Source: Candidatus Poribacteria bacterium (lineage in GTDB: Bacteria; Poribacteria; WGA-4E; WGA-3G). Taken from it: a stretch of DNA of 64,000 bases. Of this stretch, positions 1 through 64,000 are shown one piece after another. A program made the translations under genes and the position numbers. The stretch lies in NCBI GenBank assembly GCA_022828145.1, contig JAJEJA010000024.1, positions 62,001 to 126,000 of the forward strand. Direction: 5' to 3'. The notes beneath the pieces were generated by a model. The model made no database searches, was not told the origin of the DNA, and saw nothing but the letters and a program-made list of their open reading frames with translations. The number at the start of each line of letters is the position of its first letter. The first letter of the stretch is position 1.

Positions 1-584
1 TGGAAGAAAGACAAGTCAGCATAGATGGTGTTCGCCATGAACTGGATCCCCCATTTATTGTGTTAGCAACACAGAATCCTATTGAATATGAAGGAACATA
101 TCCACTCCCTGAAGCACAACTTGATAGGTTCTTGTTTAAACTCAATGTTGATTATCCTGGATCAGAAATGGAGACACAGATTTTAATCAACTACCATCAA
201 GGATTCAATGCTACACAATTAGAAGATGTGGGAATTGAAAATGTGATAGACAGCACATTACTTCAGCACTGTAAAGCTGCCATTCAGGATATCACTGTTG
301 AGGAATCCATATTCAACTATATCGTCAACTTAGCAGAAGCATCGCGAAGCTCACACGAGTTAATATTGGGTGGCAGTCCACGGGCATCAATTGCGTTATT
401 GTTAGCAAGCAAAACTTACGCTGCTATGAAAGGACGGGACTATATTCTTCCTGATGATGTTAAGTTCTTAGCACCCCATGTCTATCGGCATCGAATTCTA
501 TTGAAAGCAGATGCTGAAATTGAAGGATTGACACCGGATGATGTGATTGACCGATTGCTTGCTGAGGTAGAAATACCGCGTTAG
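1..584 (+). CDS. MoxR-family AAA+ ATPase, C-terminal part (5' end outside window)
   Basis: The frame is open from base 3 and cut by the left window edge, so no start is seen. The first residues give the MoxR sensor-1 block (ATQNPIEYEGTYPLPEAQLD, from about base 66), and the rest is the AAA lid domain with the family's GGSPRAS and PDDVKFLAPHVYRHR segments. MoxR ATPases act as chaperones that remodel or insert metal cofactors into VWA-domain partners. The next gene starts 4 bases after the stop and encodes such a partner (DUF58), so the two are surely one operon. Walker A and B lie upstream of the window. Confidence 0.93.
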   Translation, partial: EERQVSIDGVRHELDPPFIVLATQNPIEYEGTYPLPEAQLDRFLFKLNVDYPGSEMETQILINYHQGFNATQLEDVGIENVIDSTLLQHCKAAIQDITVEESIFNYIVNLAEASRSSHELILGGSPRASIALLLASKTYAAMKGRDYILPDDVKFLAPHVYRHRILLKADAEIEGLTPDDVIDRLLAEVEIPR

Positions 585-588
585 ACTT

Positions 589-1944
589 ATGCATATTACA
601 AGACGATTTCTCTACTTTTTGCTACTTGCTGCTGTGCCAATTCTGTTACACAGATTAGCACCGAGTCTACTATATCTAAGTGGCGTCTATCTCCTCCTAC
701 TGCTGATTGTGGGAATAATTGATTACAGGTCTAATCCGTTGTATCAGTCTGTGGAGATTAATCGGGAGATGAACACGAAATTCTCTTTAGGTGTAGCGAA
801 TATAGTGAGAATAAGGATTATCAACCGTTCTCGACATCAGGTCCGAATGGAAGTAAAAGATGATTTTCCATCCGAGTTTCTTCATGAACAGCTAATTCAC
901 GATTGCATAATACCCGCTAATGATAGTACCGAAGTTTCTTATAGACTAACACCCCTGCGTCGTGGATTATACAATTTCGGAGATTTGCATGTACGTTGTA
1001 GTGGCGTTTTGGATCTTGTTGTGCGTCAACGTATCATACCAGCAGGGACTGAGATTAAGGTATACCCGAATCTACAAGCAGTTCGTCAGTATGAACTCTT
1101 GGTAAAACGGGGTATGCTGCACAGGATAGGACTCAAAAACTCACGTCTCTTCGGCGAAGGAACCGAGATGGAGAGATTACGAGAATACCTACCAGATGAC
1201 GACTTTCGCCGTATTGATTGGAAAGGCACAGCACGACAACGAAAACCGATCGTGCGTGAATTTGAGACCGAAAAGAGTCAAGATATAGTGATCATGTTGG
1301 ATACAGGTAGACTGATGGCATCACCCATTTTATTGAATTCGGTTGATATTTCTAAAACTGATCAGGATTTACAACATGCAATGTTAAAGTTGGATTATGC
1401 TATCAATGCAACGCTCATGGCTGCTTATGTCTCAACACTGAAAGGTGACAAAGTCGGTCTGATAGCCTTTGCTGATTCGGTCCATCAATATCTCTCACCT
1501 AAACCCGGGAAAAAGCAGTTTCTGACGATGTTAGAGGCAATTTATCCTATTCCTGTGCATCCTGTTGAACCGGATTTTGAAAGTGCTTTTACTTTTTTGG
1601 CATCAAAGCAGCGGAAACGCGCACTTATCATACTTTTCACCGACATCCTTGATACAGATTCTGCGGAAGGTATAGCAACTTATGTCAGGCAACTTTCTAA
1701 ACATCACCTTGTTATCTGTGTGACGCTAACAGATTCCGGGGTTATTGAAATTGCAAAACAGAAACCTTCAAACTCAAAGTCGGTATATGAGAAAACTATT
1801 GCAGAACGCCTCTTACAAGAAAAACACAACACATTGGGTATTTTACGACGGCAAGGATTGATAACCATTGATGTTCCCGCACATCAATTGACGATGGCAG
1901 TAGTAAATAAGTATTTGGAACTGAAGGCAAAATCTAAGATTTGA
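589..1944 (+). CDS. DUF58 / VWA-like membrane protein, MoxR partner
   Basis: A 451-residue protein with two N-terminal membrane helices (about residues 5-45), a beta-rich periplasmic stretch, then the DUF58 core. The core signature around residues 195-225 reads REYLPDDDFRRIDWKGTAR followed by a conserved REFETEKSQD. After it comes a VWA-like fold with a MIDAS-type start (MLDTGR) at about residue 236. DUF58 proteins are regularly encoded next to moxR. The pair is thought to assemble or activate surface or cofactor proteins, but the substrate is unknown. It is translationally close to the moxR stop (4-base gap). Confidence 0.92.
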   Translation: MHITRRFLYFLLLAAVPILLHRLAPSLLYLSGVYLLLLLIVGIIDYRSNPLYQSVEINREMNTKFSLGVANIVRIRIINRSRHQVRMEVKDDFPSEFLHEQLIHDCIIPANDSTEVSYRLTPLRRGLYNFGDLHVRCSGVLDLVVRQRIIPAGTEIKVYPNLQAVRQYELLVKRGMLHRIGLKNSRLFGEGTEMERLREYLPDDDFRRIDWKGTARQRKPIVREFETEKSQDIVIMLDTGRLMASPILLNSVDISKTDQDLQHAMLKLDYAINATLMAAYVSTLKGDKVGLIAFADSVHQYLSPKPGKKQFLTMLEAIYPIPVHPVEPDFESAFTFLASKQRKRALIILFTDILDTDSAEGIATYVRQLSKHHLVICVTLTDSGVIEIAKQKPSNSKSVYEKTIAERLLQEKHNTLGILRRQGLITIDVPAHQLTMAVVNKYLELKAKSKI

Positions 1945-1948
1945 TTGT

Positions 1949-2917
1949 TCACTTCGGTCTGTTATAGTTGGATTTGAATTCTGGGGATTTCATACCAAAT
2001 AAATAGATAAACAGTAGGATACCAGTTATTGCACCGAAACCAATTTTTATGCCGTTTGACAACTCTGAGGGTGAAATAAAACCCTCGATTGTTCCCGCAA
2101 TTACAAGCAAGACGACACTTCCGCCGAGTAACTTAATTGCTGTTTTCGACGCATTTATCAGTGCCTGTTTACGGGTGAATCGAGAAGGGGCAATGAGTGA
2201 ATAGCCTAATAGCATACCTGCACCCCCTGCAATAAAAATCGTTGTGAGTTCAATATACCCGTGTGGAGAGACAAATGACCAAAGCGCGAGGGATGCACCG
2301 TGTGCATGACACAGGCCGGCTACGGCTCCGATATAAATGCCGTTAAAGACTAATATGTAGACAGTACCGACCATAAACAGAATCCCACCAGCAAATGCCA
2401 AGAATGCGACTCTTATGTTATTCGTCATAACAAAGGAAGCGAACAAATTTCTATTACCAGCAGATGTCGCATTCCATTGACCGTGTCCCAATTCTTTGAT
2501 GTGTCGGACAATTTCCTGAGGAATAAGTTGTTCGGTATAGTCGGGGGATTTTAACGCTGTCCAATACGCACCTGCAAATGAAATTGTGAAAAATAGAAAT
2601 GCTGCGAGAATGAAATAGACATTATCCCTGAATAATCCTGGAAAACCGAATCGTAGAAACTTCCAGAAGGATCCTCGCTTCAGCGGTGATGTTTGATAGA
2701 CTGCTGAATGTGCACTCGATGCCAACGCATTTAGATAAGCGACACAACGGTCTTGAGGGAAATCTCGGCGTGCAACTGCTAAATCTGATGTGATACGACG
2801 ATAAAGGTATCCAAGTCGGTTAAGTTCGTGTGCATTGGCATGACGCGATCGGTTTAACAAACCTTCTAACTCTTGCCAAGCTTTCTGTTTTTTCTCTACA
2901 AAATCAATTACAGTCAT
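1949..2917 (-). CDS. SpoIIM / DUF95-type integral membrane protein
   Basis: This 322-residue protein converges on the DUF58 gene with 4 bases between the stops. An N-terminal soluble helical part (about 1-90) has the family's LNRLGYLYRRITSDLA-type segment and is followed by five or so hydrophobic helices. Stage II sporulation protein M-like (DUF95) proteins commonly neighbour moxR/DUF58 genes in non-sporulating bacteria. The start at 2917 is preferred because GGGA lies 7 bases upstream. An in-frame ATG 30 bases earlier exists but has no ribosome site. The function in non-sporulators is unknown. Confidence 0.85.
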   Translation of the reverse strand: MTVIDFVEKKQKAWQELEGLLNRSRHANAHELNRLGYLYRRITSDLAVARRDFPQDRCVAYLNALASSAHSAVYQTSPLKRGSFWKFLRFGFPGLFRDNVYFILAAFLFFTISFAGAYWTALKSPDYTEQLIPQEIVRHIKELGHGQWNATSAGNRNLFASFVMTNNIRVAFLAFAGGILFMVGTVYILVFNGIYIGAVAGLCHAHGASLALWSFVSPHGYIELTTIFIAGGAGMLLGYSLIAPSRFTRKQALINASKTAIKLLGGSVVLLVIAGTIEGFISPSELSNGIKIGFGAITGILLFIYLFGMKSPEFKSNYNRPK

Positions 2918-2958
2918 GAATTGTCCCTTCATATAGGACTTACACATTATTTAAGATG

Positions 2959-3090
2959 TCAAGTGATCTTAGGCAAGTCATCGTCCTCATACGGATAGCA
3001 TTCAATATAAACAGTCGTTTTACCTATTGCCATTGGAAAAACGGGCATATATTTTCGCTGTTTAATGTCAAAGTCTGATAGAGTGTTCAC
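2959..3090 (-). pseudogene. Truncated Uma2-family nuclease gene (N-terminal remnant)
   Basis: A 43-codon frame starting with GTG at 3090, with GGAG six bases upstream and a TGA stop at 2959. Its product aligns with the N-terminus of the intact Uma2 protein at 36764 in this window: KYMPVFPMAIGKTTVYIE against KYMPIFPKATGQPTNYIE, followed by YPYEDDD against YPFEDDE. The stop falls where the intact protein continues with ATHYHAL, so all catalytic residues are missing. I read it as the surviving start of a decayed paralogue. A translated micro-protein cannot be excluded, because the ribosome site is intact. Confidence 0.7.
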
Positions 3091-3191
3091 AGTTTTCTCC
3101 GTTTGCGTGTATCTAATATATAGAGTTTTCTATTGGATATTATAACACTTTTCTGTGAAATTTACGACATATAATGAAGTTCTTATACCCA

Positions 3192-3208
3192 TTGTCAAAC
3201 TCACGTTA
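3192..3208. repeat. Solo end of the ACGTGAGTTTGATAA mobile element
   Basis: Bases TTGTCAAACTCACGTTA match the right terminal repeat of the miniature elements at 38937, 40990, 43456 and 57622 with one change. No left end is present in the preceding 250 bases, so it is a single-end relic or a chance match. Its last three bases form the stop codon of the minus-strand peptidase gene at 3206. Confidence 0.5.
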
Positions 3209-5179
3209 TTCTTTACTTTTGTCTGCTGACCATTGACACCTATCTATCCAATAACGCGCTGAGAGTTTTGTTCCTTTATGGAGTGTTTCATTATCTGCTA
3301 TCTCTGCAAATATAGCCGCAGCAGTCGCGTAATCTTTCTGATAATAATTACAGATACCTAATAGCATTCGGGTTCTTAATAGTATATCTAAATGAATCTC
3401 TTGGTCATCCGTAACTCGATTGAGTTCCAATACCTTGTTCAGATAACGTATACCTAAATCCCATGACCTTTCTTTATACAGTAACTCAGCAATTAAGTAG
3501 TAAGCTAACCACTCTTCAGGTTCTTCATCAATTATCTGATGCAGCAGTGCCATCTTAGTAGCACTTCCTACCTGTCCGTCCGAACTGACGGAAATTAGGA
3601 CATCTCTTAACAGGTCTTGTGTTTCTTTGCCGTAGCGACTATTCAATGACGCAATGCGAGATAATATCCTGCGACTGGTCGAATCTCTTGGCGCATAAGA
3701 TGTCGCATTTTCATATAGAATCAGTGCTTCGTTTACATTGTCATTCAACCATTGCATATCTCCTAACAGTAATGAAACTTCAGCTTTATAAGATGAATCC
3801 TGTCTCTCCATAAGCTGTCTTGCATACGATTCCGAGAGAGCATAATCTTTCGCTTGAAATGTGCTATACATCAGTCCTCGCAAGGTCAGTGGATTGTCAG
3901 GTTCATGGGATAGCATTGATTTAAATGTTGTTACAGCAGCACTGTAATCCTTTCTGTAATATGCGTTCCAAGCTTTTTCGCGTAATGAAGCCATCTCGTG
4001 TGCACACACCTGCTCAAATATTCCGCCACGTTTAAGTCGCCGTTCTGCATACCTCTTTTCTATTTCTGTCAAGAGGACTTTGTCTGATAAGAAGTTCACC
4101 CATTCTTGCTCTAATTCAGCTAAATCCTTCCCAGAGACCTTAGCTAAATTACCAGTTGGAAAGGCATCCTTTAACATGTCAACACCGTACTCATCAACAA
4201 GATAACGTATAAATGATCCAGCAAGTAGATAGCTCCGTGATCCTGCATGTCTCCAAAACCCTAACCCGATTACACTGGATAGAGATGGCGCGACGTTAAG
4301 TTCACGCATCGCTTTTGCCCATTGGTGACCTGTGAGCTTTCCTTCATCCCAATCTGCTGCAACTGCAATACCCTCGTGAATACCTACATTTAGACTTACT
4401 TTCCATGGAGACCAATCGGCTGTGAAAACGTGCGCAAGTTCATGCTTTAAGACAGGATGTGGGAATCCCTGAACATGTAAATGAAATCCGTACCCAAACG
4501 GGTCCTCAACATAAGTATTGCCAGCACCTATCAGCCGTTTCTTCTGCTCTGGTGAAACATATAGATAAGCTCGAACTTTTCTGGAAATGTCAGACTGCAA
4601 ATATTCTTCCAACTGTGAATACTGAAACTCACAATCGTCAGCGAATAGGTCTATATCTTCTTCAAGGTCTTGTGAATAGTATATCTTAAAATGGGGTGTT
4701 TCTCTAAATCCTCCTAATGCTTGTTCTATATCACTTCGTGATGGACGTATACCTATTTTCCCAGCGAATACTTCAAAGCACATAATAGAAATGAATAAGA
4801 CACACACGACAGCAGTCCCCCAAACTGATTTTCTATATTTCAGAACGTTCAGTTTTCTCCAATTCAGTTTTGGTATAAAACCGCTCTCTCTCCCGATTTC
4901 ACACGTCATGACAGAGACAGATGTAAACAAAAAAGCCAATACTAACGTTTCAGTTCTTGAAAATATCAACACATCTGTAATGGAGATTACAAAATCATAA
5001 ATCGGACCTGGGAAATAACCGAGAATTGGATGATATGCAAATACAGGCGGGTGAAATATCAAATTAGAAATAACAGGAATTAACGACAATAACAGTAGCA
5101 CTATGTATGAGAAATAGGATAGCCATCTCTTCTTTATCAATAGACCGAAAAAACACCCGCAGCCGTTACTGCTAAACAA
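3206..5179 (-). CDS. Membrane-anchored peptidase-MA-like metalloprotease with TPR repeats (frame broken upstream)
   Basis: A 657-residue frame. It has N-terminal membrane helices (about 20-130), a gluzincin-type zinc site HELAH at about residues 246-250 with a following HEGIA that can supply the glutamate ligand region, then at least four TPR units (about 395-640). This is the Peptidase_MA_2 plus TPR arrangement. The apparent start at 5179 is TTG without a ribosome site and lies inside the upstream gene at 5137-5541 in another frame. Joining the two frames at the A6 run 5148-5153 gives a smooth membrane helix, so this is probably the C-terminal 648 residues of one protein of about 778. Confidence 0.75.
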   Translation of the reverse strand: MFSSNGCGCFFGLLIKKRWLSYFSYIVLLLLSLIPVISNLIFHPPVFAYHPILGYFPGPIYDFVISITDVLIFSRTETLVLAFLFTSVSVMTCEIGRESGFIPKLNWRKLNVLKYRKSVWGTAVVCVLFISIMCFEVFAGKIGIRPSRSDIEQALGGFRETPHFKIYYSQDLEEDIDLFADDCEFQYSQLEEYLQSDISRKVRAYLYVSPEQKKRLIGAGNTYVEDPFGYGFHLHVQGFPHPVLKHELAHVFTADWSPWKVSLNVGIHEGIAVAADWDEGKLTGHQWAKAMRELNVAPSLSSVIGLGFWRHAGSRSYLLAGSFIRYLVDEYGVDMLKDAFPTGNLAKVSGKDLAELEQEWVNFLSDKVLLTEIEKRYAERRLKRGGIFEQVCAHEMASLREKAWNAYYRKDYSAAVTTFKSMLSHEPDNPLTLRGLMYSTFQAKDYALSESYARQLMERQDSSYKAEVSLLLGDMQWLNDNVNEALILYENATSYAPRDSTSRRILSRIASLNSRYGKETQDLLRDVLISVSSDGQVGSATKMALLHQIIDEEPEEWLAYYLIAELLYKERSWDLGIRYLNKVLELNRVTDDQEIHLDILLRTRMLLGICNYYQKDYATAAAIFAEIADNETLHKGTKLSARYWIDRCQWSADKSKE

Positions 5180-5541
5180 CTTAACACGGGTAGAATAAGA
5201 TAAAAAAGAAAACCCTCACTGTAATCGCAGTTTTTTACCCGTAACGAGTTTAGCAGTATGATCACTAACGGGACAATTAGGAGAATAGTATTGGCGTATA
5301 GCGCACGGATGAGACATTCAAGGACGACTCGTTTAGGTGAACCCGACAGTAATTCCGGTTGTTTCTTTAGAACGTGAATTTCAGTGATAGCAACATGTGC
5401 TGCAGCAAATGATATACATAAGGTTACTATAGCACAGAACTCATATCCCAAGACATTAAACAAGGGAATTGTCGTAAGAACGCATGATAGACCAACAAAA
5501 CCAGCGAACCAAAGCCAGTATGAAACAGTTTTAAAAATCAT
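5137..5541 (-). CDS. N-terminal membrane part of the peptidase-MA/TPR protein (separate frame)
   Basis: 134 residues with four hydrophobic segments, ending ...VTAAGVFSVY. It overlaps the next minus-strand gene by 43 bases. In the overlap, adding one T to the T6 run (minus strand) changes the end to AAGVFFGLLIKKRW and continues the last membrane helix directly into the downstream frame. I infer a single gene split by a frameshift, whether natural, programmed or a sequencing error. The start codon at 5541 lies only 24 bases from the divergent lipoprotein start at 5566, with no clear ribosome site. Confidence 0.6.
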   Translation of the reverse strand: MIFKTVSYWLWFAGFVGLSCVLTTIPLFNVLGYEFCAIVTLCISFAAAHVAITEIHVLKKQPELLSGSPKRVVLECLIRALYANTILLIVPLVIILLNSLRVKNCDYSEGFLFYLILPVLSCLAVTAAGVFSVY

Positions 5542-5565
5542 ATTTAGAAAAAAGGAGTAACTAAA

Positions 5566-6045
5566 GTGAAAAATATTTACAGAATCTCATTAACCCTATT
5601 TCTACTTTCATTTGCATTTTTTCTGCACGGTTGCGAAGAATCGAGGTCTGGCGGCAGTGGAACCATTGACCTCCCTCGCGGTGAACCAAATGTCATTGAA
5701 TCAGTTCTCGCAATATCAGTCTTTGAGGATAGACCAGAAGGTATTACAGATACATTCGACCCGGAACTGGATAAACAGGTCTATCTCTGGATGCTATGGG
5801 AAAATATAGATAAAACCCACTCTGTCAGAGTTGATTGGTATTCTCCAGATCAGGACGAGGATGATGCACCGTTTTGGAGTGAAGAAAGACGTATCACCTC
5901 AACTACGGGTGAAAAAATAACATGGTTCTATATTGATGCACCAGAAGGCGGATTAAGTCTCAATCGCTTTACCTCAGGTTATTGGACTGTGGAAGTCTTC
6001 CTTGATGATCTCTTTGAACGTAGTCATTTTTTCTATATGGAATAA
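5566..6045 (+). CDS. Small secreted lipoprotein of unknown function
   Basis: The GTG start is preceded by AAAGGAG at a normal distance. Residues 1-22 are a lipoprotein signal peptide with lipobox FLHGC, and Cys23 is the lipidation site. The mature 137 residues are rich in Asp, Glu and Trp, and look beta-sandwich-like (alternating hydrophobic strands, ending ...GYWTVEVFLDDLFERSHFFYME). I do not recognise a named family. It starts 24 bases from the divergent membrane gene, so its promoter must lie inside that gene. Confidence 0.75.
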   Translation: MKNIYRISLTLFLLSFAFFLHGCEESRSGGSGTIDLPRGEPNVIESVLAISVFEDRPEGITDTFDPELDKQVYLWMLWENIDKTHSVRVDWYSPDQDEDDAPFWSEERRITSTTGEKITWFYIDAPEGGLSLNRFTSGYWTVEVFLDDLFERSHFFYME

Positions 6046-6062
6046 TACGCAATCACTTTATA

Positions 6063-6971
6063 CTATCGTAGTTCTTCACCAACAATTAGATGGTATGCCT
6101 CGCGATATTTTTCACTCGTCTTTTCAATAACAGTATCAGGTAATTCTGGTGCTGGGGGTTGCTTATTCCATCCAATTTCTGACAGGTAATCTCTAACGAA
6201 TTGTTTGTCAAAACTCTGTTGGGGTCTACCCGGTTCATATTGGTCTGCTGGCCAAAATCTTGAAGAATCTGGCGTAAAAACTTCATCAATCAGAATTACC
6301 TTGCCATCCCGTTGACCAAATTCAAACTTTGTATCACAAAGGATGATGCCGGATTGTTCAGCATGTTGGCTTGCTTTATTAAACAGGGCAAAACTGATTT
6401 CTATCAAATTGTCTGTCAGCTCTGATCCAATCTGCTCACGCATTTCATCAATCGTAATGGGTTCATCATGTTCACCCTGTTCTGCTTTTGTTGTCGGTGT
6501 AAAAAGCAGTTCAGGTAACCTTTCAGATTCCCTTAAACCTGCTGGCAATTTTTGTCCACAGATCTCACCAGTTTTCTGATATGATGACCAACCAGAACCC
6601 GCAAGGTAACCTCTGACAACACATTCTACATCAACCCTTTCCGCTTTCTTTACGAGCATAGACCGTCCAGCCAATATGTCAGAATCCGGTTGTAAAACAT
6701 CTGGATAATCATCAACTTTTGTCGTGATAACATGATTATCCACGACTGATTCTGTATATTCAAACCAGAATTCGGAGAGACCGGTCAAGACTTTACCTTT
6801 ATCCGGTATGCCATTTGGCAGGACGACATCAAATGCCGAAATGCGATCAGTAGAAATGATTAGAAATTCATCGCCAAGATCATATAGATCACGGACTTTT
6901 CCGTTATGTGAAGCCGTTAAGTTGGTTAGTTCTGTTGAAGTGATAATATCACTCATCACGGTACTTGTCAT
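6063..6971 (-). CDS. purC: Phosphoribosylaminoimidazole-succinocarboxamide synthase
   Basis: SAICAR synthetase of de novo purine synthesis: it couples CAIR and aspartate using ATP. The 302 residues fit the long, single-domain form found in many bacteria and yeast. Visible motifs are GKVRDLYDL (about 24-32), STDRISAFDVVLPNGIPDKG, VECVVRGYLAGSGWSSY, LPELLFTPTTKAEQGEHDE, and LCDTKFEFG with LIDEVFTPDSSRFW for substrate and metal binding. The start at 6971 has AGGAG upstream; a second in-frame ATG five codons later is less likely. purD lies far away at 37640, so the purine genes are dispersed. Confidence 0.97.
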   Translation of the reverse strand: MTSTVMSDIITSTELTNLTASHNGKVRDLYDLGDEFLIISTDRISAFDVVLPNGIPDKGKVLTGLSEFWFEYTESVVDNHVITTKVDDYPDVLQPDSDILAGRSMLVKKAERVDVECVVRGYLAGSGWSSYQKTGEICGQKLPAGLRESERLPELLFTPTTKAEQGEHDEPITIDEMREQIGSELTDNLIEISFALFNKASQHAEQSGIILCDTKFEFGQRDGKVILIDEVFTPDSSRFWPADQYEPGRPQQSFDKQFVRDYLSEIGWNKQPPAPELPDTVIEKTSEKYREAYHLIVGEELR

Positions 6972-6980
6972 AAAACTCTC

Positions 6981-7574
6981 CTAAAGATTGTTTATTAGTT
7001 TTTGAAGTACAATTGCTGTCTTGTTATTCTTATCCATTTTCAATACATGTTCAATTTCTTGATTAGCCTTATGAATATCTCCGAGGTAAAAGTAGCAACA
7101 TGCTTTTAACGCGTAGAGATCTGATTCAGCAGTATAATCGTGTCTATATAAATACTGTTTCTCACTTTGCAGTGCATTATCAATTGCTAATAATGCAGAC
7201 TCAAAATCCGTTTTATCCTTCTGTCTTAAATAGAGTACATTCGCGAGGCCAACCCATGCATCTCCGTTTGATGTATCTAATCTGATCGCTGTTTGAAAAG
7301 CCTCTTGCGCAAGCGACAAAGGCAGTCCAAGGCTTAAATTGCTCCAACCAACCCCATTATGTGCATCTGCTAACTCGGGGTCTGCATTCAATGCACGTTC
7401 AAAGTTCAATATTGCTTGCGTAAAATCATCTGAATCGTAAGCAGCCCATCCTTGCTGAATATGGTTAGATGAGGTAGTGACTTCAACGTTGGTATCGTTA
7501 GAACAACTTATGTGAAGTATTGATGCCACACTGATTAGAAAGAGGATTGGAAATGTACAAATTACGTTTTTCAT
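6981..7574 (-). CDS. TPR-repeat lipoprotein
   Basis: 197 residues. A lipoprotein signal ends in HISC with Cys24 as lipidation site, followed by three to four TPR units (AYDSDDFTQAILNFERALNADPELADAHNGVGW and repeats up to about residue 185). It probably acts as a periplasmic or membrane-attached protein-interaction scaffold. It lies 10 bases downstream of the FtsX-type permease gene and 9 bases upstream of purC, all on the minus strand, so it is probably co-transcribed with the ABC transporter. Confidence 0.82.
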   Translation of the reverse strand: MKNVICTFPILFLISVASILHISCSNDTNVEVTTSSNHIQQGWAAYDSDDFTQAILNFERALNADPELADAHNGVGWSNLSLGLPLSLAQEAFQTAIRLDTSNGDAWVGLANVLYLRQKDKTDFESALLAIDNALQSEKQYLYRHDYTAESDLYALKACCYFYLGDIHKANQEIEHVLKMDKNNKTAIVLQKLINNL

Positions 7575-7584
7575 GGATACTCTT

Positions 7585-10500
7585 TTATTCAGATTTCAGT
7601 GATGTTAACAAAGGTAATCTTAGCGAAAAGAAGACTGCTATTGCATTAGCAATTATACCAAAACCAAATATCAAAAACAATGTAATTGTCATTGAACTCC
7701 ATGGAAGAGAAGGACTGCTATCTTGAGAAAAAATTGCACCCAATAGACCGGCAACAACACCGATGAACATGCCAACGAACAGTAGAAAACTGCTTTCAAG
7801 GAATAACATCCGAGAGAGAAGTTCTCGTTTAAAACCGATCGCACGTAACGTGGCTAATTCACCTCTACGTTCCATGATGTTTCTGACAAGTACTAACGCT
7901 AATCCAAATGTACCTAACAGTACACCTAATCCTCCAAGACTTTGAAATGTAGAGATGTATGTATTCTGAACAGACCGAAAATTTGCCAACCTTTGTGATG
8001 CAGAGGTAACATCAAATCCATAATCCTCCAGCGTTTTTTCCAGTATATCTGATGTCTGCTCTTGCAAAATAGCAGGTGTTTTGATGAGAAAAAACTGATA
8101 GCCATTCTGACTCGGAAAAGCGTTCTTAAAATCGGATTCTGAGATAATTAACTGACTCTGAAACAGACTGTTGCTTATTGTATTAATCCTTAGACGTATG
8201 TTATTGCCAGCTTCATCATGAATTACGAAGTCGTCCTTCGGGTTGTGGTGTAGTATCCAACGTAGTGAATTCTCATCACCTACTGCTGGGATGTATGTGT
8301 GATTATGTTCTAAATCTGCTAAGTTATTCCACTCCTCAACGGCAAGTATCGTATCCGGCGCGCCTAAAATCTGGGGTTTCTCCGGTTTGTATAGATTCAG
8401 ACAACTGACATCTTCCCCCGGCAGCACTCTAAAGGGATATATGACAGACTTTGACAATATTTCAGCATCTTCACCACTAAAACCGAGTTCAAATCGTCCG
8501 TCGGAAGAATTTAGGCTATGGTGTAAGGGTAATGCGGATTCTGCAATATATGTATAATCACTCACAGGTGCGGTGTCTTGTCTGTTCGCGCCAACTGCCA
8601 CAATTATACAGCAGGCTAAACTTATGGTTAGAACACACGTTTTGCTCCGGGAGGGTTGCCTTGCAGTATTCTTCAAAGCAAATCGAATTCTACTCAACTG
8701 AGATGAGAAACTTTGGTATTTTATCCACTTATCGAAATAATACCAACCGATTGAAAGTACTGTGAGTGTAATCAGAAAGAACACAGACACGGGTTGGTTC
8801 GCAAAATCATTGAATGCTTCTGTTAATGTGCTGGAAAATGGCAGGATGTTTAGCATAATTCCCATAAATGCACAGATACTATACACAAATACGTGCAACA
8901 TTAGATTCTTGGAGAAGTTCGCAAAACTATACTCTGCGACTTCAAGTTGATGCAATCGTATAAGAATGATGAGCAATGCACCTATGATCAGAATCATGAT
9001 TAGACTTGACCAATCGCCTGTTAATACCATACCTCTATCCAAAATACCGACAAGGATGCCGATTAGACCTAACAATACTAAAGCCAATTTCTTACCTATC
9101 AATTTCTTTTTGCTGAGCTTTGACGAAATTGTGGTATCACCAAAATCTGTTTTACCTGCAAGTAGTGATACTGTTGACATCTTACCCAATCTTCCTACAG
9201 TTCTATATATTGAGAACATGACCACTACAAAAGAGATGAATGCCCCTATAAGTAAACTCCAAATGCTGATATGAATCTGAAGGAAAGGTGTACCGATAGC
9301 TGGAAGCCACCATGTTTCCAAGCCATAGATCATTAATCGTGCGTACCCTATAGCAAGGAGACATCCTAAGATACTTCCAATGCATGTAATAATTACGCCT
9401 TCATATAGGAATCTCTTGCGAATATGAGCAACTGGGTATCCAACTGCTTGAAAAATACCTATCTCTCGCGATCTCTGTTCTACTCCCAATCGGAAAACCA
9501 TACCAACCAACAACGCAACTGCAATAATGATAAACCCGCTCATACTGCTAAACAGCATCCCGAAGTCTGATGAACCTTTAGATGATTTTAGACCTTCTGA
9601 ACGGAGTGCTATAGACTGAAAACCGATCTGTTCAGGATGAATAGTCTTCAAAAACTCAGATACAAAGAGCTCTTTTGTAGCCTTAATATCTTTTCCGGAA
9701 GCGGTTTCCATTCTTATTGTTGTTAGATCACCGAATCTATTCCGCCACAGTTTCTTGCCTAATTCTAAAGGAATAAATGCTTTAGGTGTAGATTTATAAT
9801 CATCCCAATAGACTTCATCTTTTGGACGAATGAGACCATTATCAAATGGGAAAGGCGGATCCCAATCATAAATGTCGTTGGAGGCACTGACACCGGGGAA
9901 TTCTGGAATTATATCGGTATCAGCTGCGATGCTCTCAATCGGTACTATGCCTTTCAAGAGAAAATGTGTTGTTTCTGTAATGTATGCATCGTTAGAATCT
10001 ATGCTGAAGTACTTGACTGCTATTCTATCCCCCACTCTTGCGCCAAGATCATCCGCTGCCCAATCATTAAGGTATATTTCATGAACCTCAATTGGTTCTT
10101 TTAATTCGGATAATCTCTTTTTTATGTCCGCATAAGTGCGTTTAACAGTATCATGTCTCTCTTTAAATTCATAAGTATGTCCATATTCTTTAAATCTGTT
10201 ATTCAGTTTATCTAACTCTTCGCTTAGATTGTCTGTATCTATTGATACTTTCTCTACCTTTTTTTCCTTTTCCTTTACAATTCTGAGTTGTTCCAGAAGT
10301 TCTTTCTCCTGATATGTATTCTGATCTATCTCGGTCGTATTAGAACTGAATAACGCCTCAAATAGGCCTTCCTCAACCGGTAATGCCAAGATTGTTGAAT
10401 AGGGAATTGATTTTGATATAACTGATTGTTCATCAGAAGTTTTTTCTGCAACAATGCTATTGGCAAGATATGTGAGTGTTGGCAAGACAGGTATGTTGTT

Positions 10501-11328
10501 CTCTGATGCAACTGTAAGGGCTGCTTCTGATAGAACAGGTTTAATTAAGAAGTTATCACTTTGTAGGTCAAAATAATCGTCATGTTCGGACAGATATATA
10601 CCGAGTTCATCAAGTGTAAGTTTTAGGTCATTGTGTGTTATTGGATTCTCATCTGATGTAAAAAGCGCATTTACACCGTCTGACTGCATGAGTGCTTCTT
10701 GCAGTTCTGGTAGTGCAATATATACATTCATTGGAAGGCTCTGGCTTGCATGCAGGTTAAATCTACCCGCATTCTCAGTGGTGATAATGTCACGTATTAC
10801 CAACCGCAGACGTTTGATGGATTCTGCTGCATCGCGGTTTCCGAGCAGAAATTCGGGGTGAATTTCATAAGACTGCGGTAAACTAACAAGTATAGAATCT
10901 CCAATGTTTGCATTAAGCTCATTTTGAAGTGAAGCATTTATGACGACATGAGGAAAAGGACTCTGTACCTGATTATCCAATGTTGGAATTACGTCATCTT
11001 CCCAGAAACCGAAAAAGTCATCTGTCACACCGTAAATGTTAACCTTAGATGCGCGACTATCTGAACCAACCACAGAGAAAGAACCGTTGAGGATTATGGC
11101 TGGAACGATGTTCTGATGGTCAACTATTTCTGGACTAAAAAAGTGTTCGGCAATGAGTGCTTGTTGAATAGAGCCGAGTCGTTCTAAGGTAATATTTCGC
11201 AGACTGCCACGCATTGAGTCGCCAACAATCAATGCACCAGCAAGCACCCCGGTAGCAACAGCAGTACACAAGGCAACTGTCAAATGTATTTGCCAATAGT
11301 ATCTGAATGTAATCCAAAGAGTCCGCAT
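7585..11328 (-). CDS. FtsX/MacB-type ABC transporter permease, large, with coiled-coil insertion
   Basis: About 1247 residues, twice the usual FtsX/LolE size. It has one N-terminal helix, a large periplasmic MacB-PCD-like domain, an FtsX unit (GMVFRLGVEQRSREIGIFQAVGYP, three helices), further central helices, a second periplasmic domain and a C-terminal FtsX unit (RNIMERRGELATLRAIGFKRELL, three helices). That is the duplicated layout of LolC/E-like or YbbP-like permeases. About residues 340-410 form a highly charged coiled coil inserted in the first periplasmic domain. The ATG at 11328 has GGA seven bases upstream; an in-frame TTG at 11349 is possible. The ATPase is encoded just upstream. The cargo is unknown, with lipoprotein or lipid likely. 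Confidence 0.88.
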   Translation of the reverse strand: MRTLWITFRYYWQIHLTVALCTAVATGVLAGALIVGDSMRGSLRNITLERLGSIQQALIAEHFFSPEIVDHQNIVPAIILNGSFSVVGSDSRASKVNIYGVTDDFFGFWEDDVIPTLDNQVQSPFPHVVINASLQNELNANIGDSILVSLPQSYEIHPEFLLGNRDAAESIKRLRLVIRDIITTENAGRFNLHASQSLPMNVYIALPELQEALMQSDGVNALFTSDENPITHNDLKLTLDELGIYLSEHDDYFDLQSDNFLIKPVLSEAALTVASENNIPVLPTLTYLANSIVAEKTSDEQSVISKSIPYSTILALPVEEGLFEALFSSNTTEIDQNTYQEKELLEQLRIVKEKEKKVEKVSIDTDNLSEELDKLNNRFKEYGHTYEFKERHDTVKRTYADIKKRLSELKEPIEVHEIYLNDWAADDLGARVGDRIAVKYFSIDSNDAYITETTHFLLKGIVPIESIAADTDIIPEFPGVSASNDIYDWDPPFPFDNGLIRPKDEVYWDDYKSTPKAFIPLELGKKLWRNRFGDLTTIRMETASGKDIKATKELFVSEFLKTIHPEQIGFQSIALRSEGLKSSKGSSDFGMLFSSMSGFIIIAVALLVGMVFRLGVEQRSREIGIFQAVGYPVAHIRKRFLYEGVIITCIGSILGCLLAIGYARLMIYGLETWWLPAIGTPFLQIHISIWSLLIGAFISFVVVMFSIYRTVGRLGKMSTVSLLAGKTDFGDTTISSKLSKKKLIGKKLALVLLGLIGILVGILDRGMVLTGDWSSLIMILIIGALLIILIRLHQLEVAEYSFANFSKNLMLHVFVYSICAFMGIMLNILPFSSTLTEAFNDFANQPVSVFFLITLTVLSIGWYYFDKWIKYQSFSSQLSRIRFALKNTARQPSRSKTCVLTISLACCIIVAVGANRQDTAPVSDYTYIAESALPLHHSLNSSDGRFELGFSGEDAEILSKSVIYPFRVLPGEDVSCLNLYKPEKPQILGAPDTILAVEEWNNLADLEHNHTYIPAVGDENSLRWILHHNPKDDFVIHDEAGNNIRLRINTISNSLFQSQLIISESDFKNAFPSQNGYQFFLIKTPAILQEQTSDILEKTLEDYGFDVTSASQRLANFRSVQNTYISTFQSLGGLGVLLGTFGLALVLVRNIMERRGELATLRAIGFKRELLSRMLFLESSFLLFVGMFIGVVAGLLGAIFSQDSSPSLPWSSMTITLFLIFGFGIIANAIAVFFSLRLPLLTSLKSE

Positions 11329-11361
11329 AGTTTTTCCAATCAGGAACAAGACAAGTACCGC

Positions 11362-12060
11362 TTATGGTTTGTCAGTGGTGATTTCTGAACAGACACCGTC
11401 CCGTAAATCCAGACGATTCTCAAACCGTGAAGCTAACTCAAGATTGTGTGTCACTACGATTAAAATATTCTTCAGCATGTAATGGAGTTCAAAAAGTAGA
11501 TCCACGGTAGCAGCTGCAGTGTTCGTATCAAGATTTCCTGTCGGTTCATCACAGAGTAGAATACTCGGTCGGTTTATAAGCGCACGCGCAATAGCAACCC
11601 TTTGACGTTCTCCACCAGAAAGTTCGGCAGGACGGTGCAATATGCGATCAATTAAACCAACACGTAGAATCAGTCTTTTTGCTTCTTCTGATGTATCCGG
11701 ATTGATATTATTGAATGCAAGAGTAGGAATGAGAACATTTTCCAAAACAGAATACTGTGGTAAAAGGTGGTGATCTTGGAAAACGAAACCGATGACATCG
11801 TTACGGAATTGTGCTAAGTCAGGTTCAGATAGCGAAAATGGGTCCGTTCCATTAATTTCTACACTACCAGACGTCGGTTCTTCTAACGTACCTATAACAT
11901 GAAGTAGTGTACTCTTACCAGAACCAGAAGGTCCTGTAATGGCAACTGATGCACCCTTCTCAAATCCAAAAGATACATCTCTTAGGACTTGTAGAGAACC
12001 GAAATCTTTGGACAAATTCGTTATATTAAGATGTTTGGGTATTTCTTCGGAGTCTTTCAT
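11362..12060 (-). CDS. LolD/MacB-type ABC transporter ATP-binding protein
   Basis: A complete ABC ATPase of about 232 residues: Walker A GPSGSGKST, Q-loop VFQDHHLLPQYSVLENV, signature LSGGERQRVAIARAL, Walker B ILLCDEPTGNLD and switch His in VVTHNLELA. LSGGE-QRVAIARAL and DEPTGNLD are typical of the LolD/FtsE/MacB group, matching the FtsX-type permease 33 bases downstream. The ATG at 12060 is taken as start; an in-frame TTG at 12084 would add 8 residues. It probably powers extraction or export of an envelope substrate. Confidence 0.93.
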   Translation of the reverse strand: MKDSEEIPKHLNITNLSKDFGSLQVLRDVSFGFEKGASVAITGPSGSGKSTLLHVIGTLEEPTSGSVEINGTDPFSLSEPDLAQFRNDVIGFVFQDHHLLPQYSVLENVLIPTLAFNNINPDTSEEAKRLILRVGLIDRILHRPAELSGGERQRVAIARALINRPSILLCDEPTGNLDTNTAAATVDLLFELHYMLKNILIVVTHNLELASRFENRLDLRDGVCSEITTDKP

Positions 12061-12110
12061 ATTTTCGTGCAGCTCATCTACCAAGGCCCAGCAACTCCCG
12101 TCTATCTTCT

Positions 12111-12521
12111 TTAAATTGATATTTTTGCTGCAAGAAAATCGGGTATGGGAATTGCTTGAAGTTTCTCACCTGGATTTGCTATACAACAGACGGTTGTCAA
12201 CTCTCCACGCGCAACATCAACGCCGTCAAGCGTAAAATGAAATTGATATGTTAACGATTTTGCTCCTTTATTTGACACCCAAAGTCTAATGTCTACCTCA
12301 TCCTCAAACCTGAGTGGATGCAAATACTCACACGATGCAGTGACGCGGGGCCAACCGATTTTATTACCTTCCCACTCTGTCACAACACTGGTACCTAAAC
12401 TACGCAGAAACTCATGCTCAGCAGTCTCCATAAAAACAAAGAACTTTGTAAAGTGCACAATACCTGCCATATCGGTATCGGCAAACTCTATTTTCCTTTT
12501 GGTTTTGAACTCAGTACGCAT
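12111..12521 (-). CDS. YbgC-like hotdog acyl-CoA thioesterase
   Basis: 136 residues from the ATG at 12521. It has the 4-hydroxybenzoyl-CoA thioesterase signature FADTDMAGIVHFTKFFVFME with the catalytic Asp, a long central helix, and a beta-rich tail (VSNKGAKSLTYQFHFTLDG). It hydrolyses acyl-CoA thioesters of unknown chain length. Poribacterial and planctomycetal homologues are often annotated simply as thioesterase family. A GTG start 30 bases upstream would lie inside a tandem repeat, so the ATG is preferred. Confidence 0.88.
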   Translation of the reverse strand: MRTEFKTKRKIEFADTDMAGIVHFTKFFVFMETAEHEFLRSLGTSVVTEWEGNKIGWPRVTASCEYLHPLRFEDEVDIRLWVSNKGAKSLTYQFHFTLDGVDVARGELTTVCCIANPGEKLQAIPIPDFLAAKISI

Positions 12522-12525
12522 TTTT

Positions 12526-12637
12526 GACCAAGATTTACAGGATTGGACCAAGATTTACAGGATTATTGGGATAAGAAACGGCACCATTTAAGGGATCTCT
12601 AATCCTGTAAGTCGTGCAAATCTGAAAATCCTGGTCA
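12526..12637. repeat. Tandem and inverted copies of a GACCAAGATTTACAGGATT repeat
   Basis: The unit GACCAAGATTTACAGGATT occurs twice in direct orientation (12526-12544 and 12546-12564). A diverged inverted copy follows at 12601-12637 (AATCCTGTAAGTCGTGCAAA... ending CCTGGTC). The region separates the thioesterase start from the end of the upstream NTF2-like gene. The inverted arrangement could fold into one long hairpin. Confidence 0.75.
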
Positions 12638-14065
12638 GTTCTTGGGATACATCGGTACTTCCTTATACCGACTCCAAGTTTCTGAGTATATCCTCCAATA
12701 CCCATCTGCAGGATCTATCATCAAGTTTAGCTTTTTTGTGCCAATATCTGAATAGGCAGGACGACTTCCTGAAGCAGGCATACCTTTGAATTCTTGCAAG
12801 AATGTCACATCGGCAACAGCTCTATCACCATTTATTATGAGATTAGATATTTTTACCTGAATTCCTGAATACCCCAGATTTAACCGCTTCATCTTCTGTC
12901 TTAACTGATTTTTTGTTAGAAAAGTAGATGTTTCTCTATCTCCTCTAACAGTTACCCTTGTAATTAATGCCTTTTCTGCATAAAGAGACATATATGTATC
13001 AAGGTCTTTGTCTTCCCATGCTTTCTGCCATTTTCCCAGAATTTGACTAACCTTGAGTTGTGTATCCAATGGTGCATTACCATTAAAGATTCCACCTACA
13101 GATTCTTCTGTTATAGGTTCATCAACTAATGGGTCATTCTGTGATATAGATGGATCGGTAATATAATCATCACCCATCTCGTCATTGATTATTTTCCATT
13201 GCCTAATGAAGAAACCTTTCTTTTCAATCGTTAACTGACGAGAATGCGTCTCAATGAAGGTACCACTGCTATATACAGACACATTGATACTGTCTACGAG
13301 GTGTTTCGTTTTAGAATAGGCAATCGCTTTATACTTAGCTTGGGATAGGTCAACTTCCAATTCTTGGGAAATATGACCGATGGCTAATGTATAGTTTTTT
13401 CTCTGTTTCTTTCGTGCAGATTTGTCCCAAAGAGAGGTATACTTCTTCTGATTCTGTGTTTCCAAAGCCTTTTTCCATTCTAAGACTAATGGTGCGACAG
13501 GACTATCTATACTTTGCGGTGAAGTGTCTACAGCGTCAGAGTCGAACTCAGGTATATGTGTGGCAATCTCTTCAGAATCTACCTCATCTCGGACAAGTTT
13601 CCATCGTCTTTGAATGATCCCGGTTCTTGCGATAGTCAACGTTCTGGATTGCAGCAGGGGTTCACCCGGGGCATGGATCCATATCGGAATTTCTTCTATC
13701 CTTAGATAATCTTTACTTTGTGGGTCTTTACGGGTTCTGTTTTCAGCATCTCGGATATCTACATCAATGTCCAGTTGTTCCTTAAGTAACTGAGCGGTAT
13801 GCTGGTAACCTGCGTTGATTTTATTTCGTGCATTCGTACCCCATAGATCATCATATTTTTCAATCTCACCGGATTCCAGGGCACTTTTCCACTTAACCAA
13901 AAACGCTAATGCTGATTCATTAGACCGAGTGAGAAGAAGTCCACAGAACACCAAAATGAAAACTACGCAGGCAATCGCTCCCCATTTTATATAATCTCGG
14001 TAATTAAAGTTTGACAGTGCCCGCTGGCTGTTTTGGTTTGATTGAAATGAATTCTCGGCATTCAT
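12635..14065 (-). CDS. Membrane-anchored protein with three NTF2-like domains
   Basis: 476 residues. A single N-terminal membrane helix (about 31-49) is followed by three NTF2/SnoaL-like units starting near residues 58, 195 and 340, recognisable by repeats of LxxWKxALExxxxxKYxxLW and W-K-L-V/I-x-D/N-E. The third is closest to the C-terminal domain of the upstream lipoprotein (shared WQKAWEDKDLDTYMSLYA / WEKTWKSKNMDAHIAFYA and a final YRETW-type strand). Its start has AAGGAG seven bases upstream, and the gene begins 11 bases after the upstream stop. Such domains occur beside L,D-transpeptidases elsewhere, but no enzyme activity can be read here. Confidence 0.8.
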   Translation of the reverse strand: MNAENSFQSNQNSQRALSNFNYRDYIKWGAIACVVFILVFCGLLLTRSNESALAFLVKWKSALESGEIEKYDDLWGTNARNKINAGYQHTAQLLKEQLDIDVDIRDAENRTRKDPQSKDYLRIEEIPIWIHAPGEPLLQSRTLTIARTGIIQRRWKLVRDEVDSEEIATHIPEFDSDAVDTSPQSIDSPVAPLVLEWKKALETQNQKKYTSLWDKSARKKQRKNYTLAIGHISQELEVDLSQAKYKAIAYSKTKHLVDSINVSVYSSGTFIETHSRQLTIEKKGFFIRQWKIINDEMGDDYITDPSISQNDPLVDEPITEESVGGIFNGNAPLDTQLKVSQILGKWQKAWEDKDLDTYMSLYAEKALITRVTVRGDRETSTFLTKNQLRQKMKRLNLGYSGIQVKISNLIINGDRAVADVTFLQEFKGMPASGSRPAYSDIGTKKLNLMIDPADGYWRIYSETWSRYKEVPMYPKN

Positions 14066-14076
14066 AAACTCACTCC

Positions 14077-15420
14077 TTATAATTTAGGTATATTCTCATA
14101 AACTTGCCAGGTTTCACGATAAATCTTCCATTTACCTGCTACCTGATGTGTCCAGACTTCGCGAATCCACAATTCATACAATGCAGTATCATCTTCATTT
14201 TCCGCCGGTGATATTAATCTACTAAATCTGTATGTACCTATGACACTTTCCTGTTCTACTTCAGATAACGCATCAGATTTTGTCCACGCAAGTTTGTTCA
14301 TCTCTCGTAGCTTTGCTTCAAATTGTGTCCTGTTGAGAGTTGTTGCATTCTCCTTACTCTCTCGTACTACGATATGTTTAGTCGTTACATCGGGTGCATA
14401 AAAGGCAATATGTGCATCCATGTTCTTACTTTTCCAAGTCTTTTCCCAGTTATTTAATGCAGCTTTACCCGCATTTATTTGTGCAGTAGATAGAGAAGTT
14501 CTGCCTGTACGGGGGGTTTTAGCACTGGGGAGTTGCGTCGCAAATGTTCTTGCTTTTTCTGCCTGTCTTCTGACAAACTCCTGATGTTCAACAGCGATAT
14601 TCTGCTTATTGGATTCAGTGAGTTTTTGCGTGAATATTTTTGCTTGTTCACGCATCTGCTTTTTAACTGCCTCAGTTTCAGCAACCGCAGCCCGTTTCAA
14701 ACGGCTCTCAGTTTTCGCTATAGTTTCCGCTGCATCAACCTTAAGTGATAACTTCTCTAATTCTACGCCATAGTTCTTCACATTAGATTCTGACTGCGTA
14801 AGTCTTTCTTGAAAGGAATCTATAGAAGCATTGAGTTCTGCAACTTTTTCGTTATGTGTTTTCTGTTCGTCAATTAAATCCTGTTTATCTGACTCAAGGT
14901 TGCTAATTGTCGCTTTAAGTCCAGACTCAGAATCCTGTAGTAACTCGATATCGTTTTCTAAACTGCCAATTTTTGTATCCTTTGCCATTAATTGCTCTTT
15001 CAACTCGCCAATTTGGGCATCTTTTGTTAGGATATTAGCATTTGCTTCTACATCCTTCGTGTTCTGAATAGCAATTCTTGAAGCGAGTTTAGCATAAGTG
15101 ATAGCATTGTTGGCATACTTAATGGCATCAACACCCATCTTATTTCTTTTCGCATCTTTTGCCTTTTCAAGCTCCGTTTCAGCTTGCTCATAAGTTTCAA
15201 AAGCAAGGGACTGTGCGTTGACTTCTCGGGCAGAACTTAATGCAGCTTCCGCTTGCGATAGAAGAGGGTCAATGTCCTGTAAATTGATCGCACCTAATTT
15301 ACCACCGCAGGAAACTATCAATAAGAGTGGACAAAGCAAACAGAATGTCTGTATAACGTTACCCGCTTGGTGTTTTATTAACTTCCTATAGTTCTGTAAT
15401 GTCGTCATTTTCTTTTTCAT
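14077..15420 (-). CDS. Coiled-coil lipoprotein with C-terminal NTF2-like domain
   Basis: 447 residues. The N-terminus is long and basic, then a lipoprotein signal with lipobox LIVSC (Cys38). Residues about 50-120 form a helical hairpin like DUF4398 (SQAEAALSSAREVNAQSLA). A long coiled coil (about 125-290) and an NTF2-like domain (about 320-445) follow. This geometry, a lipid anchor plus a rod plus a globular head, suggests spanning of the periplasm. AAAGGAG precedes the ATG. The downstream gene carries a paralogous NTF2-like domain 11 bases away, so the two probably form one complex. Confidence 0.82.
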   Translation of the reverse strand: MKKKMTTLQNYRKLIKHQAGNVIQTFCLLCPLLLIVSCGGKLGAINLQDIDPLLSQAEAALSSAREVNAQSLAFETYEQAETELEKAKDAKRNKMGVDAIKYANNAITYAKLASRIAIQNTKDVEANANILTKDAQIGELKEQLMAKDTKIGSLENDIELLQDSESGLKATISNLESDKQDLIDEQKTHNEKVAELNASIDSFQERLTQSESNVKNYGVELEKLSLKVDAAETIAKTESRLKRAAVAETEAVKKQMREQAKIFTQKLTESNKQNIAVEHQEFVRRQAEKARTFATQLPSAKTPRTGRTSLSTAQINAGKAALNNWEKTWKSKNMDAHIAFYAPDVTTKHIVVRESKENATTLNRTQFEAKLREMNKLAWTKSDALSEVEQESVIGTYRFSRLISPAENEDDTALYELWIREVWTHQVAGKWKIYRETWQVYENIPKL

Positions 15421-15458
15421 GTATTAACTCCTTTGTGTTTTTATTGTGTGTAACATCA

Positions 15459-15540
15459 ATAGTCGGGAATCGACCAAAAATATGTTAACTGGCCTCCTAC
15501 AGAACTGACTATTGGTAGGAGCGATCTCCGAATCGCGACC
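15459..15540. repeat. GTAG-headed palindrome pair, GAGCGATCTCCGAATCGC type
   Basis: GTAGGAGCGATCTCCGAATC at 15515 is a GTAG head plus a GCGAT/ATCGC hairpin. An inverted, partly decayed partner (GTCGGGAATCGAC...CCTCCTAC) lies at 15461-15500. The same family occurs at 47824-47886 and 59395-59465. It lies in the 144-base gap between disA and the coiled-coil lipoprotein gene. Confidence 0.8.
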
Positions 15541-15564
15541 CACATATATAGTCTGGACTGTCCA

Positions 15565-16671
15565 CTAATCCCAATCGAAAATGGGTGATGTTAAAACTTG
15601 TGGTTGTGTTGCTCCAGTTTTCATCTCAATAAGAGACTCTTTGATTGCTTTCGCTCGTACTGTTCCAACGCCTTCTACTTTTTTAAGCGTATTAACATCT
15701 GAGGTGATGATCGCATCTAAGGAATGGAAACGGTCAATAATGTTCTCTACTACGTTAATTGGGATCCGTGAAATCTGACTCAAGATTCTATATCCACGGG
15801 GTTCTAAAGTCTCTTCAGGTCCAATTGCGTCATGCGAATATCCAAGTGCTTCATAGATGTTCTTCACATCTGATAATTCTGACACACTCAAACCGAATAA
15901 ATCTTCATACACTTCTGCAAGGTCTCTCATTTCATCATTAAAATAATCTCTTATAATGAGTAAAGACCTTTGAATTTCAGTTGCTAACTCAGTAGGAATT
16001 AACTGTAATGACAATGCTTCATTCCCTAATTCTATTCTATATAGATTTAGATCGTGTTCTGTTCTTCTGAGACGTTCACAGACTTGTATTGCTGTCAAGA
16101 CGTCTGGCATTCTGACTGTCCCACTCAATTCCACCCAGTTTAATGTTGCTAATACGTGTTGCATAGTTTTTGCATACTGGGTTAGCGATAACATCGCTTG
16201 ATTAGCACCAGATATTAATATAGGACGATCACGAAAGAGATACTGTTGATAGGGTGTATATAAGGTCAGTGTATTCCTACGTCTTGAAACAGCAATGACA
16301 ATCTCACCCGTTTCTTTAGCGAACTTTTCTGCTGCACGATGCCGTAAACCGGTTTCATTAGAGGTAATTGATGGATTTACTTTGAGTGTGACGTTTGCAC
16401 GCACAATCCGTTTCATATCAGATGAAAGGATGATAGCACCATCCATTTTAGCCAATTCGGCAAGACGCGAAGGTAGGTAAGGACAATCTATTTGAAAACC
16501 ATCCTCAGTAAGATTCAGCACATCAGGCGAATCACCTACAACAATCAATCCACCTGTTTTTGCCTGAAGTATGTATCCAATACCATCACGCAGCGCGGTA
16601 CCGGGTGACAATAACTTCAATGTTGCAATAAGTTCTCTCTCTATAAAATTCTCTGTCGGTATGCTGAGCAC
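15565..16671 (-). CDS. disA: DisA diadenylate cyclase / DNA integrity scanning protein
   Basis: Makes the second messenger c-di-AMP from two ATP. The 368 residues comprise an N-terminal DAC domain with the DGA motif (77-79) and RHR motif (110-112), a helical linker, and a C-terminal helix-hairpin-helix DNA-binding region (LKKVEGVGTVRAKAIKESL, about 327-345) that in known DisA binds branched DNA. The order and length match the family. The GTG start at 16671 has GGAGG eight bases upstream. No phosphodiesterase (GdpP/PgpH) or c-di-AMP receptor gene is recognisable nearby. Confidence 0.95.
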   Translation of the reverse strand: MLSIPTENFIERELIATLKLLSPGTALRDGIGYILQAKTGGLIVVGDSPDVLNLTEDGFQIDCPYLPSRLAELAKMDGAIILSSDMKRIVRANVTLKVNPSITSNETGLRHRAAEKFAKETGEIVIAVSRRRNTLTLYTPYQQYLFRDRPILISGANQAMLSLTQYAKTMQHVLATLNWVELSGTVRMPDVLTAIQVCERLRRTEHDLNLYRIELGNEALSLQLIPTELATEIQRSLLIIRDYFNDEMRDLAEVYEDLFGLSVSELSDVKNIYEALGYSHDAIGPEETLEPRGYRILSQISRIPINVVENIIDRFHSLDAIITSDVNTLKKVEGVGTVRAKAIKESLIEMKTGATQPQVLTSPIFDWD

Positions 16672-16779
16672 TTCCTACACCTCCAACTATTTATAAGGTA
16701 ACACATAAAAATATAATCTGTCAAGGCAATCTTATGTAGAGGTATACACTTTCTCATCAACAGTCAAACAACTTTATTC

Positions 16780-16808
16780 TTGACTTCCTACCCAAAAATA
16801 TGTATCAT
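16780..16808 (+). promoter_or_regulatory. Sigma-70-type promoter for the cyclophilin gene
   Basis: TTGACT (16780-16785), a 17-base spacer and TATCAT (16803-16808) match the -35/-10 consensus at 10 of 12 positions. Initiation near 16815 would give a leader of about 75 bases containing the GTAG-type palindrome at 16856. Confidence 0.6.
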
Positions 16809-16855
16809 GAATGATATGAGATTGTGTAGTGACGCTTCATTGTTTGTTATATTAC

Positions 16856-16878
16856 GGCACACGGAGTGTGCCTAATAC
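16856..16878. repeat. GTAG-type palindrome, GGCACACGGCGTGTGCC family
   Basis: GGCACACGGAGTGTGCC plus TAATAC: the same hairpin family as the spacers between the lectin-like genes at 49395, 50178 and 50225. The stem lies in the 5' leader of the cyclophilin mRNA, 12 bases before its start codon. The GTG inside it should not be taken as the gene start. Confidence 0.75.
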
Positions 16879-16889
16879 TATTAAAAGAT

Positions 16890-17366
16890 ATGAAAAAAGA
16901 TAAAGATACATTAGAAATTGTAACGCTTGAAACCGATAAAGGAAACATAATTATTGAACTGTACCCTGAATGTGCCCCATTAACCGTAGATAATTTTGTT
17001 AAGTTGATTCGAGATGGCTTTTATGACGGTTTAACCTTTCATCGTTTTGTAAAAGGTTTCGTCATACAAGGTGGCGACCCAGATGGAACAGGAACAGGTG
17101 GACCAGGTTGGACAATTCCGGGTGAATTCAAGAAGAAGAAACTCCGAGAATTAATGCCTCAACACGAAAAAGGTGTATTGGCAATGGCGCGTAAACCTTC
17201 ACCTGATTCCGCAGGTAGCCAATTCTATATCTGTCTCAGCGATGATCCTACTATCTATGAACATCTAAATGGAAACTATACAACATTCGGACGCGTCATT
17301 GAAGGTATGGACGTCGTTCAATCACTACGAGAACGGGATGTAATGACACAGGTGTCGGTTAAATAA
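16890..17366 (+). CDS. Cyclophilin-type peptidyl-prolyl cis-trans isomerase
   Basis: 158 residues, a single cyclophilin domain with no signal peptide, so cytoplasmic. Motifs: FHRFVKGFVIQGGD (catalytic Arg), AMARKPSPDSAGSQFYICLSD, and the C-terminal NYTTFGRVIEGMDVV. It speeds proline isomerisation during folding. The ATG at 16890 is chosen because the only upstream start (GTG 16866) is part of a dispersed palindrome. The lysine-aminomutase gene follows 57 bases downstream on the same strand. Confidence 0.95.
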   Translation: MKKDKDTLEIVTLETDKGNIIIELYPECAPLTVDNFVKLIRDGFYDGLTFHRFVKGFVIQGGDPDGTGTGGPGWTIPGEFKKKKLRELMPQHEKGVLAMARKPSPDSAGSQFYICLSDDPTIYEHLNGNYTTFGRVIEGMDVVQSLRERDVMTQVSVK

Positions 17367-17423
17367 ATCAAAGAACCGGTATAACAATCTACGCTTTTGT
17401 TGATTGTTGGAAGGATTTTATGA

Positions 17424-18479
17424 ATGGAAACATGGAAACAACTTGTACGTGATACAGTTAACACACCAGAAAAACTTGCAGCTAAGTTTGACGTTGATAT
17501 TGAAGAGATGCGACGCATACACAAGGAATTTCCAATTCGCATCAATCCTTACTATTTGAGCCTGATAGAAAAGCCAGGAGACCCTATCTGGAAACAGGTA
17601 GTGCCTGATACAAGAGAATTGATCAGCACTGGTGTTGATGACCCGCTGGATGAAGAACACGACAGTGAAGTACCGAATGTTACACATCGGTATCCTGATA
17701 GAGCACTCTTTTATGTCAATTATATGTGTCCTATCTATTGCCGGTTCTGTACGCGAAAACGCAAAGTCGGGGATCCACATTCAATATCTGAAAATAACAT
17801 TGAAATAGGACTTGATTACATCAGATCACACCCAGAGATTCGGGACGTCATCATCTCTGGCGGTGACCCCCTCATGTTGACAGATAAGAAGATTGACATG
17901 GTAGTTAGTGGGTTGCGCGATATTGACCATCTTGAGATAATTCGCATCGGCTCACGAGTACCAGTTACACTTCCCCAACGCATTACGCCAGAACTGTGTG
18001 CAATTCTCAAACAGTACCATCCTTTCTATATTAATACTCACTTCAACCATCCCCGTGAAATAACACCTGAAACTGAAAAAGCGTGTGGTATGCTCGCAGA
18101 TGCTGGAATACCGCTCGGTAACCAAGCCGTCCTGCTAAAAGGTGTAAATGATGAACCGGAGACAATGGTCGAATTGATGAAAGGACTCCTGAGAATTAGA
18201 GTTAAACCTTACTATATCTATCAGGCTGACCTTGTTTTTGGTACTGACCATTTCAGAACATCAGTTGAAACAGGTCTCAAAATCGTCGCTGCATTACGTG
18301 GACATATATCCGGACTCGGTGTACCGCATTATGTGATAGATGCCCCAGGCGGTGGTGGAAAAATCGCTATAATTCCAGACCCAATCGTTACTTTTGACGA
18401 TGACGAAATACAACTCAAAAACTATGAAGGCAACATATATAGTTATCCCAGCACACCATTCTTTGATGAAGATTGGTAA
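17424..18479 (+). CDS. KamA-family radical SAM lysine 2,3-aminomutase
   Basis: 351 residues. The radical-SAM cluster motif is C102-x3-C106-x2-C109 (MCPIYCRFCTRKRK), and the PLP-binding site is DAPGGGGK with Lys313. Asp306 in that motif and the Asp in YQADLVFG correspond to the two aspartates that hold the lysine side chain in clostridial lysine 2,3-aminomutase. This favours L-lysine to L-beta-lysine over the glutamate enzyme. The protein lacks the C-terminal extension of the clostridial enzyme and could instead resemble EpmB, but no EF-P or EpmA gene is visible. GGAAGGA lies eight bases before the ATG. Confidence 0.88.
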   Translation: METWKQLVRDTVNTPEKLAAKFDVDIEEMRRIHKEFPIRINPYYLSLIEKPGDPIWKQVVPDTRELISTGVDDPLDEEHDSEVPNVTHRYPDRALFYVNYMCPIYCRFCTRKRKVGDPHSISENNIEIGLDYIRSHPEIRDVIISGGDPLMLTDKKIDMVVSGLRDIDHLEIIRIGSRVPVTLPQRITPELCAILKQYHPFYINTHFNHPREITPETEKACGMLADAGIPLGNQAVLLKGVNDEPETMVELMKGLLRIRVKPYYIYQADLVFGTDHFRTSVETGLKIVAALRGHISGLGVPHYVIDAPGGGGKIAIIPDPIVTFDDDEIQLKNYEGNIYSYPSTPFFDEDW

Positions 18480-18490
18480 AACGAGAGTGG

Positions 18491-19273
18491 TTACGCCTCC
18501 TCTGATTCCTGCTTATTATCCCTGTTCATAAAAGGCGTCAGTAGGTCGATTGGAATTGGGAAAATCACGGTTGAGTTCTTCTCTGCACTGACTTCAACCA
18601 ATGCCTGAAGAAAACGGAGTTGTATAGATGTTGGTGTCTGACTTAGTATCTCTGCAGCATTCGTAAGAACCTCTGCAGATTCAAACTCCCCTTCAGCATG
18701 CACAACCTTTGCGCGACGTTCCCGTTCAGCTTCCGCCTGTTTCGCCATTGCTCGTTGCATCTCCGCAGGAAGGTCTACGTGCTTTATCTCCATAGAAAGT
18801 ACTTCAACACCCCACGGTTCGCACTGCCTTTTGATAATATCCTCTAAATCTGTATTGAGTTTATCCCGTTCAGATAGTAAGTCATCAAGTTCTGCGCGTC
18901 CAAGCACACTACGGAGTGTTGTCTGTGCAATCTGTGAGATAGCAAATCCGAATTCTTCTACTTCAATAATCGCTTTATCCGGTTCAGTTACGCGAAATGT
19001 CAGGACAGCATTGACGCTTACAGAAACGTTATCCTTTGTAATAACATCTTGTGGCGTGACATCGTTCACGACCACGCGAAGACTTACCCTCTGCATACGT
19101 TCAATCCAGAACGGAATTAGCATCACAAGCCCAGGACCTCTTGCCCCTTTAAAACGTCCTAACCTGAATACAACAGCGCGTTCATATTCCTTAAGTATCC
19201 TTATACTTGTAGCAAGCATTATCACTACTACGATTGCAATTATAAAATAATATAGTCCAATTGTTTCCGGCAT
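18491..19273 (-). CDS. Slipin-type SPFH/band-7 membrane protein
   Basis: 260 residues. One N-terminal hydrophobic segment (about 5-24) is followed by the band-7 domain typical of slipins ([63 protein letters not shown]) and a short helical tail with [25 protein letters not shown]. Slipins oligomerise in the inner membrane and often associate with NfeD-type partners or proteases; no nfeD is adjacent. AGGAAG lies eight bases upstream of the ATG. The gene converges on kamA with 11 bases between the stops. Confidence 0.93.
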
Positions 19274-19289
19274 CTAAAAAACTTCCTTT

Positions 19290-20309
19290 CTACGCTCCAA
19301 CTCCAGTTATCTCTCTAATCTTCTGAAAAAACGCCCGTTTACGTGGTGTATTGATCTGCCACTGCACAGGTACAGATTGATATCCGTGATGATAGTCATT
19401 CTCACCAGGATCAAAGTATCCCCACGACGCGTATTGACTTACAGCAGCCATACAGTTGTTGATAGGTTTATCAAAGTCAAAATGATCATCTTCATTGAAT
19501 AGAATCGGCATCGGTCGATATCCAGGAACATGTCGTGTCTGTTGTACCATTTCAAGAATCCGATTCGGGTCTTTGACACCGTTTCCATGCACTAAGATAA
19601 AATCTGATGCGCGAACTACGTTCTCATAAGGCACTCGTCCTCCGCCGTAGCTTGTACCTGCTAAATAGCTCCTACCGTTGTGTGTTGTTGATCTTACCCG
19701 TTCAATCAATTCGTGTACTCTTTCAGGTTGCAGGATTTCATGCTTATATCTTACATTACATTCATTATTAACCTCAACGATCACATTCGTCCATTCGTTA
19801 TCAAAAAGCCATTGTGTCGCGTTATCAACAGCAGTGATAACAGCGTTCTCATCTGAAAGTCTATGATCTTGACCAAAATAGAAATACCCCAGAATAACGA
19901 CCATACCGAGTTCATCAGCAAAATCGATGATTCGTTTGAGTCGTGATAGATAATCCGGGTTAAGACTACCGTCCGATTCTATTCCTGAATTATGCCATGG
20001 CTGTGCTTTTGAATATCCTTCCGGACTTCCGCCCTGCAGGTTGATAGTAAATGCTAATACACCATGTGCACGCCATGCTGGCATAGCAGAAAGGAATTCC
20101 CGCGTGTTTCTCTCAGGATCCCATTTACCAGTATCAGGGTATTCCCAACGGTGAACGGTTTCAGCATTCCTATCATCAAAGATACCTTGTACCATGCGAC
20201 TGTTCATCAACAGTCCTTCTATTTTGTTTCCCTGATAGTATCGACCCGGATATGTTATTTCTCCGTTAATATAAAATGCATCTTCAACAATAGTAACGTC
20301 AGTATTCAT
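19290..20309 (-). CDS. GH5-like TIM-barrel glycoside-hydrolase family protein
   Basis: 339 residues without signal peptide. It has a TIM-barrel pattern resembling GH5/cellulase-like proteins: an early FLSAMPAWRAHGVLAFTINLQGG strand, a candidate acid/base Glu in VIVEVNNEC at about residue 175, and a candidate nucleophile Glu in PILFNEDDHFD at about 275. The short insert YFYFGQDHRLSD follows the second barrel strand. The substrate cannot be told and catalysis is an inference from the two glutamates. AAAGGAG precedes the ATG by four bases. The slipin gene follows 16 bases downstream. Confidence 0.75.
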   Translation of the reverse strand: MNTDVTIVEDAFYINGEITYPGRYYQGNKIEGLLMNSRMVQGIFDDRNAETVHRWEYPDTGKWDPERNTREFLSAMPAWRAHGVLAFTINLQGGSPEGYSKAQPWHNSGIESDGSLNPDYLSRLKRIIDFADELGMVVILGYFYFGQDHRLSDENAVITAVDNATQWLFDNEWTNVIVEVNNECNVRYKHEILQPERVHELIERVRSTTHNGRSYLAGTSYGGGRVPYENVVRASDFILVHGNGVKDPNRILEMVQQTRHVPGYRPMPILFNEDDHFDFDKPINNCMAAVSQYASWGYFDPGENDYHHGYQSVPVQWQINTPRKRAFFQKIREITGVGA

Positions 20310-20352
20310 AGGACTCCTTTCTTATAGATGCTGGAATTCTGTTAATTATCGT

Positions 20353-21390
20353 TCAAATCCATTTTTTCATAGTGTGTTCAAAGAGTTGGAGCGTTACATG
20401 GTTTTTACTTTCATGTTCCAACCACTTCATAGCAAAATCGGCAAATTCCGGATTGATCTCTATACCCAAATATTCAACTCCCAATGTTTGTGCCGCGACA
20501 CATTCCGATCCTGAACCAGCAAACGGAACAAGTACCTTTCCATTAGTCCCGTTGATACGAGATAGTATGAGTCTTCTTGTCAATTCCATCGGTTTTTGAG
20601 TTGGATGCTTCAGTATATCATGTTCTCGGTGTTCAGATAGTTCAGCAGGAGGATAGATTTGTGAACCACATGTTCTACAGACGAACCATCTTTCAGAACG
20701 TCCAGCACCGCCTGCTAATGCGGGGATTTTGATAACATCTCTCGGCAAAGCACCATTTTTGTGTGCGTTATAGATTGTTTTTTTCCCTGGTGAACCGTAG
20801 CGTGAAGGTGTATCTTTGCGTTCTTTTCCTGCAGCATTCTTTAGGAAGTTCTGAGTGTAAGGTTCTCTGATCTGATCTACTTCCAAATTTGTGCGAGGCA
20901 TATTCGGTTTCCATAGACACAGTATCGTCTCGTGTGACCTTTGCCAAAACTTAAGTGATGGTACAGTTTTGTTGGTATAATGCCACACCAACCAACGTTG
21001 TTCATGAATAGGGAAACAGACAGATATTCTTGCGATGATTTCGGGGAATCCGTACAGGTAAAGTAAGCCGTCATCAGTGAGGAGGTGAAGACAGTCTTTA
21101 ATCCACGATTCCGACCATTGGACATAATCGTCTATAGGCATTACTTCTGTATCATTCCCGAAATCTTTACCGATATTGTAGGGAGGATCCGCAATAATCA
21201 CATCGTATTGCTTATCTGCCTTGATAAGTTCTGGTAATAACTTCGTTGTATCTGCTGCGATAATTGTGTTGATGAGTATGTCTTCCTTCATGTTCTGTTC
21301 AATGCGTTTTCCATCTCTAAGTGCGTCGGTGGTCATTACTCTATTCTCTAATAGACTTTCTTTAAGAAGATGTTGATCGACGATATTCAT
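20353..21390 (-). CDS. Beta-class DNA methyltransferase (N4-cytosine or N6-adenine), orphan
   Basis: 345 residues. Motif IV DPPY (68-71) precedes motif I FAGSGS (290-295), the beta-class order shared by N6-adenine and N4-cytosine enzymes. The target-recognition part between them contains CRTCGSQIYPP, a possible half zinc site. No restriction nuclease is adjacent, so this is probably a solitary modification enzyme. An internal ATG (MKEDIL, residue 35) is an alternative start. A good promoter lies at 21454-21482. Confidence 0.9.
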   Translation of the reverse strand: MNIVDQHLLKESLLENRVMTTDALRDGKRIEQNMKEDILINTIIAADTTKLLPELIKADKQYDVIIADPPYNIGKDFGNDTEVMPIDDYVQWSESWIKDCLHLLTDDGLLYLYGFPEIIARISVCFPIHEQRWLVWHYTNKTVPSLKFWQRSHETILCLWKPNMPRTNLEVDQIREPYTQNFLKNAAGKERKDTPSRYGSPGKKTIYNAHKNGALPRDVIKIPALAGGAGRSERWFVCRTCGSQIYPPAELSEHREHDILKHPTQKPMELTRRLILSRINGTNGKVLVPFAGSGSECVAAQTLGVEYLGIEINPEFADFAMKWLEHESKNHVTLQLFEHTMKKWI

Positions 21391-21453
21391 GATTTCAGAT
21401 ACCTTGAAGTTAACAACGTTCCTGAGTAACTGTAAGATACATTGGGTATAAAT

Positions 21454-21482
21454 AGTATATCAGAATAGTATAAAGAATTCAA
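21454..21482 (-). promoter_or_regulatory. Sigma-70-type promoter for the DNA methyltransferase gene
   Basis: On the minus strand TTGAAT (21482-21477), a 17-base spacer and TATACT (21459-21454). Transcription would begin near 21447, about 57 bases before the ATG at 21390. Confidence 0.55.
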
Positions 21483-21536
21483 TATTGAATAGAGATAATG
21501 GCTGGATTCCAAAGAAAAGAGAAAAGATAAGATACA

Positions 21537-23192
21537 CTACCGAAGCGTCACTGGTAACTTACCTGTTGCCTGTTTTTTACCTAATAGCACCTCTACTGCC
21601 GCAAGCAGTGAATAGTAATTCGTATCATACGCAGCGATGGCACATTCAACATCAGGACATATACTCAGTAGATAAGGGGATGCATGGGATATGACAACGA
21701 TGGGAACATCCGTTTTCTGACTCAGTATGTGCATCAGTTTCGCCTGATCGCTGTTCATAATGCCTGCAACAATTTTGGATGGTTTTGAGAGTAAGAGTTG
21801 TGATGCAACCTGTTCCGGATTTACATCTCTGGGAATCAGTACAGGTGTGATGTGTGTTAGATCGGTATGTGCCTTCAGGTAAGCATTTGTAAAATTACGA
21901 GATGGACTCAGTAGCAAAACCGGTTCCTTTGGTTCAGCACTCATCGGTAGAATGTTCCCAGTATTCTTTACAACGGTTATGGACCTGTTGGCAATTGTTT
22001 GTGCGACATCTCTGTGCTGCCTGTTGCCTACAATTGCTATTTCGGTTCCGATACTATCTGGATTATTCAATAATGCCTTCTGTTGATCAAACAGACCGTA
22101 AGCACTTTTGTAGTACAAGATTCTCCGCACAGAATTGTCAATACGCATGGGTGAGATAACCTTCTGTTGGACTGCTTGCCGAATGGCACCATAGATTCTC
22201 TGCTGCATTTTGAAAGTTGCTGACACGAGTATAATGTCAGCTCCTGCCTGTATAGCTAAGACAGCTGCGTTTCCAATTTCATACTGGTCATCAATTGCCT
22301 TCATCTCCATGTCATCCGTCATGATAAGACCTTCAAATCCCAGACGTTGACGTAGGAGTCTCGTGAGTATCTTTGGAGATAATGTAGCGGGGTATTCTGC
22401 GTCTAATTTTGGATATAGCACATGTGCAGACATAATTGCTGCTACATTTGAATCAATAGCAGCACGAAATGGAAGCAATTCAATCTCATCAATTCGCTCT
22501 TGACTGTGTTCAATAACTGGTAGTTTAAAATGTGAGTCCAAACTTGCGTCACCGTGACCAGGGAAGTGTTTCGCAGTGGCAAGAACACCATTCTTTTGAA
22601 GACTCTGGATATAGGCTGTACCGAGTTGGGATACAAGGGTAGGTGTTTCACTATAAGAACGAACCCCAATAACTGGATTTATCGGGTTGGTATTTACATC
22701 CAGGACAGGTGCACAATTGAAATTAATCCCTACTGCGGATAATTCAATTGCGGTCAGTTCACCGGTCTTTGCCGCTAAATCTTGAGATCGTGTCGCGCCT
22801 AAAGCCATGTTCCCGGGTAGAACTGTCGCACCTTTCTTTAACCTTGCAACGATGCCACCTTCTTGGTCAATTGCAATAAACAACGGTATGCTGTTCGGGT
22901 TCTCCGCCGCCAATCGTTGAAGTGATGTTGTCAGTGCAACGACTTGCGATGCCTCTTGGATATTTCTGCTATAAAGGATAATGCCACCGACACGACGTTT
23001 GGATATGTGTGCTTCTGCGACAGGACCGATCTCTCTACCGCCAATACCGTATAATAGAAGTTGACCGATCTTTTCATCTGTCGTCATTCTACCTAACATC
23101 ACCTCAATTTCTGCATCAGACAAAGCATAAGAAGAAATTGAGACAGATACAATAAGAAATATTACAAAAAGGGTTTTATAGAATAATTGCAC
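21537..23192 (-). CDS. Secreted GH3 beta-N-acetylhexosaminidase, NagZ-like
   Basis: 551 residues with an N-terminal signal peptide (cleavage after about residue 24, SSYALS). The GH3 catalytic domain carries the NagZ signature KHFPGHGDASLDSHFKLP (including the Asp-His acid/base dyad) and the nucleophile Asp in GLIMTDDMEM. A C-terminal GH3 alpha/beta domain (about 375-551) is present, as in the two-domain Bacillus NagZ type rather than the short E. coli type. It probably removes terminal GlcNAc from peptidoglycan fragments or external glycans in the periplasm. GTG start with GGAGG six bases upstream. Confidence 0.92.
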   Translation of the reverse strand: MQLFYKTLFVIFLIVSVSISSYALSDAEIEVMLGRMTTDEKIGQLLLYGIGGREIGPVAEAHISKRRVGGIILYSRNIQEASQVVALTTSLQRLAAENPNSIPLFIAIDQEGGIVARLKKGATVLPGNMALGATRSQDLAAKTGELTAIELSAVGINFNCAPVLDVNTNPINPVIGVRSYSETPTLVSQLGTAYIQSLQKNGVLATAKHFPGHGDASLDSHFKLPVIEHSQERIDEIELLPFRAAIDSNVAAIMSAHVLYPKLDAEYPATLSPKILTRLLRQRLGFEGLIMTDDMEMKAIDDQYEIGNAAVLAIQAGADIILVSATFKMQQRIYGAIRQAVQQKVISPMRIDNSVRRILYYKSAYGLFDQQKALLNNPDSIGTEIAIVGNRQHRDVAQTIANRSITVVKNTGNILPMSAEPKEPVLLLSPSRNFTNAYLKAHTDLTHITPVLIPRDVNPEQVASQLLLSKPSKIVAGIMNSDQAKLMHILSQKTDVPIVVISHASPYLLSICPDVECAIAAYDTNYYSLLAAVEVLLGKKQATGKLPVTLR

Positions 23193-23217
23193 AGGAATCC
23201 TCCATTAATTTACGGGT

Positions 23218-26200
23218 TTATTCATCAACTGTCTTTTCCGATAGTGCTTTGAAATACTGACGAAGTTGTTCACGATACTGTAAAGGTATGTTCTCAAATT
23301 CCTTTGCGTTGGGAGCTATATCAAGTTTTCTCACATATTCTAAAAGGTCTGGATGAAGAGGCGGCACATCTTGAACGGGAGTTGAAGGTCTTTTAGCGAC
23401 TTGTGCCTTACGTCTTCTGCCGACATCTCGTTTCTCCAAAGATTTTAAACTATCCAGCATCCTCGTCAAAATACGTTTCTGTTGCTCAACAACATCCTCA
23501 TCCAGATCCCCTTGTTTTAGTTTTGTTTCTACATTCTCCATCTCTTCTGCAACATTCTGTAAACTTCCCAAGATCTCTGATGCCTCTTCAGCGATTTTTG
23601 ACAGTCTTTCTGTTGCTTCTCTGATCAGCTGTTGTTGTGAAGCAATCCTTTCAAGCCGTTGTTGCAGACTGGGTGTGCGTCCCTGTTCCCGCATCTGTTG
23701 ACTAAGCCTCTCTGCCATATCATTGAGCTGCTCTTGACTCTGAGCGAGCTGTTGCAGTTGTTCCAACATGCTTTGGAGTCCACCTGCTCCCATCTGCTGA
23801 TTCATTTGTGCCATTGCATCTAACATATCAAGAATTGCCTGATTGATGTCAGCGAGTCCTGTTCTTTGAATAGGCAGCGCGAGCGATGCTTCTCTATCTT
23901 CCAAAGCGCGGGCAGCACGACCCAGTGCATCACTTGACGCATTTAACCGCCATACGATCTTAGGGTCCACCTCCATCTGCTGTTTACCCAGCTCCCACAA
24001 ATCTTCAGCAATTTGAGATATACCTTGAGACGCGCTCAGTTCTTTAGCAGCGAGTTCCTGAAGCCGCTTAATCTCGCTTGGAACATATTCTTCAAGACTG
24101 GATATAGTCAAACCTTCCGTCTGTTCAATTACTTTCTCATGGAGATGCGAATAATACAGGCTGCTCTTTACAGCCTCATTCATAGCAGCTAAAGCCTGTT
24201 CACTGTTAGAACCCTCCATAAATTCCAAAGCGTTGTCTAATCCTTGTGCTAACTCAGTCATAGTCTGTTCTGCTTCCCTACCGGTTTCTAATGCTTGTTG
24301 TCTATTCTCATTGCGCAAACTCTGACTGGTACTCTGTAAGTTATCGGGAAGTTGCTGATCTTTTGTATATTGATTAAGTCGGTTTATCTCATCCGCAACT
24401 TTCTGAATCTGCGGCGCCGTATTCTCCTGAGATTTTGCAGTATCCGCCAATTCATTTCCGATTGACTCTAATTTGTCGCTGAGTTTATCTGTTTCTTTTT
24501 TGATCATGTCCTCTTTCTGTGCAGCGTCATTCATCTTAGATTTATCTGAAAGAGCGGTCTCCGATGAATCCTCAGTCTGTTCATCACTACCTACAGAATC
24601 TTGCATAGCTTCTGTATTCTCAGATACAGCAGTATCTAACGAGTCCATTAACGTTTTCTGTTGTTCGGCTAATTGCTGTGCTTGCTTTGCTGCGGCCTCA
24701 AGCTTCTGTTGTAAAATGAGCTGTTCATATAGAGATTTGAGCCGTTCAAGCTGCTGTTGAAACTGTTCCTGATTGAAATTGGCTTGAGCAAGATCACTCT
24801 CTTGTTGAGAAAGTTCCTGTTTCGCTAACGCTTCACCCAATTTTTTGAGTATCTCCCGTTGTTCTTCTGTGAGTGCTTCCTTCATCAACTCTTGAAGTTC
24901 TTGGTATTTCTGAATAGTTTCTGGTTCAAAGAGTTCATTCTTTTCCATATCAGTAGTTGTCTGTTGCATTGAATCGATGAGATCGTTTGCCTTTTCTTCT
25001 ATCTGCTTCTGCGATTCAACTACCTGCTTTAGCAGTTTTTCATCTGTTAACGATAGATCTTTGAACTTTCTCAATTTCTCAAGTATATTTTCAACCGCAC
25101 TGGTCGCTTCAGCCTGTTCATCATAGATTTCATCAAGACTCTGTTGCTCTGTCTCCTGTTCTGCTGCAATGCCTTCATAGAGTTCATCAAGTGTTGGAAA
25201 ACGGAGTGTATATGTCCGAGATTTTCCAATATTTGGACCGGAGACATCATCAGTATCTATTGCCTGCACGTAATAGGACAGTGTCTCACCGGGAAATAAT
25301 CCTATCGGAGCGATATCCCAAGCATAAGTAAGAAATTGTGTTGTCAGAGGAGGTGAAGTGTTATGCGGCACATGTTTCAAAGTCGTTTTTATTGGATTAA
25401 AGTCATCTTTCTGTATACGATAAACCAATTGAACATTTTGGAGTCCGTAGTCATCAGTGGCATCAACCTTCAAATTGACGATCAAATCTGTATCCAATAC
25501 AAGGTCTTTGCCAGGTTCAATGATGTCAACCTGTGGTGCAGCATCCTTGAACACATTCAACGTGTACGTAAGTGGTACCTTATTAGACAAACCGTGTTCA
25601 TCCTGAATGTGAATATGATATGTGCTTGCCTGTTCTGCTATAAAACTACCCTTCATATTCGTCCCATCTTCTACATTAATATTGACAGGATCAGAATCTT
25701 GAAAAATCAGATGTGCTTCAGAAAGTGGTTTATTGCTAACACCTGTAAACGTTATCTGTGTTCCATATAATACCTCAACATCACCAATATTTGTATCTAA
25801 CTGTTGTGAAGGTAACTGTGTATAATGGGGATAGGTGAGTTCAAGTTGAAATGTCTTCACAATCGGTTCTACATTGACCGTAATTTGAAAGTGTGTTGAG
25901 GTTACATCTTTCGTTGAGACATAGTATTGAATTGAACGGTCAATTTGCTCTATCGTAGCAGAATATAAAGCTGTATTAGCGTTCCGATTCATCTGAATAG
26001 ATTGCCATCTGTCAGGATCAGAATCATGTGGTAATTGTGTTTCCGCATCAACTACATTTCCCTTGATTTCATCTTGGACAATGGTATCATTATCTTCACT
26101 ACTTTCTGTTTCACCTATTTCTGTTAGTTGATAATAGATCGCAACAGGTGCATCAAGATGTCCACTCACTTTAGCTGTAACGGTGATATCCTCTCCTCTT

Positions 26201-26841
26201 TTGATCTGAATATTACCGGGACTCACGTCCTCTATACTTGCAGCGAATCCATCTGAAGGTTTTATCGGTATAGACTCAATAGTACGCGTAAATCCATTCA
26301 GCGAAGAGGGGAGTATGAAGTTAGCCAGAATAAGTAGCCCAAATCCAAGAACAGCGAACAGTGAATTCACTCTGATTCTTTTCAATTCAGTTTGAAAAAT
26401 CGTTGCTGATTTAATTTTAACAATGTCGTCTTGCGTCTGTAGGATCAACCGCTCAATAAAATCCGTAGCATACCCTAACCGATTTTCATCTAATGTAGGT
26501 CTGAGTTGAATGGAACTCAGAATCCTATTTTCAATACTCGGATAAAACGTTTCCAGAAATGCAGCAACTTTTGAGTATGTTAACTTTCTTGTCAATGGGA
26601 TAATAAGAACACGAAGTGTAATGTAGACTCCAAAACCGATATAAACAACTAAGAGGAGAGAATGTAGAATTGGGTTTAAGGGTAACTGAAAGATGAGCAA
26701 AACAACTGTCAAGGCAATAGTAAGAATACTGAGCGATTTTAGCAACCGCTCCGAGAAAATTAACCAACGCCAATTTCTTCTGACAGTGTTTAGTTTATCT
26801 ATGATAGTTTGATAGACCTGATGAGGCGTGTTTTGTTGCAT
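23218..26841 (-). CDS. DUF4175-like giant membrane coiled-coil protein
   Basis: 1207 residues. Three N-terminal membrane helices (about 25-75 and near 150-175) are followed by a beta-rich extracytoplasmic region with repeated Ig-like strands (about 200-560), and then a very long Gln/Glu-rich coiled coil (about 565-1130). The N-terminal arrangement and the helical Q-rich tail match DUF4175-type proteins, which in planctomycete-like genomes sit with DUF4159 and VWA genes. It follows those two genes here, 26 bases after the DUF4159 stop. The biochemical role is unknown; a structural envelope role is an inference. Confidence 0.8.
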   Translation of the reverse strand: MQQNTPHQVYQTIIDKLNTVRRNWRWLIFSERLLKSLSILTIALTVVLLIFQLPLNPILHSLLLVVYIGFGVYITLRVLIIPLTRKLTYSKVAAFLETFYPSIENRILSSIQLRPTLDENRLGYATDFIERLILQTQDDIVKIKSATIFQTELKRIRVNSLFAVLGFGLLILANFILPSSLNGFTRTIESIPIKPSDGFAASIEDVSPGNIQIKRGEDITVTAKVSGHLDAPVAIYYQLTEIGETESSEDNDTIVQDEIKGNVVDAETQLPHDSDPDRWQSIQMNRNANTALYSATIEQIDRSIQYYVSTKDVTSTHFQITVNVEPIVKTFQLELTYPHYTQLPSQQLDTNIGDVEVLYGTQITFTGVSNKPLSEAHLIFQDSDPVNINVEDGTNMKGSFIAEQASTYHIHIQDEHGLSNKVPLTYTLNVFKDAAPQVDIIEPGKDLVLDTDLIVNLKVDATDDYGLQNVQLVYRIQKDDFNPIKTTLKHVPHNTSPPLTTQFLTYAWDIAPIGLFPGETLSYYVQAIDTDDVSGPNIGKSRTYTLRFPTLDELYEGIAAEQETEQQSLDEIYDEQAEATSAVENILEKLRKFKDLSLTDEKLLKQVVESQKQIEEKANDLIDSMQQTTTDMEKNELFEPETIQKYQELQELMKEALTEEQREILKKLGEALAKQELSQQESDLAQANFNQEQFQQQLERLKSLYEQLILQQKLEAAAKQAQQLAEQQKTLMDSLDTAVSENTEAMQDSVGSDEQTEDSSETALSDKSKMNDAAQKEDMIKKETDKLSDKLESIGNELADTAKSQENTAPQIQKVADEINRLNQYTKDQQLPDNLQSTSQSLRNENRQQALETGREAEQTMTELAQGLDNALEFMEGSNSEQALAAMNEAVKSSLYYSHLHEKVIEQTEGLTISSLEEYVPSEIKRLQELAAKELSASQGISQIAEDLWELGKQQMEVDPKIVWRLNASSDALGRAARALEDREASLALPIQRTGLADINQAILDMLDAMAQMNQQMGAGGLQSMLEQLQQLAQSQEQLNDMAERLSQQMREQGRTPSLQQRLERIASQQQLIREATERLSKIAEEASEILGSLQNVAEEMENVETKLKQGDLDEDVVEQQKRILTRMLDSLKSLEKRDVGRRRKAQVAKRPSTPVQDVPPLHPDLLEYVRKLDIAPNAKEFENIPLQYREQLRQYFKALSEKTVDE

Positions 26842-26867
26842 AAGGATATTCCAATATCAAATAGTTG

Positions 26868-27542
26868 CTAATGCGTTAGCACATAAACAGCAAGGTTAAC
26901 AGCCATCTTAGATGCCAATTCCCGAACTTCTGGGGTATCATCAGGATGCACTCTTGCATCCTCTAATCCATCCCCTATATCCGAACTATAGGCATAGAAG
27001 AGGACCATTCTGCCATCGTGAAAAAGACCGAAACCTTGGGCTGGATGGGAATCATGTTCATGTATTTTTGGTAGACCGGGTAGGTTATAAAAACAGCGAT
27101 ATATCAAGTGAGAATTTGGTATAGGTTGTAATTCCTGTTTTGGAAATACACGGCTTATCTCTCGCCGAAAACTCTTATCTAATCCGTAATCATCATTTAC
27201 GAATAGAAATCCGCCATGCGTGAGATATTGACGTAACGCAATAACTTCAGAATCTGTTAATCGTATATTTCCGTGACCAACGAGGTAAAGCATAGGGTAT
27301 CTATAAAGGTTATGATCTGTTAGTTTTAGTATAATCCTATCCTCAGCTGCATCTATATCTGTTCTTTCCCGAAGTATACTCAGCCAATTCTTGATAGCAG
27401 AAGGGTCTCCATACCAATCCCCTCCTCCCGCATATTGTATCTGAGCGATCGTGAATCGTTCTCCAGCACCTTGTGTGCTTAACAGCAGGAAGAAGAATAT
27501 GCTACATACTGAAAAGAGGTTAAGATTAAACTGTTTTTTCAT
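26868..27542 (-). CDS. DUF4159 domain protein, secreted
   Basis: 224 residues. It has a signal peptide (about 1-24, hydrophobic SVCSIFFFLLLST), then the DUF4159 domain with FTIAQIQYAGGGDWYGDPSA, LVGHGNIRLTDSEVIALRQY, FLFVNDDYGLDKSFRREI and a terminal helix MAVNLAVYVLTH. The fold resembles a class I glutamine-amidotransferase-like domain without obvious catalytic Cys. The start at 27542 lies 11 bases after the VWA stop; the longer frame would overlap that gene by 85 bases. It forms an operon with the VWA gene upstream and the DUF4175 gene downstream. Confidence 0.85.
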   Translation of the reverse strand: MKKQFNLNLFSVCSIFFFLLLSTQGAGERFTIAQIQYAGGGDWYGDPSAIKNWLSILRERTDIDAAEDRIILKLTDHNLYRYPMLYLVGHGNIRLTDSEVIALRQYLTHGGFLFVNDDYGLDKSFRREISRVFPKQELQPIPNSHLIYRCFYNLPGLPKIHEHDSHPAQGFGLFHDGRMVLFYAYSSDIGDGLEDARVHPDDTPEVRELASKMAVNLAVYVLTH

Positions 27543-27553
27543 TGAAACAAACT

Positions 27554-29878
27554 TTAAACGAGTCCGACGCGTTTGCGTATGATCCATTCTGAACCTAATA
27601 AACCGACTATTATTATAAGTATAAGTGGATTTGTCCACAAATCTCTTTGTGTGTCAACAAATACCGGTTTGTCAACTGTTTTTATATGCTTATGTAAATT
27701 GTCTATGGAATCAATATTCAGATAAACACCACCTGTCTGTTGTGCGATTTCCTTCAACAACGGTTCATTTAGTTGCGGTGACTCCATTTCAATAAGTTGT
27801 TGATGAACAGAAATGTTTATCTCATCTTCATCCAGTATCCTATTCTCTCTCATAGCAACAGCACGGATTTTGTATCTACCCTTTTCATCTAACTTTAACT
27901 TCGCTGAATGCTGTCCCACATTACTTGATTGGGATTCTATTTTACCACGCCGAGTTTTCAATGGAAACGTTGTGCCACTTGGCGATGTTATTTCCAATTG
28001 GACATCTATACGGTCTTGTGATTGAAATGTCTGTAAGAATGTCCTGACCTGAATATCAACTTCATCATACTGTGCATAACTTGAAGCGTCTGTTGAAATA
28101 TAAACGGTCTTATCTTCAGATTCTTGTGCCATCCAACGAATTGTTTGTGCCCAAAATCGCTGATAGACAGTTCTGTATTTTGAATCTTTGTATGAATTGA
28201 CACCAAATCTCCAATTCCACAATCCTTCGGCAGTAAATAACAGACTCTTTCCCAATCCCACTCTCTGGAACAGAAGTATTGGACTCCCATCATGTTTATT
28301 GAGTAAAGTGGTTGCCCCCGCTTTCTGTTGATAACCACTGAAGTAGATTGTTAGCACAGGTAAGTTTTGCCACATTTCAGTATTCCGTTCATAAGAGTCA
28401 TCCAACTGTAATATCGGGTGAAATAAACCTGCTTGTGTAGGAGCAACTGTAAACTCACCCTCTTGTTCATTGCATCCATTATTCGGTATCTGAATCGGTA
28501 ATATATCAGCAAAAGATGTTAAGTTAAATCCGCCTCTGCCAAAGGCTGTTCTGGACGGAAGAAATATCACAGATTTACTGTGCTCTATAACATACGTTGA
28601 TATTGCCTGCTGTTGCGTTTTTGTTAGATGTTGTTCCGATAAATCGCCAAGTATCAAGACATCGTATTGCCGCAGCTCTTCAATAGATTCTGGAAACCTT
28701 ACAGGTTTACTGTTAACAGTTCTTCTGGTAGATTCAATGGGATAGTATCCACTATTTTGACTCAATGCAGTTTCTGGATCTACCTTGTTTGTTCTCATCA
28801 CAATGGTTGCATCTATATCAGGATCACGTTCTAATGTCCGTTTGAGAAACGCATACTCCCATCTCGGTCTACCTTCATAATAAAGCACATTTAACTTTGC
28901 TTTGACAACTTTCAATGAAAACGTCTTCTCATTATTGGCATACGTAAGTTCCCCTTCAAGTGAAGGTATAGTTACTGAATACTGATAATTACCTTCTGTT
29001 TCAGGTGTGAGTTTGAGTTCAACATAATGTTGCTTTGCGTCTGTTATACGCTGACCTTGAATAGAGGTATCCTCTGAAATATCAAGTATCGTAGCATCAA
29101 CAAGTTGATTACCTTCAAAATTGTTACTGGCAACGCTGCGCAGTGCAACTCTTACCGATTCATTTTCATATCCAGATTGCGTAATCGTAATACCGACTAT
29201 GCTCTCGTGTCCAATATGTGCAACCGGCAGAACGTCAACCTTACTAATACGTAGGTCTTTTGGCGGCACTGCTGAACCGACACCAATTGCATATATGGGA
29301 GTATCCAAATCTGCGATTTCTTTAACGTTTATATTTGATGCATTGTGTGCCCCATCGCTAATCAGGACTACACCAGCGTTCTGTTGTCCCTTCCATAGAC
29401 TAACAACATCACGAATACTTGATATAATATCAGTTAGTAAACCTTGAGGCGAAAAATCTAAGGCATCAACTGAATCTGTGTGCGTTTTTGTATCAAAATT
29501 GTATATATGTAACTTGTAATCACTACTTAATGTTGAGATGAATTGATGCGTTTCTTCATTAAGGATCTGCTTAACTTGAGCTAATCGTGATTGATCGGAT
29601 TTTCCAGAATAATTATCCTCCATTTGCATACTTAATGATGTATCAACAAGAATTGATAAATTAGTAGGAGGCGTAATATCTTTCTTCTCAATGATTACGG
29701 GGGCTAACAAGCAACCCAATAGAATCGTTATTGCACAGAACCTTAGCGTAATTAATATGTTACGGACTGTATTCTGTAGGGGTTGTCCAATCCTCAAATA
29801 TCCGTATACGGTTATGCTGACTGAAATTACAATACAAAGAAGAATGCCCCACAATGGTAGATAGTATGAAAATTGCAT
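27554..29878 (-). CDS. VWA-domain membrane protein with GATase-like domain (BatA/DUF1355-like)
   Basis: 774 residues. Two N-terminal helices (about 8-28 and 40-64) precede a VWA domain with a MIDAS start DTSLSM at 79-84 and the conserved SDGAHN motif. A carboxyl GATase1-like region (about 300-560, with FLPSRTAFG and LLFTAEGLWNWRFG) and a final helix near the C-terminus follow. This is the large VWA protein that accompanies moxR, DUF58, DUF4159 and DUF4175 genes in several phyla. Here the moxR-DUF58 pair is about 27 kb away at the left window edge. Confidence 0.83.
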   Translation of the reverse strand: MQFSYYLPLWGILLCIVISVSITVYGYLRIGQPLQNTVRNILITLRFCAITILLGCLLAPVIIEKKDITPPTNLSILVDTSLSMQMEDNYSGKSDQSRLAQVKQILNEETHQFISTLSSDYKLHIYNFDTKTHTDSVDALDFSPQGLLTDIISSIRDVVSLWKGQQNAGVVLISDGAHNASNINVKEIADLDTPIYAIGVGSAVPPKDLRISKVDVLPVAHIGHESIVGITITQSGYENESVRVALRSVASNNFEGNQLVDATILDISEDTSIQGQRITDAKQHYVELKLTPETEGNYQYSVTIPSLEGELTYANNEKTFSLKVVKAKLNVLYYEGRPRWEYAFLKRTLERDPDIDATIVMRTNKVDPETALSQNSGYYPIESTRRTVNSKPVRFPESIEELRQYDVLILGDLSEQHLTKTQQQAISTYVIEHSKSVIFLPSRTAFGRGGFNLTSFADILPIQIPNNGCNEQEGEFTVAPTQAGLFHPILQLDDSYERNTEMWQNLPVLTIYFSGYQQKAGATTLLNKHDGSPILLFQRVGLGKSLLFTAEGLWNWRFGVNSYKDSKYRTVYQRFWAQTIRWMAQESEDKTVYISTDASSYAQYDEVDIQVRTFLQTFQSQDRIDVQLEITSPSGTTFPLKTRRGKIESQSSNVGQHSAKLKLDEKGRYKIRAVAMRENRILDEDEINISVHQQLIEMESPQLNEPLLKEIAQQTGGVYLNIDSIDNLHKHIKTVDKPVFVDTQRDLWTNPLILIIIVGLLGSEWIIRKRVGLV

Positions 29879-29965
29879 GCGTCAGTATGTTTTCTGATTG
29901 TATATTAATAAATAAAAGTATACCTTGTTTCATACCTAAATGTCAATACGAAATGAACCAGAAAC

Positions 29966-30010
29966 CCCTTCCGCGTCTTCCGTGTCCTCCGCGTAATCCG
30001 CGATTCAGAC
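29966..30010. repeat. CCGCGTCTTCCGTGTCCTCCGCG dispersed repeat
   Basis: A pyrimidine-rich run of CCGTG/CCGCG words ending CCGCGATTCAGAC. A related copy at 34407-34452 reads TCCGTGTTCTCCGTGCC... CGCGATTCTGAC. Similar words are common intergenic filler in several large-genome phyla. It lies between the divergent VWA gene and the nuclease-methylase gene, whose 249-base gap otherwise holds the 20-base tandem repeat at 30070. Confidence 0.6.
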
Positions 30011-30069
30011 AAATAGAGTGACAATAATTTTACACACCCGTGTTTCCTTTTAAATTGCTTTTTTCTATT

Positions 30070-30109
30070 TTCTGTGTTAATTTAAATTATTCTGTGTTAA
30101 TTTAAATTG
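30070..30109. repeat. Two tandem 20-base repeats upstream of the nuclease-methylase gene
   Basis: TTCTGTGTTAATTTAAATTA (30070-30089) is followed directly by the same 20 bases with one final change (30090-30109). Each contains the palindrome AATTTAAATT, and one full 20-base period places the two on the same DNA face. The second copy ends 18 bases before the ATG. Its position suits an operator, but no regulator gene is identified, so this is an inference. Confidence 0.6.
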
Positions 30110-30127
30110 TTAGGAGAAAGAAACATC

Positions 30128-33088
30128 ATGCCAAAAAGACGCGAAACCACAATCACAAACGAATTAGTGAACATCTTACGGCACATGCGCCACGGATGGG
30201 AACTCGAAACCGAAGTCAACGCTTTTCTCAAAGGTAACAACGAACTTGACGCTATTGTTATTGAACGCGGTAGAGAACCTGTCGGCATTGAAGCAAAGTT
30301 TGACACCCCGACGAACGCCAGGAATCTTATTACCCAAGCAGAAGACAGACTTGTTCTCGAACTTGAAACGGAATACCACGTCGTTGGAAAAACCCTCAAT
30401 AACGTCATGGCAATCCTATATCCTGGTCGATTTAAGACGATGCCAGGAAGGGATGTCAATTCACAACTACGCGCTGCGGATGATCTTCAGTACAAACTCG
30501 TGAATACCGTAGGTGATACCGTTGGACATTTCCCAGAAAACGGATGGGCAACAGGTACAGTTGCGGACATAGCAAACGCACTCCGCGTGGGTGCAATGCC
30601 GAACTCTCATCTTGAAGCGGCAGCTGAAGAAATGGAGAAAAGCGTCAATAGGGCAGCTTACCTACTTGAAGATGCTATCGTTGAACATTCTGCTATCGGC
30701 AAGAAAATTGAGACAATTCTGCACCAAGAGGTCTTTTCTGAAGACGATTCTTCTGTAGAATCTCGACTCCCCAACATTCAAACGCTCCGCATGGCAGCCT
30801 TGATTATCACCGATGCCTTTGTCTTTCAGAGTTCTCTCGCTGGTAAAGCAGAAATGGAATATGTCCGCTCACTCCGTCAACTCCTACCGACAATTGATTA
30901 TGCCGATGTCATTGATGACTGGAACACAATCCTTAAGGTTAACTACCGTCCCATCTTTGAAGATGCCCGTAACCTCGTTGAAGCACTCGCGACTGATGAC
31001 AGACTTGTCAAACATATCTTAAGGCTTCTGTGTAAGGCTGCCAAAGACCTTGTTGATACCGGTATCGCACAGATACATGAGCTCGCGGGTATCGTATTTC
31101 AGAAGCTTATCACCGATAGAAAATACGTCAAAGCAAACTACACACTTCCCGAAAGTGCGGTGCTGCTCTCTACGCTTGTGATGCCCGAACTACCGAAAGG
31201 GAAACTCCCGAAAGTTGCAGATTTTGCATGCGGCACAGGCGCGCTGCTCAACGGTGTCTATCAACGTATTCTGTCTCTGTATGAACAATTGGGTGGCAAC
31301 GGCAGGGAAATCCATCAAAAAATGTTAGAGGAGAACATTGGCGGTGTAGATATTATGCCGAATGCTACACACCTTACTGCTGCAGCACTTGCAAGTACCT
31401 ATGCTGACATCAAAATCGGTGGCACGCAAATAGTAACTGCACCTTATGGGATCATGGATACAGGCGGTTACGCTATCGGTTCATTGGAATTGCTTGATGA
31501 TATGAAACTATTTGACACAGAGGCTGAACAAGTAGGCGGTGAGGAGAACACCGTAGTCAAACTCCAGCAGACGTTCCAGCATAGTGATGTTGACATTGTA
31601 ATTCAAAACCCTCCCTTTACGAAACCAGGAACAGATCAAGGTAGTAGTATACCAAAAACGACATTCCAGGGAAGTGATCGTCCAGAGGTAGATAAGAAGG
31701 CAATGCAGGCAGTACTGCGAAGTAAAGATTCGCGAATAGCGCATGGCTTGAGCGGACTCGCATCCTACTTTGTAGACCTTGCAGACAGGAAACTTAAGTA
31801 CGGCGGCACAATGGGTTTCATCTTACCAGCAACAATTCTAACATCATCTACAATGCAAAAAATGCGTGACATGTTGGCAACAGAATACCACAACGTCACG
31901 GTCCTTACCATTGCCGAAGCAAAGGCAGAAGACGCAGCGTTCTCCGCGGATACTGGCATGGCAGAATGTATTGTAGTAGCAAAGAAAGGAACGGGTACCG
32001 ATACAGGACGAGGGAAATTCATATCCCTGAACAGGCGACCACAGAGCATCTTAGAAGCAGTGGAAATTGCAAACTATGTTAACCGAAACGACAGCACACG
32101 ACGCTTAGAAGACGCTCCTAATGGTGGAGATATAATCAGAATTGGCAATGACATTGTTGGACAGATGTTAGACTGTCCACTCTTACTTGGTGAGGGTTGG
32201 GGGGTATCGCGCGTCCGATCGATGGCATTGATTCAGTCTGCATATAGCATACAAAGAGGTTTCCTATATTTACCGATGCAAACAACTAACGTTGAAGTCC
32301 CTATGTGTCGTGTAGAGGATATAGCACAGGTTGGATGGCACCCAGAAAGTGTCTATGGAAAGAGAGGTCCATTTGACATGATTAAAGGTGATACCAAAGT
32401 CTATGGGTATCCTTGCTTGTGGAATTTGAAAAGTGAAACTCAGCGATCGATGCTTGTTAACCCTGATTCTATCGGTATTCCGCGCAGAAATACAGAGAAT
32501 ATACTTTCAAAAATCCTTACAAGGAACAGTAGGGCTCACTATAATCTATACCTACAATTTAATGCTAACTCAACCGTTGTCCTTTTCACAGAAAACCTTT
32601 CGGTTGGGGTTAACAGGATAACTAACGTAGCATTTGAAAGTCCACACCATGAGACCGCTTTCGCGCTGTGGTGCAACTCGACATTGGGCTTAATGAGTCA
32701 CTGGATACATAGTGGAAAACAACAAGCGGGTCGCGGTATTCTAACACTCAATACATTAGGGACACTACCTACGCTGGATGTCCGTGAACTCTCCGATGAA
32801 GCATTGGCAAACGCTGACGTAATCTTTGAACGGTTGAAATATAAGCGGATGCTGCCTGTCAATGAATGCGCGCATGATCCCGTGCGTGCAGAATTAGATC
32901 GTTCTCTATTGACTGAGGTATTGGGAATTACAAGTGATAACGTGTTGGCATCAATGCAGACACTGCGTGAGATGCTCTGCGCTGAACCGAGTATCCACGG
33001 AGGGAAGCAGTCTCAATGTGATCTTGATGCGGAATTGATGGGACTTAAACTGAAGGGGGTTGCTTTTCCGAGTTGGTATGATGGTTAG
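30128..33088 (+). CDS. Combined restriction nuclease / N6-adenine DNA methylase (type IIG-like)
   Basis: 986 residues. The N-terminal part shows a PD-(D/E)XK pattern: Asp41 in ELDAIVIERG, then Glu55 and Lys57 in GIEAKFD. A helical connector leads to the methylase domain with motif I ADFACGTGALL (364-374) and motif IV NPPF (494-497), the gamma-class order. The C-terminal 300 residues probably hold the target-recognition domain. No separate specificity or nuclease gene is nearby, so one chain probably does both jobs. The start at 30128 has GGAG 11 bases upstream. A relic of a second copy of its 3' end lies at 33993-34115. It may be of foreign origin, as RM genes often are. Confidence 0.85.
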   Translation: MPKRRETTITNELVNILRHMRHGWELETEVNAFLKGNNELDAIVIERGREPVGIEAKFDTPTNARNLITQAEDRLVLELETEYHVVGKTLNNVMAILYPGRFKTMPGRDVNSQLRAADDLQYKLVNTVGDTVGHFPENGWATGTVADIANALRVGAMPNSHLEAAAEEMEKSVNRAAYLLEDAIVEHSAIGKKIETILHQEVFSEDDSSVESRLPNIQTLRMAALIITDAFVFQSSLAGKAEMEYVRSLRQLLPTIDYADVIDDWNTILKVNYRPIFEDARNLVEALATDDRLVKHILRLLCKAAKDLVDTGIAQIHELAGIVFQKLITDRKYVKANYTLPESAVLLSTLVMPELPKGKLPKVADFACGTGALLNGVYQRILSLYEQLGGNGREIHQKMLEENIGGVDIMPNATHLTAAALASTYADIKIGGTQIVTAPYGIMDTGGYAIGSLELLDDMKLFDTEAEQVGGEENTVVKLQQTFQHSDVDIVIQNPPFTKPGTDQGSSIPKTTFQGSDRPEVDKKAMQAVLRSKDSRIAHGLSGLASYFVDLADRKLKYGGTMGFILPATILTSSTMQKMRDMLATEYHNVTVLTIAEAKAEDAAFSADTGMAECIVVAKKGTGTDTGRGKFISLNRRPQSILEAVEIANYVNRNDSTRRLEDAPNGGDIIRIGNDIVGQMLDCPLLLGEGWGVSRVRSMALIQSAYSIQRGFLYLPMQTTNVEVPMCRVEDIAQVGWHPESVYGKRGPFDMIKGDTKVYGYPCLWNLKSETQRSMLVNPDSIGIPRRNTENILSKILTRNSRAHYNLYLQFNANSTVVLFTENLSVGVNRITNVAFESPHHETAFALWCNSTLGLMSHWIHSGKQQAGRGILTLNTLGTLPTLDVRELSDEALANADVIFERLKYKRMLPVNECAHDPVRAELDRSLLTEVLGITSDNVLASMQTLREMLCAEPSIHGGKQSQCDLDAELMGLKLKGVAFPSWYDG

Positions 33089-33184
33089 AAACGAAATTGA
33101 TTAACGTAATGCTACAATTTAATGTATATTTTTAGGTGATTTTTTCTCAGGTTAAATCGAATCGGGTGTAGAAGGGAGAGATAA

Positions 33185-33433
33185 TCATATCCGCCGCTGG
33201 TATTCATCATGTGTTCCAACCCAAAACCAGATGAAATCTCCTTCTTCACGGGCTAAAGCCCTATAACCTCTACTCAGCCGGATTGCCCAAAAGTCTCCAA
33301 CCTTTTTAAAGCGGAGAGAAGGATGTCTGGGATTTTGCCGAAGGAGTTGAAATTTCTGAGGGACGCGTCTTTGGACATTTAGCGGAAGTTCTGCATAGGC
33401 ATCCCAAAAATCGTCATCAAGTATATGTTCCAT
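33185..33433 (-). CDS. RelE/ParE-superfamily toxin
   Basis: 82 residues from the ATG at 33433, one base after the antitoxin stop (TAG T ATG), an arrangement that implies coupled translation. It is a small basic protein with the RelE fold pattern: FWDAYAELPLNVQRRVPQKFQLL helices, then strands RFKKVGDFWAIRLSRGYRALAREE and IWFWVGTHDEYQRRI. The conserved Arg in RLSRGYRAL and the final HDEYxR motif are typical of RelE/HigB-like ribonucleases that cut mRNA on the ribosome. An earlier in-frame ATG overlapping the antitoxin is less likely. Confidence 0.87.
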   Translation of the reverse strand: MEHILDDDFWDAYAELPLNVQRRVPQKFQLLRQNPRHPSLRFKKVGDFWAIRLSRGYRALAREEGDFIWFWVGTHDEYQRRI

Positions 33434-33434
33434 A

Positions 33435-33758
33435 CTACAATAACTTCTGTAGTTCATCTACCTTTCGGTATTTGCCTTCTCTATAATTCTTAATAGCTTT
33501 ATCGCCAAGGTGATCCAACCGTCCGGCTTTCACGTCTTCCTCAAATTGTTCCTCCCAAGTTTCTTCTTCGGCGATGAGTGCCTCATGAAGCTTTTTTTCG
33601 AGGGTTTTCATGAGTGCGGTTTCTGTAGGTGCTTCACACTTGACTATTGGAACGTCTTGTATCTGTCCAAGCCAGTTCGCGCCGTTTTTTTGGATGTGGG
33701 CAGTATAGGTTTCATCAAAGATCTTGTCATGAATATCTACAGTCTTCATTTGTTCCAT
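33435..33758 (-). CDS. Antitoxin partner of the RelE-type toxin (HicB-like N-terminus)
   Basis: 107 acidic residues encoded directly upstream of the toxin. The N-terminal half (DETYTAHIQKNGANWLGQIQDVPIVKCEAPTETAL) resembles the HicB-like fold of some antitoxins. The C-terminal half is a charged helix (EETWEEQFEEDVKAGRLDHLG) that could wrap the toxin. GGAGAG lies nine bases before the ATG. Only the context supports the antitoxin role; no DNA-binding motif is obvious. Confidence 0.75.
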   Translation of the reverse strand: MEQMKTVDIHDKIFDETYTAHIQKNGANWLGQIQDVPIVKCEAPTETALMKTLEKKLHEALIAEEETWEEQFEEDVKAGRLDHLGDKAIKNYREGKYRKVDELQKLL

Positions 33759-33876
33759 GAATTTTCTCTCCAGCTATAGAGTCTTCAATAGTCTTTTGAA
33801 TATGCGCGGTATAGGTTTCATCAAACAATTCACTATAAATGAAATAGGTAATTATACCGTCCCAATTAATCACCAT
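33727..33876 (-). CDS. 49-codon frame with a duplicated antitoxin segment
   Basis: Starts at ATG 33876 with GGAG nine bases upstream and stops at 33727, overlapping the antitoxin start by 32 bases in another frame. Its product contains LFDETYTAHIQK, nearly the antitoxin's IFDETYTAHIQK, preceded by MVINWDGIITYFIYSE, then diverges. It looks like the N-terminus of a second antitoxin of the same family cut off by a deletion. It could be expressed as a leader peptide, but I regard it as a relic. Confidence 0.5.
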   Translation of the reverse strand: MVINWDGIITYFIYSELFDETYTAHIQKTIEDSIAGEKIHGTNEDCRYS

Positions 33877-33901
33877 ATTAAACATCTCCATTCGGTTAGG
33901 T

Positions 33902-33932
33902 TAGGGACGGGGGTCGTATTCCCTACCTACTA
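33902..33932. repeat. GTAG-headed palindrome, TAGGGA type
   Basis: On the minus strand GTAG is followed by GTAGGGAATACGACC and a closing TCCCTA, giving an imperfect hairpin. It is a single copy between the antitoxin relic and the methylase relic. Confidence 0.45.
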
Positions 33933-33992
33933 TGCTAAGAATAGGATACACGAAAAATGTAAGATTTGCAAGAAAACCTTTAATATCGCATC

Positions 33993-34115
33993 CGCGAGAC
34001 GCTCTGCGCTGAACCGAGCATCCACGGTGGGAAAAAGTCTACATGCGATCTTGATTCGGAGTTGGTGGGGCTTCAGCTGAAGGGAGTTGCTTTTCCGAGT
34101 TGGTATGGTGAGTAA
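33993..34115 (+). pseudogene. Relic of a second nuclease-methylase gene (last 40 codons)
   Basis: 41 codons including the stop align without gaps with the end of the gene at 30128 (32966-33088). The relic encodes CAEPSIHGGKKSTCDLDSEL where the intact gene encodes CAEPSIHGGKQSQCDLDAEL, and both finish with GVAFPSWY plus two residues and a stop. Differences are mostly synonymous or conservative, so the copy diverged while under selection as a real gene and was truncated later. Upstream similarity fades near GCATC at 33988. The toxin-antitoxin pair lies between the two copies. Confidence 0.85.
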
Positions 34116-34167
34116 TTCGGAATTTAGTATAGAGAAGGATAATGAAGGATAAATGGTGTATAAAGAA

Positions 34168-34347
34168 GCACAATCAAGGATGAATGTGCTACGGCAATAT
34201 CAAGTTTTTTGCAGGGTGGAGAAAGGTAATGAAGGATGAATGGGTTTGGAGAAAGAGGCACAATCTAACAGAATGTGCTACAAAGAGGCACAAAATGTAG
34301 CATGAATGGCATTGGAGAAAGAAGCACAATCTAACAGAATGTGCTAC
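34168..34347. repeat. Three GTAG-headed palindromes, CACATTCTGTTAGATTGTGC type
   Basis: GCACAATCTAACAGAATGTG followed by CTAC occurs at 34258-34281 and 34324-34347, with a diverged copy at 34168-34192 and a fragment at 34283-34302. Read on the minus strand each begins GTAG and folds as GCACA/TGTGC. Flanking GGAGAAAGA words are also repeated. Together with the methylase relic and a CCGTG-rich repeat at 34407-34452, this fills the roughly 700-base gap before the PhyH gene; no intact gene is seen there. Confidence 0.75.
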
Positions 34348-34406
34348 AAGCATGGTCTTGGGAGTCGCTAAATTGATGATTATAGGGCGATTTCAGCTAA
34401 ACCCTC

Positions 34407-34452
34407 TTATTCTGTGTTCTCCGTGTTCTCCGTGCCTTCCGCGATTCTGACG
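34407..34452. repeat. CCGTG/CCGCG-rich dispersed repeat, second copy
   Basis: Reads TTCTGTGTTCTCCGTGTTCT and continues to CCGCGATTCTGACG, related to 29966-30010. No coding potential is visible. Confidence 0.55.
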
Positions 34453-34592
34453 TGTAATCTGTCTGAATTGCGGAAAAGCGCGGAGAAGGTGGATATGCTC
34501 CTGAATCTTCTGGACAAAAACTCTACACACCCGTCAATAGTATATTTTCTGGAAATATCTATATATTTCGTTATTTCGTTCAGAGTTGAGAT

Positions 34593-35393
34593 TTATTCCT
34601 CCAATATAGGACGATTCAACCGAGAGTGATACGGTGGTTCCATAACCGCGCGTTCCCGTTCATCTGCCCACTCTGGTACTTGATATGCAGGTACATAAGC
34701 CATATTTCCTGCGGTGTATCGCGTTAAAATAGAACGTCGAGGATGCTCTGCTGTCCACGGTAAAGTGCCATGGGTCACCGCTTCAGTAAAGATAATAACA
34801 TCTCCTGCATTACAGACGAGTTGTCTAATGTGTTCTTGATGTTTCTTATAGAGTCGCATCTCTTGAGGACACGCATAATTGCTCTTATGACTTCCGGGAA
34901 TGACAATCAATCCTCCTGCTCCAGGGGGCACATCTGTGAGTTGAAATGTCACAACAGTCAACCCGTTGTGCATCCTTCCATCACGAAAAATATAATACTG
35001 ATTCGGATCAAAACCGGGTCCCGATGACCCATGAAATATGAATCCTTCTGCCCCTTTATCCATAGAAAGCAGAAACATGTGATGATCCATACGGAATCCT
35101 TTACCCAATATTACATTTAAATACGGGACAAGTGTCGGATGTGCTAACATATTTCTGAATGGATTACACCATGGCTCTTCCCATCCCAGCATACCACCGA
35201 GTTCACCTCTCCCATGTTCACCCATTAACGCTTCTGAACCACCATCAAGCGTCTGCTCCTTAGGACGAATACGCATCTGATCACTATGTCTATCAATTGC
35301 TTCATTTGCGATAGCAAGCTCTTCAGCATTTAGTACATTCTTGATGATGAGATAACCGTTCAGGTCAAATAGATACTTCTCTTCTGCGTTCAT
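34593..35393 (-). CDS. Phytanoyl-CoA dioxygenase (PhyH) family protein with altered metal motif
   Basis: 266 residues, one PhyH double-stranded beta-helix domain. Recognisable parts are the N-terminal FDLNGYLIIKNVLNAEEL, the PGAGGLIVIPGSHKSN strand, and the distal His in EAVTHGTLPWTAEHPRRSIL followed by the 2-oxoglutarate-binding Arg. The first metal motif, normally H-x-D, reads FHGSSG, so the Asp position is Ser. The substrate is unknown. GAGGAG precedes the ATG. The enolase-superfamily gene lies 52 bases upstream on the same strand, so the two may be co-transcribed. Confidence 0.87.
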   Translation of the reverse strand: MNAEEKYLFDLNGYLIIKNVLNAEELAIANEAIDRHSDQMRIRPKEQTLDGGSEALMGEHGRGELGGMLGWEEPWCNPFRNMLAHPTLVPYLNVILGKGFRMDHHMFLLSMDKGAEGFIFHGSSGPGFDPNQYYIFRDGRMHNGLTVVTFQLTDVPPGAGGLIVIPGSHKSNYACPQEMRLYKKHQEHIRQLVCNAGDVIIFTEAVTHGTLPWTAEHPRRSILTRYTAGNMAYVPAYQVPEWADERERAVMEPPYHSRLNRPILEE

Positions 35394-35445
35394 TCTCTAA
35401 CTCCTCACTGTAGTTTTATTGTGATATGATATAGATCTATCGGAC

Positions 35446-36573
35446 CTATACTGCATAAGCAACAGAACCGTCTTCCCGCAAGGGTGTCATTCCGCTGTTC
35501 ATCGGTTGAAACGGCGTCTTCTCAATCAGAGCGTCAACAAGTTCAACACCTAATCCTGGTGCTTGCGGAATAGGTATATATCCACCTTCGCGTTGGTATG
35601 CAACCTTGTAGACTGCGAATTTGTCGGATTCATCTGATTTTGTGTACTCCTGTGTAACGAAATTCGGAATACTTGCGTCTAAATGAAGTGAAGCTGCTGT
35701 TATCACCGGACCAAGAAAGTTATGCGTGACAACTGCGCTGTGATATGCCTCCGCTATCGCAGCGATCTTTTTGCAGTGCGTCAAGCCACCTGCCAAACCA
35801 ACATCAGGACGAACATACTGCGGTCCACCTACCTCCAGAATCTCACGAAACTCCCAAATACTTACATTACGTTCACCAATAGCGAGAGGCGTTGTCATCC
35901 GTTTTGCTAAGTCCGCCTGAGTTGTGATCGTATCAATCTGTATCGGGTCTTCTATAAAGTAGAGATTGAAGGGTGCCAAGGCAGATTCTAATACGATACT
36001 GTTCATTGGTGTAAGTTTGCGATGTACTTCAACAATCAGATCAAGGTCCGGTCCACCACCTTCTCGTGCAGCTGCGACGAGATCACGCGCAGTTTTGACA
36101 AGACGGTCCAATGTCATATCCTGAAAGTTTCCTACTAACGGATCAAACTTCAGCGCAGTAAATCCTTCCTCAACTGCTGACTTCGCAGCTGCAAACATTG
36201 TTTCGGGTGTGCTGCCGCCACCAAGCAGGTGCAATCTGATTTTATCCCGACAGTTGCCTCCCAGCAATTCCCAAATCGGTACTTCAAAGTGTTTCCCTTT
36301 TATATCCCATAATGCAATATCAACCGCACTGATGGCACCGCTGAGCGCAGTTCCTTTAAAAGGACCCATCCGATAGAGATATTGCCAATGATGTTCAATA
36401 CGTAAAGGATTCTGACCGATGAGATACTTCTTAAATGTCTCAACTATCTTATCAACAGCTTCCGGATAACCCCAACACGCAGTTTGACCGATACCAGTAA
36501 TTCCTGTATCTGTATGTATTCTGATGACATATCCGTTAGCAATAAAAAACGACTCTATTTTGTCTATTTTCAT
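35446..36573 (-). CDS. Mandelate racemase / enolase superfamily enzyme (sugar-acid dehydratase-like)
   Basis: 375 residues from the ATG at 36573, which has GGGAG seven bases upstream; the longer frame lacks this. The N-terminal capping domain is followed by the TIM barrel. Metal ligands are visible at successive strands: LIVEVH, YFIEDP and AIGERN. The catalytic-side motifs are ALKFDP (Lys), RPDVGLAGGLTHCKKIA (Asp) and VVTHNFLGPV (His). Asp-His on strands 6-7 and the LGPV context resemble D-galactonate or related acid-sugar dehydratases. The exact substrate cannot be read from sequence. Confidence 0.88.
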   Translation of the reverse strand: MKIDKIESFFIANGYVIRIHTDTGITGIGQTACWGYPEAVDKIVETFKKYLIGQNPLRIEHHWQYLYRMGPFKGTALSGAISAVDIALWDIKGKHFEVPIWELLGGNCRDKIRLHLLGGGSTPETMFAAAKSAVEEGFTALKFDPLVGNFQDMTLDRLVKTARDLVAAAREGGGPDLDLIVEVHRKLTPMNSIVLESALAPFNLYFIEDPIQIDTITTQADLAKRMTTPLAIGERNVSIWEFREILEVGGPQYVRPDVGLAGGLTHCKKIAAIAEAYHSAVVTHNFLGPVITAASLHLDASIPNFVTQEYTKSDESDKFAVYKVAYQREGGYIPIPQAPGLGVELVDALIEKTPFQPMNSGMTPLREDGSVAYAV

Positions 36574-36613
36574 AAAACACTCCCATGAGAATAAGTTTGC
36601 TTTAGCGGAGATA

Positions 36614-36642
36614 ATTGTATCACAAGCGATAGAATTTGACAA
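36614..36642 (-). promoter_or_regulatory. Promoter for the enolase-superfamily gene
   Basis: On the minus strand TTGTCA (36642-36637), a 17-base spacer and TACAAT (36619-36614). The predicted start near 36607 leaves a leader of about 34 bases before the ATG at 36573. It lies back to back with the Uma2 promoter at 36675. Confidence 0.55.
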
Positions 36643-36674
36643 TAGTAGAGGCCCGAAGAAAACTGCATTTTGTA

Positions 36675-36703
36675 TTGAACATAAGATGAAAATCTGTTAA
36701 AAT
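36675..36703 (+). promoter_or_regulatory. Promoter for the Uma2 gene
   Basis: TTGAAC (36675-36680), a 17-base spacer and TAAAAT (36698-36703). Initiation near 36710 gives a leader of about 54 bases to the ATG at 36764. Confidence 0.55.
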
Positions 36704-36763
36704 ATATCTTTAATGCAATACTTCGCCAGGTTTGAAATGAATTGAAAAGCGATGGAGATAAGA

Positions 36764-37591
36764 ATGGACAGCATCAACGAATTTTACGCCAAAGTGAATA
36801 AATACATGCCCATCTTCCCCAAAGCAACTGGACAACCGACCAATTATATCGAAGGATATCCGTTTGAGGATGATGAACCCATGGCAGCAACCCATTATCA
36901 TGCTTTACAGATAACTTTGTTCTTTGACCAACTTTATAGACTTTATCAATCAGAACCGAATATCCTTGTCGGATGTGATAGTTTTATCTATTATAGTGAA
37001 GGAGACAGGAAGAAATGCGTTGCTCCCGATGTATATGTGGTGTTGGGTGCAAAGAAAACGCCACTGAGACGCAGCTTCTATACATGGGCAGAGGGGGCTG
37101 TACCTGATACTATATTTGAGTTTCTATCGGAAAGCACAAAAAAAGATGATAAAGATAAAAAAGTTCAGATATATTTAGAGGATATGGGAGCAAAAGAATA
37201 CTTTATACATGAACCTATTCCGGAAAAACCTGCGGAGTTCCGGGGATGGTATCGGGACACCTCCGGTGAAATCATTGAGATGACACAAGACACACCAAGA
37301 ACGTTGTTTAGTGAGAGTTTAAATCTATTGTTCACATGGGAGGTAAATGTAGACTTGGGAGTCCGATATCTGCGTCCGTACCTACCGGATGGAACACCAG
37401 TAGCCACATCTGTAGAAGTACAAGAACTTCATGAAGAAGAAAAAGAACTTCGTGAAATTGCTGAGACAAAAGCTGAAGAACAAGCAGAGCAATTAAGAGA
37501 TGTAAAGAATCTCGCAGATGAACAAGCAGAAAAGATTCGAGAACAGGCAGCTGAATTAGAAAGATTACGTCAACAACTTGGTAAGCAATAA
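36764..37591 (+). CDS. Uma2-family PD-(D/E)XK nuclease-like protein with coiled-coil tail
   Basis: 275 residues from the ATG at 36764 (GGAG six bases upstream; an ATG four codons earlier contains that GGAG). The Uma2/DUF820 core has VAPDVYVVLG (metal-binding Asp), DTIFEFLSESTKKDDKDKK (Glu and the family's E-x-LSxST segment) and YLEDMGAKEYFIHEP. From about residue 210 a Glu/Lys-rich coiled coil runs to the end. The domain has the restriction-nuclease fold, and its role in these multi-copy families is unresolved. A truncated relative lies at 2959-3090. Confidence 0.87.
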   Translation: MDSINEFYAKVNKYMPIFPKATGQPTNYIEGYPFEDDEPMAATHYHALQITLFFDQLYRLYQSEPNILVGCDSFIYYSEGDRKKCVAPDVYVVLGAKKTPLRRSFYTWAEGAVPDTIFEFLSESTKKDDKDKKVQIYLEDMGAKEYFIHEPIPEKPAEFRGWYRDTSGEIIEMTQDTPRTLFSESLNLLFTWEVNVDLGVRYLRPYLPDGTPVATSVEVQELHEEEKELREIAETKAEEQAEQLRDVKNLADEQAEKIREQAAELERLRQQLGKQ

Positions 37592-37639
37592 CAGATATCA
37601 ATACCTTTGACATTTTTTTAATACGCGGGGAAATCACAT

Positions 37640-38914
37640 TTGAAAATACTGGTAATTGGACAGGGAGGACGAGAACACACACTTGTTTGGAAACTCGCAC
37701 AAAGTCCACTCGTTGAAAAAATCTACTGCACCCCTGGAAACGCAGGTATAGCACAAATCGCAACGTTAATACCATGCAAAGATGATTATAATGAACTTGC
37801 TGATTGGGCTATATCCAAAAAGATTGACTTAACAGTCGTGGGACCAGAAGTGCCACTGGCAGCAGGTATTGTTGACGATTTTCATCAACGTGGATTGAGA
37901 GCATTCGGTCCAGACAAAAAAGCAGCACGACTTGAAGGGAGTAAAGATTTCGCCAAGCAGCTTATGGCAAAAAACGATATCCCTACCGCTGTACATCAAA
38001 CGTTCTCAGATGCTGATGCAGCGATAACCTACATTCAGGATATCAGATCCCCTGTTTTCGTCAAGGCAGATGGACTTGCTGCAGGAAAGGGTGTTATCCC
38101 CGGTCGAACGCCTGATGAAGCAATCAAAGCAGTCCAGACAATATTAGTTGACAAAGCATTCGGTGCAGCAGGGAACAACGTCGTCATTGAGGAGGAGTTA
38201 ATCGGTGAAGAGGCGTCTTTTACAGTCCTGACTGATGGCAAAAACTGTCTGCCCTTTGTCAGCTCGCAAGACCATAAAATGTCGCATGATGGGGATACGG
38301 GAAAGAACACAGGTGGCATGGGAGCATATTCACCCGCACCTGTCATTACACCTGAACTTCATGACTTTGTCATGAAACAGGTCGTACACCCAACAATCAA
38401 TGGCATGTTAGAGATCGGATGTCCCTTCAAAGGTGTGCTATATGTAGGGTTAATGATTACAGACGATGGACCTAAAGTGCTGGAATACAACTGCCGTTTT
38501 GGAGACCCAGAAGCACAAGTCTTGCTGCCACGACTAAAGAGTGATTTAGTACCGCTATTAACTGCTTGCATTGATGGGACACTCGATCAACAGACCGATG
38601 TAGAATGGCACGATGACGCTGCAGCGTGTGTCATCATGGCTTCTGGTGGGTATCCAGATACATATCAAACAGGTAAGAATATTACAGGTTTGGAAAATGC
38701 TGCAGAATTGGAAGGTGTAAACGTATTTCATGCAGGAACAGAACTAAAAGGTGATAACATTGTAACAGCCGGTGGTCGTGTGTTAGGGGTAACAGCATTG
38801 GCTAACGACCTAAAAGCTGCAATTGAAAAATCCTATCACGGTGTTTCTGCAATTCATTTTGATAAAGCACATTGGCGAAAAGACATCGGATATAGAGCAC
38901 TTGCGCGAATATGA
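37640..38914 (+). CDS. purD: Phosphoribosylamine-glycine ligase (GAR synthetase)
   Basis: 424 residues, the usual PurD length. It joins phosphoribosylamine and glycine with ATP in purine synthesis. ATP-grasp motifs: MKILVIGQGGREHTLVWKLA start, FVKADGLAAGKGV, EEELIGEEASF, SSQDHKMSHDGDTGKNTGGMGAYSPAP, and LEYNCRFGDPEAQVLLPRL for metal binding. The start is TTG at 37640 with GGGGA eight bases upstream, and no ATG fits the conserved N-terminus. The last codons (LARI and stop) are copied into the adjoining tandem repeat. Confidence 0.97.
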   Translation: MKILVIGQGGREHTLVWKLAQSPLVEKIYCTPGNAGIAQIATLIPCKDDYNELADWAISKKIDLTVVGPEVPLAAGIVDDFHQRGLRAFGPDKKAARLEGSKDFAKQLMAKNDIPTAVHQTFSDADAAITYIQDIRSPVFVKADGLAAGKGVIPGRTPDEAIKAVQTILVDKAFGAAGNNVVIEEELIGEEASFTVLTDGKNCLPFVSSQDHKMSHDGDTGKNTGGMGAYSPAPVITPELHDFVMKQVVHPTINGMLEIGCPFKGVLYVGLMITDDGPKVLEYNCRFGDPEAQVLLPRLKSDLVPLLTACIDGTLDQQTDVEWHDDAAACVIMASGGYPDTYQTGKNITGLENAAELEGVNVFHAGTELKGDNIVTAGGRVLGVTALANDLKAAIEKSYHGVSAIHFDKAHWRKDIGYRALARI

Positions 38915-39110
38915 TAGATTTATCTCTATTAGGTTAACGTGAGTTTGATAAATCAGAACAAATAACTACGTAGGTTGGGTTGAGGTACGAAACCCAACAT
39001 CTTTACTTGCGCGAATATGATAAATTTATCCCTATTAGGTTAACTTGAGTTTGATAAATCAGAACAAATAACTACGTAGGTTGGGTTGAGGTACGAAACC
39101 CAACATCTTT
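38899..39110. repeat. 106-base tandem duplication carrying the purD 3' end
   Basis: Unit 1 (38899-39004) and unit 2 (39005-39110) both begin ACTTGCGCGAATATGATA and end CCCAACATCTTT, with four or so base differences. Each holds the last purD codons, the flanking TAGGTTA or its variant, the left end of the miniature element and its first GTAG hairpin. The duplication must be younger than the element insertion. Confidence 0.88.
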
Positions 39111-39194
39111 ACGCATTATAGGCACCTAAATGTTGGGTTTCGTGCCTCAACCCAACCTACGGATACATTCTTGATTTAATTATCAAACTCACGT
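38937..39194. mobile_element. Miniature element copy 1 (GTTGGGTTGAGG core)
   Basis: Left end ACGTGAGTTTGATAAATCA at 38937, right inverted end TTATCAAACTCACGT at 39180-39194. Flanking TAGGTTA occurs on both sides (38930-38936 and 39195-39201), a probable target duplication. The core holds GTAGGTTGGGTTGAGG hairpins at 38970 and 39076 (the second by duplication) and an inverted partner at 39130-39160. There is no open frame, so any movement must be in trans. The right end is 12 bases before the next gene's ATG. Confidence 0.8.
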
Positions 39195-39206
39195 TAGGTT
39201 AACAAT

Positions 39207-39710
39207 ATGGTTGACGAACTCACATACAAAATTGCGAAGTGTTGTAATCCGGATGAAAAGCAGACAATATTAGGATACTTTAAGGAGGATGGTTCAATCA
39301 CAGTACACGATACATCTTGTAAGACAATTGTTGGATTGAGACCAGAGAGACTATTAGATGTAACGTGGGACGAGATTCATACATCAGAAAAACCTGAAAT
39401 ACCACTGGAGATTCCCGCTGAAATAGACGAAACTGACTACTACATCCTAAAGCATCATCAAGAGATGGGAATGGATTACGCTATAGTTGTCGCAGAAACG
39501 ATAAGACTTCCGCTTGAGGAGATGCATCAGAGACATCGTAAACTCAGGGAACTGGGAGGTTTGAAACGTGTAGAAGGACGGATCATTCACTATCGGAAAA
39601 ACAGAGTTAAAGGTAAATGGATAAAACATCGAAATCATACATACTATGAACTGACACCAGAAGGGAGTCAGTGGATACAGATATTTGAGAGAGATACAAC
39701 TCAGCAATAA
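39207..39710 (+). CDS. RelA/SpoT-type zinc-domain fused to a winged-helix domain
   Basis: 167 residues. Residues 1-50 (KIAKCCNPDEKQTILGYFKEDGSITVHDTSC) closely resemble the Cys-rich ZFD/RIS domain found near the C-terminus of long RelA/SpoT proteins: paired Cys, then G-Y, then I-T-V-H, then a Cys. Residues about 75-160 look like a winged helix of the DUF2250 kind (DYYILKHHQEMGMDYAIVVAETI... RHRKLRELGGLKRVEGRII ... YYELTPEG). No synthetase or hydrolase domain is present. I infer a transcription regulator or ribosome-sensing adaptor. There is no ribosome site, because the mobile element ends 12 bases upstream. Confidence 0.65.
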   Translation: MVDELTYKIAKCCNPDEKQTILGYFKEDGSITVHDTSCKTIVGLRPERLLDVTWDEIHTSEKPEIPLEIPAEIDETDYYILKHHQEMGMDYAIVVAETIRLPLEEMHQRHRKLRELGGLKRVEGRIIHYRKNRVKGKWIKHRNHTYYELTPEGSQWIQIFERDTTQQ

Positions 39711-39752
39711 CCCCAATCTGAATGAATTACATAATTACATAAGGAGACCATA

Positions 39753-40952
39753 ATGTTTGATGAAATGAGAGACCGCATGGCTGAAAAAGCACAACGTAGA
39801 AATCGTCTGCGTTCAATAGTTCTGTTGTCGCTTATACTCCACATGGCTATTGCCATTGTCTACATTTTTGTGCCGTTAAGTCGAATTGCTGATCATCCTG
39901 AAGACTCTATGGCTTTTGACCTATTTAAGGAACCTGATCCACTGTTAGAACGGAGAATCAGACCGAAGACGCCTTTGACACAGAAACGGCTTGATCCGAC
40001 TCAGAAACTGGCGAGAGATGCTGAACAGAAAAAGATCAACTCCGCAAAAAACGAACGCGCTGAAGTTGTAAAACTGAGTGAAAAAATCGTGATACACGAT
40101 GTTGAACTTAACGAAGCACCCGTTCATGATATTCTACCAGATGTGATGACGGATGCAAAGTTGAGAGAAGCTGAAGCTTCAAATCTGAGTCGTTTGCTTT
40201 CACAACCTGGCGAAACAGATGGTAGAGGCGATGTTACCGGTAGAGTACGTGCCAGAGGAGACGGAACAGGGATATATCACGGTCACGGTCAAGATGGTGG
40301 GGACGGCGGACTCGTTGAAGGGGGCGGAAGACCTGGCGGTAACGATCCACTCGATATAGGCAAATTTCTCAATAGTCTTGATGGACCTAAAGATGTCGTT
40401 TTCTGTCTTGATATATCAGCAAGTATGCAAGCTGCGGGACTTGAAATTAAACTTGAATTGGCACTTAATGAGACTAAGGATGCAGTGATGATGCTCGGAT
40501 CTGATGATAGATTCAACATCGTTCCATTTTCTTCCACCGCGAGACTAATGAGTGAGCGACTCCTTGAAGCAAATGAAACAAACATAAGCCGTGCATTGCT
40601 GTATCTTGACACTTTCACTCCTGAAAGAATTCAGAATAATATTGGTGGTACTAATACAGTCGCTGCACTTGATAAAGCTTTTAAGCAAGGATCCTCAGTA
40701 GTTGTTCTGGTAACTGATGGTATTCCTCAAACCCTGAAGGGTGAGAATATAGAAAATGATCCTGAAAAAACACTCGAATACATTACAAAGCAAAATGTCA
40801 ATAATGCTCGAATATTTGTCGTAGCATTTGAGATAGATTTACAACGTTCGCCTGGAGCGCCTTTGCTGACTTCCCTTGCATATCAAACTAAGGGAGATAT
40901 CAAGGCATTTGGTTCAGATGAATTGCTGAAGTTAAGCAGAGAAAGTAAATAA
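39753..40952 (+). CDS. Membrane-anchored VWA-domain protein
   Basis: 399 residues. A basic N-terminus is followed by one membrane helix (about 23-43), a Pro/Lys/Glu-rich linker with Gly-rich segment (DGTGIYHGHGQDGGDGGL, about 170-187), and a VWA domain (about 205-395) with a complete MIDAS start DISAS, a Thr in GGTNT and an Asp in VTDGIP. The N-terminal arrangement resembles TonB-like periplasm-spanning proteins. The partner is unknown and no moxR gene is adjacent. AAGGAG precedes the ATG by six bases. It lies 42 bases after the RelA-type fusion gene, probably in one transcript. Confidence 0.85.
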   Translation: MFDEMRDRMAEKAQRRNRLRSIVLLSLILHMAIAIVYIFVPLSRIADHPEDSMAFDLFKEPDPLLERRIRPKTPLTQKRLDPTQKLARDAEQKKINSAKNERAEVVKLSEKIVIHDVELNEAPVHDILPDVMTDAKLREAEASNLSRLLSQPGETDGRGDVTGRVRARGDGTGIYHGHGQDGGDGGLVEGGGRPGGNDPLDIGKFLNSLDGPKDVVFCLDISASMQAAGLEIKLELALNETKDAVMMLGSDDRFNIVPFSSTARLMSERLLEANETNISRALLYLDTFTPERIQNNIGGTNTVAALDKAFKQGSSVVVLVTDGIPQTLKGENIENDPEKTLEYITKQNVNNARIFVVAFEIDLQRSPGAPLLTSLAYQTKGDIKAFGSDELLKLSRESK

Positions 40953-40989
40953 TCTTACAGGTGGAGGCAACTCCATTTACCTATTATTA

Positions 40990-41203
40990 ACGTGAGTTTG
41001 ATAATAGGTATATGGACTTCATTTTTCCCAAAATATCACTTGCATAGACCCGGTATGTTCTGTTTCCTAACCAATTCAGAATACCAAACGCGTATTCTGA
41101 CGGATCCTACGCGAAAACCTTTATGAACGCATTGGCACAAAACTGGTTCGGTTAGGAAACCGAACCTACCGGCCTGGGAAAATCTGATTTATCAAACTCA
41201 CGT
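40990..41203. mobile_element. Miniature element copy 2 (GTTCGGTTTCCTAACC core)
   Basis: Ends ACGTGAGTTTGATAA (40990) and TTATCAAACTCACGT (41189-41203). The core has GGTTCGGTTAGGAAACCGAA plus CCTAC at 41145-41169 (GTAG-headed on the minus strand) and a weaker inverted relative near 41052-41077. Flanks TATTATTA and TATATAAC are not clear target duplications. The right end is 16 bases before the SDR start codon. Confidence 0.75.
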
Positions 41204-41219
41204 TATATAACACTATCTT

Positions 41220-42026
41220 ATGGATCATAAATCGGCTTCTAACACAATCCAGCAATTTCGATTAGATGGTAAAGTCAGTCTCGTGAGCGGGGCAAGTCGC
41301 GGCATCGGTAGATCCATGGCAGAAGGACTTGCGGGAGCAGGTTCTGACCTCGTCATCACAGGCAGGAAGATGGAAACGCTCTTACCTGTGGCACAACAGA
41401 TCACAAACGAAACTGATAAGAAAGTCATACCTATTCAGTCAGACGTTGGCAACCTTGATGAAATTAATTCGCTTGTTGAGCAAACCGTCAAAGATTTCGG
41501 CAAAATAGATGTATTAGTGAATAACGCTGGTGTAAACGTTCGCAATCCTGCTCTGGAATTCTCTGAGGAGGATTGGGATTTTGTTACAGATGTGAACCTG
41601 AAAGGTGCTTTTTTCCTGGCAAAAGCGTGTGGTCACGTCATGAAACAACACGGTGGCGGTAAAGTTATCAATACACTATCCCTAACTTCAGCAATTGGAT
41701 TACCGACAAGTGTGGCTTATACTGCTGCAAAGGGAGGTCTCCTGCAACTAACAAAACTACTTGCTGTTGAGTGGGCAGAGCATAACATACAGGTCAACGG
41801 AATCGCACCCGGTTTTATACGGACTGAGATGACTGCTCCCGCACGAGAAGACAGTAGAAACGAATGGATACTCAACCGTACTCCCGCAGACCGATGGGGA
41901 GAACCCGAAGACTTAGCCGGTTTGACAATTTTCTTTGCATCCAATGCTTCCGACTTTGTTACCGGTCAGATGGTATTTGTTGATGGCGGTTTTATGGCAG
42001 GTAGCGATTGGAGACGACAAAGATAA
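41220..42026 (+). CDS. SDR-family dehydrogenase (gluconate 5-dehydrogenase-like)
   Basis: 268 residues, classical short-chain dehydrogenase: GASRGIG nucleotide-binding motif (about 20-26), NNAG, catalytic Ser in LSLTSAIG, YTAAK (Tyr/Lys) and the PGFIRTEMT segment. The sequence style matches the gluconate/2-dehydro-3-deoxygluconate 5-dehydrogenase group, so a sugar or sugar-acid substrate is likely. There is no ribosome site in the 16 bases between the mobile element and the ATG. The next gene starts immediately after the stop codon. Confidence 0.92.
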   Translation: MDHKSASNTIQQFRLDGKVSLVSGASRGIGRSMAEGLAGAGSDLVITGRKMETLLPVAQQITNETDKKVIPIQSDVGNLDEINSLVEQTVKDFGKIDVLVNNAGVNVRNPALEFSEEDWDFVTDVNLKGAFFLAKACGHVMKQHGGGKVINTLSLTSAIGLPTSVAYTAAKGGLLQLTKLLAVEWAEHNIQVNGIAPGFIRTEMTAPAREDSRNEWILNRTPADRWGEPEDLAGLTIFFASNASDFVTGQMVFVDGGFMAGSDWRRQR

Positions 42027-42254
42027 ATGGACTCTGAGTCAACGCAAACTGATTTGCAACACGCAGAACAGACCCTCGCTGAACATAAGATAAACAATGT
42101 CAAGTTGTTTGATCACAAACCCGTATTGAGAATTCAGGTCACCGATGCAGATTTTGAACGTATCCTTGATATGCGAACCGAGCTTGTTGAAAAACTAAAG
42201 TCTACAGGTTTCCGATTCATTGCTGTTGACCTTGAGCATAACAGTGAGAAATAA
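42027..42254 (+). CDS. Small protein resembling the C-terminal domain of LarE
   Basis: 75 residues. The segment PVLRIQVTDADFERILDMRTELVEKLKSTGFRFIAVDLEH resembles the tail of LarE-type ATP-pyrophosphatases (RIEV ... LLD ... I ... LK.LGF.YVALDLEGY). The PP-loop domain is absent and no larB/larC is present. Its ATG directly follows the SDR stop codon, with GGAG inside the SDR end, so the two genes are translationally linked. The function of the isolated domain is unknown. Confidence 0.65.
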   Translation: MDSESTQTDLQHAEQTLAEHKINNVKLFDHKPVLRIQVTDADFERILDMRTELVEKLKSTGFRFIAVDLEHNSEK

Positions 42255-42301
42255 TTTGGATTGATTTCTAATGTATCTCTGGTGTTACCCATCAACAAAA
42301 C

Positions 42302-42330
42302 TTGAATAAAACACAGAAATGTAGTATAAT
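42302..42330 (+). promoter_or_regulatory. Promoter for the polyprenyl synthase gene
   Basis: TTGAAT (42302-42307), a 17-base spacer and a perfect TATAAT (42325-42330). The predicted start near 42337 leaves a leader of about 49 bases. This is the best promoter match in the window. Confidence 0.7.
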
Positions 42331-42385
42331 TTACAAACGGTACATGTAAATTTGGGAGTAAAAGTCGATACAGGTAAGGAGACCA

Positions 42386-43450
42386 ATGCCGAATTCTGAC
42401 ACTGAACCAGCACCTAAAAAAGAACTTGTAACAGCATATCTAAAGGAAGTCAAAACTAAAGTAGATGCATGTATCTTTGACTTTCTTCCTACCACACATG
42501 AACATCCGGATATACAGCAATTATATCAGATGATATTAGACTATCCTCAACGTGCGGGTAAAGGACTAAGACCTGCTCTATGCTTACTTTTATGTGAAGT
42601 GTTTGGCGGTGATCCTAAACAAGCTGTCAATACAGCAGCAGCTTTAGAACTGCTTCAGAATTGGCTACTTATACATGATGACATAGAGGATGGATCGGAA
42701 CTGCGTAGAGGTGAACCGTGTCTGCATCATAAACATGGTGTCCCTATGGCTATAAACGTCGGCGATGCATTACACTGCAAAATGTGGGAGATGCTACACA
42801 GGAATACCGAAATCCTCGGCGACAGACTCTCCCTCAAAATCTTGTCAGAATTTATACAACTCAGTAACCAGGTCGTTGAAGGACAACACATAGAACTGAG
42901 CTGGGTGCACAACAATCAGTGGGATATTGACGAAGACGATTACCTCAGGATGTGTATACAGAAAACCGCTTGGTATACATGTATAACACCTTGTCGATTA
43001 GGGGCAATCATCGGGGGTGCAACCGTTGCAGAGACTGATGCTTTTTATGAAATAGGGAAATCCCTCGGCATTGCATTCCAGATTCAGGATGATGTCCTAA
43101 ACCTAATCGGTGACGTTGGCAGATATGGAAAAGAGATCGGAGGAGACATAAGCGAAGGAAAAAGAACGTTGGTTCTGATACATCTCATTAATGCATGTAG
43201 TCCATCAGAAGCCAACGCTGTTATTGAGATCATGGCGCATAATAGGGATGAGAAAGACGAAACAGAAATACACAAAGTCTTGCAGTTGATGAAAAAATAC
43301 AATTCTATCCAATATGCACAACAGTGTTCTACAAAGTTTCTTAAGGACGCAGCAGAAAAGTTCAAGCAGAATTTCAAACATGTTTCTAACAATAAAGCAA
43401 AGCAGCTGTTTCTATCACTAATTCATTTTTTCGTTGAACGCGAATACTAA
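42386..43450 (+). CDS. Polyprenyl diphosphate synthase (IspA/CrtE family)
   Basis: 354 residues. The first aspartate-rich motif DDIED is at 98-102 (LLIHDDIEDGSELRRGEP), the second is FQIQDDVLNLIGD, and GKGLRPALCLLLCE precedes the first. Trp93, five residues before the motif, suggests a short product (C15-C20), a weak inference. It supplies prenyl diphosphates for quinones, undecaprenyl lipids or carotenoids; no terpene cyclase is nearby. AAGGAGACC precedes the ATG. Its TAA stop is part of a target duplication of the following mobile element. Confidence 0.92.
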   Translation: MPNSDTEPAPKKELVTAYLKEVKTKVDACIFDFLPTTHEHPDIQQLYQMILDYPQRAGKGLRPALCLLLCEVFGGDPKQAVNTAAALELLQNWLLIHDDIEDGSELRRGEPCLHHKHGVPMAINVGDALHCKMWEMLHRNTEILGDRLSLKILSEFIQLSNQVVEGQHIELSWVHNNQWDIDEDDYLRMCIQKTAWYTCITPCRLGAIIGGATVAETDAFYEIGKSLGIAFQIQDDVLNLIGDVGRYGKEIGGDISEGKRTLVLIHLINACSPSEANAVIEIMAHNRDEKDETEIHKVLQLMKKYNSIQYAQQCSTKFLKDAAEKFKQNFKHVSNNKAKQLFLSLIHFFVEREY

Positions 43451-43582
43451 AAGAAATGTGAGTTTGATAAATCAAATTTTCGTATTCAAGAGGCGTGCAT
43501 TGTAGCACAAACTTTCAGTTTGTGGCACATCTTCGCAAACTGGAAAGTTTGCGCTACATTTATCAAAATCACGTTAAAAGAA
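43448..43582. repeat. 8-base target duplication TAAAAGAA around miniature element copy 3
   Basis: TAAAAGAA at 43448-43455 and again at 43575-43582 flanks the element exactly. The left copy contains the stop codon of the polyprenyl synthase gene and the right copy contributes to the AAGAAGGAG ribosome site of the aldolase gene. Removing the element and one copy places the two genes about 15 bases apart. Confidence 0.8.
43456..43574. mobile_element. Miniature element copy 3 (GTAGCACAAACTTTCAG core)
   Basis: 119 bases with ends ATGTGAGTTTGATAAATCA and TATCAAAATCACGT. The core is a pair of inward-facing hairpins, GTAGCACAAACTTTCAGTTT at 43502 and its relative ending GTTTGCGCTAC at 43557. It has the clearest target duplication of the four copies. 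Confidence 0.82.
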
Positions 43583-43597
43583 GGAGAATGCATTTTT

Positions 43598-44671
43598 ATG
43601 GCACATAATGGAATTTCATCTGGTAAATTGAGAGGGCTGAAGAAACTGGCAGATTCAAACGGTAGATTTAAGATGATGGCAATAGACCAGCGTGGCTCTA
43701 TGGTTACAAAACTCGCTGAAGTACTTGATATTGAAAAAACAGATGTTAAATACGATGATGTCGCTGCTATCAAGACACTTATCACACGCATCCTTTCACC
43801 TAACGCAACTGCTGTGTTGACTGATCCAATCTATGGTCATCCATATTCATTGACGGAGATCCCGAGAGATGTAGCGTTGCTGTTGGCTTATGAAGAATCG
43901 GGATATGTCAGCGAAGGTGTCAGCGAAAACGAAAGACTATCCAATCCAATAGAAAACTGGACTATTGAAAAGGCACAACGTGCAGGAGCTGATGCTATAA
44001 AACTTCTCGCATACTACCACCCAGATGCTTCACCCGTAACATTGGAACATCAACAGAAATTCGTAAAGCATGTTGGGGATGAATGTGAGAAACATGACCT
44101 CCCATTCCTGCTTGAACTTGTGAGTTATGCTCTTGAAGGAACTACGAAAAGTGTCGAATTTGCTAAGCAGAAACCGGACTTAGTGATACGTAGTGTAGAA
44201 GAATTCACTGCTCCAGAATATAAAGTAGACATCCTTAAATTAGAATTTCCTGCAGATTTGAAGTATACGACTGAATATCAAGAACATGCATTTTATGCAG
44301 GTGATTCTGCCTACGACTTAGATGAAGTCAAGGATGTATGTCGCAAATTAGATGCAGCATCAACGTTACCGTGGGTTATCTTGAGCGCAGGTGTGGATAT
44401 TGAAGAGTTTATTGAAAATGTGAAACTTGCTGCAGCTGCAGGGGCAAGCGGTTTCTTGTGTGGACGCGCTATCTGGAAAGACGCAGTGGATTTTTATCCT
44501 GATACAGCTGCTGTTAAACAGTTTCTTGAAAATGAAGCAACGACTAATTTCCACAACGCAAATGCTGCCGCAGAGACAGCATTGCCTTGGTTCGAGCATC
44601 GTAACTTCGGGAGTGTGGAAAACGTCAGTCTATCTAAACAATCCGAAAATTGGTATCAGGATTATTCATAG
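43598..44671 (+). CDS. Tagatose-1,6-bisphosphate aldolase (LacD)-like class I aldolase
   Basis: 357 residues from the ATG at 43598 (AAGGAG 11 bases upstream); the longer frame would be translated from the mobile element and is rejected. LacD-like features are MMAIDQRGSMVT, TDPIYGHPYSL, DAIKLLAYYHPDA (candidate Schiff-base region), FLLELVSYALEG, LKLEFPAD and PWVILSAGVDIEEFIENVKLA for phosphate binding. It probably cleaves tagatose- or a related ketose-bisphosphate. No lac or gat genes are adjacent, so the physiological sugar is uncertain. Confidence 0.82.
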   Translation: MAHNGISSGKLRGLKKLADSNGRFKMMAIDQRGSMVTKLAEVLDIEKTDVKYDDVAAIKTLITRILSPNATAVLTDPIYGHPYSLTEIPRDVALLLAYEESGYVSEGVSENERLSNPIENWTIEKAQRAGADAIKLLAYYHPDASPVTLEHQQKFVKHVGDECEKHDLPFLLELVSYALEGTTKSVEFAKQKPDLVIRSVEEFTAPEYKVDILKLEFPADLKYTTEYQEHAFYAGDSAYDLDEVKDVCRKLDAASTLPWVILSAGVDIEEFIENVKLAAAAGASGFLCGRAIWKDAVDFYPDTAAVKQFLENEATTNFHNANAAAETALPWFEHRNFGSVENVSLSKQSENWYQDYS

Positions 44672-44694
44672 CACTCTTTTTGTTTTGTAGTTTT

Positions 44695-44792
44695 GTAGGT
44701 CGGGTAGAGCGTAGCGAAACCCGACATGAGTTGATTGGGACTATCCTGTCGCCATTAAAATATTAACTGGCACTTCGCTCTACCCGACCTAC
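44695..44792. repeat. GTAG-headed palindrome pair, GTCGGGTAGAG type
   Basis: GTAGGTCGGGTAGAGCGTAG with closing ACCCGACA at 44695-44726, and an inverted partner CTTCGCTCTACCCGACCTAC at 44773-44792. The spacer contains GCCATTAAAATATTAACTGG. A second element of this family at 61761-61890 has that spacer in the opposite orientation. Between convergent genes the stem may also end transcription. Confidence 0.82.
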
Positions 44793-44856
44793 AATGGCCG
44801 AGTAGATATTCTAATATAGGCAGGCACTTTTCTATTCCAAACGTTTCTTTGAATCA

Positions 44857-45339
44857 TTAAGAGGATAACACTTTTTCAATTTTCTGAAGAATCTTTTGTG
44901 CAATTGCAAGCGTAGTTTCAGCAGTAATGAGTCCGCCAATTTCTGAGACAAGTATCACAATAGTGTCTCGTACGAAAAGCCAATTGGCTCCTGTTTGCCA
45001 GACTGAGTCTCCGAGTTTGATTTCATCTAACGAAACGGGTTGGTAGGCTGAAACGTGTCCACCGAGTTTTAGTAACGTTCGTGAGGTAAGTCGTTTGCGA
45101 CCTTCGTCTGCCGCAGTATTGGCTTTATCAGTTGAATCAAAAAACCAATAATGTATCGCAACTTGTTCAGCGGGTTTTTTATTCAACCACCACCTATCCC
45201 GCCAACCAAAAAGTGCTATCGGTTCGGCGGGGGCAGTTGGAGAATAAAGTTCCTGGGAAGAACTTAAACTCGCCGAGTATTCTGATAAATCTTCTGTCGT
45301 TAACTGAATTGATTCCAATGTAATATTCATAATAGACAT
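44857..45339 (-). CDS. Unrecognised protein, 160 residues
   Basis: No signal peptide or membrane segment is obvious except the weak hydrophobic strand FVRDTIVILVSEIGGLIT (about 120-137). The sequence has a beta-strand pattern with ALFGWRDRWWLNKK, a helix DSTDKANTAADEGRKRL and a C-terminal helix AQKILQKIEKVLSS. I recognise no family. A second ATG (MNITLES) four codons in is an alternative start. It is divergent from lptF, with a 157-base gap in which I see no firm promoter. Confidence 0.6.
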   Translation of the reverse strand: MSIMNITLESIQLTTEDLSEYSASLSSSQELYSPTAPAEPIALFGWRDRWWLNKKPAEQVAIHYWFFDSTDKANTAADEGRKRLTSRTLLKLGGHVSAYQPVSLDEIKLGDSVWQTGANWLFVRDTIVILVSEIGGLITAETTLAIAQKILQKIEKVLSS

Positions 45340-45496
45340 GTTACCATGTCCACAACCGAATTTCTAATAAAAATCTTCTGTTTTATTGAATATTTTCAAC
45401 GTATAGAGCAACAAACAGATTTAAGCATGTAAATAATACACCATAAATGAGTCATATTATCAGCAAAAGATATCCTTTGTGTTCTGAACATAGATT

Positions 45497-46699
45497 ATGA
45501 AAATCCTTTCACGATACTGCCTTAAAGAATTCATTCCACCATTCTTAATATCGCTTATCTGTTTCACCTGTATCATACTTTTTGATGAACTCTTTCGTCT
45601 TATTAAACTCTTCGTCAAGAAAGGTGTAGGTCCTATATACCTCATCGAATCCCTCTTGTACATTGCACCAGCGACGGTAGTCTTATCTATTCCGATGGCT
45701 GCATTAGTTGCTATTCTATTGGCGTTGGGCCGTCTGGCAACGGATTCTGAGATTATGGCAATGCGGGCAAACGGTATCGGTCTACACCAACTCATGATCC
45801 CTCTACTTGCAATGACTGTTCTCTTAAGTGTCATCGATCTCGCAGTGATTGAATATGTGCTACCGCAAGCCACTCAGGCTTCAGTAAAACTCAAACGGGA
45901 TATTCAAAAACATAATCCTGCGCTTATTTTAGAGGAGGGGACAATCATGAAGGAGCTCCAAACGAAAGGTAAACTCTGGATGTATGAGTCAACTGACCCA
46001 GAAACAGAGCGACTTCAAAATGTCAGAATATGGGATGAAATCTATCGTGGACAACCACGTTTGACAATAGCGAGAACTGCCACGCTCAATTATGAAGGTA
46101 GCGAGGCAAAGTTGACACTATACGATGGACATACTTATGAACCGATAATTGATCAAACAGACGGATATAGAATAACGCAATTTCAGGAACAGCAGATCGC
46201 ACTTGACTTTACAAAAGACCTACAGCGGCGTGATTATACATCACAACATCCACAGACAATGCGAATTGGACAACTCAGCACATATATCGGAGAGTTAGCT
46301 GCCTCAATTAAACCGGATAAACCTTCTACTTATGCAATTAGCAGACTGCGTTATGCCAGAGTTGAATACCACAAGAAATTCGCTTTGCCATTTGCTTGTT
46401 TAGCATTCGGTCTTATAGGAATTCCGCTGGGAATTATGGTAAAGAAAAATGGAAAAATGATAGGCTTTGGCATCGGTTTAAGTTTGATACTCCTATACTA
46501 TCTATTGCTGCAAATTGGGCAAAGCACAGGAACAAACGGACAAATGCACCCCGCATTCGCGATGTGGTTACCGAATCTTGTTATTGGCACTATAGGACTC
46601 ATACTCATTGCCACTATATTTTACGAAAACAAAGTAAGGTCATTTATGAATAGAGAAAGAAAAATGCCTATTGTAGTAGATAGCAGAGCGGTAACTTGA
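45497..46699 (+). CDS. LptF/LptG-family permease 1 (YjgP/YjgQ)
   Basis: 400 residues. Three N-terminal helices (about 10-35, 55-78, 98-120) are followed by a periplasmic beta-jellyroll domain (about 140-260) and three C-terminal helices (about 296-375). The opening MKILSRYCLKEFIPPFLISL is the YjgP/YjgQ start pattern. Partner subunits form the inner-membrane channel that extracts lipopolysaccharide with LptB. No lptB/A/C is in the window. Its stop overlaps the start of the second permease by one base (TGATG), so translation is coupled. Confidence 0.92.
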   Translation: MKILSRYCLKEFIPPFLISLICFTCIILFDELFRLIKLFVKKGVGPIYLIESLLYIAPATVVLSIPMAALVAILLALGRLATDSEIMAMRANGIGLHQLMIPLLAMTVLLSVIDLAVIEYVLPQATQASVKLKRDIQKHNPALILEEGTIMKELQTKGKLWMYESTDPETERLQNVRIWDEIYRGQPRLTIARTATLNYEGSEAKLTLYDGHTYEPIIDQTDGYRITQFQEQQIALDFTKDLQRRDYTSQHPQTMRIGQLSTYIGELAASIKPDKPSTYAISRLRYARVEYHKKFALPFACLAFGLIGIPLGIMVKKNGKMIGFGIGLSLILLYYLLLQIGQSTGTNGQMHPAFAMWLPNLVIGTIGLILIATIFYENKVRSFMNRERKMPIVVDSRAVT

Positions 46700-47781
46700 T
46701 GGATACCACAGGAATACGTTTAAACATCCTTGACCGTTATCTGATTAAAGAATACCTAAAAGCGTTCTTTGTTGGTTTCTTTTTCTTTAGTGCACTCGTC
46801 GTGATTGTCCGTCTTTTAGATAAAGACATCAAGTATTTTGATGAAGATACCACCTACCTTTATGCGCTAAAAATCGTCCTGTTACAGGCTCCAAGACGCA
46901 TAATGGAGATAGTCCCAGTATCAGGGTTTGTTGCGATATTTTTCGTCCTTGGTCGTATGGTAAGGAACAATGAATTTGTTGCAATGAAAGCAGGTGGTAT
47001 TAGTGTATATCGTGTTTTAATTCCAGTTATACTTGTAACGCTAATTCTCTGTGTGCTGTTCTCAATCTTTTATAATAGGGTTGCCTCCCCAGCCTATCAT
47101 CAAGCAAACCTAATGCAGAAAAAAACGGGTCCAACTTTCCGAAGATATCTGCCATTTATAGGTAAAGGAAATCGCGTCTTCTATCTAAATAGTATCAAAC
47201 TCAATGAGAAGAGTATTCATGGGATCACAATTTGGGAAACAAGCGACGATGGTCTAATTGAACGTAGTATCTATGCTAAGAAGGCAACATGGACAGATAC
47301 ACACTGGATATTCACTGATGGGAATATCCGTTACTTTGAAAATGAGGTCGAGGTAGGTTTTGAAACATTCCAGGAGAAACTATTAGAACGATTCGAAGAA
47401 CCGGAACGTTTTATTGGAAGCGACAAAGACCCAAGAGCGATGACAATTAAAGAACTTAAAGAACAGATCGCATACAAAAAAGAAGCAGGACAAATATCAC
47501 GGATAGAACAGGTAAAACTGCACCATAAAATCGCTTATCCTTTCGCAGCAGTTGTCGTTGTCATGTTAGGAGCACCGATCGCAATTCGGTTTGGTAAAGC
47601 CGGTTTTTTTGCTGGGTTGGTCATCGCATTTTTCCTTGTCTTCATCTATTGGGCACTCTCTTTTGCAACATTTGAAGGTTTGAGTGAAAACGGGAAACTT
47701 CATCCATTCTTGGCATGTTGGGGAGCCAATATCCTATACGGAATTGTCGGTACTATTCTCATCTGGCGAACACCGAAATAG
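46699..47781 (+). CDS. LptF/LptG-family permease 2 (YjgP/YjgQ)
   Basis: 360 residues, paralogue of the preceding gene with the same 3-helix, beta-domain, 3-helix layout. It starts MDTTGIRLNILDRYLIKEYLKAFFVGFFFF and ends in helices through FPFAAVVVVMLGAPIA-like and FLVFIYWALSFATFEG segments. ATG 46699 shares its A with the upstream TGA stop. The pair is consistent with LptF and LptG, but I cannot assign which is which. It implies an outer membrane with LPS or an LPS-like lipid. Confidence 0.92.
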   Translation: MDTTGIRLNILDRYLIKEYLKAFFVGFFFFSALVVIVRLLDKDIKYFDEDTTYLYALKIVLLQAPRRIMEIVPVSGFVAIFFVLGRMVRNNEFVAMKAGGISVYRVLIPVILVTLILCVLFSIFYNRVASPAYHQANLMQKKTGPTFRRYLPFIGKGNRVFYLNSIKLNEKSIHGITIWETSDDGLIERSIYAKKATWTDTHWIFTDGNIRYFENEVEVGFETFQEKLLERFEEPERFIGSDKDPRAMTIKELKEQIAYKKEAGQISRIEQVKLHHKIAYPFAAVVVVMLGAPIAIRFGKAGFFAGLVIAFFLVFIYWALSFATFEGLSENGKLHPFLACWGANILYGIVGTILIWRTPK

Positions 47782-47823
47782 GCAATATATATTAAATTAC
47801 GTGAATAAGTTCACATATATTCT

Positions 47824-47886
47824 GTAGGAGCGATCTCCGAATCGCGACGAAACCAATAATAGTCGGGAATCGGAGTTCCCTCCTAC
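47824..47886. repeat. GTAG-headed palindrome pair, GAGCGATCTCCGAATCGC type
   Basis: A complete element: GTAGGAGCGATCTCCGAATC at 47824 and an inverted partner GTCGGGAATCGGAGTTCCCT... ending CCTAC at 47886. Both ends read GTAGGAG/CTCCTAC. It ends 12 bases before the ATG of the methyltransferase gene, which lacks a ribosome site. Confidence 0.85.
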
Positions 47887-47898
47887 AGCAATTCTAAT

Positions 47899-48471
47899 AT
47901 GTCCACATCAAAAATAGGCAATCTCTTTTTTAGGGTACGTAGTTTTACACCCATCCCCTTCATCCTTGCATTGATCTACTTTGCCAAACCGACTCTCCTT
48001 ACAACCACCATCGGTGTATTCATTACTTTGATCGGTGAGTTGTTACGTTTATGGACTGTGGGGTATGCTGGTGGTTCAACGCGCGCAACAACATTAGGAG
48101 CAGCCCGTGATCTCGTGACAACAGGTCCATACAGCCACGTGCGAAATCCACTCTACCTTGGGAATCTCTTGATTAGCGTCAGTATCTGCATCATTGCAAA
48201 TGTCTTATGGCTAACTCCGATTCTGGTTATCGGTTACCTTGTACAGTATCTCCCGATTATCGCTGTAGAAGAAGCATACCTATTGGAATCTTGTGGTAGC
48301 GTCTACGAGACATATCACGCGCAAGTGCCACGGTTCTTCCCACAATTCAACGCATATCAATCACCATCAACCCACGACTTTTCTTTCACACGAGCATTTA
48401 AAAGTGAAAAACGCACATTAACTGCTATAGTAATTGTTATTGCAGTGCTTTATGTAAGACAGTTATTTTAG
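47899..48471 (+). CDS. ICMT-like integral membrane methyltransferase
   Basis: 190 residues with four to five membrane helices. The isoprenylcysteine carboxyl methyltransferase / phospholipid methyltransferase signature is YSHVRNPLYLGNLLISV (about 77-93) and the following EEAYLLESCGSVYETYHAQVPRF (about 128-150), which build the SAM and substrate sites. In bacteria the substrate is usually a lipid or unknown small molecule rather than a prenylated protein. A final helix (about 170-187) is extra to the core. Confidence 0.85.
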   Translation: MSTSKIGNLFFRVRSFTPIPFILALIYFAKPTLLTTTIGVFITLIGELLRLWTVGYAGGSTRATTLGAARDLVTTGPYSHVRNPLYLGNLLISVSICIIANVLWLTPILVIGYLVQYLPIIAVEEAYLLESCGSVYETYHAQVPRFFPQFNAYQSPSTHDFSFTRAFKSEKRTLTAIVIVIAVLYVRQLF

Positions 48472-48513
48472 AAGAAACGTTCTGTATTTTGCAGTCTCTA
48501 AACTGGTTTTACC

Positions 48514-48543
48514 TTGACATCTATTCACTGTAGATGTTATATT
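48514..48543 (+). promoter_or_regulatory. Promoter for the tandem lectin-like genes
   Basis: TTGACA (48514-48519, perfect), an 18-base spacer and TATATT (48538-48543). Initiation near 48550 gives a leader of about 84 bases before the ATG at 48634. No equally good match is seen before the second and third paralogues. Confidence 0.6.
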
Positions 48544-48633
48544 ATTAGAGTGAATTTGTCAAGAGTGTGTATGAAATTTACACATTTACATTCACGACAC
48601 TAATATAACTTCAGACAGAGGGAGATATTGCTG

Positions 48634-49323
48634 ATGAAGAGATTTTTTTTCTCACATTTACTACCGTTTTTTATTCTTTCCCTGTTTTTGCTGCTAATCC
48701 ATCTGTCAGTTGCCCGAACATTTAACAACGATTTTGAAACAGGCGATCTCACGGATTGGGAGAAAACAGGTACTGCATTTGACTTCCAACCCACATGGGG
48801 AGACAACCCAACAGCAAGGAACCGAGGAGAACCCTCTGAACACCAAGGTGACTGGTGGCTCGGACTATTCGAGAAATACCAAGGTCCAGATAAAGGCGCA
48901 GAGCTTGGACAGAGTGCCGGTGATGTACAGGGAGATGGCCCAACCGGAGAACTGACATCAATTGAGTTTAAGATTGTTGGTGATACCATGAATTTCCTTA
49001 TCGGAGGCGGAAACCATCCTTGGGGAAGTGCGGCACCGTGTTGCGTTAATCTCGTTATCAATGAAGAGGTAGAACTTTCTGCTACAGGTAACGCAAGAGA
49101 GACTATGAGTCGTAAAGAATGGGATGTTTCTGATTTGAAAGGCAGAACTGCACAGATAGTCGTCGTAGACAATAATAGCGGCGGATGGGGACATCCAAAC
49201 TTTGATGACATTCATCAGGCAGATGCAAACGGTAATAATATCCCGTGGGATCGTGTGCTTGCTGTTGAAGCACAGGGAAAATTAGCCGTCAGTTGGGCAC
49301 AGATGAAAAAATTCTATAAATAG
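48634..49323 (+). CDS. Secreted lectin-like (GH32 C-terminal-type) protein, paralogue 1
   Basis: 229 residues. The signal peptide (about 1-26, with a long Phe/Leu core) ends near LSVA-RTF. The mature protein is one beta-sandwich domain resembling the accessory domain attached to bacterial GH32 levanases: FETGDLTDWEKTGTAF, ELTSIEFKIVGDTMNFLIGG, CCVNLVIN, RKEWDVSDLKGRTAQIVVVD, GGWGHPNFDDIHQAD. No catalytic domain is present. GGGAG precedes the ATG by nine bases. Two close paralogues follow; this one is the most diverged (it lacks a Pro-Gln-Gly insert). Confidence 0.8.
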   Translation: MKRFFFSHLLPFFILSLFLLLIHLSVARTFNNDFETGDLTDWEKTGTAFDFQPTWGDNPTARNRGEPSEHQGDWWLGLFEKYQGPDKGAELGQSAGDVQGDGPTGELTSIEFKIVGDTMNFLIGGGNHPWGSAAPCCVNLVINEEVELSATGNARETMSRKEWDVSDLKGRTAQIVVVDNNSGGWGHPNFDDIHQADANGNNIPWDRVLAVEAQGKLAVSWAQMKKFYK

Positions 49324-49350
49324 TCACGTGTATATTGATTTGTGATCTTA

Positions 49351-49417
49351 ATAGTAATAGACACACAGCGTGAGTCTACTACTATTATATGGACGGCACA
49401 CGACGTGTGCCTACTAC
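49351..49417. repeat. Two GTAG-type palindromes in spacer 1
   Basis: ATAGTAATAGACACACAGCG with closing AGTCTACTACTATT (49351-49386, decayed) and GGCACACGACGTGTGCCTAC (49395-49414). The same pair recurs in the next spacer, showing that spacer and gene were duplicated together. Confidence 0.8.
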
Positions 49418-49439
49418 TATTAATAAGGAGGAATGTTAG

Positions 49440-50147
49440 ATGAATAAGATGTTACTTCCAATGCTTTCTCTTCTTCTCATATTCCTGTTGCTTTTGGTTG
49501 TTAATGATCTTACAGCAAGAACATTTAACAACGATTTTGAAACAGGTGACCTAACGGATTGGGAGAAGACAGGGACAGCATTTGACTTTCAACCGACTTG
49601 GGGAGATAACCCAACAGCAAGGAACCGAGGACAACCCTCACAACACCAAGGTGACTGGTGGCTCGGTCTCGCTGAAAGATACCAAGGGCCCGATAAAGGT
49701 GCCGATTTAGGACAAAGTCCCGGTGATATGCAACTAAACGATGCTGGTGCTGTTGCACCAGATTATCCGCAAGGAACTCTTACATCAATAAAATTCACAA
49801 TTGTAGGCGATACGATGAATTTCCTTATGGGGGGTGGAACTCGTCCATGGGGAACAGCAGAACCGTGCTGTGTTAATCTTGTGATTGATGAAGAGGTAGT
49901 CCGATCCGCTACCGGCGATAACAATGAAAGCATGACACGAAAAGAGTGGGATGTTTCCGATTTAAAAGGCCAAATGGCACAAGTTGTCGTTATTGACCAA
50001 AGCAGCGGCGGATGGGGACATCCAAACTTTGATGATATCCATCAAGCCGATAGTAGTGGGAACATACCTTGGGCACAAGTGACAGCCGTTGAAGCACAAG
50101 GAAAACTTGCCGTTAGTTGGGCACAGATGAAAAAGTTCTACAAATAA
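49440..50147 (+). CDS. Secreted lectin-like protein, paralogue 2
   Basis: 235 residues with signal peptide (about 1-25, MLLPMLSLLLIFLLLLVV core). The mature domain is over 75 percent similar by eye to paralogues 1 and 3, with GDWWLGLAERYQGPDKGA, the insert VAPDYPQGTLTSIKF and KEWDVSDLKGQMAQVVVID. It probably binds carbohydrate at the cell surface or in the medium; this rests only on resemblance to the GH32-associated domain. AAGGAGG lies eight bases upstream of the ATG, a stronger ribosome site than paralogue 1 has. Confidence 0.8.
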   Translation: MNKMLLPMLSLLLIFLLLLVVNDLTARTFNNDFETGDLTDWEKTGTAFDFQPTWGDNPTARNRGQPSQHQGDWWLGLAERYQGPDKGADLGQSPGDMQLNDAGAVAPDYPQGTLTSIKFTIVGDTMNFLMGGGTRPWGTAEPCCVNLVIDEEVVRSATGDNNESMTRKEWDVSDLKGQMAQVVVIDQSSGGWGHPNFDDIHQADSSGNIPWAQVTAVEAQGKLAVSWAQMKKFYK

Positions 50148-50177
50148 TCACGTGGATATTTGGTTATGTTCTTTATA

Positions 50178-50247
50178 GTAGTAGGCACACGGCGTGTGCC
50201 TACTACTATTGAATATAATTCGATGGCACACGGCGTGTGCCTACTAC
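50178..50247. repeat. Two GTAG-type palindromes in spacer 2
   Basis: GTAGTAGGCACACGGCGTGT with closing GCCTACTAC (50178-50206), a near-perfect 29-base palindrome, and GGCACACGGCGTGTGCCTAC (50225-50244). Both are less decayed than those in spacer 1, consistent with spacer 2 being the younger copy. Confidence 0.85.
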
Positions 50248-50270
50248 TATTAATTCAGGAGGAATGTTAG

Positions 50271-50984
50271 ATGAATAAGATGTTACTTTCAATGCTTTCT
50301 CTACTCCTCATATTCTTGTTGCTTGTGTCTGTGAATGACCTTACAGCACGAACATTTAACAACGATTTTGAAACAGGCGACCTAACGGATTGGGAGAAGA
50401 CAGGAACAGCATTTGATTACCAACCGACTTGGGGAGATAACCCAACGGCAAGGAACCGAGGACAACCCTCACAACACCAAGGTGACTGGTGGCTCGGTCT
50501 CGCTGAAAGATACCAAGGACCCGACAAAGGCGCGAAGTTGGGACAGAAACCGGGTGATATGCAACAGAATGCTGCAGGTGGGGTTGCTCCTGATTTTCCA
50601 CAAGGCACATTAACCTCAATAGAGTTCAAAATTGTCGGAGAAACGATGAATTTCCTGATGGGGGGTGGTAACCGTCCTTGGGATGTTAATCCCGAACCGT
50701 GTTGTGTTAATCTTGTGATGAACGATGATGTCGTTCGAACCGTTACCGGTGACAACCATGAAAGTATGACACGAAAAGAGTGGGATGTTTCTGATCTAAA
50801 AGGTAAAACCGTACAGCTTGTCGTTATTGATCAAAGCAGCGGCGGATGGGGACACCCAAACTTTGATGATATCCATCAAGCAAATGCCAGTGGAAAAAAT
50901 ATACCGTGGGATCAGATCATGGCTGTTGAAGCACAAGGAAAATTAGCTGTCAGTTGGGCACAGATGAAAAAGTATTACAGATAA
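50271..50984 (+). CDS. Secreted lectin-like protein, paralogue 3
   Basis: 237 residues, closest to paralogue 2 (signal peptide nearly identical). Differences cluster in surface-type segments: GGVAPDFPQGTLTSIEFKI, NRPWDVNPEPCCVNLVMNDD and HQANASGKNIPWDQIMAVE. The conserved paired Cys (PCCVNL) appears in all three. AGGAGG lies eight bases before the ATG. A strong terminator follows 14 bases after the stop, so the three genes probably end together. Confidence 0.8.
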   Translation: MNKMLLSMLSLLLIFLLLVSVNDLTARTFNNDFETGDLTDWEKTGTAFDYQPTWGDNPTARNRGQPSQHQGDWWLGLAERYQGPDKGAKLGQKPGDMQQNAAGGVAPDFPQGTLTSIEFKIVGETMNFLMGGGNRPWDVNPEPCCVNLVMNDDVVRTVTGDNHESMTRKEWDVSDLKGKTVQLVVIDQSSGGWGHPNFDDIHQANASGKNIPWDQIMAVEAQGKLAVSWAQMKKYYR

Positions 50985-50998
50985 AGAGTATAAACAGA

Positions 50999-51047
50999 CA
51001 TCTATCATCACAAGGTATCTTACGATTGTGGTGATAGATGTTTTTTT
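50999..51047 (+). terminator. Rho-independent terminator after the lectin-like genes
   Basis: The stem CATCTATCATCACAA (50999-51013) pairs with TTGTGGTGATAGATG (51026-51040) with one mismatch, followed by TTTTTTT. It ends at the stop codon of the convergent epimerase gene. Confidence 0.9.
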
Positions 51048-51993
51048 AATCCCGCGTGTTCAAGCACCGTTCACGGAACTTATTGTACGTCTCCAGTATA
51101 CCTTGTTCCATTGTATACGCAGGGGTAAATCCTATTTCCTCAGCAATAGGTGTTGCGTCATAGTCCCATGAAATTCCGAACAGACCGGGTTCCAATTCAA
51201 TCTGTGCTTCCGGTACGATAGACTTCAGATACGCAATACCTTCTCTGACAGGACGAATTCCGCCCTTGACATTGAAGACCCGTGTTTCCGTTGGTGCACA
51301 TGTGCATGCCATAACAATTGAACGTGATACATCTTCTACATACTGCCAATCAACCGCATCATCACCGAAAGGACATACATGGGGTATTCCTAACGCAACA
51401 TCTTCTATCATTTTTGTCGTAAACGAACTCATCCCCCGCGTCCTTCCAACACCATAGACTGCTGTAAAACGAAGTCCGATTGAATCTACACCGTACGCAT
51501 CAAAATAGTGCATCGCGTATCTCTCATTAAGAGACTTACAGGCACCATAGATAAACTTAGGATAGTGTGGTGCATCGTTAAGAATCTGTTGTTGATTATA
51601 ATCTTCAGGTGAACCGAACACCGCAACACTACTTGCCCAAACCACGCGCTTTAGGTTGAAGATACGTGCTGCTTCAAATACATTGATTGTTCCTTCACAC
51701 ACAACCTTCAATGCTTGCGGTGGATTCGCGTTACAGGCGGGAACTTGCCAGGAAGCAAGGTGAATAATCCGATCAATATTATGTTCCTGAACTGTTCGTA
51801 AAAGGTGAGGTAAATCCGTTATATCTCCTTGAACAAATTCAAACCTATCAATCTGTTCTTCGGACAACACCATTCTGGGAATAGTCAGGTCGTAAGCGAA
51901 ATCGTAAATGATAATCTTTTCACCGGCAGCTAATAGATCTCTGATGACGTATGAACCGATACATCCCATCCCACCGGTGATCAAATAACTCAT
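51046..51993 (-). CDS. NAD-dependent epimerase/dehydratase (extended SDR)
   Basis: 315 residues. The Rossmann motif is GGMGCIGS at the N-terminus, IIHLASW follows strand 4, and the active site comprises SSVAVFG and YGACK (Tyr-x3-Lys). The sequence resembles UDP-sugar or nucleotide-sugar epimerases, but the C-terminal substrate domain does not tell which. AGGAG lies eight bases before the ATG. The Rieske gene lies 34 bases upstream on the same strand, so the two may share a transcript. Confidence 0.9.
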   Translation of the reverse strand: MSYLITGGMGCIGSYVIRDLLAAGEKIIIYDFAYDLTIPRMVLSEEQIDRFEFVQGDITDLPHLLRTVQEHNIDRIIHLASWQVPACNANPPQALKVVCEGTINVFEAARIFNLKRVVWASSVAVFGSPEDYNQQQILNDAPHYPKFIYGACKSLNERYAMHYFDAYGVDSIGLRFTAVYGVGRTRGMSSFTTKMIEDVALGIPHVCPFGDDAVDWQYVEDVSRSIVMACTCAPTETRVFNVKGGIRPVREGIAYLKSIVPEAQIELEPGLFGISWDYDATPIAEEIGFTPAYTMEQGILETYNKFRERCLNTRD

Positions 51994-52027
51994 GCTGAAA
52001 ACTCCTTTTGGAATAACTGAGTAATCG

Positions 52028-52366
52028 TTAATCCGATGGTCTGTCTATATTCATCGGTTCATCAACATTCACAAGTATGTCATCACCCTCAATTTTGATA
52101 GGATAAACAGGTATACTCTCTTCACCGGGCCAAACACACTCTCCTGTTTTCACATCAAATTCCCACATGTGCATAGGACAAGTTATACATCCTTTGTCAA
52201 GGAATCCATAAGTCAACACACCCCCGAGATGTGGACATATATTGTTCATTGCATAATACTCACCCTCAACGTTATAGATACCAATGAAAACACCTTCTAC
52301 TTTGACACCGATACAGGTACCGGGTTGTATCTCGTCGGTCGTTGCTGCTTTTACAAACTGTGACAT
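52028..52366 (-). CDS. Rieske [2Fe-2S] ferredoxin-like protein
   Basis: 112 residues. Cluster ligands are in CPHLGGVL and CPMHMWEFD (C-x-H ... C-x2-H), with the NirD/BphF-like small Rieske pattern. It probably passes electrons to an oxygenase or reductase; no such partner is encoded next to it, though two PhyH-type oxygenases occur in the window. GGAG lies 11 bases upstream of the ATG. Confidence 0.92.
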   Translation of the reverse strand: MSQFVKAATTDEIQPGTCIGVKVEGVFIGIYNVEGEYYAMNNICPHLGGVLTYGFLDKGCITCPMHMWEFDVKTGECVWPGEESIPVYPIKIEGDDILVNVDEPMNIDRPSD

Positions 52367-52440
52367 ATATGTTGAAACTCCAAAAAAAAGAAATTATATG
52401 TGATTACGAATTCGTGCGAAATAGATTCAATGATGGTATG

Positions 52441-54042
52441 TTAACGGGAAATAACTTTCCCTTCGCCTCGCGGATCAGTACCGCCATCTTGGTAGGATCC
52501 ATCGTTCCAAACACGTATAACGTGTCCTGGTCCACCGATGTTGCTATCTCTTGTTATATCATGACCGAGTTTTTCCAAACCTTCGATTACTTCTGCCCCC
52601 GCACGAGATTCAACCTGAATTGGTTCAGCACCATCGCAATGGAACCGTGGCGCATCTACAGCTGCTTGTGCAGTGCTTTGCAGATCCATCAGACTAACGC
52701 TAATATTAAGTTGATTGTTTGGAATTGTACGTCCCCCAGGGATCCCGTAAGTGGCAAAGGGATTACCGTTCTCCGTGGCAAGGCACGGACCCATGTTATG
52801 TAGGGGTCTTTTCATAGGAGCGATGGAATTCGCTAACCCTGGTCTTGGATCAAAACGACCTACTCCGTGTCCAAAGAGTAGACCCGTACCGGGGACTGTA
52901 ACCATTGAACCGAATCCACCACCGTGTGTCTGTGTCAGGGATACCATATTTCCTTCAGCATCTGCAGTAGAGATATGACTTGTGCAGTACATCGGTTCAT
53001 GGTAGACCACCTCACCTGGTTGTGGTTTCTCAAGTCCCGCCTGCAGTTTTTCACTTAATTCCTCAGTAAAATCGTCTGAAAGTTCACGCGTGATGTCTAT
53101 GTCAACGCAATTTGGATCACCGAAACGACTCAACCTTTCATACCAACAGATTTTCATGGCTTCAGCGAAAAGATGGAATCTTTCAATCGTTGACATAGAT
53201 GCCACTTCAAACTTCTCTACTAATCTGAGCATCTGTAACGTAGTTAATCCACCTGCCCCAAGTGGGGACGTGTATACCGAATAATCACGATATTGTATCC
53301 GATAAGGTTCTGTTATGATTGCCCGGTAATTCTTCAGGTCATCAACTGTGAGACAACCCCCTAATTGTTGAATGTGTGATGCTATTGTATCGGCAATTTT
53401 CCCTTCATAGAATGCAGAATGTCCTCCTTCAGCTACAGCCTCAAGTGTATTTGCCAGGTCTGGGTTTGTAAGGACTTCACCTTTTTTCGATGGTATTCCA
53501 TCTTTTAAAAACACGCGTGCAGTTTCAGGAAATTCCTTTTTCCACCGTTCAGCATTACCCGAAATTCCGCCTCGGTTGGATGAATTTGGTGCATACCCGT
53601 ATCGCGCTGAATTAATCGCAGGTTGTAACACATCAGTGAGAGGTAGTGTTCCGAATTTGTCTAATGTTAAACATAAACCAGCGACAACCCCTGGGACACC
53701 GATAGACAATGGTCCGTGAATGTTTACACGTCCTGGCACACGGTATCCAGCAGGAGTATCAGGAGCATCTTCAATTGTAAACATATCTGCTGAGGCTGCG
53801 CCCGGTGCTGCCGAGTTATAGTCAATTGCGACAACATCCTGGGTCTTCTTCAAATATACTAAAACGCAACCACCGTAGCCAGCAATTCCGTTTTGTGAAG
53901 GTTCTACGACACCTTCTGTGAAGGCAGCAGCAACAGCTGCATCAACAGCATTCCCACCCGCCAAAAGCATATCAAAACCTGCTTTAGCAGTTCGTGGATG
54001 CGGTCCAACCACTGTGCCGTATCTTGTTTTATGGGATTTCAA
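52441..54042 (-). CDS. Gamma-glutamyltransferase-family Ntn hydrolase
   Basis: 533 residues. The large-subunit part includes AGGNAVDAAVAAAFTEGVVEP and GIAGYGGCVLVY. The autocatalytic cleavage nucleophile is Thr at about residue 354 in CTSHISTADAEGNMVSLTQT, and the small subunit has GGRTIPNNQLNISVSLMDL. No signal peptide is seen, unlike periplasmic GGTs, so it may be a cytoplasmic acylase-like member. The Arg that binds the gamma-glutamyl carboxylate in true GGT is not evident, so the substrate is open. Confidence 0.9.
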   Translation of the reverse strand: MKSHKTRYGTVVGPHPRTAKAGFDMLLAGGNAVDAAVAAAFTEGVVEPSQNGIAGYGGCVLVYLKKTQDVVAIDYNSAAPGAASADMFTIEDAPDTPAGYRVPGRVNIHGPLSIGVPGVVAGLCLTLDKFGTLPLTDVLQPAINSARYGYAPNSSNRGGISGNAERWKKEFPETARVFLKDGIPSKKGEVLTNPDLANTLEAVAEGGHSAFYEGKIADTIASHIQQLGGCLTVDDLKNYRAIITEPYRIQYRDYSVYTSPLGAGGLTTLQMLRLVEKFEVASMSTIERFHLFAEAMKICWYERLSRFGDPNCVDIDITRELSDDFTEELSEKLQAGLEKPQPGEVVYHEPMYCTSHISTADAEGNMVSLTQTHGGGFGSMVTVPGTGLLFGHGVGRFDPRPGLANSIAPMKRPLHNMGPCLATENGNPFATYGIPGGRTIPNNQLNISVSLMDLQSTAQAAVDAPRFHCDGAEPIQVESRAGAEVIEGLEKLGHDITRDSNIGGPGHVIRVWNDGSYQDGGTDPRGEGKVISR

Positions 54043-54090
54043 TTAGTATCCTTTCGCAGATTTCACTTAAGTTAGCACTTCTATTCTTTG

Positions 54091-55086
54091 TTAGAATGAG
54101 AGACATCCACCCCCAGGAACATAATGCTGAGAGAAAAATATACCGAATGTAATTGGCATCATATCGTCTCCGGGTAATGAGAAGAAGGGTCTATCTACTC
54201 GTACTTCAAGTTTGAGGCGACTCTTCGTGAGACGAAGCATTGAGATACCTCCGACAAAGTATGCTCCTAACCCAGAATCCTGTCCTGATTCGTCATCATA
54301 ATAGTAGTCATCAAAGAAAGGATCGTAATCATAGTCATACGAATCTTCATAAGATCCACCAAAGATGGAAAGTCCACCGCCTACATAAGGGGATATGTTC
54401 TTTGCATTAAAGAAATAACGACCCCCAATTGACCAAGATGCGAACATATATTCATATTCACTTGCGCTCAACCGAAATTCTGTTCCGACTCCATACTTAG
54501 GTGTTTCATAAGACCACCCAAATTCATATCCCGGATTGGCAGTCGCGTCCGTTCCAGCGATAAAAGCACCGAAAATACCCAAATTCCAGAGCGATTCACC
54601 AGGCGTCTTATTGAGTTCAGCGGCTTCATGAGCAGTAACGGTTTCCATGTCAATAGCTTGGTCAATCTCTTTATCATTGACAAGAGCATCAGCCAATCTC
54701 GGTGCAGCTTTAATCACCTCTTCTATATTATCAATCCACAACTGTTTTTCGTTTAACACCGTCCCTAATGGCATTTCATGACTGAGTTTGACAAGGATTT
54801 TTTGTCCTAATCGGTTAAATGTGATACGATAAACCGTGCCTGAGGTCTTTGTTCTGTCAACCGGATCGTCAACAGAGACACCGAGATTACGCAATTCAGT
54901 AACGATTAACCTGGCGGCACTTTCAGCATCAATCTCCTCAATCCCAGGATGATCTCCTATTAATACAGTAGCAGATTTTGGGTTTTCAGGGGACGAACGC
55001 TGTTGCGCGAAAACTTCAGTATAAGCACACAGTATGAGTAGAACAGTAAAGAACAACGTATATTTAAAAAGAAAGTTCTTTGGCAT
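54091..55086 (-). CDS. Secreted protein with outer-membrane-barrel-like C-terminal half
   Basis: 331 residues. A signal peptide (about 1-27, ...AYTEVFAQ) is followed by an alpha/beta domain (about 38-150, TVLIGDHPGIEEIDAESAARLIV) resembling periplasmic CsgG-like or DUF domains. The C-terminal half (about 165-331) has alternating strands, an acidic Tyr/Asp loop (DYDYDPFFDDYYYDDE, about 258-273) and a final Phe, typical of small outer-membrane barrels. It lies downstream of the three two-TM paralogues in the same orientation. The acidic loop may bind metal, a guess only. Confidence 0.7.
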   Translation of the reverse strand: MPKNFLFKYTLFFTVLLILCAYTEVFAQQRSSPENPKSATVLIGDHPGIEEIDAESAARLIVTELRNLGVSVDDPVDRTKTSGTVYRITFNRLGQKILVKLSHEMPLGTVLNEKQLWIDNIEEVIKAAPRLADALVNDKEIDQAIDMETVTAHEAAELNKTPGESLWNLGIFGAFIAGTDATANPGYEFGWSYETPKYGVGTEFRLSASEYEYMFASWSIGGRYFFNAKNISPYVGGGLSIFGGSYEDSYDYDYDPFFDDYYYDDESGQDSGLGAYFVGGISMLRLTKSRLKLEVRVDRPFFSLPGDDMMPITFGIFFSQHYVPGGGCLSF

Positions 55087-55132
55087 TTTTCCGTAATTCT
55101 CCCCAATTATTTAGCGACGTTATACGTAAAAA

Positions 55133-55462
55133 TTAGTATCGCATACTACCGATACTACCGACCATTGCAAACATTGCTATGACAAGTAGCAAACCCAATC
55201 CACAACTTATTGCAAAACCTATAGCAGCATAGCTCAACTGGATGTTACGTGCCTTTGCTTGGTAGGCCTCGGTGTAATACATTGTATACTCATGGGATTT
55301 TTCAACCATCCTTGAGGCAGGGGGTGTCGGTTGATAGATATAGGCAATGAGGAGTCCTATGAGGGTTATAAAGAACCCCACAACTACCCATAGTATTTTA
55401 CTAACATCAGTTTCGGCATCTTGTTCTGCAACCATGCGTGCTTGGTTTACATCATTGTTCAT
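55133..55462 (-). CDS. Two-TM protein, tandem paralogue C
   Basis: 109 residues. It shares the family pattern D-A-E-T-D-V-S-K-I-L-W, a first helix, LIAYIYQPTPPASRMVEKS, YYTEAYQAKARNIQLSYAAIG and a second helix. The loop between the helices is the most conserved part. The family is unknown to me. AGGAG lies eight bases before the ATG. It is the last of three tandem copies. Confidence 0.78.
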   Translation of the reverse strand: MNNDVNQARMVAEQDAETDVSKILWVVVGFFITLIGLLIAYIYQPTPPASRMVEKSHEYTMYYTEAYQAKARNIQLSYAAIGFAISCGLGLLLVIAMFAMVGSIGSMRY

Positions 55463-55523
55463 CTTTTAAACTCCTTTTTGTGTAGCGATAATAGAATCAG
55501 AATAGTCAATTACAATTTGTTTT

Positions 55524-55547
55524 GTGCGATTTGGAAATCGTACCTAC
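55524..55547. repeat. GTAG-headed palindrome, TACGATTTCCAAATCG type
   Basis: On the minus strand GTAGGTACGATTTCCAAATC plus GCAC, a GTAG head with a CGATTT/AAATCG hairpin. The bases after it (ACCGGCTTGACGAAATCAGA) resemble the right part of miniature element copy 2, so it may be a decayed relative. Confidence 0.6.
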
Positions 55548-55602
55548 CGGCTTGACGAAATCAGAATTACCTGATTATTTAATCAATCTTCATATCGTCA
55601 AC

Positions 55603-55956
55603 TTAGAAAAAATCAGAAAAGAAATTAGAAAAGAACATAAAACTCCCTGCCGTATATGTAAACATTGTAATCCAACCTATTATTAAAAACCCAAATGGCA
55701 CTATACATCCAATGATTGAATAAGTGAGTTGGATACTTCTTGATTTGTTTTTATATGCTTCCGTATAGAACAGTCTAAATTCCTCTGATTTATCAAAGAA
55801 ACGCGTTGCAGGTGGTGGTGGTTGATAAATATACGCAATTAGTATTCCAATCCAGTTTAATGCCACACCTGCAACAAGCCAGATTATCTTGTTAACATCA
55901 TTTTGGGCATCAGTTTCAGCTGAAATATACGTTTGATGTTGATTGGCATTCATCAT
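55603..55956 (-). CDS. Two-TM protein, tandem paralogue B
   Basis: 117 residues, same layout as its neighbours: DAQNDVNKIIWLVAGVALNW, IAYIYQPPPPATRFFDKSEE, FYTEAYKNKSRSIQLTYSIIG, and a second helix with a Phe-rich tail (SFMFFSNFFSDFF) that the others lack. GGAGG precedes a double ATG (55956/55953), and the second ATG has the better spacing. Confidence 0.78.
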   Translation of the reverse strand: MMNANQHQTYISAETDAQNDVNKIIWLVAGVALNWIGILIAYIYQPPPPATRFFDKSEEFRLFYTEAYKNKSRSIQLTYSIIGCIVPFGFLIIGWITMFTYTAGSFMFFSNFFSDFF

Positions 55957-56139
55957 CCAGCCTCCATAGATTTAGTACCTTTACTTCTGTATATTACCTG
56001 ATTTTGCATTCATCTTCAACCTTTTTTCAATCTGTATAAATATGCGCTGTTTTTCCTCGTTTGGATTTACAGTAAAACACAATTCAGCATAAACTTAGCA
56101 TCTGCTAAGCGTAAACGTCCATTTAATCTTTGTGAATAA

Positions 56140-56496
56140 TCAACCTACGTATTCTCTTAAATCTGAAAACTCTGAATACATTATGAACATGAATGCAATG
56201 TAAATTAGTATCAAAGTAAACATCAAAGCCAGAACGACAAGAAATCCGATGACTGCAAATTTGACTTGGATATTCCGTGATGTTGATTTATATTTTTCGG
56301 TATAGAATACAATATACTCCTGTGTTTTCTCAAAAGTGCGCGTTGCGGGTGGTGCCTGTTGATAGATGTAAGCAATGAGAATCCCAACGACGTTTAAGGC
56401 TAACCCAACGAAAAACCAGAGGAGCTTGTTTGTATCTGATTGAGCGTCTCGTTCACCGTCTATTTGCATCTGTTGTCGATTTACACTATTCTCCAT
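56140..56496 (-). CDS. Two-TM protein, tandem paralogue A
   Basis: 118 residues. Pattern: DAQSDTNKLLWFFVGLALNV, IAYIYQQAPPATRTFEKTQE, FYTEKYKSTSRNIQVKFAVIG, then the second helix. Its ribosome site AGGAGG lies in the last codons of the Gfo/Idh/MocA gene, whose stop is 3 bases before this ATG, so it is translationally tied to that enzyme. The 183-base gap to the next paralogue holds no feature I can name. Confidence 0.8.
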   Translation of the reverse strand: MENSVNRQQMQIDGERDAQSDTNKLLWFFVGLALNVVGILIAYIYQQAPPATRTFEKTQEYIVFYTEKYKSTSRNIQVKFAVIGFLVVLALMFTLILIYIAFMFIMYSEFSDLREYVG

Positions 56497-56499
56497 GAC

Positions 56500-57552
56500 T
56501 TAACCTCCTATTTCAATAGCACGTCTTACTATAGTTGCTTTTCTTGCAGCATCAATAATTGCCAGGTTATGATAGGCTTTCTCTGGACTAATTGGCAGCG
56601 ATTCACCTTTACTGAGGGCATTAAATGTGGCTTTAAAATAGCCTTGATGTCCACTTGCATCTTTGAGTCCCTCCTCATCAAGGGTTGGCAGTTCAACCTG
56701 TTTCCATCCGTTAGACCGTGTATATTGAGATAGCGCGTCTTTAACATTATAGCGATGTCTTATCCGCAGCGAACCTTCATTTGCATGGACTTCACACCAG
56801 CCAAAGTCTGTTGCCGGAACACACCATGCCCCCGAGATTGTCGTGATTGCACCGTTTTCATGTTCACAGAGAATCGCCGCAAGGTCGTCAACATCTATAT
56901 CAAGACGCATCGTCTTAACACGTGCTTCAACATAACGCACTGGAGACTGAATCAGTGTGCAGACAGAATAGATTTCATGATAACTCGTATCACTAATACA
57001 ACCACCGCCTCTGGATTTACTTGCACGCCATGCAAGAGCAGGCGTGGGGTGATTTGCAGAGAAGTCAGCAGGCTTGAGACCCATCCCGGTACTTCGTCCA
57101 TAATAGGTTTCGCCGATTTCTGGCAACATGCCAATTGCTGTTTGCATACCCGCCGTATATAGGTAGTTATGCACAACTGTATATGGCACACTATTGCTAT
57201 TAATCGCTTCCAAAATCCTATCTGCTTCTTCAAGAGAGGTTGCCATCGGTTTCTCAGATATTATTGCGACATTTGCTGATGCTGCTTCAATAACCTGTTC
57301 TGCGTGTAATGCATGTGGTGTGGCGATTACGACAGCATCAATGTCAGTCTTTGTAAGCATTTCTCGATATTCAGTGTATCGGTTGTGTGTCGGCACGTTG
57401 AAGTCTTGACCAACCGTCTCAAGATTCTCAGGAACAACATCTGCTACCGCTGTTACCTTTACCATCTTTGAGAGCGAATGGTATGCACGCGCATGCGTTT
57501 TTTGAACTATACCCCCACAACCTATGAGACCTAAACGAATTGGTGAAGTCAT
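56500..57552 (-). CDS. Gfo/Idh/MocA-family oxidoreductase 1
   Basis: 350 residues. The N-terminal Rossmann domain has GLIGCGGIVQKTHARAY, DAVVIATPHALHAEQV and ISEKPMA (the conserved EKP lysine). The C-terminal alpha/beta domain contains GGCISDTSYHEIYS with the conserved Asp-x3-His. It uses NAD(P) to oxidise or reduce a sugar, inositol or similar polyol. It is first in a probable transcript with the two-TM genes. Confidence 0.92.
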   Translation of the reverse strand: MTSPIRLGLIGCGGIVQKTHARAYHSLSKMVKVTAVADVVPENLETVGQDFNVPTHNRYTEYREMLTKTDIDAVVIATPHALHAEQVIEAASANVAIISEKPMATSLEEADRILEAINSNSVPYTVVHNYLYTAGMQTAIGMLPEIGETYYGRSTGMGLKPADFSANHPTPALAWRASKSRGGGCISDTSYHEIYSVCTLIQSPVRYVEARVKTMRLDIDVDDLAAILCEHENGAITTISGAWCVPATDFGWCEVHANEGSLRIRHRYNVKDALSQYTRSNGWKQVELPTLDEEGLKDASGHQGYFKATFNALSKGESLPISPEKAYHNLAIIDAARKATIVRRAIEIGG

Positions 57553-57621
57553 AATGTTTCTCCTTACAAGTAGTCTACCACATTTTAGTTTTATATAAAA
57601 GGTTTTTATGAAAACTTATCA

Positions 57622-57772
57622 ACGCGAGTTTGATAAATCAAAACAAATAACTACGTAGGTTGGGTTGAGGCACGAAACCCAACATCTTGACCCATTATAG
57701 AGCAATACGTGTCGGGTTTCGTACCTCAACTCGACCTACAACGCATATTGCATTTAATTATCAAACTCACGT
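57622..57772. mobile_element. Miniature element copy 4 (GTTGGGTTGAGG core)
   Basis: Ends ACGCGAGTTTGATAAATCA (57622-57640) and TTATCAAACTCACGT (57758-57772). The core pairs GTAGGTTGGGTTGAGGCACG at 57655 with an inverted, partly mutated partner at 57709-57739. It has the same core as copy 1. It lies between the divergent Gfo/Idh/MocA and S10 genes; no clear target duplication. Confidence 0.8.
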
Positions 57773-57807
57773 TAACAGGTTTTTTGCAACATCGATCCAA
57801 TAAGATA

Positions 57808-57816
57808 TGCTATAAT
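57808..57816 (+). promoter_or_regulatory. Extended -10 promoter for the S10 peptidase gene
   Basis: TGCTATAAT: a perfect TATAAT preceded by the TGn extension, with no convincing -35 box. Initiation near 57823 gives a short leader of about 28 bases before the ATG at 57851. Confidence 0.5.
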
Positions 57817-57850
57817 GGCACTATATATTTTCAATTGAAAGGCACAAATT

Positions 57851-59347
57851 ATGAGTCAAGACAAAAAGAATGATACTGAAGAGAACAAGTCTGATGAAAA
57901 CAGTAATTCAGAACCTGAAGATAACCTTTCTGTTACACAGCATAGTGTAACAATAAATGGTAAGGAGTTGAATTACACCGCAACGACTGGCACATTGGTT
58001 TTAAAGGAAGAAACCGATAAAGAGGGTGAAAAACCTAAAGCGTCAATATTCTTTGTCGCCTATACTTTAGACGACGTCGAAGACACGTCAAAACGTCCGG
58101 TGACTTTCTCATTTAACGGTGGACCTGGTTCTTCATCCGTGTGGTTGCATTTAGGTGTGTTGGGACCGAGACGCGTAAAACCTGATGAACACGGAAATCC
58201 ACCACAACCCCCATATCAACTAACGAATAACGAATTTTCTATTCTGGATAAGACGGATCTCGTCTTTATTGATCCTGTGAGTACAGGTTTCAGTAGAGCT
58301 GTACCGGGTGAAGAAGCGAAACAGTTCCACGGATTTCAGAAAGATATTGAGTCAGTCGGTAATTTTATTTTACTCTACTTGGGACGTTACCAGCGTTGGC
58401 GTTCACCCAAATTCCTAATTGGCGAAAGCTACGGAACAACGCGAGCATGCGGACTGTCTGGATACCTGCAAGACAAACGTGGTATGTATCTCAACGGTAT
58501 CATGCTCGTTTCGGTCGTGCTAAACTTCCAAACCATTCGCTTTGCTGCTGGGAATGATCTACCCTATATCCTCTTTTTGCCAACTTATACAGCAACAGCC
58601 TATTGGCATAACAGGTTAGATCAATTGGAAACTGATACTGAAGACAGTTTTGAGAAGATATTAGAGGACGTAAGAGAATTTGCATTAGGTGACTATACGC
58701 TTGCTTTGATGCAAGGTTCTAACCTGTCAGACCGTAGAAGACAAGCGATAGTTAAGAAATTAGCAACGTATACGGGTCTGTCAACTGATTACATTGAGAA
58801 GACAGATTTAAGAATCAAGATCAATCGGTTCTGTAAGGAGCTCCTCAGGGATGAAGGAGAAACGGTCGGACGGTTTGATAGCCGCTTTAAAGGTATAGAC
58901 CGGGATTCTGCCGGAGAAAACTATGAATATGATCCAAGTTCTGCGGTTATCCAAGGTGCATATACTGCAACATTAAACGATTATGTCCGGGGTGACCTAC
59001 AGTTTGAGAGTGATCTCCCTTATGAAATACTGAGTGGACGCGTACATCCTTGGAATTATGGGGGACATCAGAACGAATATGTCAACGTTGCCGATACATT
59101 GCGGAAAGCAATGACAACGAATCCTGCCTTGAAAGTCTATGTTGCTAACGGTTACTTTGATTTAGCGACACCGTTTCTGGCTTCAGAATATACCTTTACG
59201 CACCTCGGTCTTGATAAATCGTTGCAGGACAACATTACTATGGCATATTACGGTGCGGGACACATGATGTATATTGATATGGACGAGTTAGAGAAAATGA
59301 AAGCGGATATGGACGCGTATCTTGATGCTACGCTTTCTATATTATAA
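57851..59347 (+). CDS. Serine carboxypeptidase-like protein (peptidase S10)
   Basis: 498 residues with no signal peptide; the first 30 are acidic and disordered. The S10 family is marked by SFNGGPGSSSVWLHLG (oxyanion region), the nucleophile Ser193 in GESYG, Asp437 in NGYFDLATP and His471 in GAGHMMY, a complete catalytic triad. S10 enzymes are mainly eukaryotic but a bacterial branch of this kind is known. It would remove C-terminal residues from peptides; the lack of a signal suggests cytoplasmic action or non-classical export. Confidence 0.92.
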   Translation: MSQDKKNDTEENKSDENSNSEPEDNLSVTQHSVTINGKELNYTATTGTLVLKEETDKEGEKPKASIFFVAYTLDDVEDTSKRPVTFSFNGGPGSSSVWLHLGVLGPRRVKPDEHGNPPQPPYQLTNNEFSILDKTDLVFIDPVSTGFSRAVPGEEAKQFHGFQKDIESVGNFILLYLGRYQRWRSPKFLIGESYGTTRACGLSGYLQDKRGMYLNGIMLVSVVLNFQTIRFAAGNDLPYILFLPTYTATAYWHNRLDQLETDTEDSFEKILEDVREFALGDYTLALMQGSNLSDRRRQAIVKKLATYTGLSTDYIEKTDLRIKINRFCKELLRDEGETVGRFDSRFKGIDRDSAGENYEYDPSSAVIQGAYTATLNDYVRGDLQFESDLPYEILSGRVHPWNYGGHQNEYVNVADTLRKAMTTNPALKVYVANGYFDLATPFLASEYTFTHLGLDKSLQDNITMAYYGAGHMMYIDMDELEKMKADMDAYLDATLSIL

Positions 59348-59394
59348 TGGCTGATCTATAATGCACTGATCTATTGCTTTGTCAACATTTTATT

Positions 59395-59465
59395 GTAGGT
59401 CGCGATTCGGAGATCGCTCCTACCGTTGGGTTGCTTATGGTAGGAGGGAACTCCGATTCCCGACC
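59395..59465. repeat. GTAG-headed palindrome pair, GAGCGATCTCCGAATCGC type
   Basis: GTAGGTCGCGATTCGGAGAT ... CCTAC at 59395-59423 (GTAG at both ends) and GTAGGAGGGAACTCCGATTC at 59440-59459 followed by CCGACC. Same family as 47824-47886 in the opposite order. It lies in the 161-base gap before the second Gfo/Idh/MocA gene. Confidence 0.82.
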
Positions 59466-59508
59466 CTATCAAGTCTATCAATTAGCACTTGTATACTGAA
59501 GGATCTAC

Positions 59509-60555
59509 ATGAGTTATCAAAGAGACTTTGAAAAGAGACTCAACGTAGCAGTCGTCGGAATCGGATCACACGCCTATCGGAATGTTCTGCCGACTATGAC
59601 GTTTCTTCCGGTGAAGCTAAATGCCTTCTGTGATGTCAATCTTGAACGCGCCAAGTTGACTGCCAGACAGTATGGTGTTAAAAGATGTTATAAAGAAATG
59701 GGAGACATGTTACGGTCTGAGGAATTAGATGCGGTATTTCTATGCGTACCGCCTCGCCTCCACCCAGAACTGACGTGTGAAGCGTTAGATGCTGGCATGC
59801 ATGTCTGGTTAGAAAAACCGCCAGGCATGTTCGTAAGTGAAATTGAGACGATGATCCGTCACCGAAATGACCGTATTGTAGTTGTAGGATTCAAGAAGGC
59901 ATTTATGCCTGCTACACAGAAGATCATAGAAATCTTCAACACAGATGTATACGGTCCTTTGCGGACTCTGTTAGGTGTCTATCCGATGATTATTCCAAGT
60001 GATGGGGAACGGATCCTGCGTGAACGTGAACATACCAACTGGCTTCAAAATGGTGTTCATCCTTTATCGTTGTTGTTGGCAGTAGGTGGAAAAGTTTCTG
60101 CTGTTACTGTTCACCGTGCAAAACATGGTGGTGGTGTGTGTATCATTGAATTCACAAACGGTGCAATGGCAAACTTCCATTTAGCAGATGGGGCAAGACA
60201 TGGACAACCATCTGAACTCTATCAGTTTTTCGGAGATGGATGCCATGCTGAGATACGGAACGGTACGCAGGTACTGCTGCAACGCGGCATGCAATTTGAC
60301 TATAGAGACAGCACAAGTTTTATGACAGAAGGTTTCGATAGCGGTGCAATAGTGTGGGAACCACAGAATTCACTCGGTACACTTGAAAACAAGGGACTTT
60401 TCATACAAGGTTTCTACCAAGAGATGCGTTATTTCTGTGACTGTATCTTGAAAGGAGAACCCGCTGATATGGGATCGCTTGAGTTTGCATTGGACGTGAT
60501 GAAGGTGTATGAAGCGGGATTGCTATCCAACGCGGATAGGGTTGAAATCAGATAA
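59509..60555 (+). CDS. Gfo/Idh/MocA-family oxidoreductase 2
   Basis: 348 residues. Rossmann motif [11 protein letters not shown], then [15 protein letters not shown] and [10 protein letters not shown] (EKP Lys). The C-terminal domain includes [18 protein letters not shown], where the usual D-x3-H is N-x2-H, so the catalytic Asp may be altered. AAGGA precedes the ATG. The aldo/keto reductase gene follows 44 bases downstream; together they could interconvert a sugar derivative. Confidence 0.9.
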
Positions 60556-60599
60556 AACGAAACCACTGAATACCTAAATCCTTGTGCTATGGAGGAATC

Positions 60600-61619
60600 G
60601 TGGAATATAGAAGACTTGGAAACTGCGGATTGAAAGTATCCGAAATCTGTTTGGGAACGATGACATTCGGTCATGGTACTGATGAAGATGAATCTAAACA
60701 GATGGTACATCTGGCTTGGGATACAGGGGTCAATTTCTTTGATACTGCTAACTCATATTCGGAAGGAGAATCAGAAAAACTTCTCGGAAAAGCACTTAAA
60801 GGCAGACGACAGGATGCTGTTGTTGCAACCAAGTTTTTCAATCCAATGGGAACAGGGATAAACGATTCTGGCATGTCTCGTGTACATATCATGCAAGCGA
60901 TTGACGATAGTCTCAAACGTCTACAGATGGATTATGTGGACATTTACTACATACATCACGTTGATACACAAACTCCTTTAGAAGAGATGTTGCGTGCGTT
61001 AGATGACCTTGTACGTGCCGGGAAGGTGCGTTATATTGCATGCAGCAACTATCAAGCCTGGAGATTGTCTGAAGCATTGTACCTAAGTGAATCGCTCAAC
61101 TTGGAGAAATTTGTATGCTATCAACCACAATACAGTCTCGTTGTCCGCGACATTGAGCAAGAGTTGGTTCCGCTTTGTGAATATAAAGGTTTGGGGATAG
61201 TCGTGTGGAGTCCATTAGCTGGAGGATTCCTTTCTGGCAAATACAAACCAGGAGAACGGACCCAACAAGGCTCACGTTCCGAAGAGGGTTGGGCATTTCC
61301 ATACCGTTATTTTGCTGAAAATGCAGATGAAACCTTGCATAAGCTTCTTGAAGTAGCGGACAAATTACGACGAAGTCCGGCTCAAGTCGATCTCAGATGG
61401 GTACTTGAACAACGCGCGATTACCTCTGTGATTGTCGGTGCCCGAAATACGCAACATTTACTGGATAACCTTGGTGCAAACGAGTGGAAGTTAGAAGGTG
61501 ACGCATTAGCAAGCTTAAATGAAATTTCATTTCTACCTGACCGATATCCAGAAAACATGGAAAAAAATATGCACGAACGACGAGACAGTGCAGTTAGAAT
61601 GCCACTACGGTTTTCTTGA
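60600..61619 (+). CDS. Aldo/keto reductase
   Basis: 339 residues from GTG 60600 (GGAGG four to five bases upstream; an earlier TTG would include that site). The catalytic tetrad is visible: Asp in FFDTANSYSEGESEKLLG, Tyr in the same block, Lys in VVATKFF, His in YYIHHVD. The C-terminal NADP-binding part is SVIVGARNTQHLLDNLGA. It resembles the KcnAB/YghZ-like group that acts on small aldehydes or ketones. Confidence 0.93.
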   Translation: MEYRRLGNCGLKVSEICLGTMTFGHGTDEDESKQMVHLAWDTGVNFFDTANSYSEGESEKLLGKALKGRRQDAVVATKFFNPMGTGINDSGMSRVHIMQAIDDSLKRLQMDYVDIYYIHHVDTQTPLEEMLRALDDLVRAGKVRYIACSNYQAWRLSEALYLSESLNLEKFVCYQPQYSLVVRDIEQELVPLCEYKGLGIVVWSPLAGGFLSGKYKPGERTQQGSRSEEGWAFPYRYFAENADETLHKLLEVADKLRRSPAQVDLRWVLEQRAITSVIVGARNTQHLLDNLGANEWKLEGDALASLNEISFLPDRYPENMEKNMHERRDSAVRMPLRFS

Positions 61620-61760
61620 CAGGATAATATACATTACTTCAATTCAACACACTTACCGAATGCGTGGAAAAACCGAACTTTTCTCAAAAATATCAGACTA
61701 AAAAATTAACTGGAATTAATTGAGCCGGTAAGGTAATATTGCTTTGTCAATTCCTATTTT

Positions 61761-61890
61761 GTAGGTCGGGTAGAGCGAAGCGAAACCCGACAATTGCCAA
61801 AAGCGCATTTGGCGTTGATTTGGACATGATAGACATAATCATCACGTGTCGCCAGTTAATATTTTAATGGCGTTCCTTTACCCGACTTAC
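61761..61890. repeat. GTAG-headed palindrome pair, GTCGGGTAGAG type, decayed
   Basis: GTAGGTCGGGTAGAGCGAAG with closing ACCCGACA at 61761-61792 and a mutated partner TTTACCCGACTTAC ending at 61890. The spacer has GCCAGTTAATATTTTAATGG, the reverse complement of the spacer core in the element at 44695. It lies within the 343-base gap between the aldo/keto reductase and SDR genes; the rest of that gap shows nothing recognisable. Confidence 0.78.
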
Positions 61891-61962
61891 TAATTTAGTC
61901 TGGACTATCAACCAGAAGATGGTACAAGATTGTATTCAATTCAAGATTAAGAAGGACAAAAC

Positions 61963-62679
61963 ATGTCAAAAATCGCAGTCATTGCAGGTGTAGGACCCGG
62001 GTTAGGTGCAGCCATCGCACGGAAATTTGCAGACGAAGGATGCAATCTTGCTTTGTTGTCCCGTTCATCTGCATATAGCATAAATCTATCAAAGAGATTA
62101 GAAGAGACTGGTATATCAGCAATCCCTATACCAACGGATATTACGGATGCTGGACAAGTAATCGACAGCTTTGCCAAAATTCGTGAAGAATTAGGTGTAC
62201 CTGATATATTGATTAACCACGCAGGTAATGCTGCATGGGGCAATCTTTCTGAACTTACTGCTGAAGCATTTGAAAACTCATGGCGGGTATGTACACTCGG
62301 TGCATTTCTTTGTGTGAAGCAAGTTGTGCCAGGAATGATTGAGAAAGGTGAGGGTACTATCCTATTTTCTGGTGCGACATCAGCCGTTCGCGGTAGGTCA
62401 GGCGCGATCGCATTTAGTAGCGCAAAATTCGCGATGCGTGGTTTAGCATCCTCTCTTGCCCGGGAAGTTGGTCCACAAGGTATTCACGTCGCACATGTTA
62501 TTATTGATGGTATAATTGATTCACCAAATCTACGTGAAAGGTATAAGTTATCGGAAAGTGAACCTTTACTGAAACCTGATGCTATTGCCGAAACCTATTG
62601 GGCACTGGTTCAGCAGGAACGCAGTGCATGGAGTTTTGAGGTAGATGTGCGACCCCATAATGAGGAGTTCTTTACATAA
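61963..62679 (+). CDS. SDR-family protein with Phe in place of catalytic Tyr
   Basis: 238 residues. Nucleotide-binding motif GVGPGLG (about 8-14), INHAGNAAWG, and a Ser in FSGATSAVRG. The usual Y-x3-K reads FSSAK, so the general acid Tyr is Phe. The rest (REVGPQGIHVAHVIIDGIIDS) matches a known SDR subgroup. Activity may be reduced or different; it may bind a nucleotide without classical redox chemistry. AAGGA lies six bases before the ATG. Confidence 0.88.
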   Translation: MSKIAVIAGVGPGLGAAIARKFADEGCNLALLSRSSAYSINLSKRLEETGISAIPIPTDITDAGQVIDSFAKIREELGVPDILINHAGNAAWGNLSELTAEAFENSWRVCTLGAFLCVKQVVPGMIEKGEGTILFSGATSAVRGRSGAIAFSSAKFAMRGLASSLAREVGPQGIHVAHVIIDGIIDSPNLRERYKLSESEPLLKPDAIAETYWALVQQERSAWSFEVDVRPHNEEFFT

Positions 62680-62704
62680 AGTCAGAAAACACACAATTAC
62701 AATT

Positions 62705-62748
62705 AAATACCCTGATTGACATCTTCTCAATCAGAGTATTTATGTTTT
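62705..62748. terminator. Bidirectional rho-independent terminator
   Basis: The stem AAATACCCTGATTGA (62705-62719) pairs with TCAATCAGAGTATTT (62727-62741), one mismatch, followed by ATGTTTT. It lies between the convergent SDR gene and the PhyH-HEAT gene, and A-rich bases on the left (ACAATTACAATTAAA) suit termination from the other strand too. Confidence 0.8.
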
Positions 62749-62760
62749 AACGCGGACAAT

Positions 62761-64000
62761 TTAAAACGTACTATCACGGTTTGTTATAGGACACCAACGG
62801 GTTGTTTGGAGGTAACGTAACAGAACATCCTTTGCATCTGAAGTGCCGATACGGTGTAACGCATGAACCGCATTACCCCGGATGTAACGATTATCGTCAA
62901 ACAGTAGTTTTTCTAATCCTTCAACTGCCTCCCCAGCATACTCTCCAATACGCGAAATGGCAAACACAGCGGTACGTCTGATGCCTTCGTTTTCATCCGC
63001 CAATGCTTTTGTCAATTCTTCTACCGCACAAGTACTCGCTTGACTTGTTGTACCTAAGGCTTCAATGGCACGCACCCGAACTGCTCCGGAATCGTCTTGT
63101 AATGCTTCTATCAATGCAGGCACTGCAGATTCCGCTTTCGTTCCAAGGTCTCCTAAAGCTTCCGCTGCATTAGCGCGAACATGATCAGGTGCATCCTGTA
63201 ATGCACTCTTTAATGAATTCACAGCAGGTTTACCGACTGCATTTAAAGCATAACAAGCATTCCTTCGCGTCATATCTGCTTCTTCATAGAGACAACGCAC
63301 CAACGGTTTTACTGCTTCTTCACCAAACTTTGATACGTTATAGGCAGCTTTTAACCCTGTTGATTCGGTTTCACTATTCATTGCGGTAATTAACTCAGAG
63401 AGTGACGCGCCGTTAGGAGAAGTGGAAACATCACTACGCTTATCACCGAGATGCCAATTCCACAGATGTCTGAACATCTCCTGATGTTCAACAGGTCCAC
63501 CTGCTTCTCCGTTTGACCACACCGTTTCTCTGTTCTCCCACGTCGGTTCCACAGGTTCCGTCATACGTGCATAGAGAAACTTCATCATATAACGTTTTTC
63601 ATCAGTTTGGTTCGGCATAGCACGGTGCCAAAGGTCGTAATTAGCGAACGCGACGGTACCCGCTTTACCTGTAATCGGTTGTTCCGGGGAAACTTGAGAC
63701 CCCTCCTGAGTACTAAAGTAATGACTCACTGGCACGACACCTGTAGGTCCTCGTTCAATTGGTGTATCTTGTGGATAATAGAACACCAACAACCTACGTG
63801 TATGATGAGACCATCGTTTACCACCATCTTGATGCAAGTTTTGCCCCTTGCTCCCCGGTGGATTGTAGTGAGGATGTCTGTGGGGTTGCATATAGTAATC
63901 TGGACCCAATAGACTTGTCAAAGCACCCATTACATTCACATCATCAAAAACACGCTGAATTTCAGGGATTCTTGGTAATAGGTTGTTTCCTGGATTACCC
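62761..64000 (-). CDS. PhyH dioxygenase fused to HEAT repeats (5' end outside window)
   Basis: The frame is open to the right edge: bases 63940-64000 encode ...NPGNNLLPRIPEIQRVFDD in frame before the GTG at 63939, so that GTG is not the start. The PhyH part has the canonical H-x-D motif in NLHQDGGKRWSHH, a distal His in DLWHRAMPNQTDEKRY and the following Arg. From about 410 bases after the PhyH end, five or six HEAT units follow (AEALGDLGTKAESAVPALIEAL, IEALGTT, VFAISRIGEYAGEAVEGLEKL, VHALHRIGT). HEAT arrays bind proteins, so they may bring the enzyme to a macromolecule. Confidence 0.9.
   Translation of the reverse strand, partial: GNPGNNLLPRIPEIQRVFDDVNVMGALTSLLGPDYYMQPHRHPHYNPPGSKGQNLHQDGGKRWSHHTRRLLVFYYPQDTPIERGPTGVVPVSHYFSTQEGSQVSPEQPITGKAGTVAFANYDLWHRAMPNQTDEKRYMMKFLYARMTEPVEPTWENRETVWSNGEAGGPVEHQEMFRHLWNWHLGDKRSDVSTSPNGASLSELITAMNSETESTGLKAAYNVSKFGEEAVKPLVRCLYEEADMTRRNACYALNAVGKPAVNSLKSALQDAPDHVRANAAEALGDLGTKAESAVPALIEALQDDSGAVRVRAIEALGTTSQASTCAVEELTKALADENEGIRRTAVFAISRIGEYAGEAVEGLEKLLFDDNRYIRGNAVHALHRIGTSDAKDVLLRYLQTTRWCPITNRDSTF

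Follow-up and report, generated by a model that had tools for sequence, protein, structure and literature searches.

REPs with a GTAG head are known together with RAYT genes as REPtrons, and in the parts of the reports available to us (PMC3733652, PMC2817692, PMC8266576) they share with the elements studied here the GTAG head, the small hairpin and the arrangement in inverted pairs. According to an excerpt of PMC2817692, a GA dinucleotide lies between head and stem in Pseudomonas and Xanthomonas REPs. Multiple RAYT/REP classes per genome, with up to four RAYTs, are reported for fluorescent pseudomonads and stenotrophomonads in the available text of PMC3686654, and that of PMC3733652 describes Anabaena variabilis GTAG-15, in which REP dimers lie within long palindromes. 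The accessible portion of PMC8266576 describes REP spread as poorly understood. In the literature searched, which covered few subscription papers, RAYTs, REPs and MITEs were nowhere reported for Poribacteria.

Here we analysed a window of 64,000 nucleotides of DNA from an uncultured Candidatus Poribacteria. As judged from sequence comparison, its GTAG hairpins are very probably REPs of five architectures, each now or formerly the substrate of its own RAYT clade. The REPs themselves are of a known kind; the composite of REP and MITE is the unusual part.

Results

In the intergenic DNA of the window, GTAG ranked first among the 256 tetramers for a hairpin directly after it (17 of 67 occurrences, score at least 7.5). 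A genome sample of 403,268 bases, consisting of the window and 20 fetched stretches, contained 197 intergenic segments of 48,725 bases with margins included, and here 71 of 362 GTAGs led into a hairpin with a score of at least 8, again the first rank of 256. Over 100 dinucleotide shuffles, the control gave a mean of 0.47 and a maximum of 4 such hairpins on an average of 230 GTAGs, showing that the GTAG heads noticed by the sequence-only reading are real. Because of its GA/GA foot, class B1 is undervalued by the hairpin score, and a lower limit was applied to the B1 shape.

All 15 sites listed by that reading proved to be GTAG beside a hairpin, but strand or position had to be corrected for three: the true heads of sites 34258 and 34324 lie on the minus strand at 34281 and 34347, and site 59395 is properly read on the minus strand with its head at 59423. 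Class patterns gave 24 matches in the window (Table 1), nine of them missing from the earlier list, with heads all on the minus strand at 34192, 39160, 43557, 47886, 49382, 49417, 50206, 50247 and 57739; head 50206 is the opposite strand of listed site 50178. In the genome the elements have the GTAG head, the small hairpin and the many intergenic copies that define REPs.

Table 1 REPs and MITEs in the window. All REPs were identified by class pattern match.
Feature	Position	Strand
REP class B1, GAGCGAT stem	15515..15538	+
REP class D2, CACATTCATCC	34169..34192	-
REP class D2, CACATTCTG	34259..34281	-
REP class D2, CACATTCTG	34325..34347	-
MITE, left half partly duplicated, 7-bp target duplication TAGGTTA, three class A REPs	38937..39194	.
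REP class A, GTTGGGTT, within MITE 38937..39194	38970..38998	+
REP class A, within MITE 38937..39194	39076..39104	+
REP class A, inverted partner, within MITE 38937..39194	39132..39160	-
MITE, exact TIRs, one class B2 REP; flanks have only TA in common	40990..41203	.
REP class B2, GTTCGGTT, within MITE 40990..41203	41146..41169	-
MITE, one mismatch per TIR, 8-bp target duplication TAAAAGAA, class D REP pair	43456..43574	.
REP class D1, CACAAACT, within MITE 43456..43574	43502..43524	+
REP class D1, CGCAAACT, inverted partner of 43502 REP	43534..43557	-
REP class A, GTCGGGT	44695..44725	+
REP class B1, GAGCGAT arm of inverted pair	47824..47847	+
REP class B1, GGGAACTCC arm, paired with 47824 REP	47863..47886	-
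REP class E, degenerate	49360..49382	-
REP class E	49395..49417	-
REP class E, palindromic, GTAG on either strand	50178..50206	.
REP class E	50225..50247	-
REP class B2, GTACGATTT	55524..55547	-
MITE, left TIR one mismatch, right exact, without visible target duplication, class A pair	57622..57772	.
REP class A, within MITE 57622..57772	57655..57683	+
REP class A, inverted partner of 57655 REP	57711..57739	-
REP class B1, GAGCGAT arm	59400..59423	-
REP class B1, GGGAACTCC arm	59440..59463	+
REP class A, GTCGGGT	61761..61791	+

Of the eight unrelated families seen by the sequence-only reading, five architectures remained: A, B1, B2, D and E, the last two being less firm than the other three. 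The GTTGGGTT and GTCGGGT stems form one class (A), differing by a T-A to C-G change, and hairpins of both kinds adjoin the same RAYT gene. The GAGCGAT and GGGAACTCC hairpins have GTAGGA, a TCC loop and a 3' GA in common and are mostly the two arms of one inverted pair; a GGGAA partner was found within 150 bp of 6 of 9 GAGCGAT copies. RAYTs of one clade are flanked by CACAAACT-type and by CACATTC-type hairpins, and in class E, that of CACACGGCG, base pairing within a longer palindrome can extend to the GTAG itself. Genome-wide, the five classes together gave 1004 pattern matches, a count that sums both strands, may count palindromic B2, D and E sites twice and uses a D pattern without the CACATTCATCC form; the reversed-pattern controls were all zero.

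An inverted partner within 150 bp was present for 29 of 41 class A, 11 of 16 D1, 14 of 18 B1 and 3 of 10 class E hairpins, so that these four form REPINs, two inverted REPs at short distance; B2 (0/13) and D2 (0/35) do not. Compensatory changes were observed in the B1 stem, where 36 of the 45 unique sequences had a Watson-Crick pair at 2-15, against a mean of 15.3 after shuffling of alignment columns, a test that ignores the shared descent of the sequences. Since the hairpins sit between genes, they might be hairpins of the host, such as plain transcription terminators, with GTAG as a side effect. We regard this as scarcely credible, because the repeats form families that share one fixed 5' tetramer and occur as inverted pairs in A, B1 and D1; the same families also adjoin RAYT genes.

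The link to RAYT proteins made by the sequence-only reading was borne out in the same genome. RAYT-A (G000:C83:16123-16569) has an open frame with HLH at 73 and YIHYNP at 144, which by homology we take to be the HUH motif and catalytic tyrosine residues. It scored 203 bits against the curated profile NF047646 (cut-off 80) and is homologous to E. coli TnpAREP, with an E value of 1.7e-40 to the solved TnpArep structure 4ER8. Five GTYGGGT hairpins of class A flank it; two lie to one side, three to the other, and both orientations occur. All five hairpins within 700 bp were class A, compared with 252 of 1004 genome-wide, which has a chance of about 0.001 if REPs are taken as independent, as neighbouring REPs are not. 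RAYT-A was the only RAYT above the cut-off in this genome. The protein at G000:C27:9746-10120 reached 60.4 bits and, being under the cut-off, is therefore named RAYT-like only; its gene is flanked by class D alone (CACATTC hairpins, 18 readings). This assembly yielded no RAYT of the B1/B2 clade, nor one for class E by a general RAYT profile search. A Y1 match on contig C3 was an IS200/IS605 fragment at the contig end and not a RAYT.

The RAYT proteins expected by the sequence-only reading were widespread, with NF047646 matches in 32 of 39 genomes, above the cut-off in 22. For 136 matches, 80 RAYT-like loci were examined (20 loci and 60 fetched), and about 50 weaker matches lay outside this set; 22 of the 80 had no GTAG hairpin within 700 bp. 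REP-flanked RAYTs of the relatives belonged to several distant clades. On the RAYT tree, the class labels of 51 classed loci from this genome and relatives required 12 changes, compared with a mean of 31.6 and a minimum of 26 in 200 label shuffles; the test omitted 29 of the 80 loci, 22 that had no hairpin and 7 classed as 'other', and used label rules drawn up after the hairpins had been seen. The link between class and clade is firm for A, B1 and B2 and weaker for D and E. For the D label alone, 84 of 500 shuffles showed equal clustering, partly because the label rule also calls two distant loci D, and the class E link consists of three loci in two places, one with a B2 hairpin nearer. Lone B1 and B2 labels stood outside the B clade at L142, L147 and L148.

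Class counts were higher in genomes with a RAYT of that class (39 genomes, one-sided p 0.008 for A, 0.012 for B1, 0.010 for B2, 0.016 for D and 0.051 for E), and within the window's own family of 23 genomes p was 0.0099 for both A and B1, 0.09 for B2 and 0.21 for both D and E; the genomes in this test lack independence, and each genome's RAYT classes were entered by hand from the tree. Five of the 39 genomes had none of the five classes, of which three were without an NF047646 match and two had a single match (72.1 and 22.2 bits). REPs numbered 120-409 in 4 of 7 genomes without any NF047646 match, and genomes without a classed cognate RAYT held up to 163 A, 245 B1, 179 B2, 244 D and 147 E hairpins.

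The sequence-only reading had left the choice between several RAYT specificities and a relaxed enzyme, and the former is favoured, since the class of the hairpins and the clade of the RAYT go together. That a single relaxed RAYT reading mainly the GTAG head made all families is highly improbable. Five classes do coexist with one above-cut-off RAYT, stems differ within a class, and E. coli TnpAREP was found somewhat flexible in the available part of PMC8266576; however, hairpins adjoining RAYT genes track RAYT clade across relatives, and the genome's own RAYT-A has exclusively class A neighbours. Among hairpins of one class, differences in stem letters seem to be tolerated by the enzyme, as suggested by the compensatory changes and by RAYT locus L014, which has both stem forms of B1 on its flanks.

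Some REPs lie in short elements with terminal inverted repeats (TIR ACGTGAGTTTGATAA, 278 matches in this genome) and target duplications, that is, in MITEs, which carry classes A, D and B2. A target duplication of 5-9 bp was found in 40 of 56 complete MITEs (55-275 bp, at most 2 TIR mismatches, both flanks present, many fetched on account of their exact TIR), compared with a control mean of 0.48 and maximum of 3. DDE transposases leave target duplications of 5-9 bp. Of 127 sampled REPs, 26 lay no more than 150 bp from a MITE TIR, against about 4 expected by coverage (A 14/39, D1 9/16, B2 2/10, E 1/9, B1 0/18, D2 0/35). Some REP copies travel as MITE passengers, and RAYT action is therefore not the sole spread route; this second route is shown by element anatomy. 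It is highly improbable that DDE-kind MITEs were the main spreaders and GTAG merely a relic: numerous as the TIR matches and the REPs beside them are, 101 of the 127 sampled REPs lie away from this MITE, B1 and D2 are never at it, and the REPs also occur in those families of the order in which the ACGTGAGTTTGATAA TIR has no match.

One empty MITE copy (G000:C59:24776-24840) has the target duplication TATGGTA and lacks exactly an 85-nt REP pair, its arms being those of an occupied copy save for a 2-nt gap. A second apparent empty copy (C87) had no right TIR in 801 bases and was not counted. No autonomous element with the same TIR was found among the elements read, the transposase search being for PF13612. 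An IS982-type transposase was rejected as MITE partner; the sole PF13612 match has two internal stops and no matching TIR.

Discussion

In the mechanism we propose, each RAYT (TnpAREP, Y1 HUH) clade would read, besides the GTAG head, features peculiar to its class: in A the internal GA/GA mismatch, in B1 the TCC loop together with the GA/GA foot, and in B2 and D a stem that is perfect or almost so. Stem letters may drift while pairing holds, and RAYTs would cut and spread the hairpins of their own class. In the window's genome a RAYT or RAYT-like gene remains for classes A and D; B1, B2 and E look like leftovers of enzymes that are lost or are encoded in the unassembled part, or like products of lateral spread. 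By the second route, the MITE with its 5-9 bp target duplications multiplies A, D and B2 REPs as passengers. We suggest only tentatively that REPs of three RAYT classes entered one MITE family and were then multiplied by it, and that the GTAG ends are the exact points at which a REP pair can be inserted or lost. If so, the C59 empty copy would document the gain or excision of a REP pair in nature, and two transposition systems would each be feeding the other. For specificity tests, RAYT clades can be tabulated against hairpin classes in this genus, and the MITE permits base-by-base comparison of occupied and empty copies. RAYT activity cannot be read off cleanly from the number of REP copies where MITEs carry some of them.

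The premise of the sequence-only reading that one or few hairpin types per genome are usual has to be softened, since several REP types per genome have already been published (PMC3733652, PMC3686654). As far as the consulted parts of PMC3733652, PMC2817692 and PMC8266576 describe known REPtrons, they are like this system in having a REP-flanked RAYT gene and both imperfect and perfect palindromes, and class B1 also has GA between head and stem (compare the excerpt of PMC2817692). Unlike them, this Poribacteria genome has five classes with one RAYT and one RAYT-like gene found, and some copies sit inside a MITE. Class-specific RAYTs, REP classes without their own RAYT and stem switches within a lineage are common to this system and the bacteria covered in the available sections of PMC3686654, in which RAYTs are monophyletic per bacterial group, whereas here several distant clades occur among relatives. 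In the accessible text of PMC3733652, no empty palindromes were found in A. variabilis, whereas one complete empty copy is present here. As in GTAG-15 according to the same text, REP pairs regularly lie inside a second inverted-repeat element; unlike GTAG-15, one TIR family here carries three REP classes and has target duplications.

GTAG heads lead into hairpins beyond chance

GTAG and a hairpin were present at all 15 sites where the sequence-only reading had listed GTAG-headed palindromes. A hairpin followed 17 of 67 intergenic GTAGs in the window and 71 of 362 in 403,268 bases of its genome, compared with a mean of 0.47 and a maximum of 4 in 100 shuffles, showing that the frequency is not chance. 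Among 256 tetramers in this DNA, GTAG ranked first for leading into a hairpin, and the second, TGTA (54/519), probably represents mostly GTAG sites displaced by one base. At a lower score limit the same intergenic DNA had 137 GTAG hairpins, the majority in repeated families and a few single.

REP hairpin classes and their numbers

In class A, GTAG leads into a GTYGGGTW stem, then a variable inner part with GA on each side, then WACCCRAC; this GA, not required by the search, stood at both sides in 18 of 21 unique sequences. Class B1 reads GTAGGA, a variable stem, a TCC loop and GA (3' GA, again not required, in 32/45 unique sequences), with two stem forms that are often united in a single inverted pair. 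The GA/GA marks would form tandem G-A mismatch pairs. Class B2 has a perfect GTNCGRT stem, class D a stem of CACAAACT (perfect) or CACATTC (one mismatch), and class E a TAGGCA palindrome. Class D2 hairpins also occur in series (Table).

In the 45 unique B1 sequences, Watson-Crick pairing exceeded shuffles at pairs 2-15 (36; shuffled mean 15.3, maximum 23), 4-13 (39; 20.4, 30), 5-12 (33; 14.0, 23) and 6-11 (32; 12.8, 22), while pairs 1-16 (31 vs 28.8) and 3-14 (32 vs 30.2) showed no excess because they are nearly invariant. Pairing of the class A inner part was less clear than in B1: among only 11 sequences, inner pair 1 was paired in 10 (shuffled 6.2) and inner pair 3 in 2.

Pattern searches of the window's genome gave 252 A, 204 B1, 125 B2, 276 D and 147 E matches (1004 in sum), and reversed patterns gave zero in every one of 39 genomes. 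None of the five classes was found in five genomes; G024, G027 and G037 had no match to the curated RAYT profile NF047646, and G029 and G038 had one each (72.1 and 22.2 bits). REPs were present in the other four genomes with no NF047646 match, G002 (267 REPs, 94% complete), G004 (409, 81%), G011 (120, 73%) and G021 (131, 86%), for which RAYT loss, assembly gaps or lateral spread must be invoked.

RAYT proteins of the host genome

The host assembly (5.06 Mb, 94.3% complete, 123 contigs) gave two matches to the Y1_Tnp profile and three to NF047646. A full-length RAYT on contig C83 (RAYT-A) scored 203 bits; it aligned with E. coli TnpArep 4ER8 over residues 9-174 of 187 (E 1.7e-40). Its seven closest relatives among named genomes were all Candidatus Poribacteria, at 66-73% identity. 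In a genome of the same genus (G003), the RAYT region L007 matched a named Candidatus Poribacteria contig, L065, exactly at each of its 3388 60-mers. The RAYT-like protein on C27 scored 60.4 bits, under the cut-off of 80, and the C3 match was rejected as an IS200 fragment (82.9 bits to the IS200 model vs 31.4 to the RAYT model). A profile built from 16 RAYTs of the B clade recovered only these three places in the genome. A class E RAYT was sought here through NF047646 only, to which two E-flanked proteins of relatives score 54.6 and 68.2 bits.

A RAYT 64% identical to RAYT-A was seen at L070, in a Microcoleaceae cyanobacterium of another phylum, with GTTGGGTT hairpins at its flanks that resemble in kind those of RAYT-A. 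This identity and the shared hairpins suggest that the pair has been transferred laterally.

Hairpin classes cluster on the RAYT tree

Among 80 RAYT-like loci, including two from the host genome, 58 had a GTAG hairpin within 700 bp, and in 51 of the 58 it belonged to a named class. The named classes required 12 changes on the protein tree, compared with a shuffled mean of 31.6 and a minimum of 26 (200 shuffles, 51 loci), and all nine labels required 28 vs 51.5; since the tree was a quick build supported by SH-aLRT values alone, and the hairpins had been viewed before the class rules were drawn up, these counts measure clustering and are not a blind prediction. Of the two options in the sequence-only reading, the result favours several RAYT specificities over one relaxed enzyme.

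One starred clade of 27 took in 13/14 B1 and 11/13 B2 loci; within it, one starred subgroup of 10 had only B2 or no hairpin, and another of 10 had nine B1 and one B2. Classes A, C, F and D lay mainly elsewhere, C and F being absent from the window. The link of class to clade was not firm for D, whose label alone was as clustered in 84/500 shuffles, or for E, with three loci in two places. Both B1 stem forms flank the RAYT at L014, which argues that a single RAYT may serve both. In another RAYT-like clade of relatives (L133, L135, L136, L146) the flanking hairpins were of the GTAG-GGGCGAGG type, which was not seen in the window.

REPs are carried in a MITE

A motif beside several REPs had 278 matches in the host genome at up to 2 mismatches (reversed control zero), and marks the terminus of a short element with terminal inverted repeats (TIRs), here called a MITE; the complete copies that were read are 65-258 bp long. 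Target duplications of 5-9 bp were found in 40 of 56 copies, compared with a mean of 0.48 and a maximum of 3 when the left flank of one copy was set against the right flank of another; 35 of the 40 started with TA and all ended in A. The majority of the copies read contained a class A pair and the others a class D pair, a class B2 REP or nothing; these shares are not genome-wide estimates because most copies were chosen for an exact TIR. In a sample not chosen by TIR, 26 of 127 REPs lay within 150 bp of a MITE TIR, vs about 4 expected.

At up to 1 mismatch the motif occurred in 20 of 39 genomes: 18/18 of the window's genus, 2/5 others of its family and none beyond. Among 19 motif places from six relatives, some held B2, one was a longer unit with B1 and A-like hairpins, and others held different palindromes; at several the second TIR was absent.

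Features of the REP system (G000, host genome; G007 and G014, other genomes; C, contig of G000; L, fetched locus)
Feature	Location	Remark
RAYT-A	G000:C83:16123-16569
RAYT-like protein	G000:C27:9746-10120
D2 hairpins in series	window 34169-34347	three
D2 sites surrounding C27 RAYT-like gene	L023 1094-2790	eleven
MITE end, exact TIR	G000:C83:16756-16774 (L125)	upstream of RAYT-A gene, next to its class A REPs; far side without a convincing second TIR
PF13612-family transposase gene	G000:C37:66746-67114 (L200)	two internal stops; MITE's TIR absent
Same-TIR elements, 337-345 bp	L208, L209, L219 (G014, G007)	other palindromes: GCTCCGTAGGAGC, GCACTCCGCTGGAGTGC or similar
99-nt REP pair in class A MITE (5/34)	L172, L175, L181, L188, L192	166-bp elements in L181, L188, L192; additional bases in L172, L175 include GCCAGTTAATATT
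Stretch resembling GCCAGTTAATATT	right of REP at window 44695

A single MITE copy lacks the REP pair

A pattern search of the host genome yielded 46 right arms: 43 adjoined the REP end ACCTAC or ACCTAT, two had no REP end and one was too divergent. One of the two REP-less arms belonged to a complete MITE, whose TIRs are exact and whose target duplication is TATGGTA; the other, on C87, was rejected as a second empty MITE, with no right TIR nearby. Compared with the occupied copy L186, the empty copy lacks exactly the 85-nt pair, and a 2-nt gap is the difference between their arms. The pair measured 85 nt in 28 of 34 occupied copies, 99 nt in five and 124 nt in one. Because a 3-nt repeat, TAC, lies at the empty junction, plain deletion may have removed the pair. 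The right-arm variant of the empty copy is common to 4/34 occupied copies, which hints at loss of the pair rather than an ancestral state.

Comparison with known systems

No report of RAYT or of miniature inverted-repeat elements was found in the literature searched on Poribacteria; the records retrieved on their intergenic palindromic repeats were unrelated by title, and a search on REP-MITE composites with target site duplication yielded only a paper on an Acinetobacter MITE. Searches on REPs with MITEs and RAYTs, and on REPINs and RAYTs across phyla, led back to papers among those cited next. Five papers (PMC3733652, PMC8266576, PMC3686654, PMC6006769, PMC2817692) jointly report 24 GTAG families and include descriptions of RAYT-REP coevolution with two recognition modes and of RAYT subclasses with specific REP types. 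Coexisting REP types (PMC3733652, PMC3686654), REP classes lacking their own RAYT (PMC3686654) and, in A. variabilis, REP dimers inside palindromes (PMC3733652) are likewise described. The sequence-only reading was correct in substance: these are REPs with several RAYT specificities, a system of a known kind in a new host, and it is the REP-MITE composite, with its one empty copy, that merits further attention.
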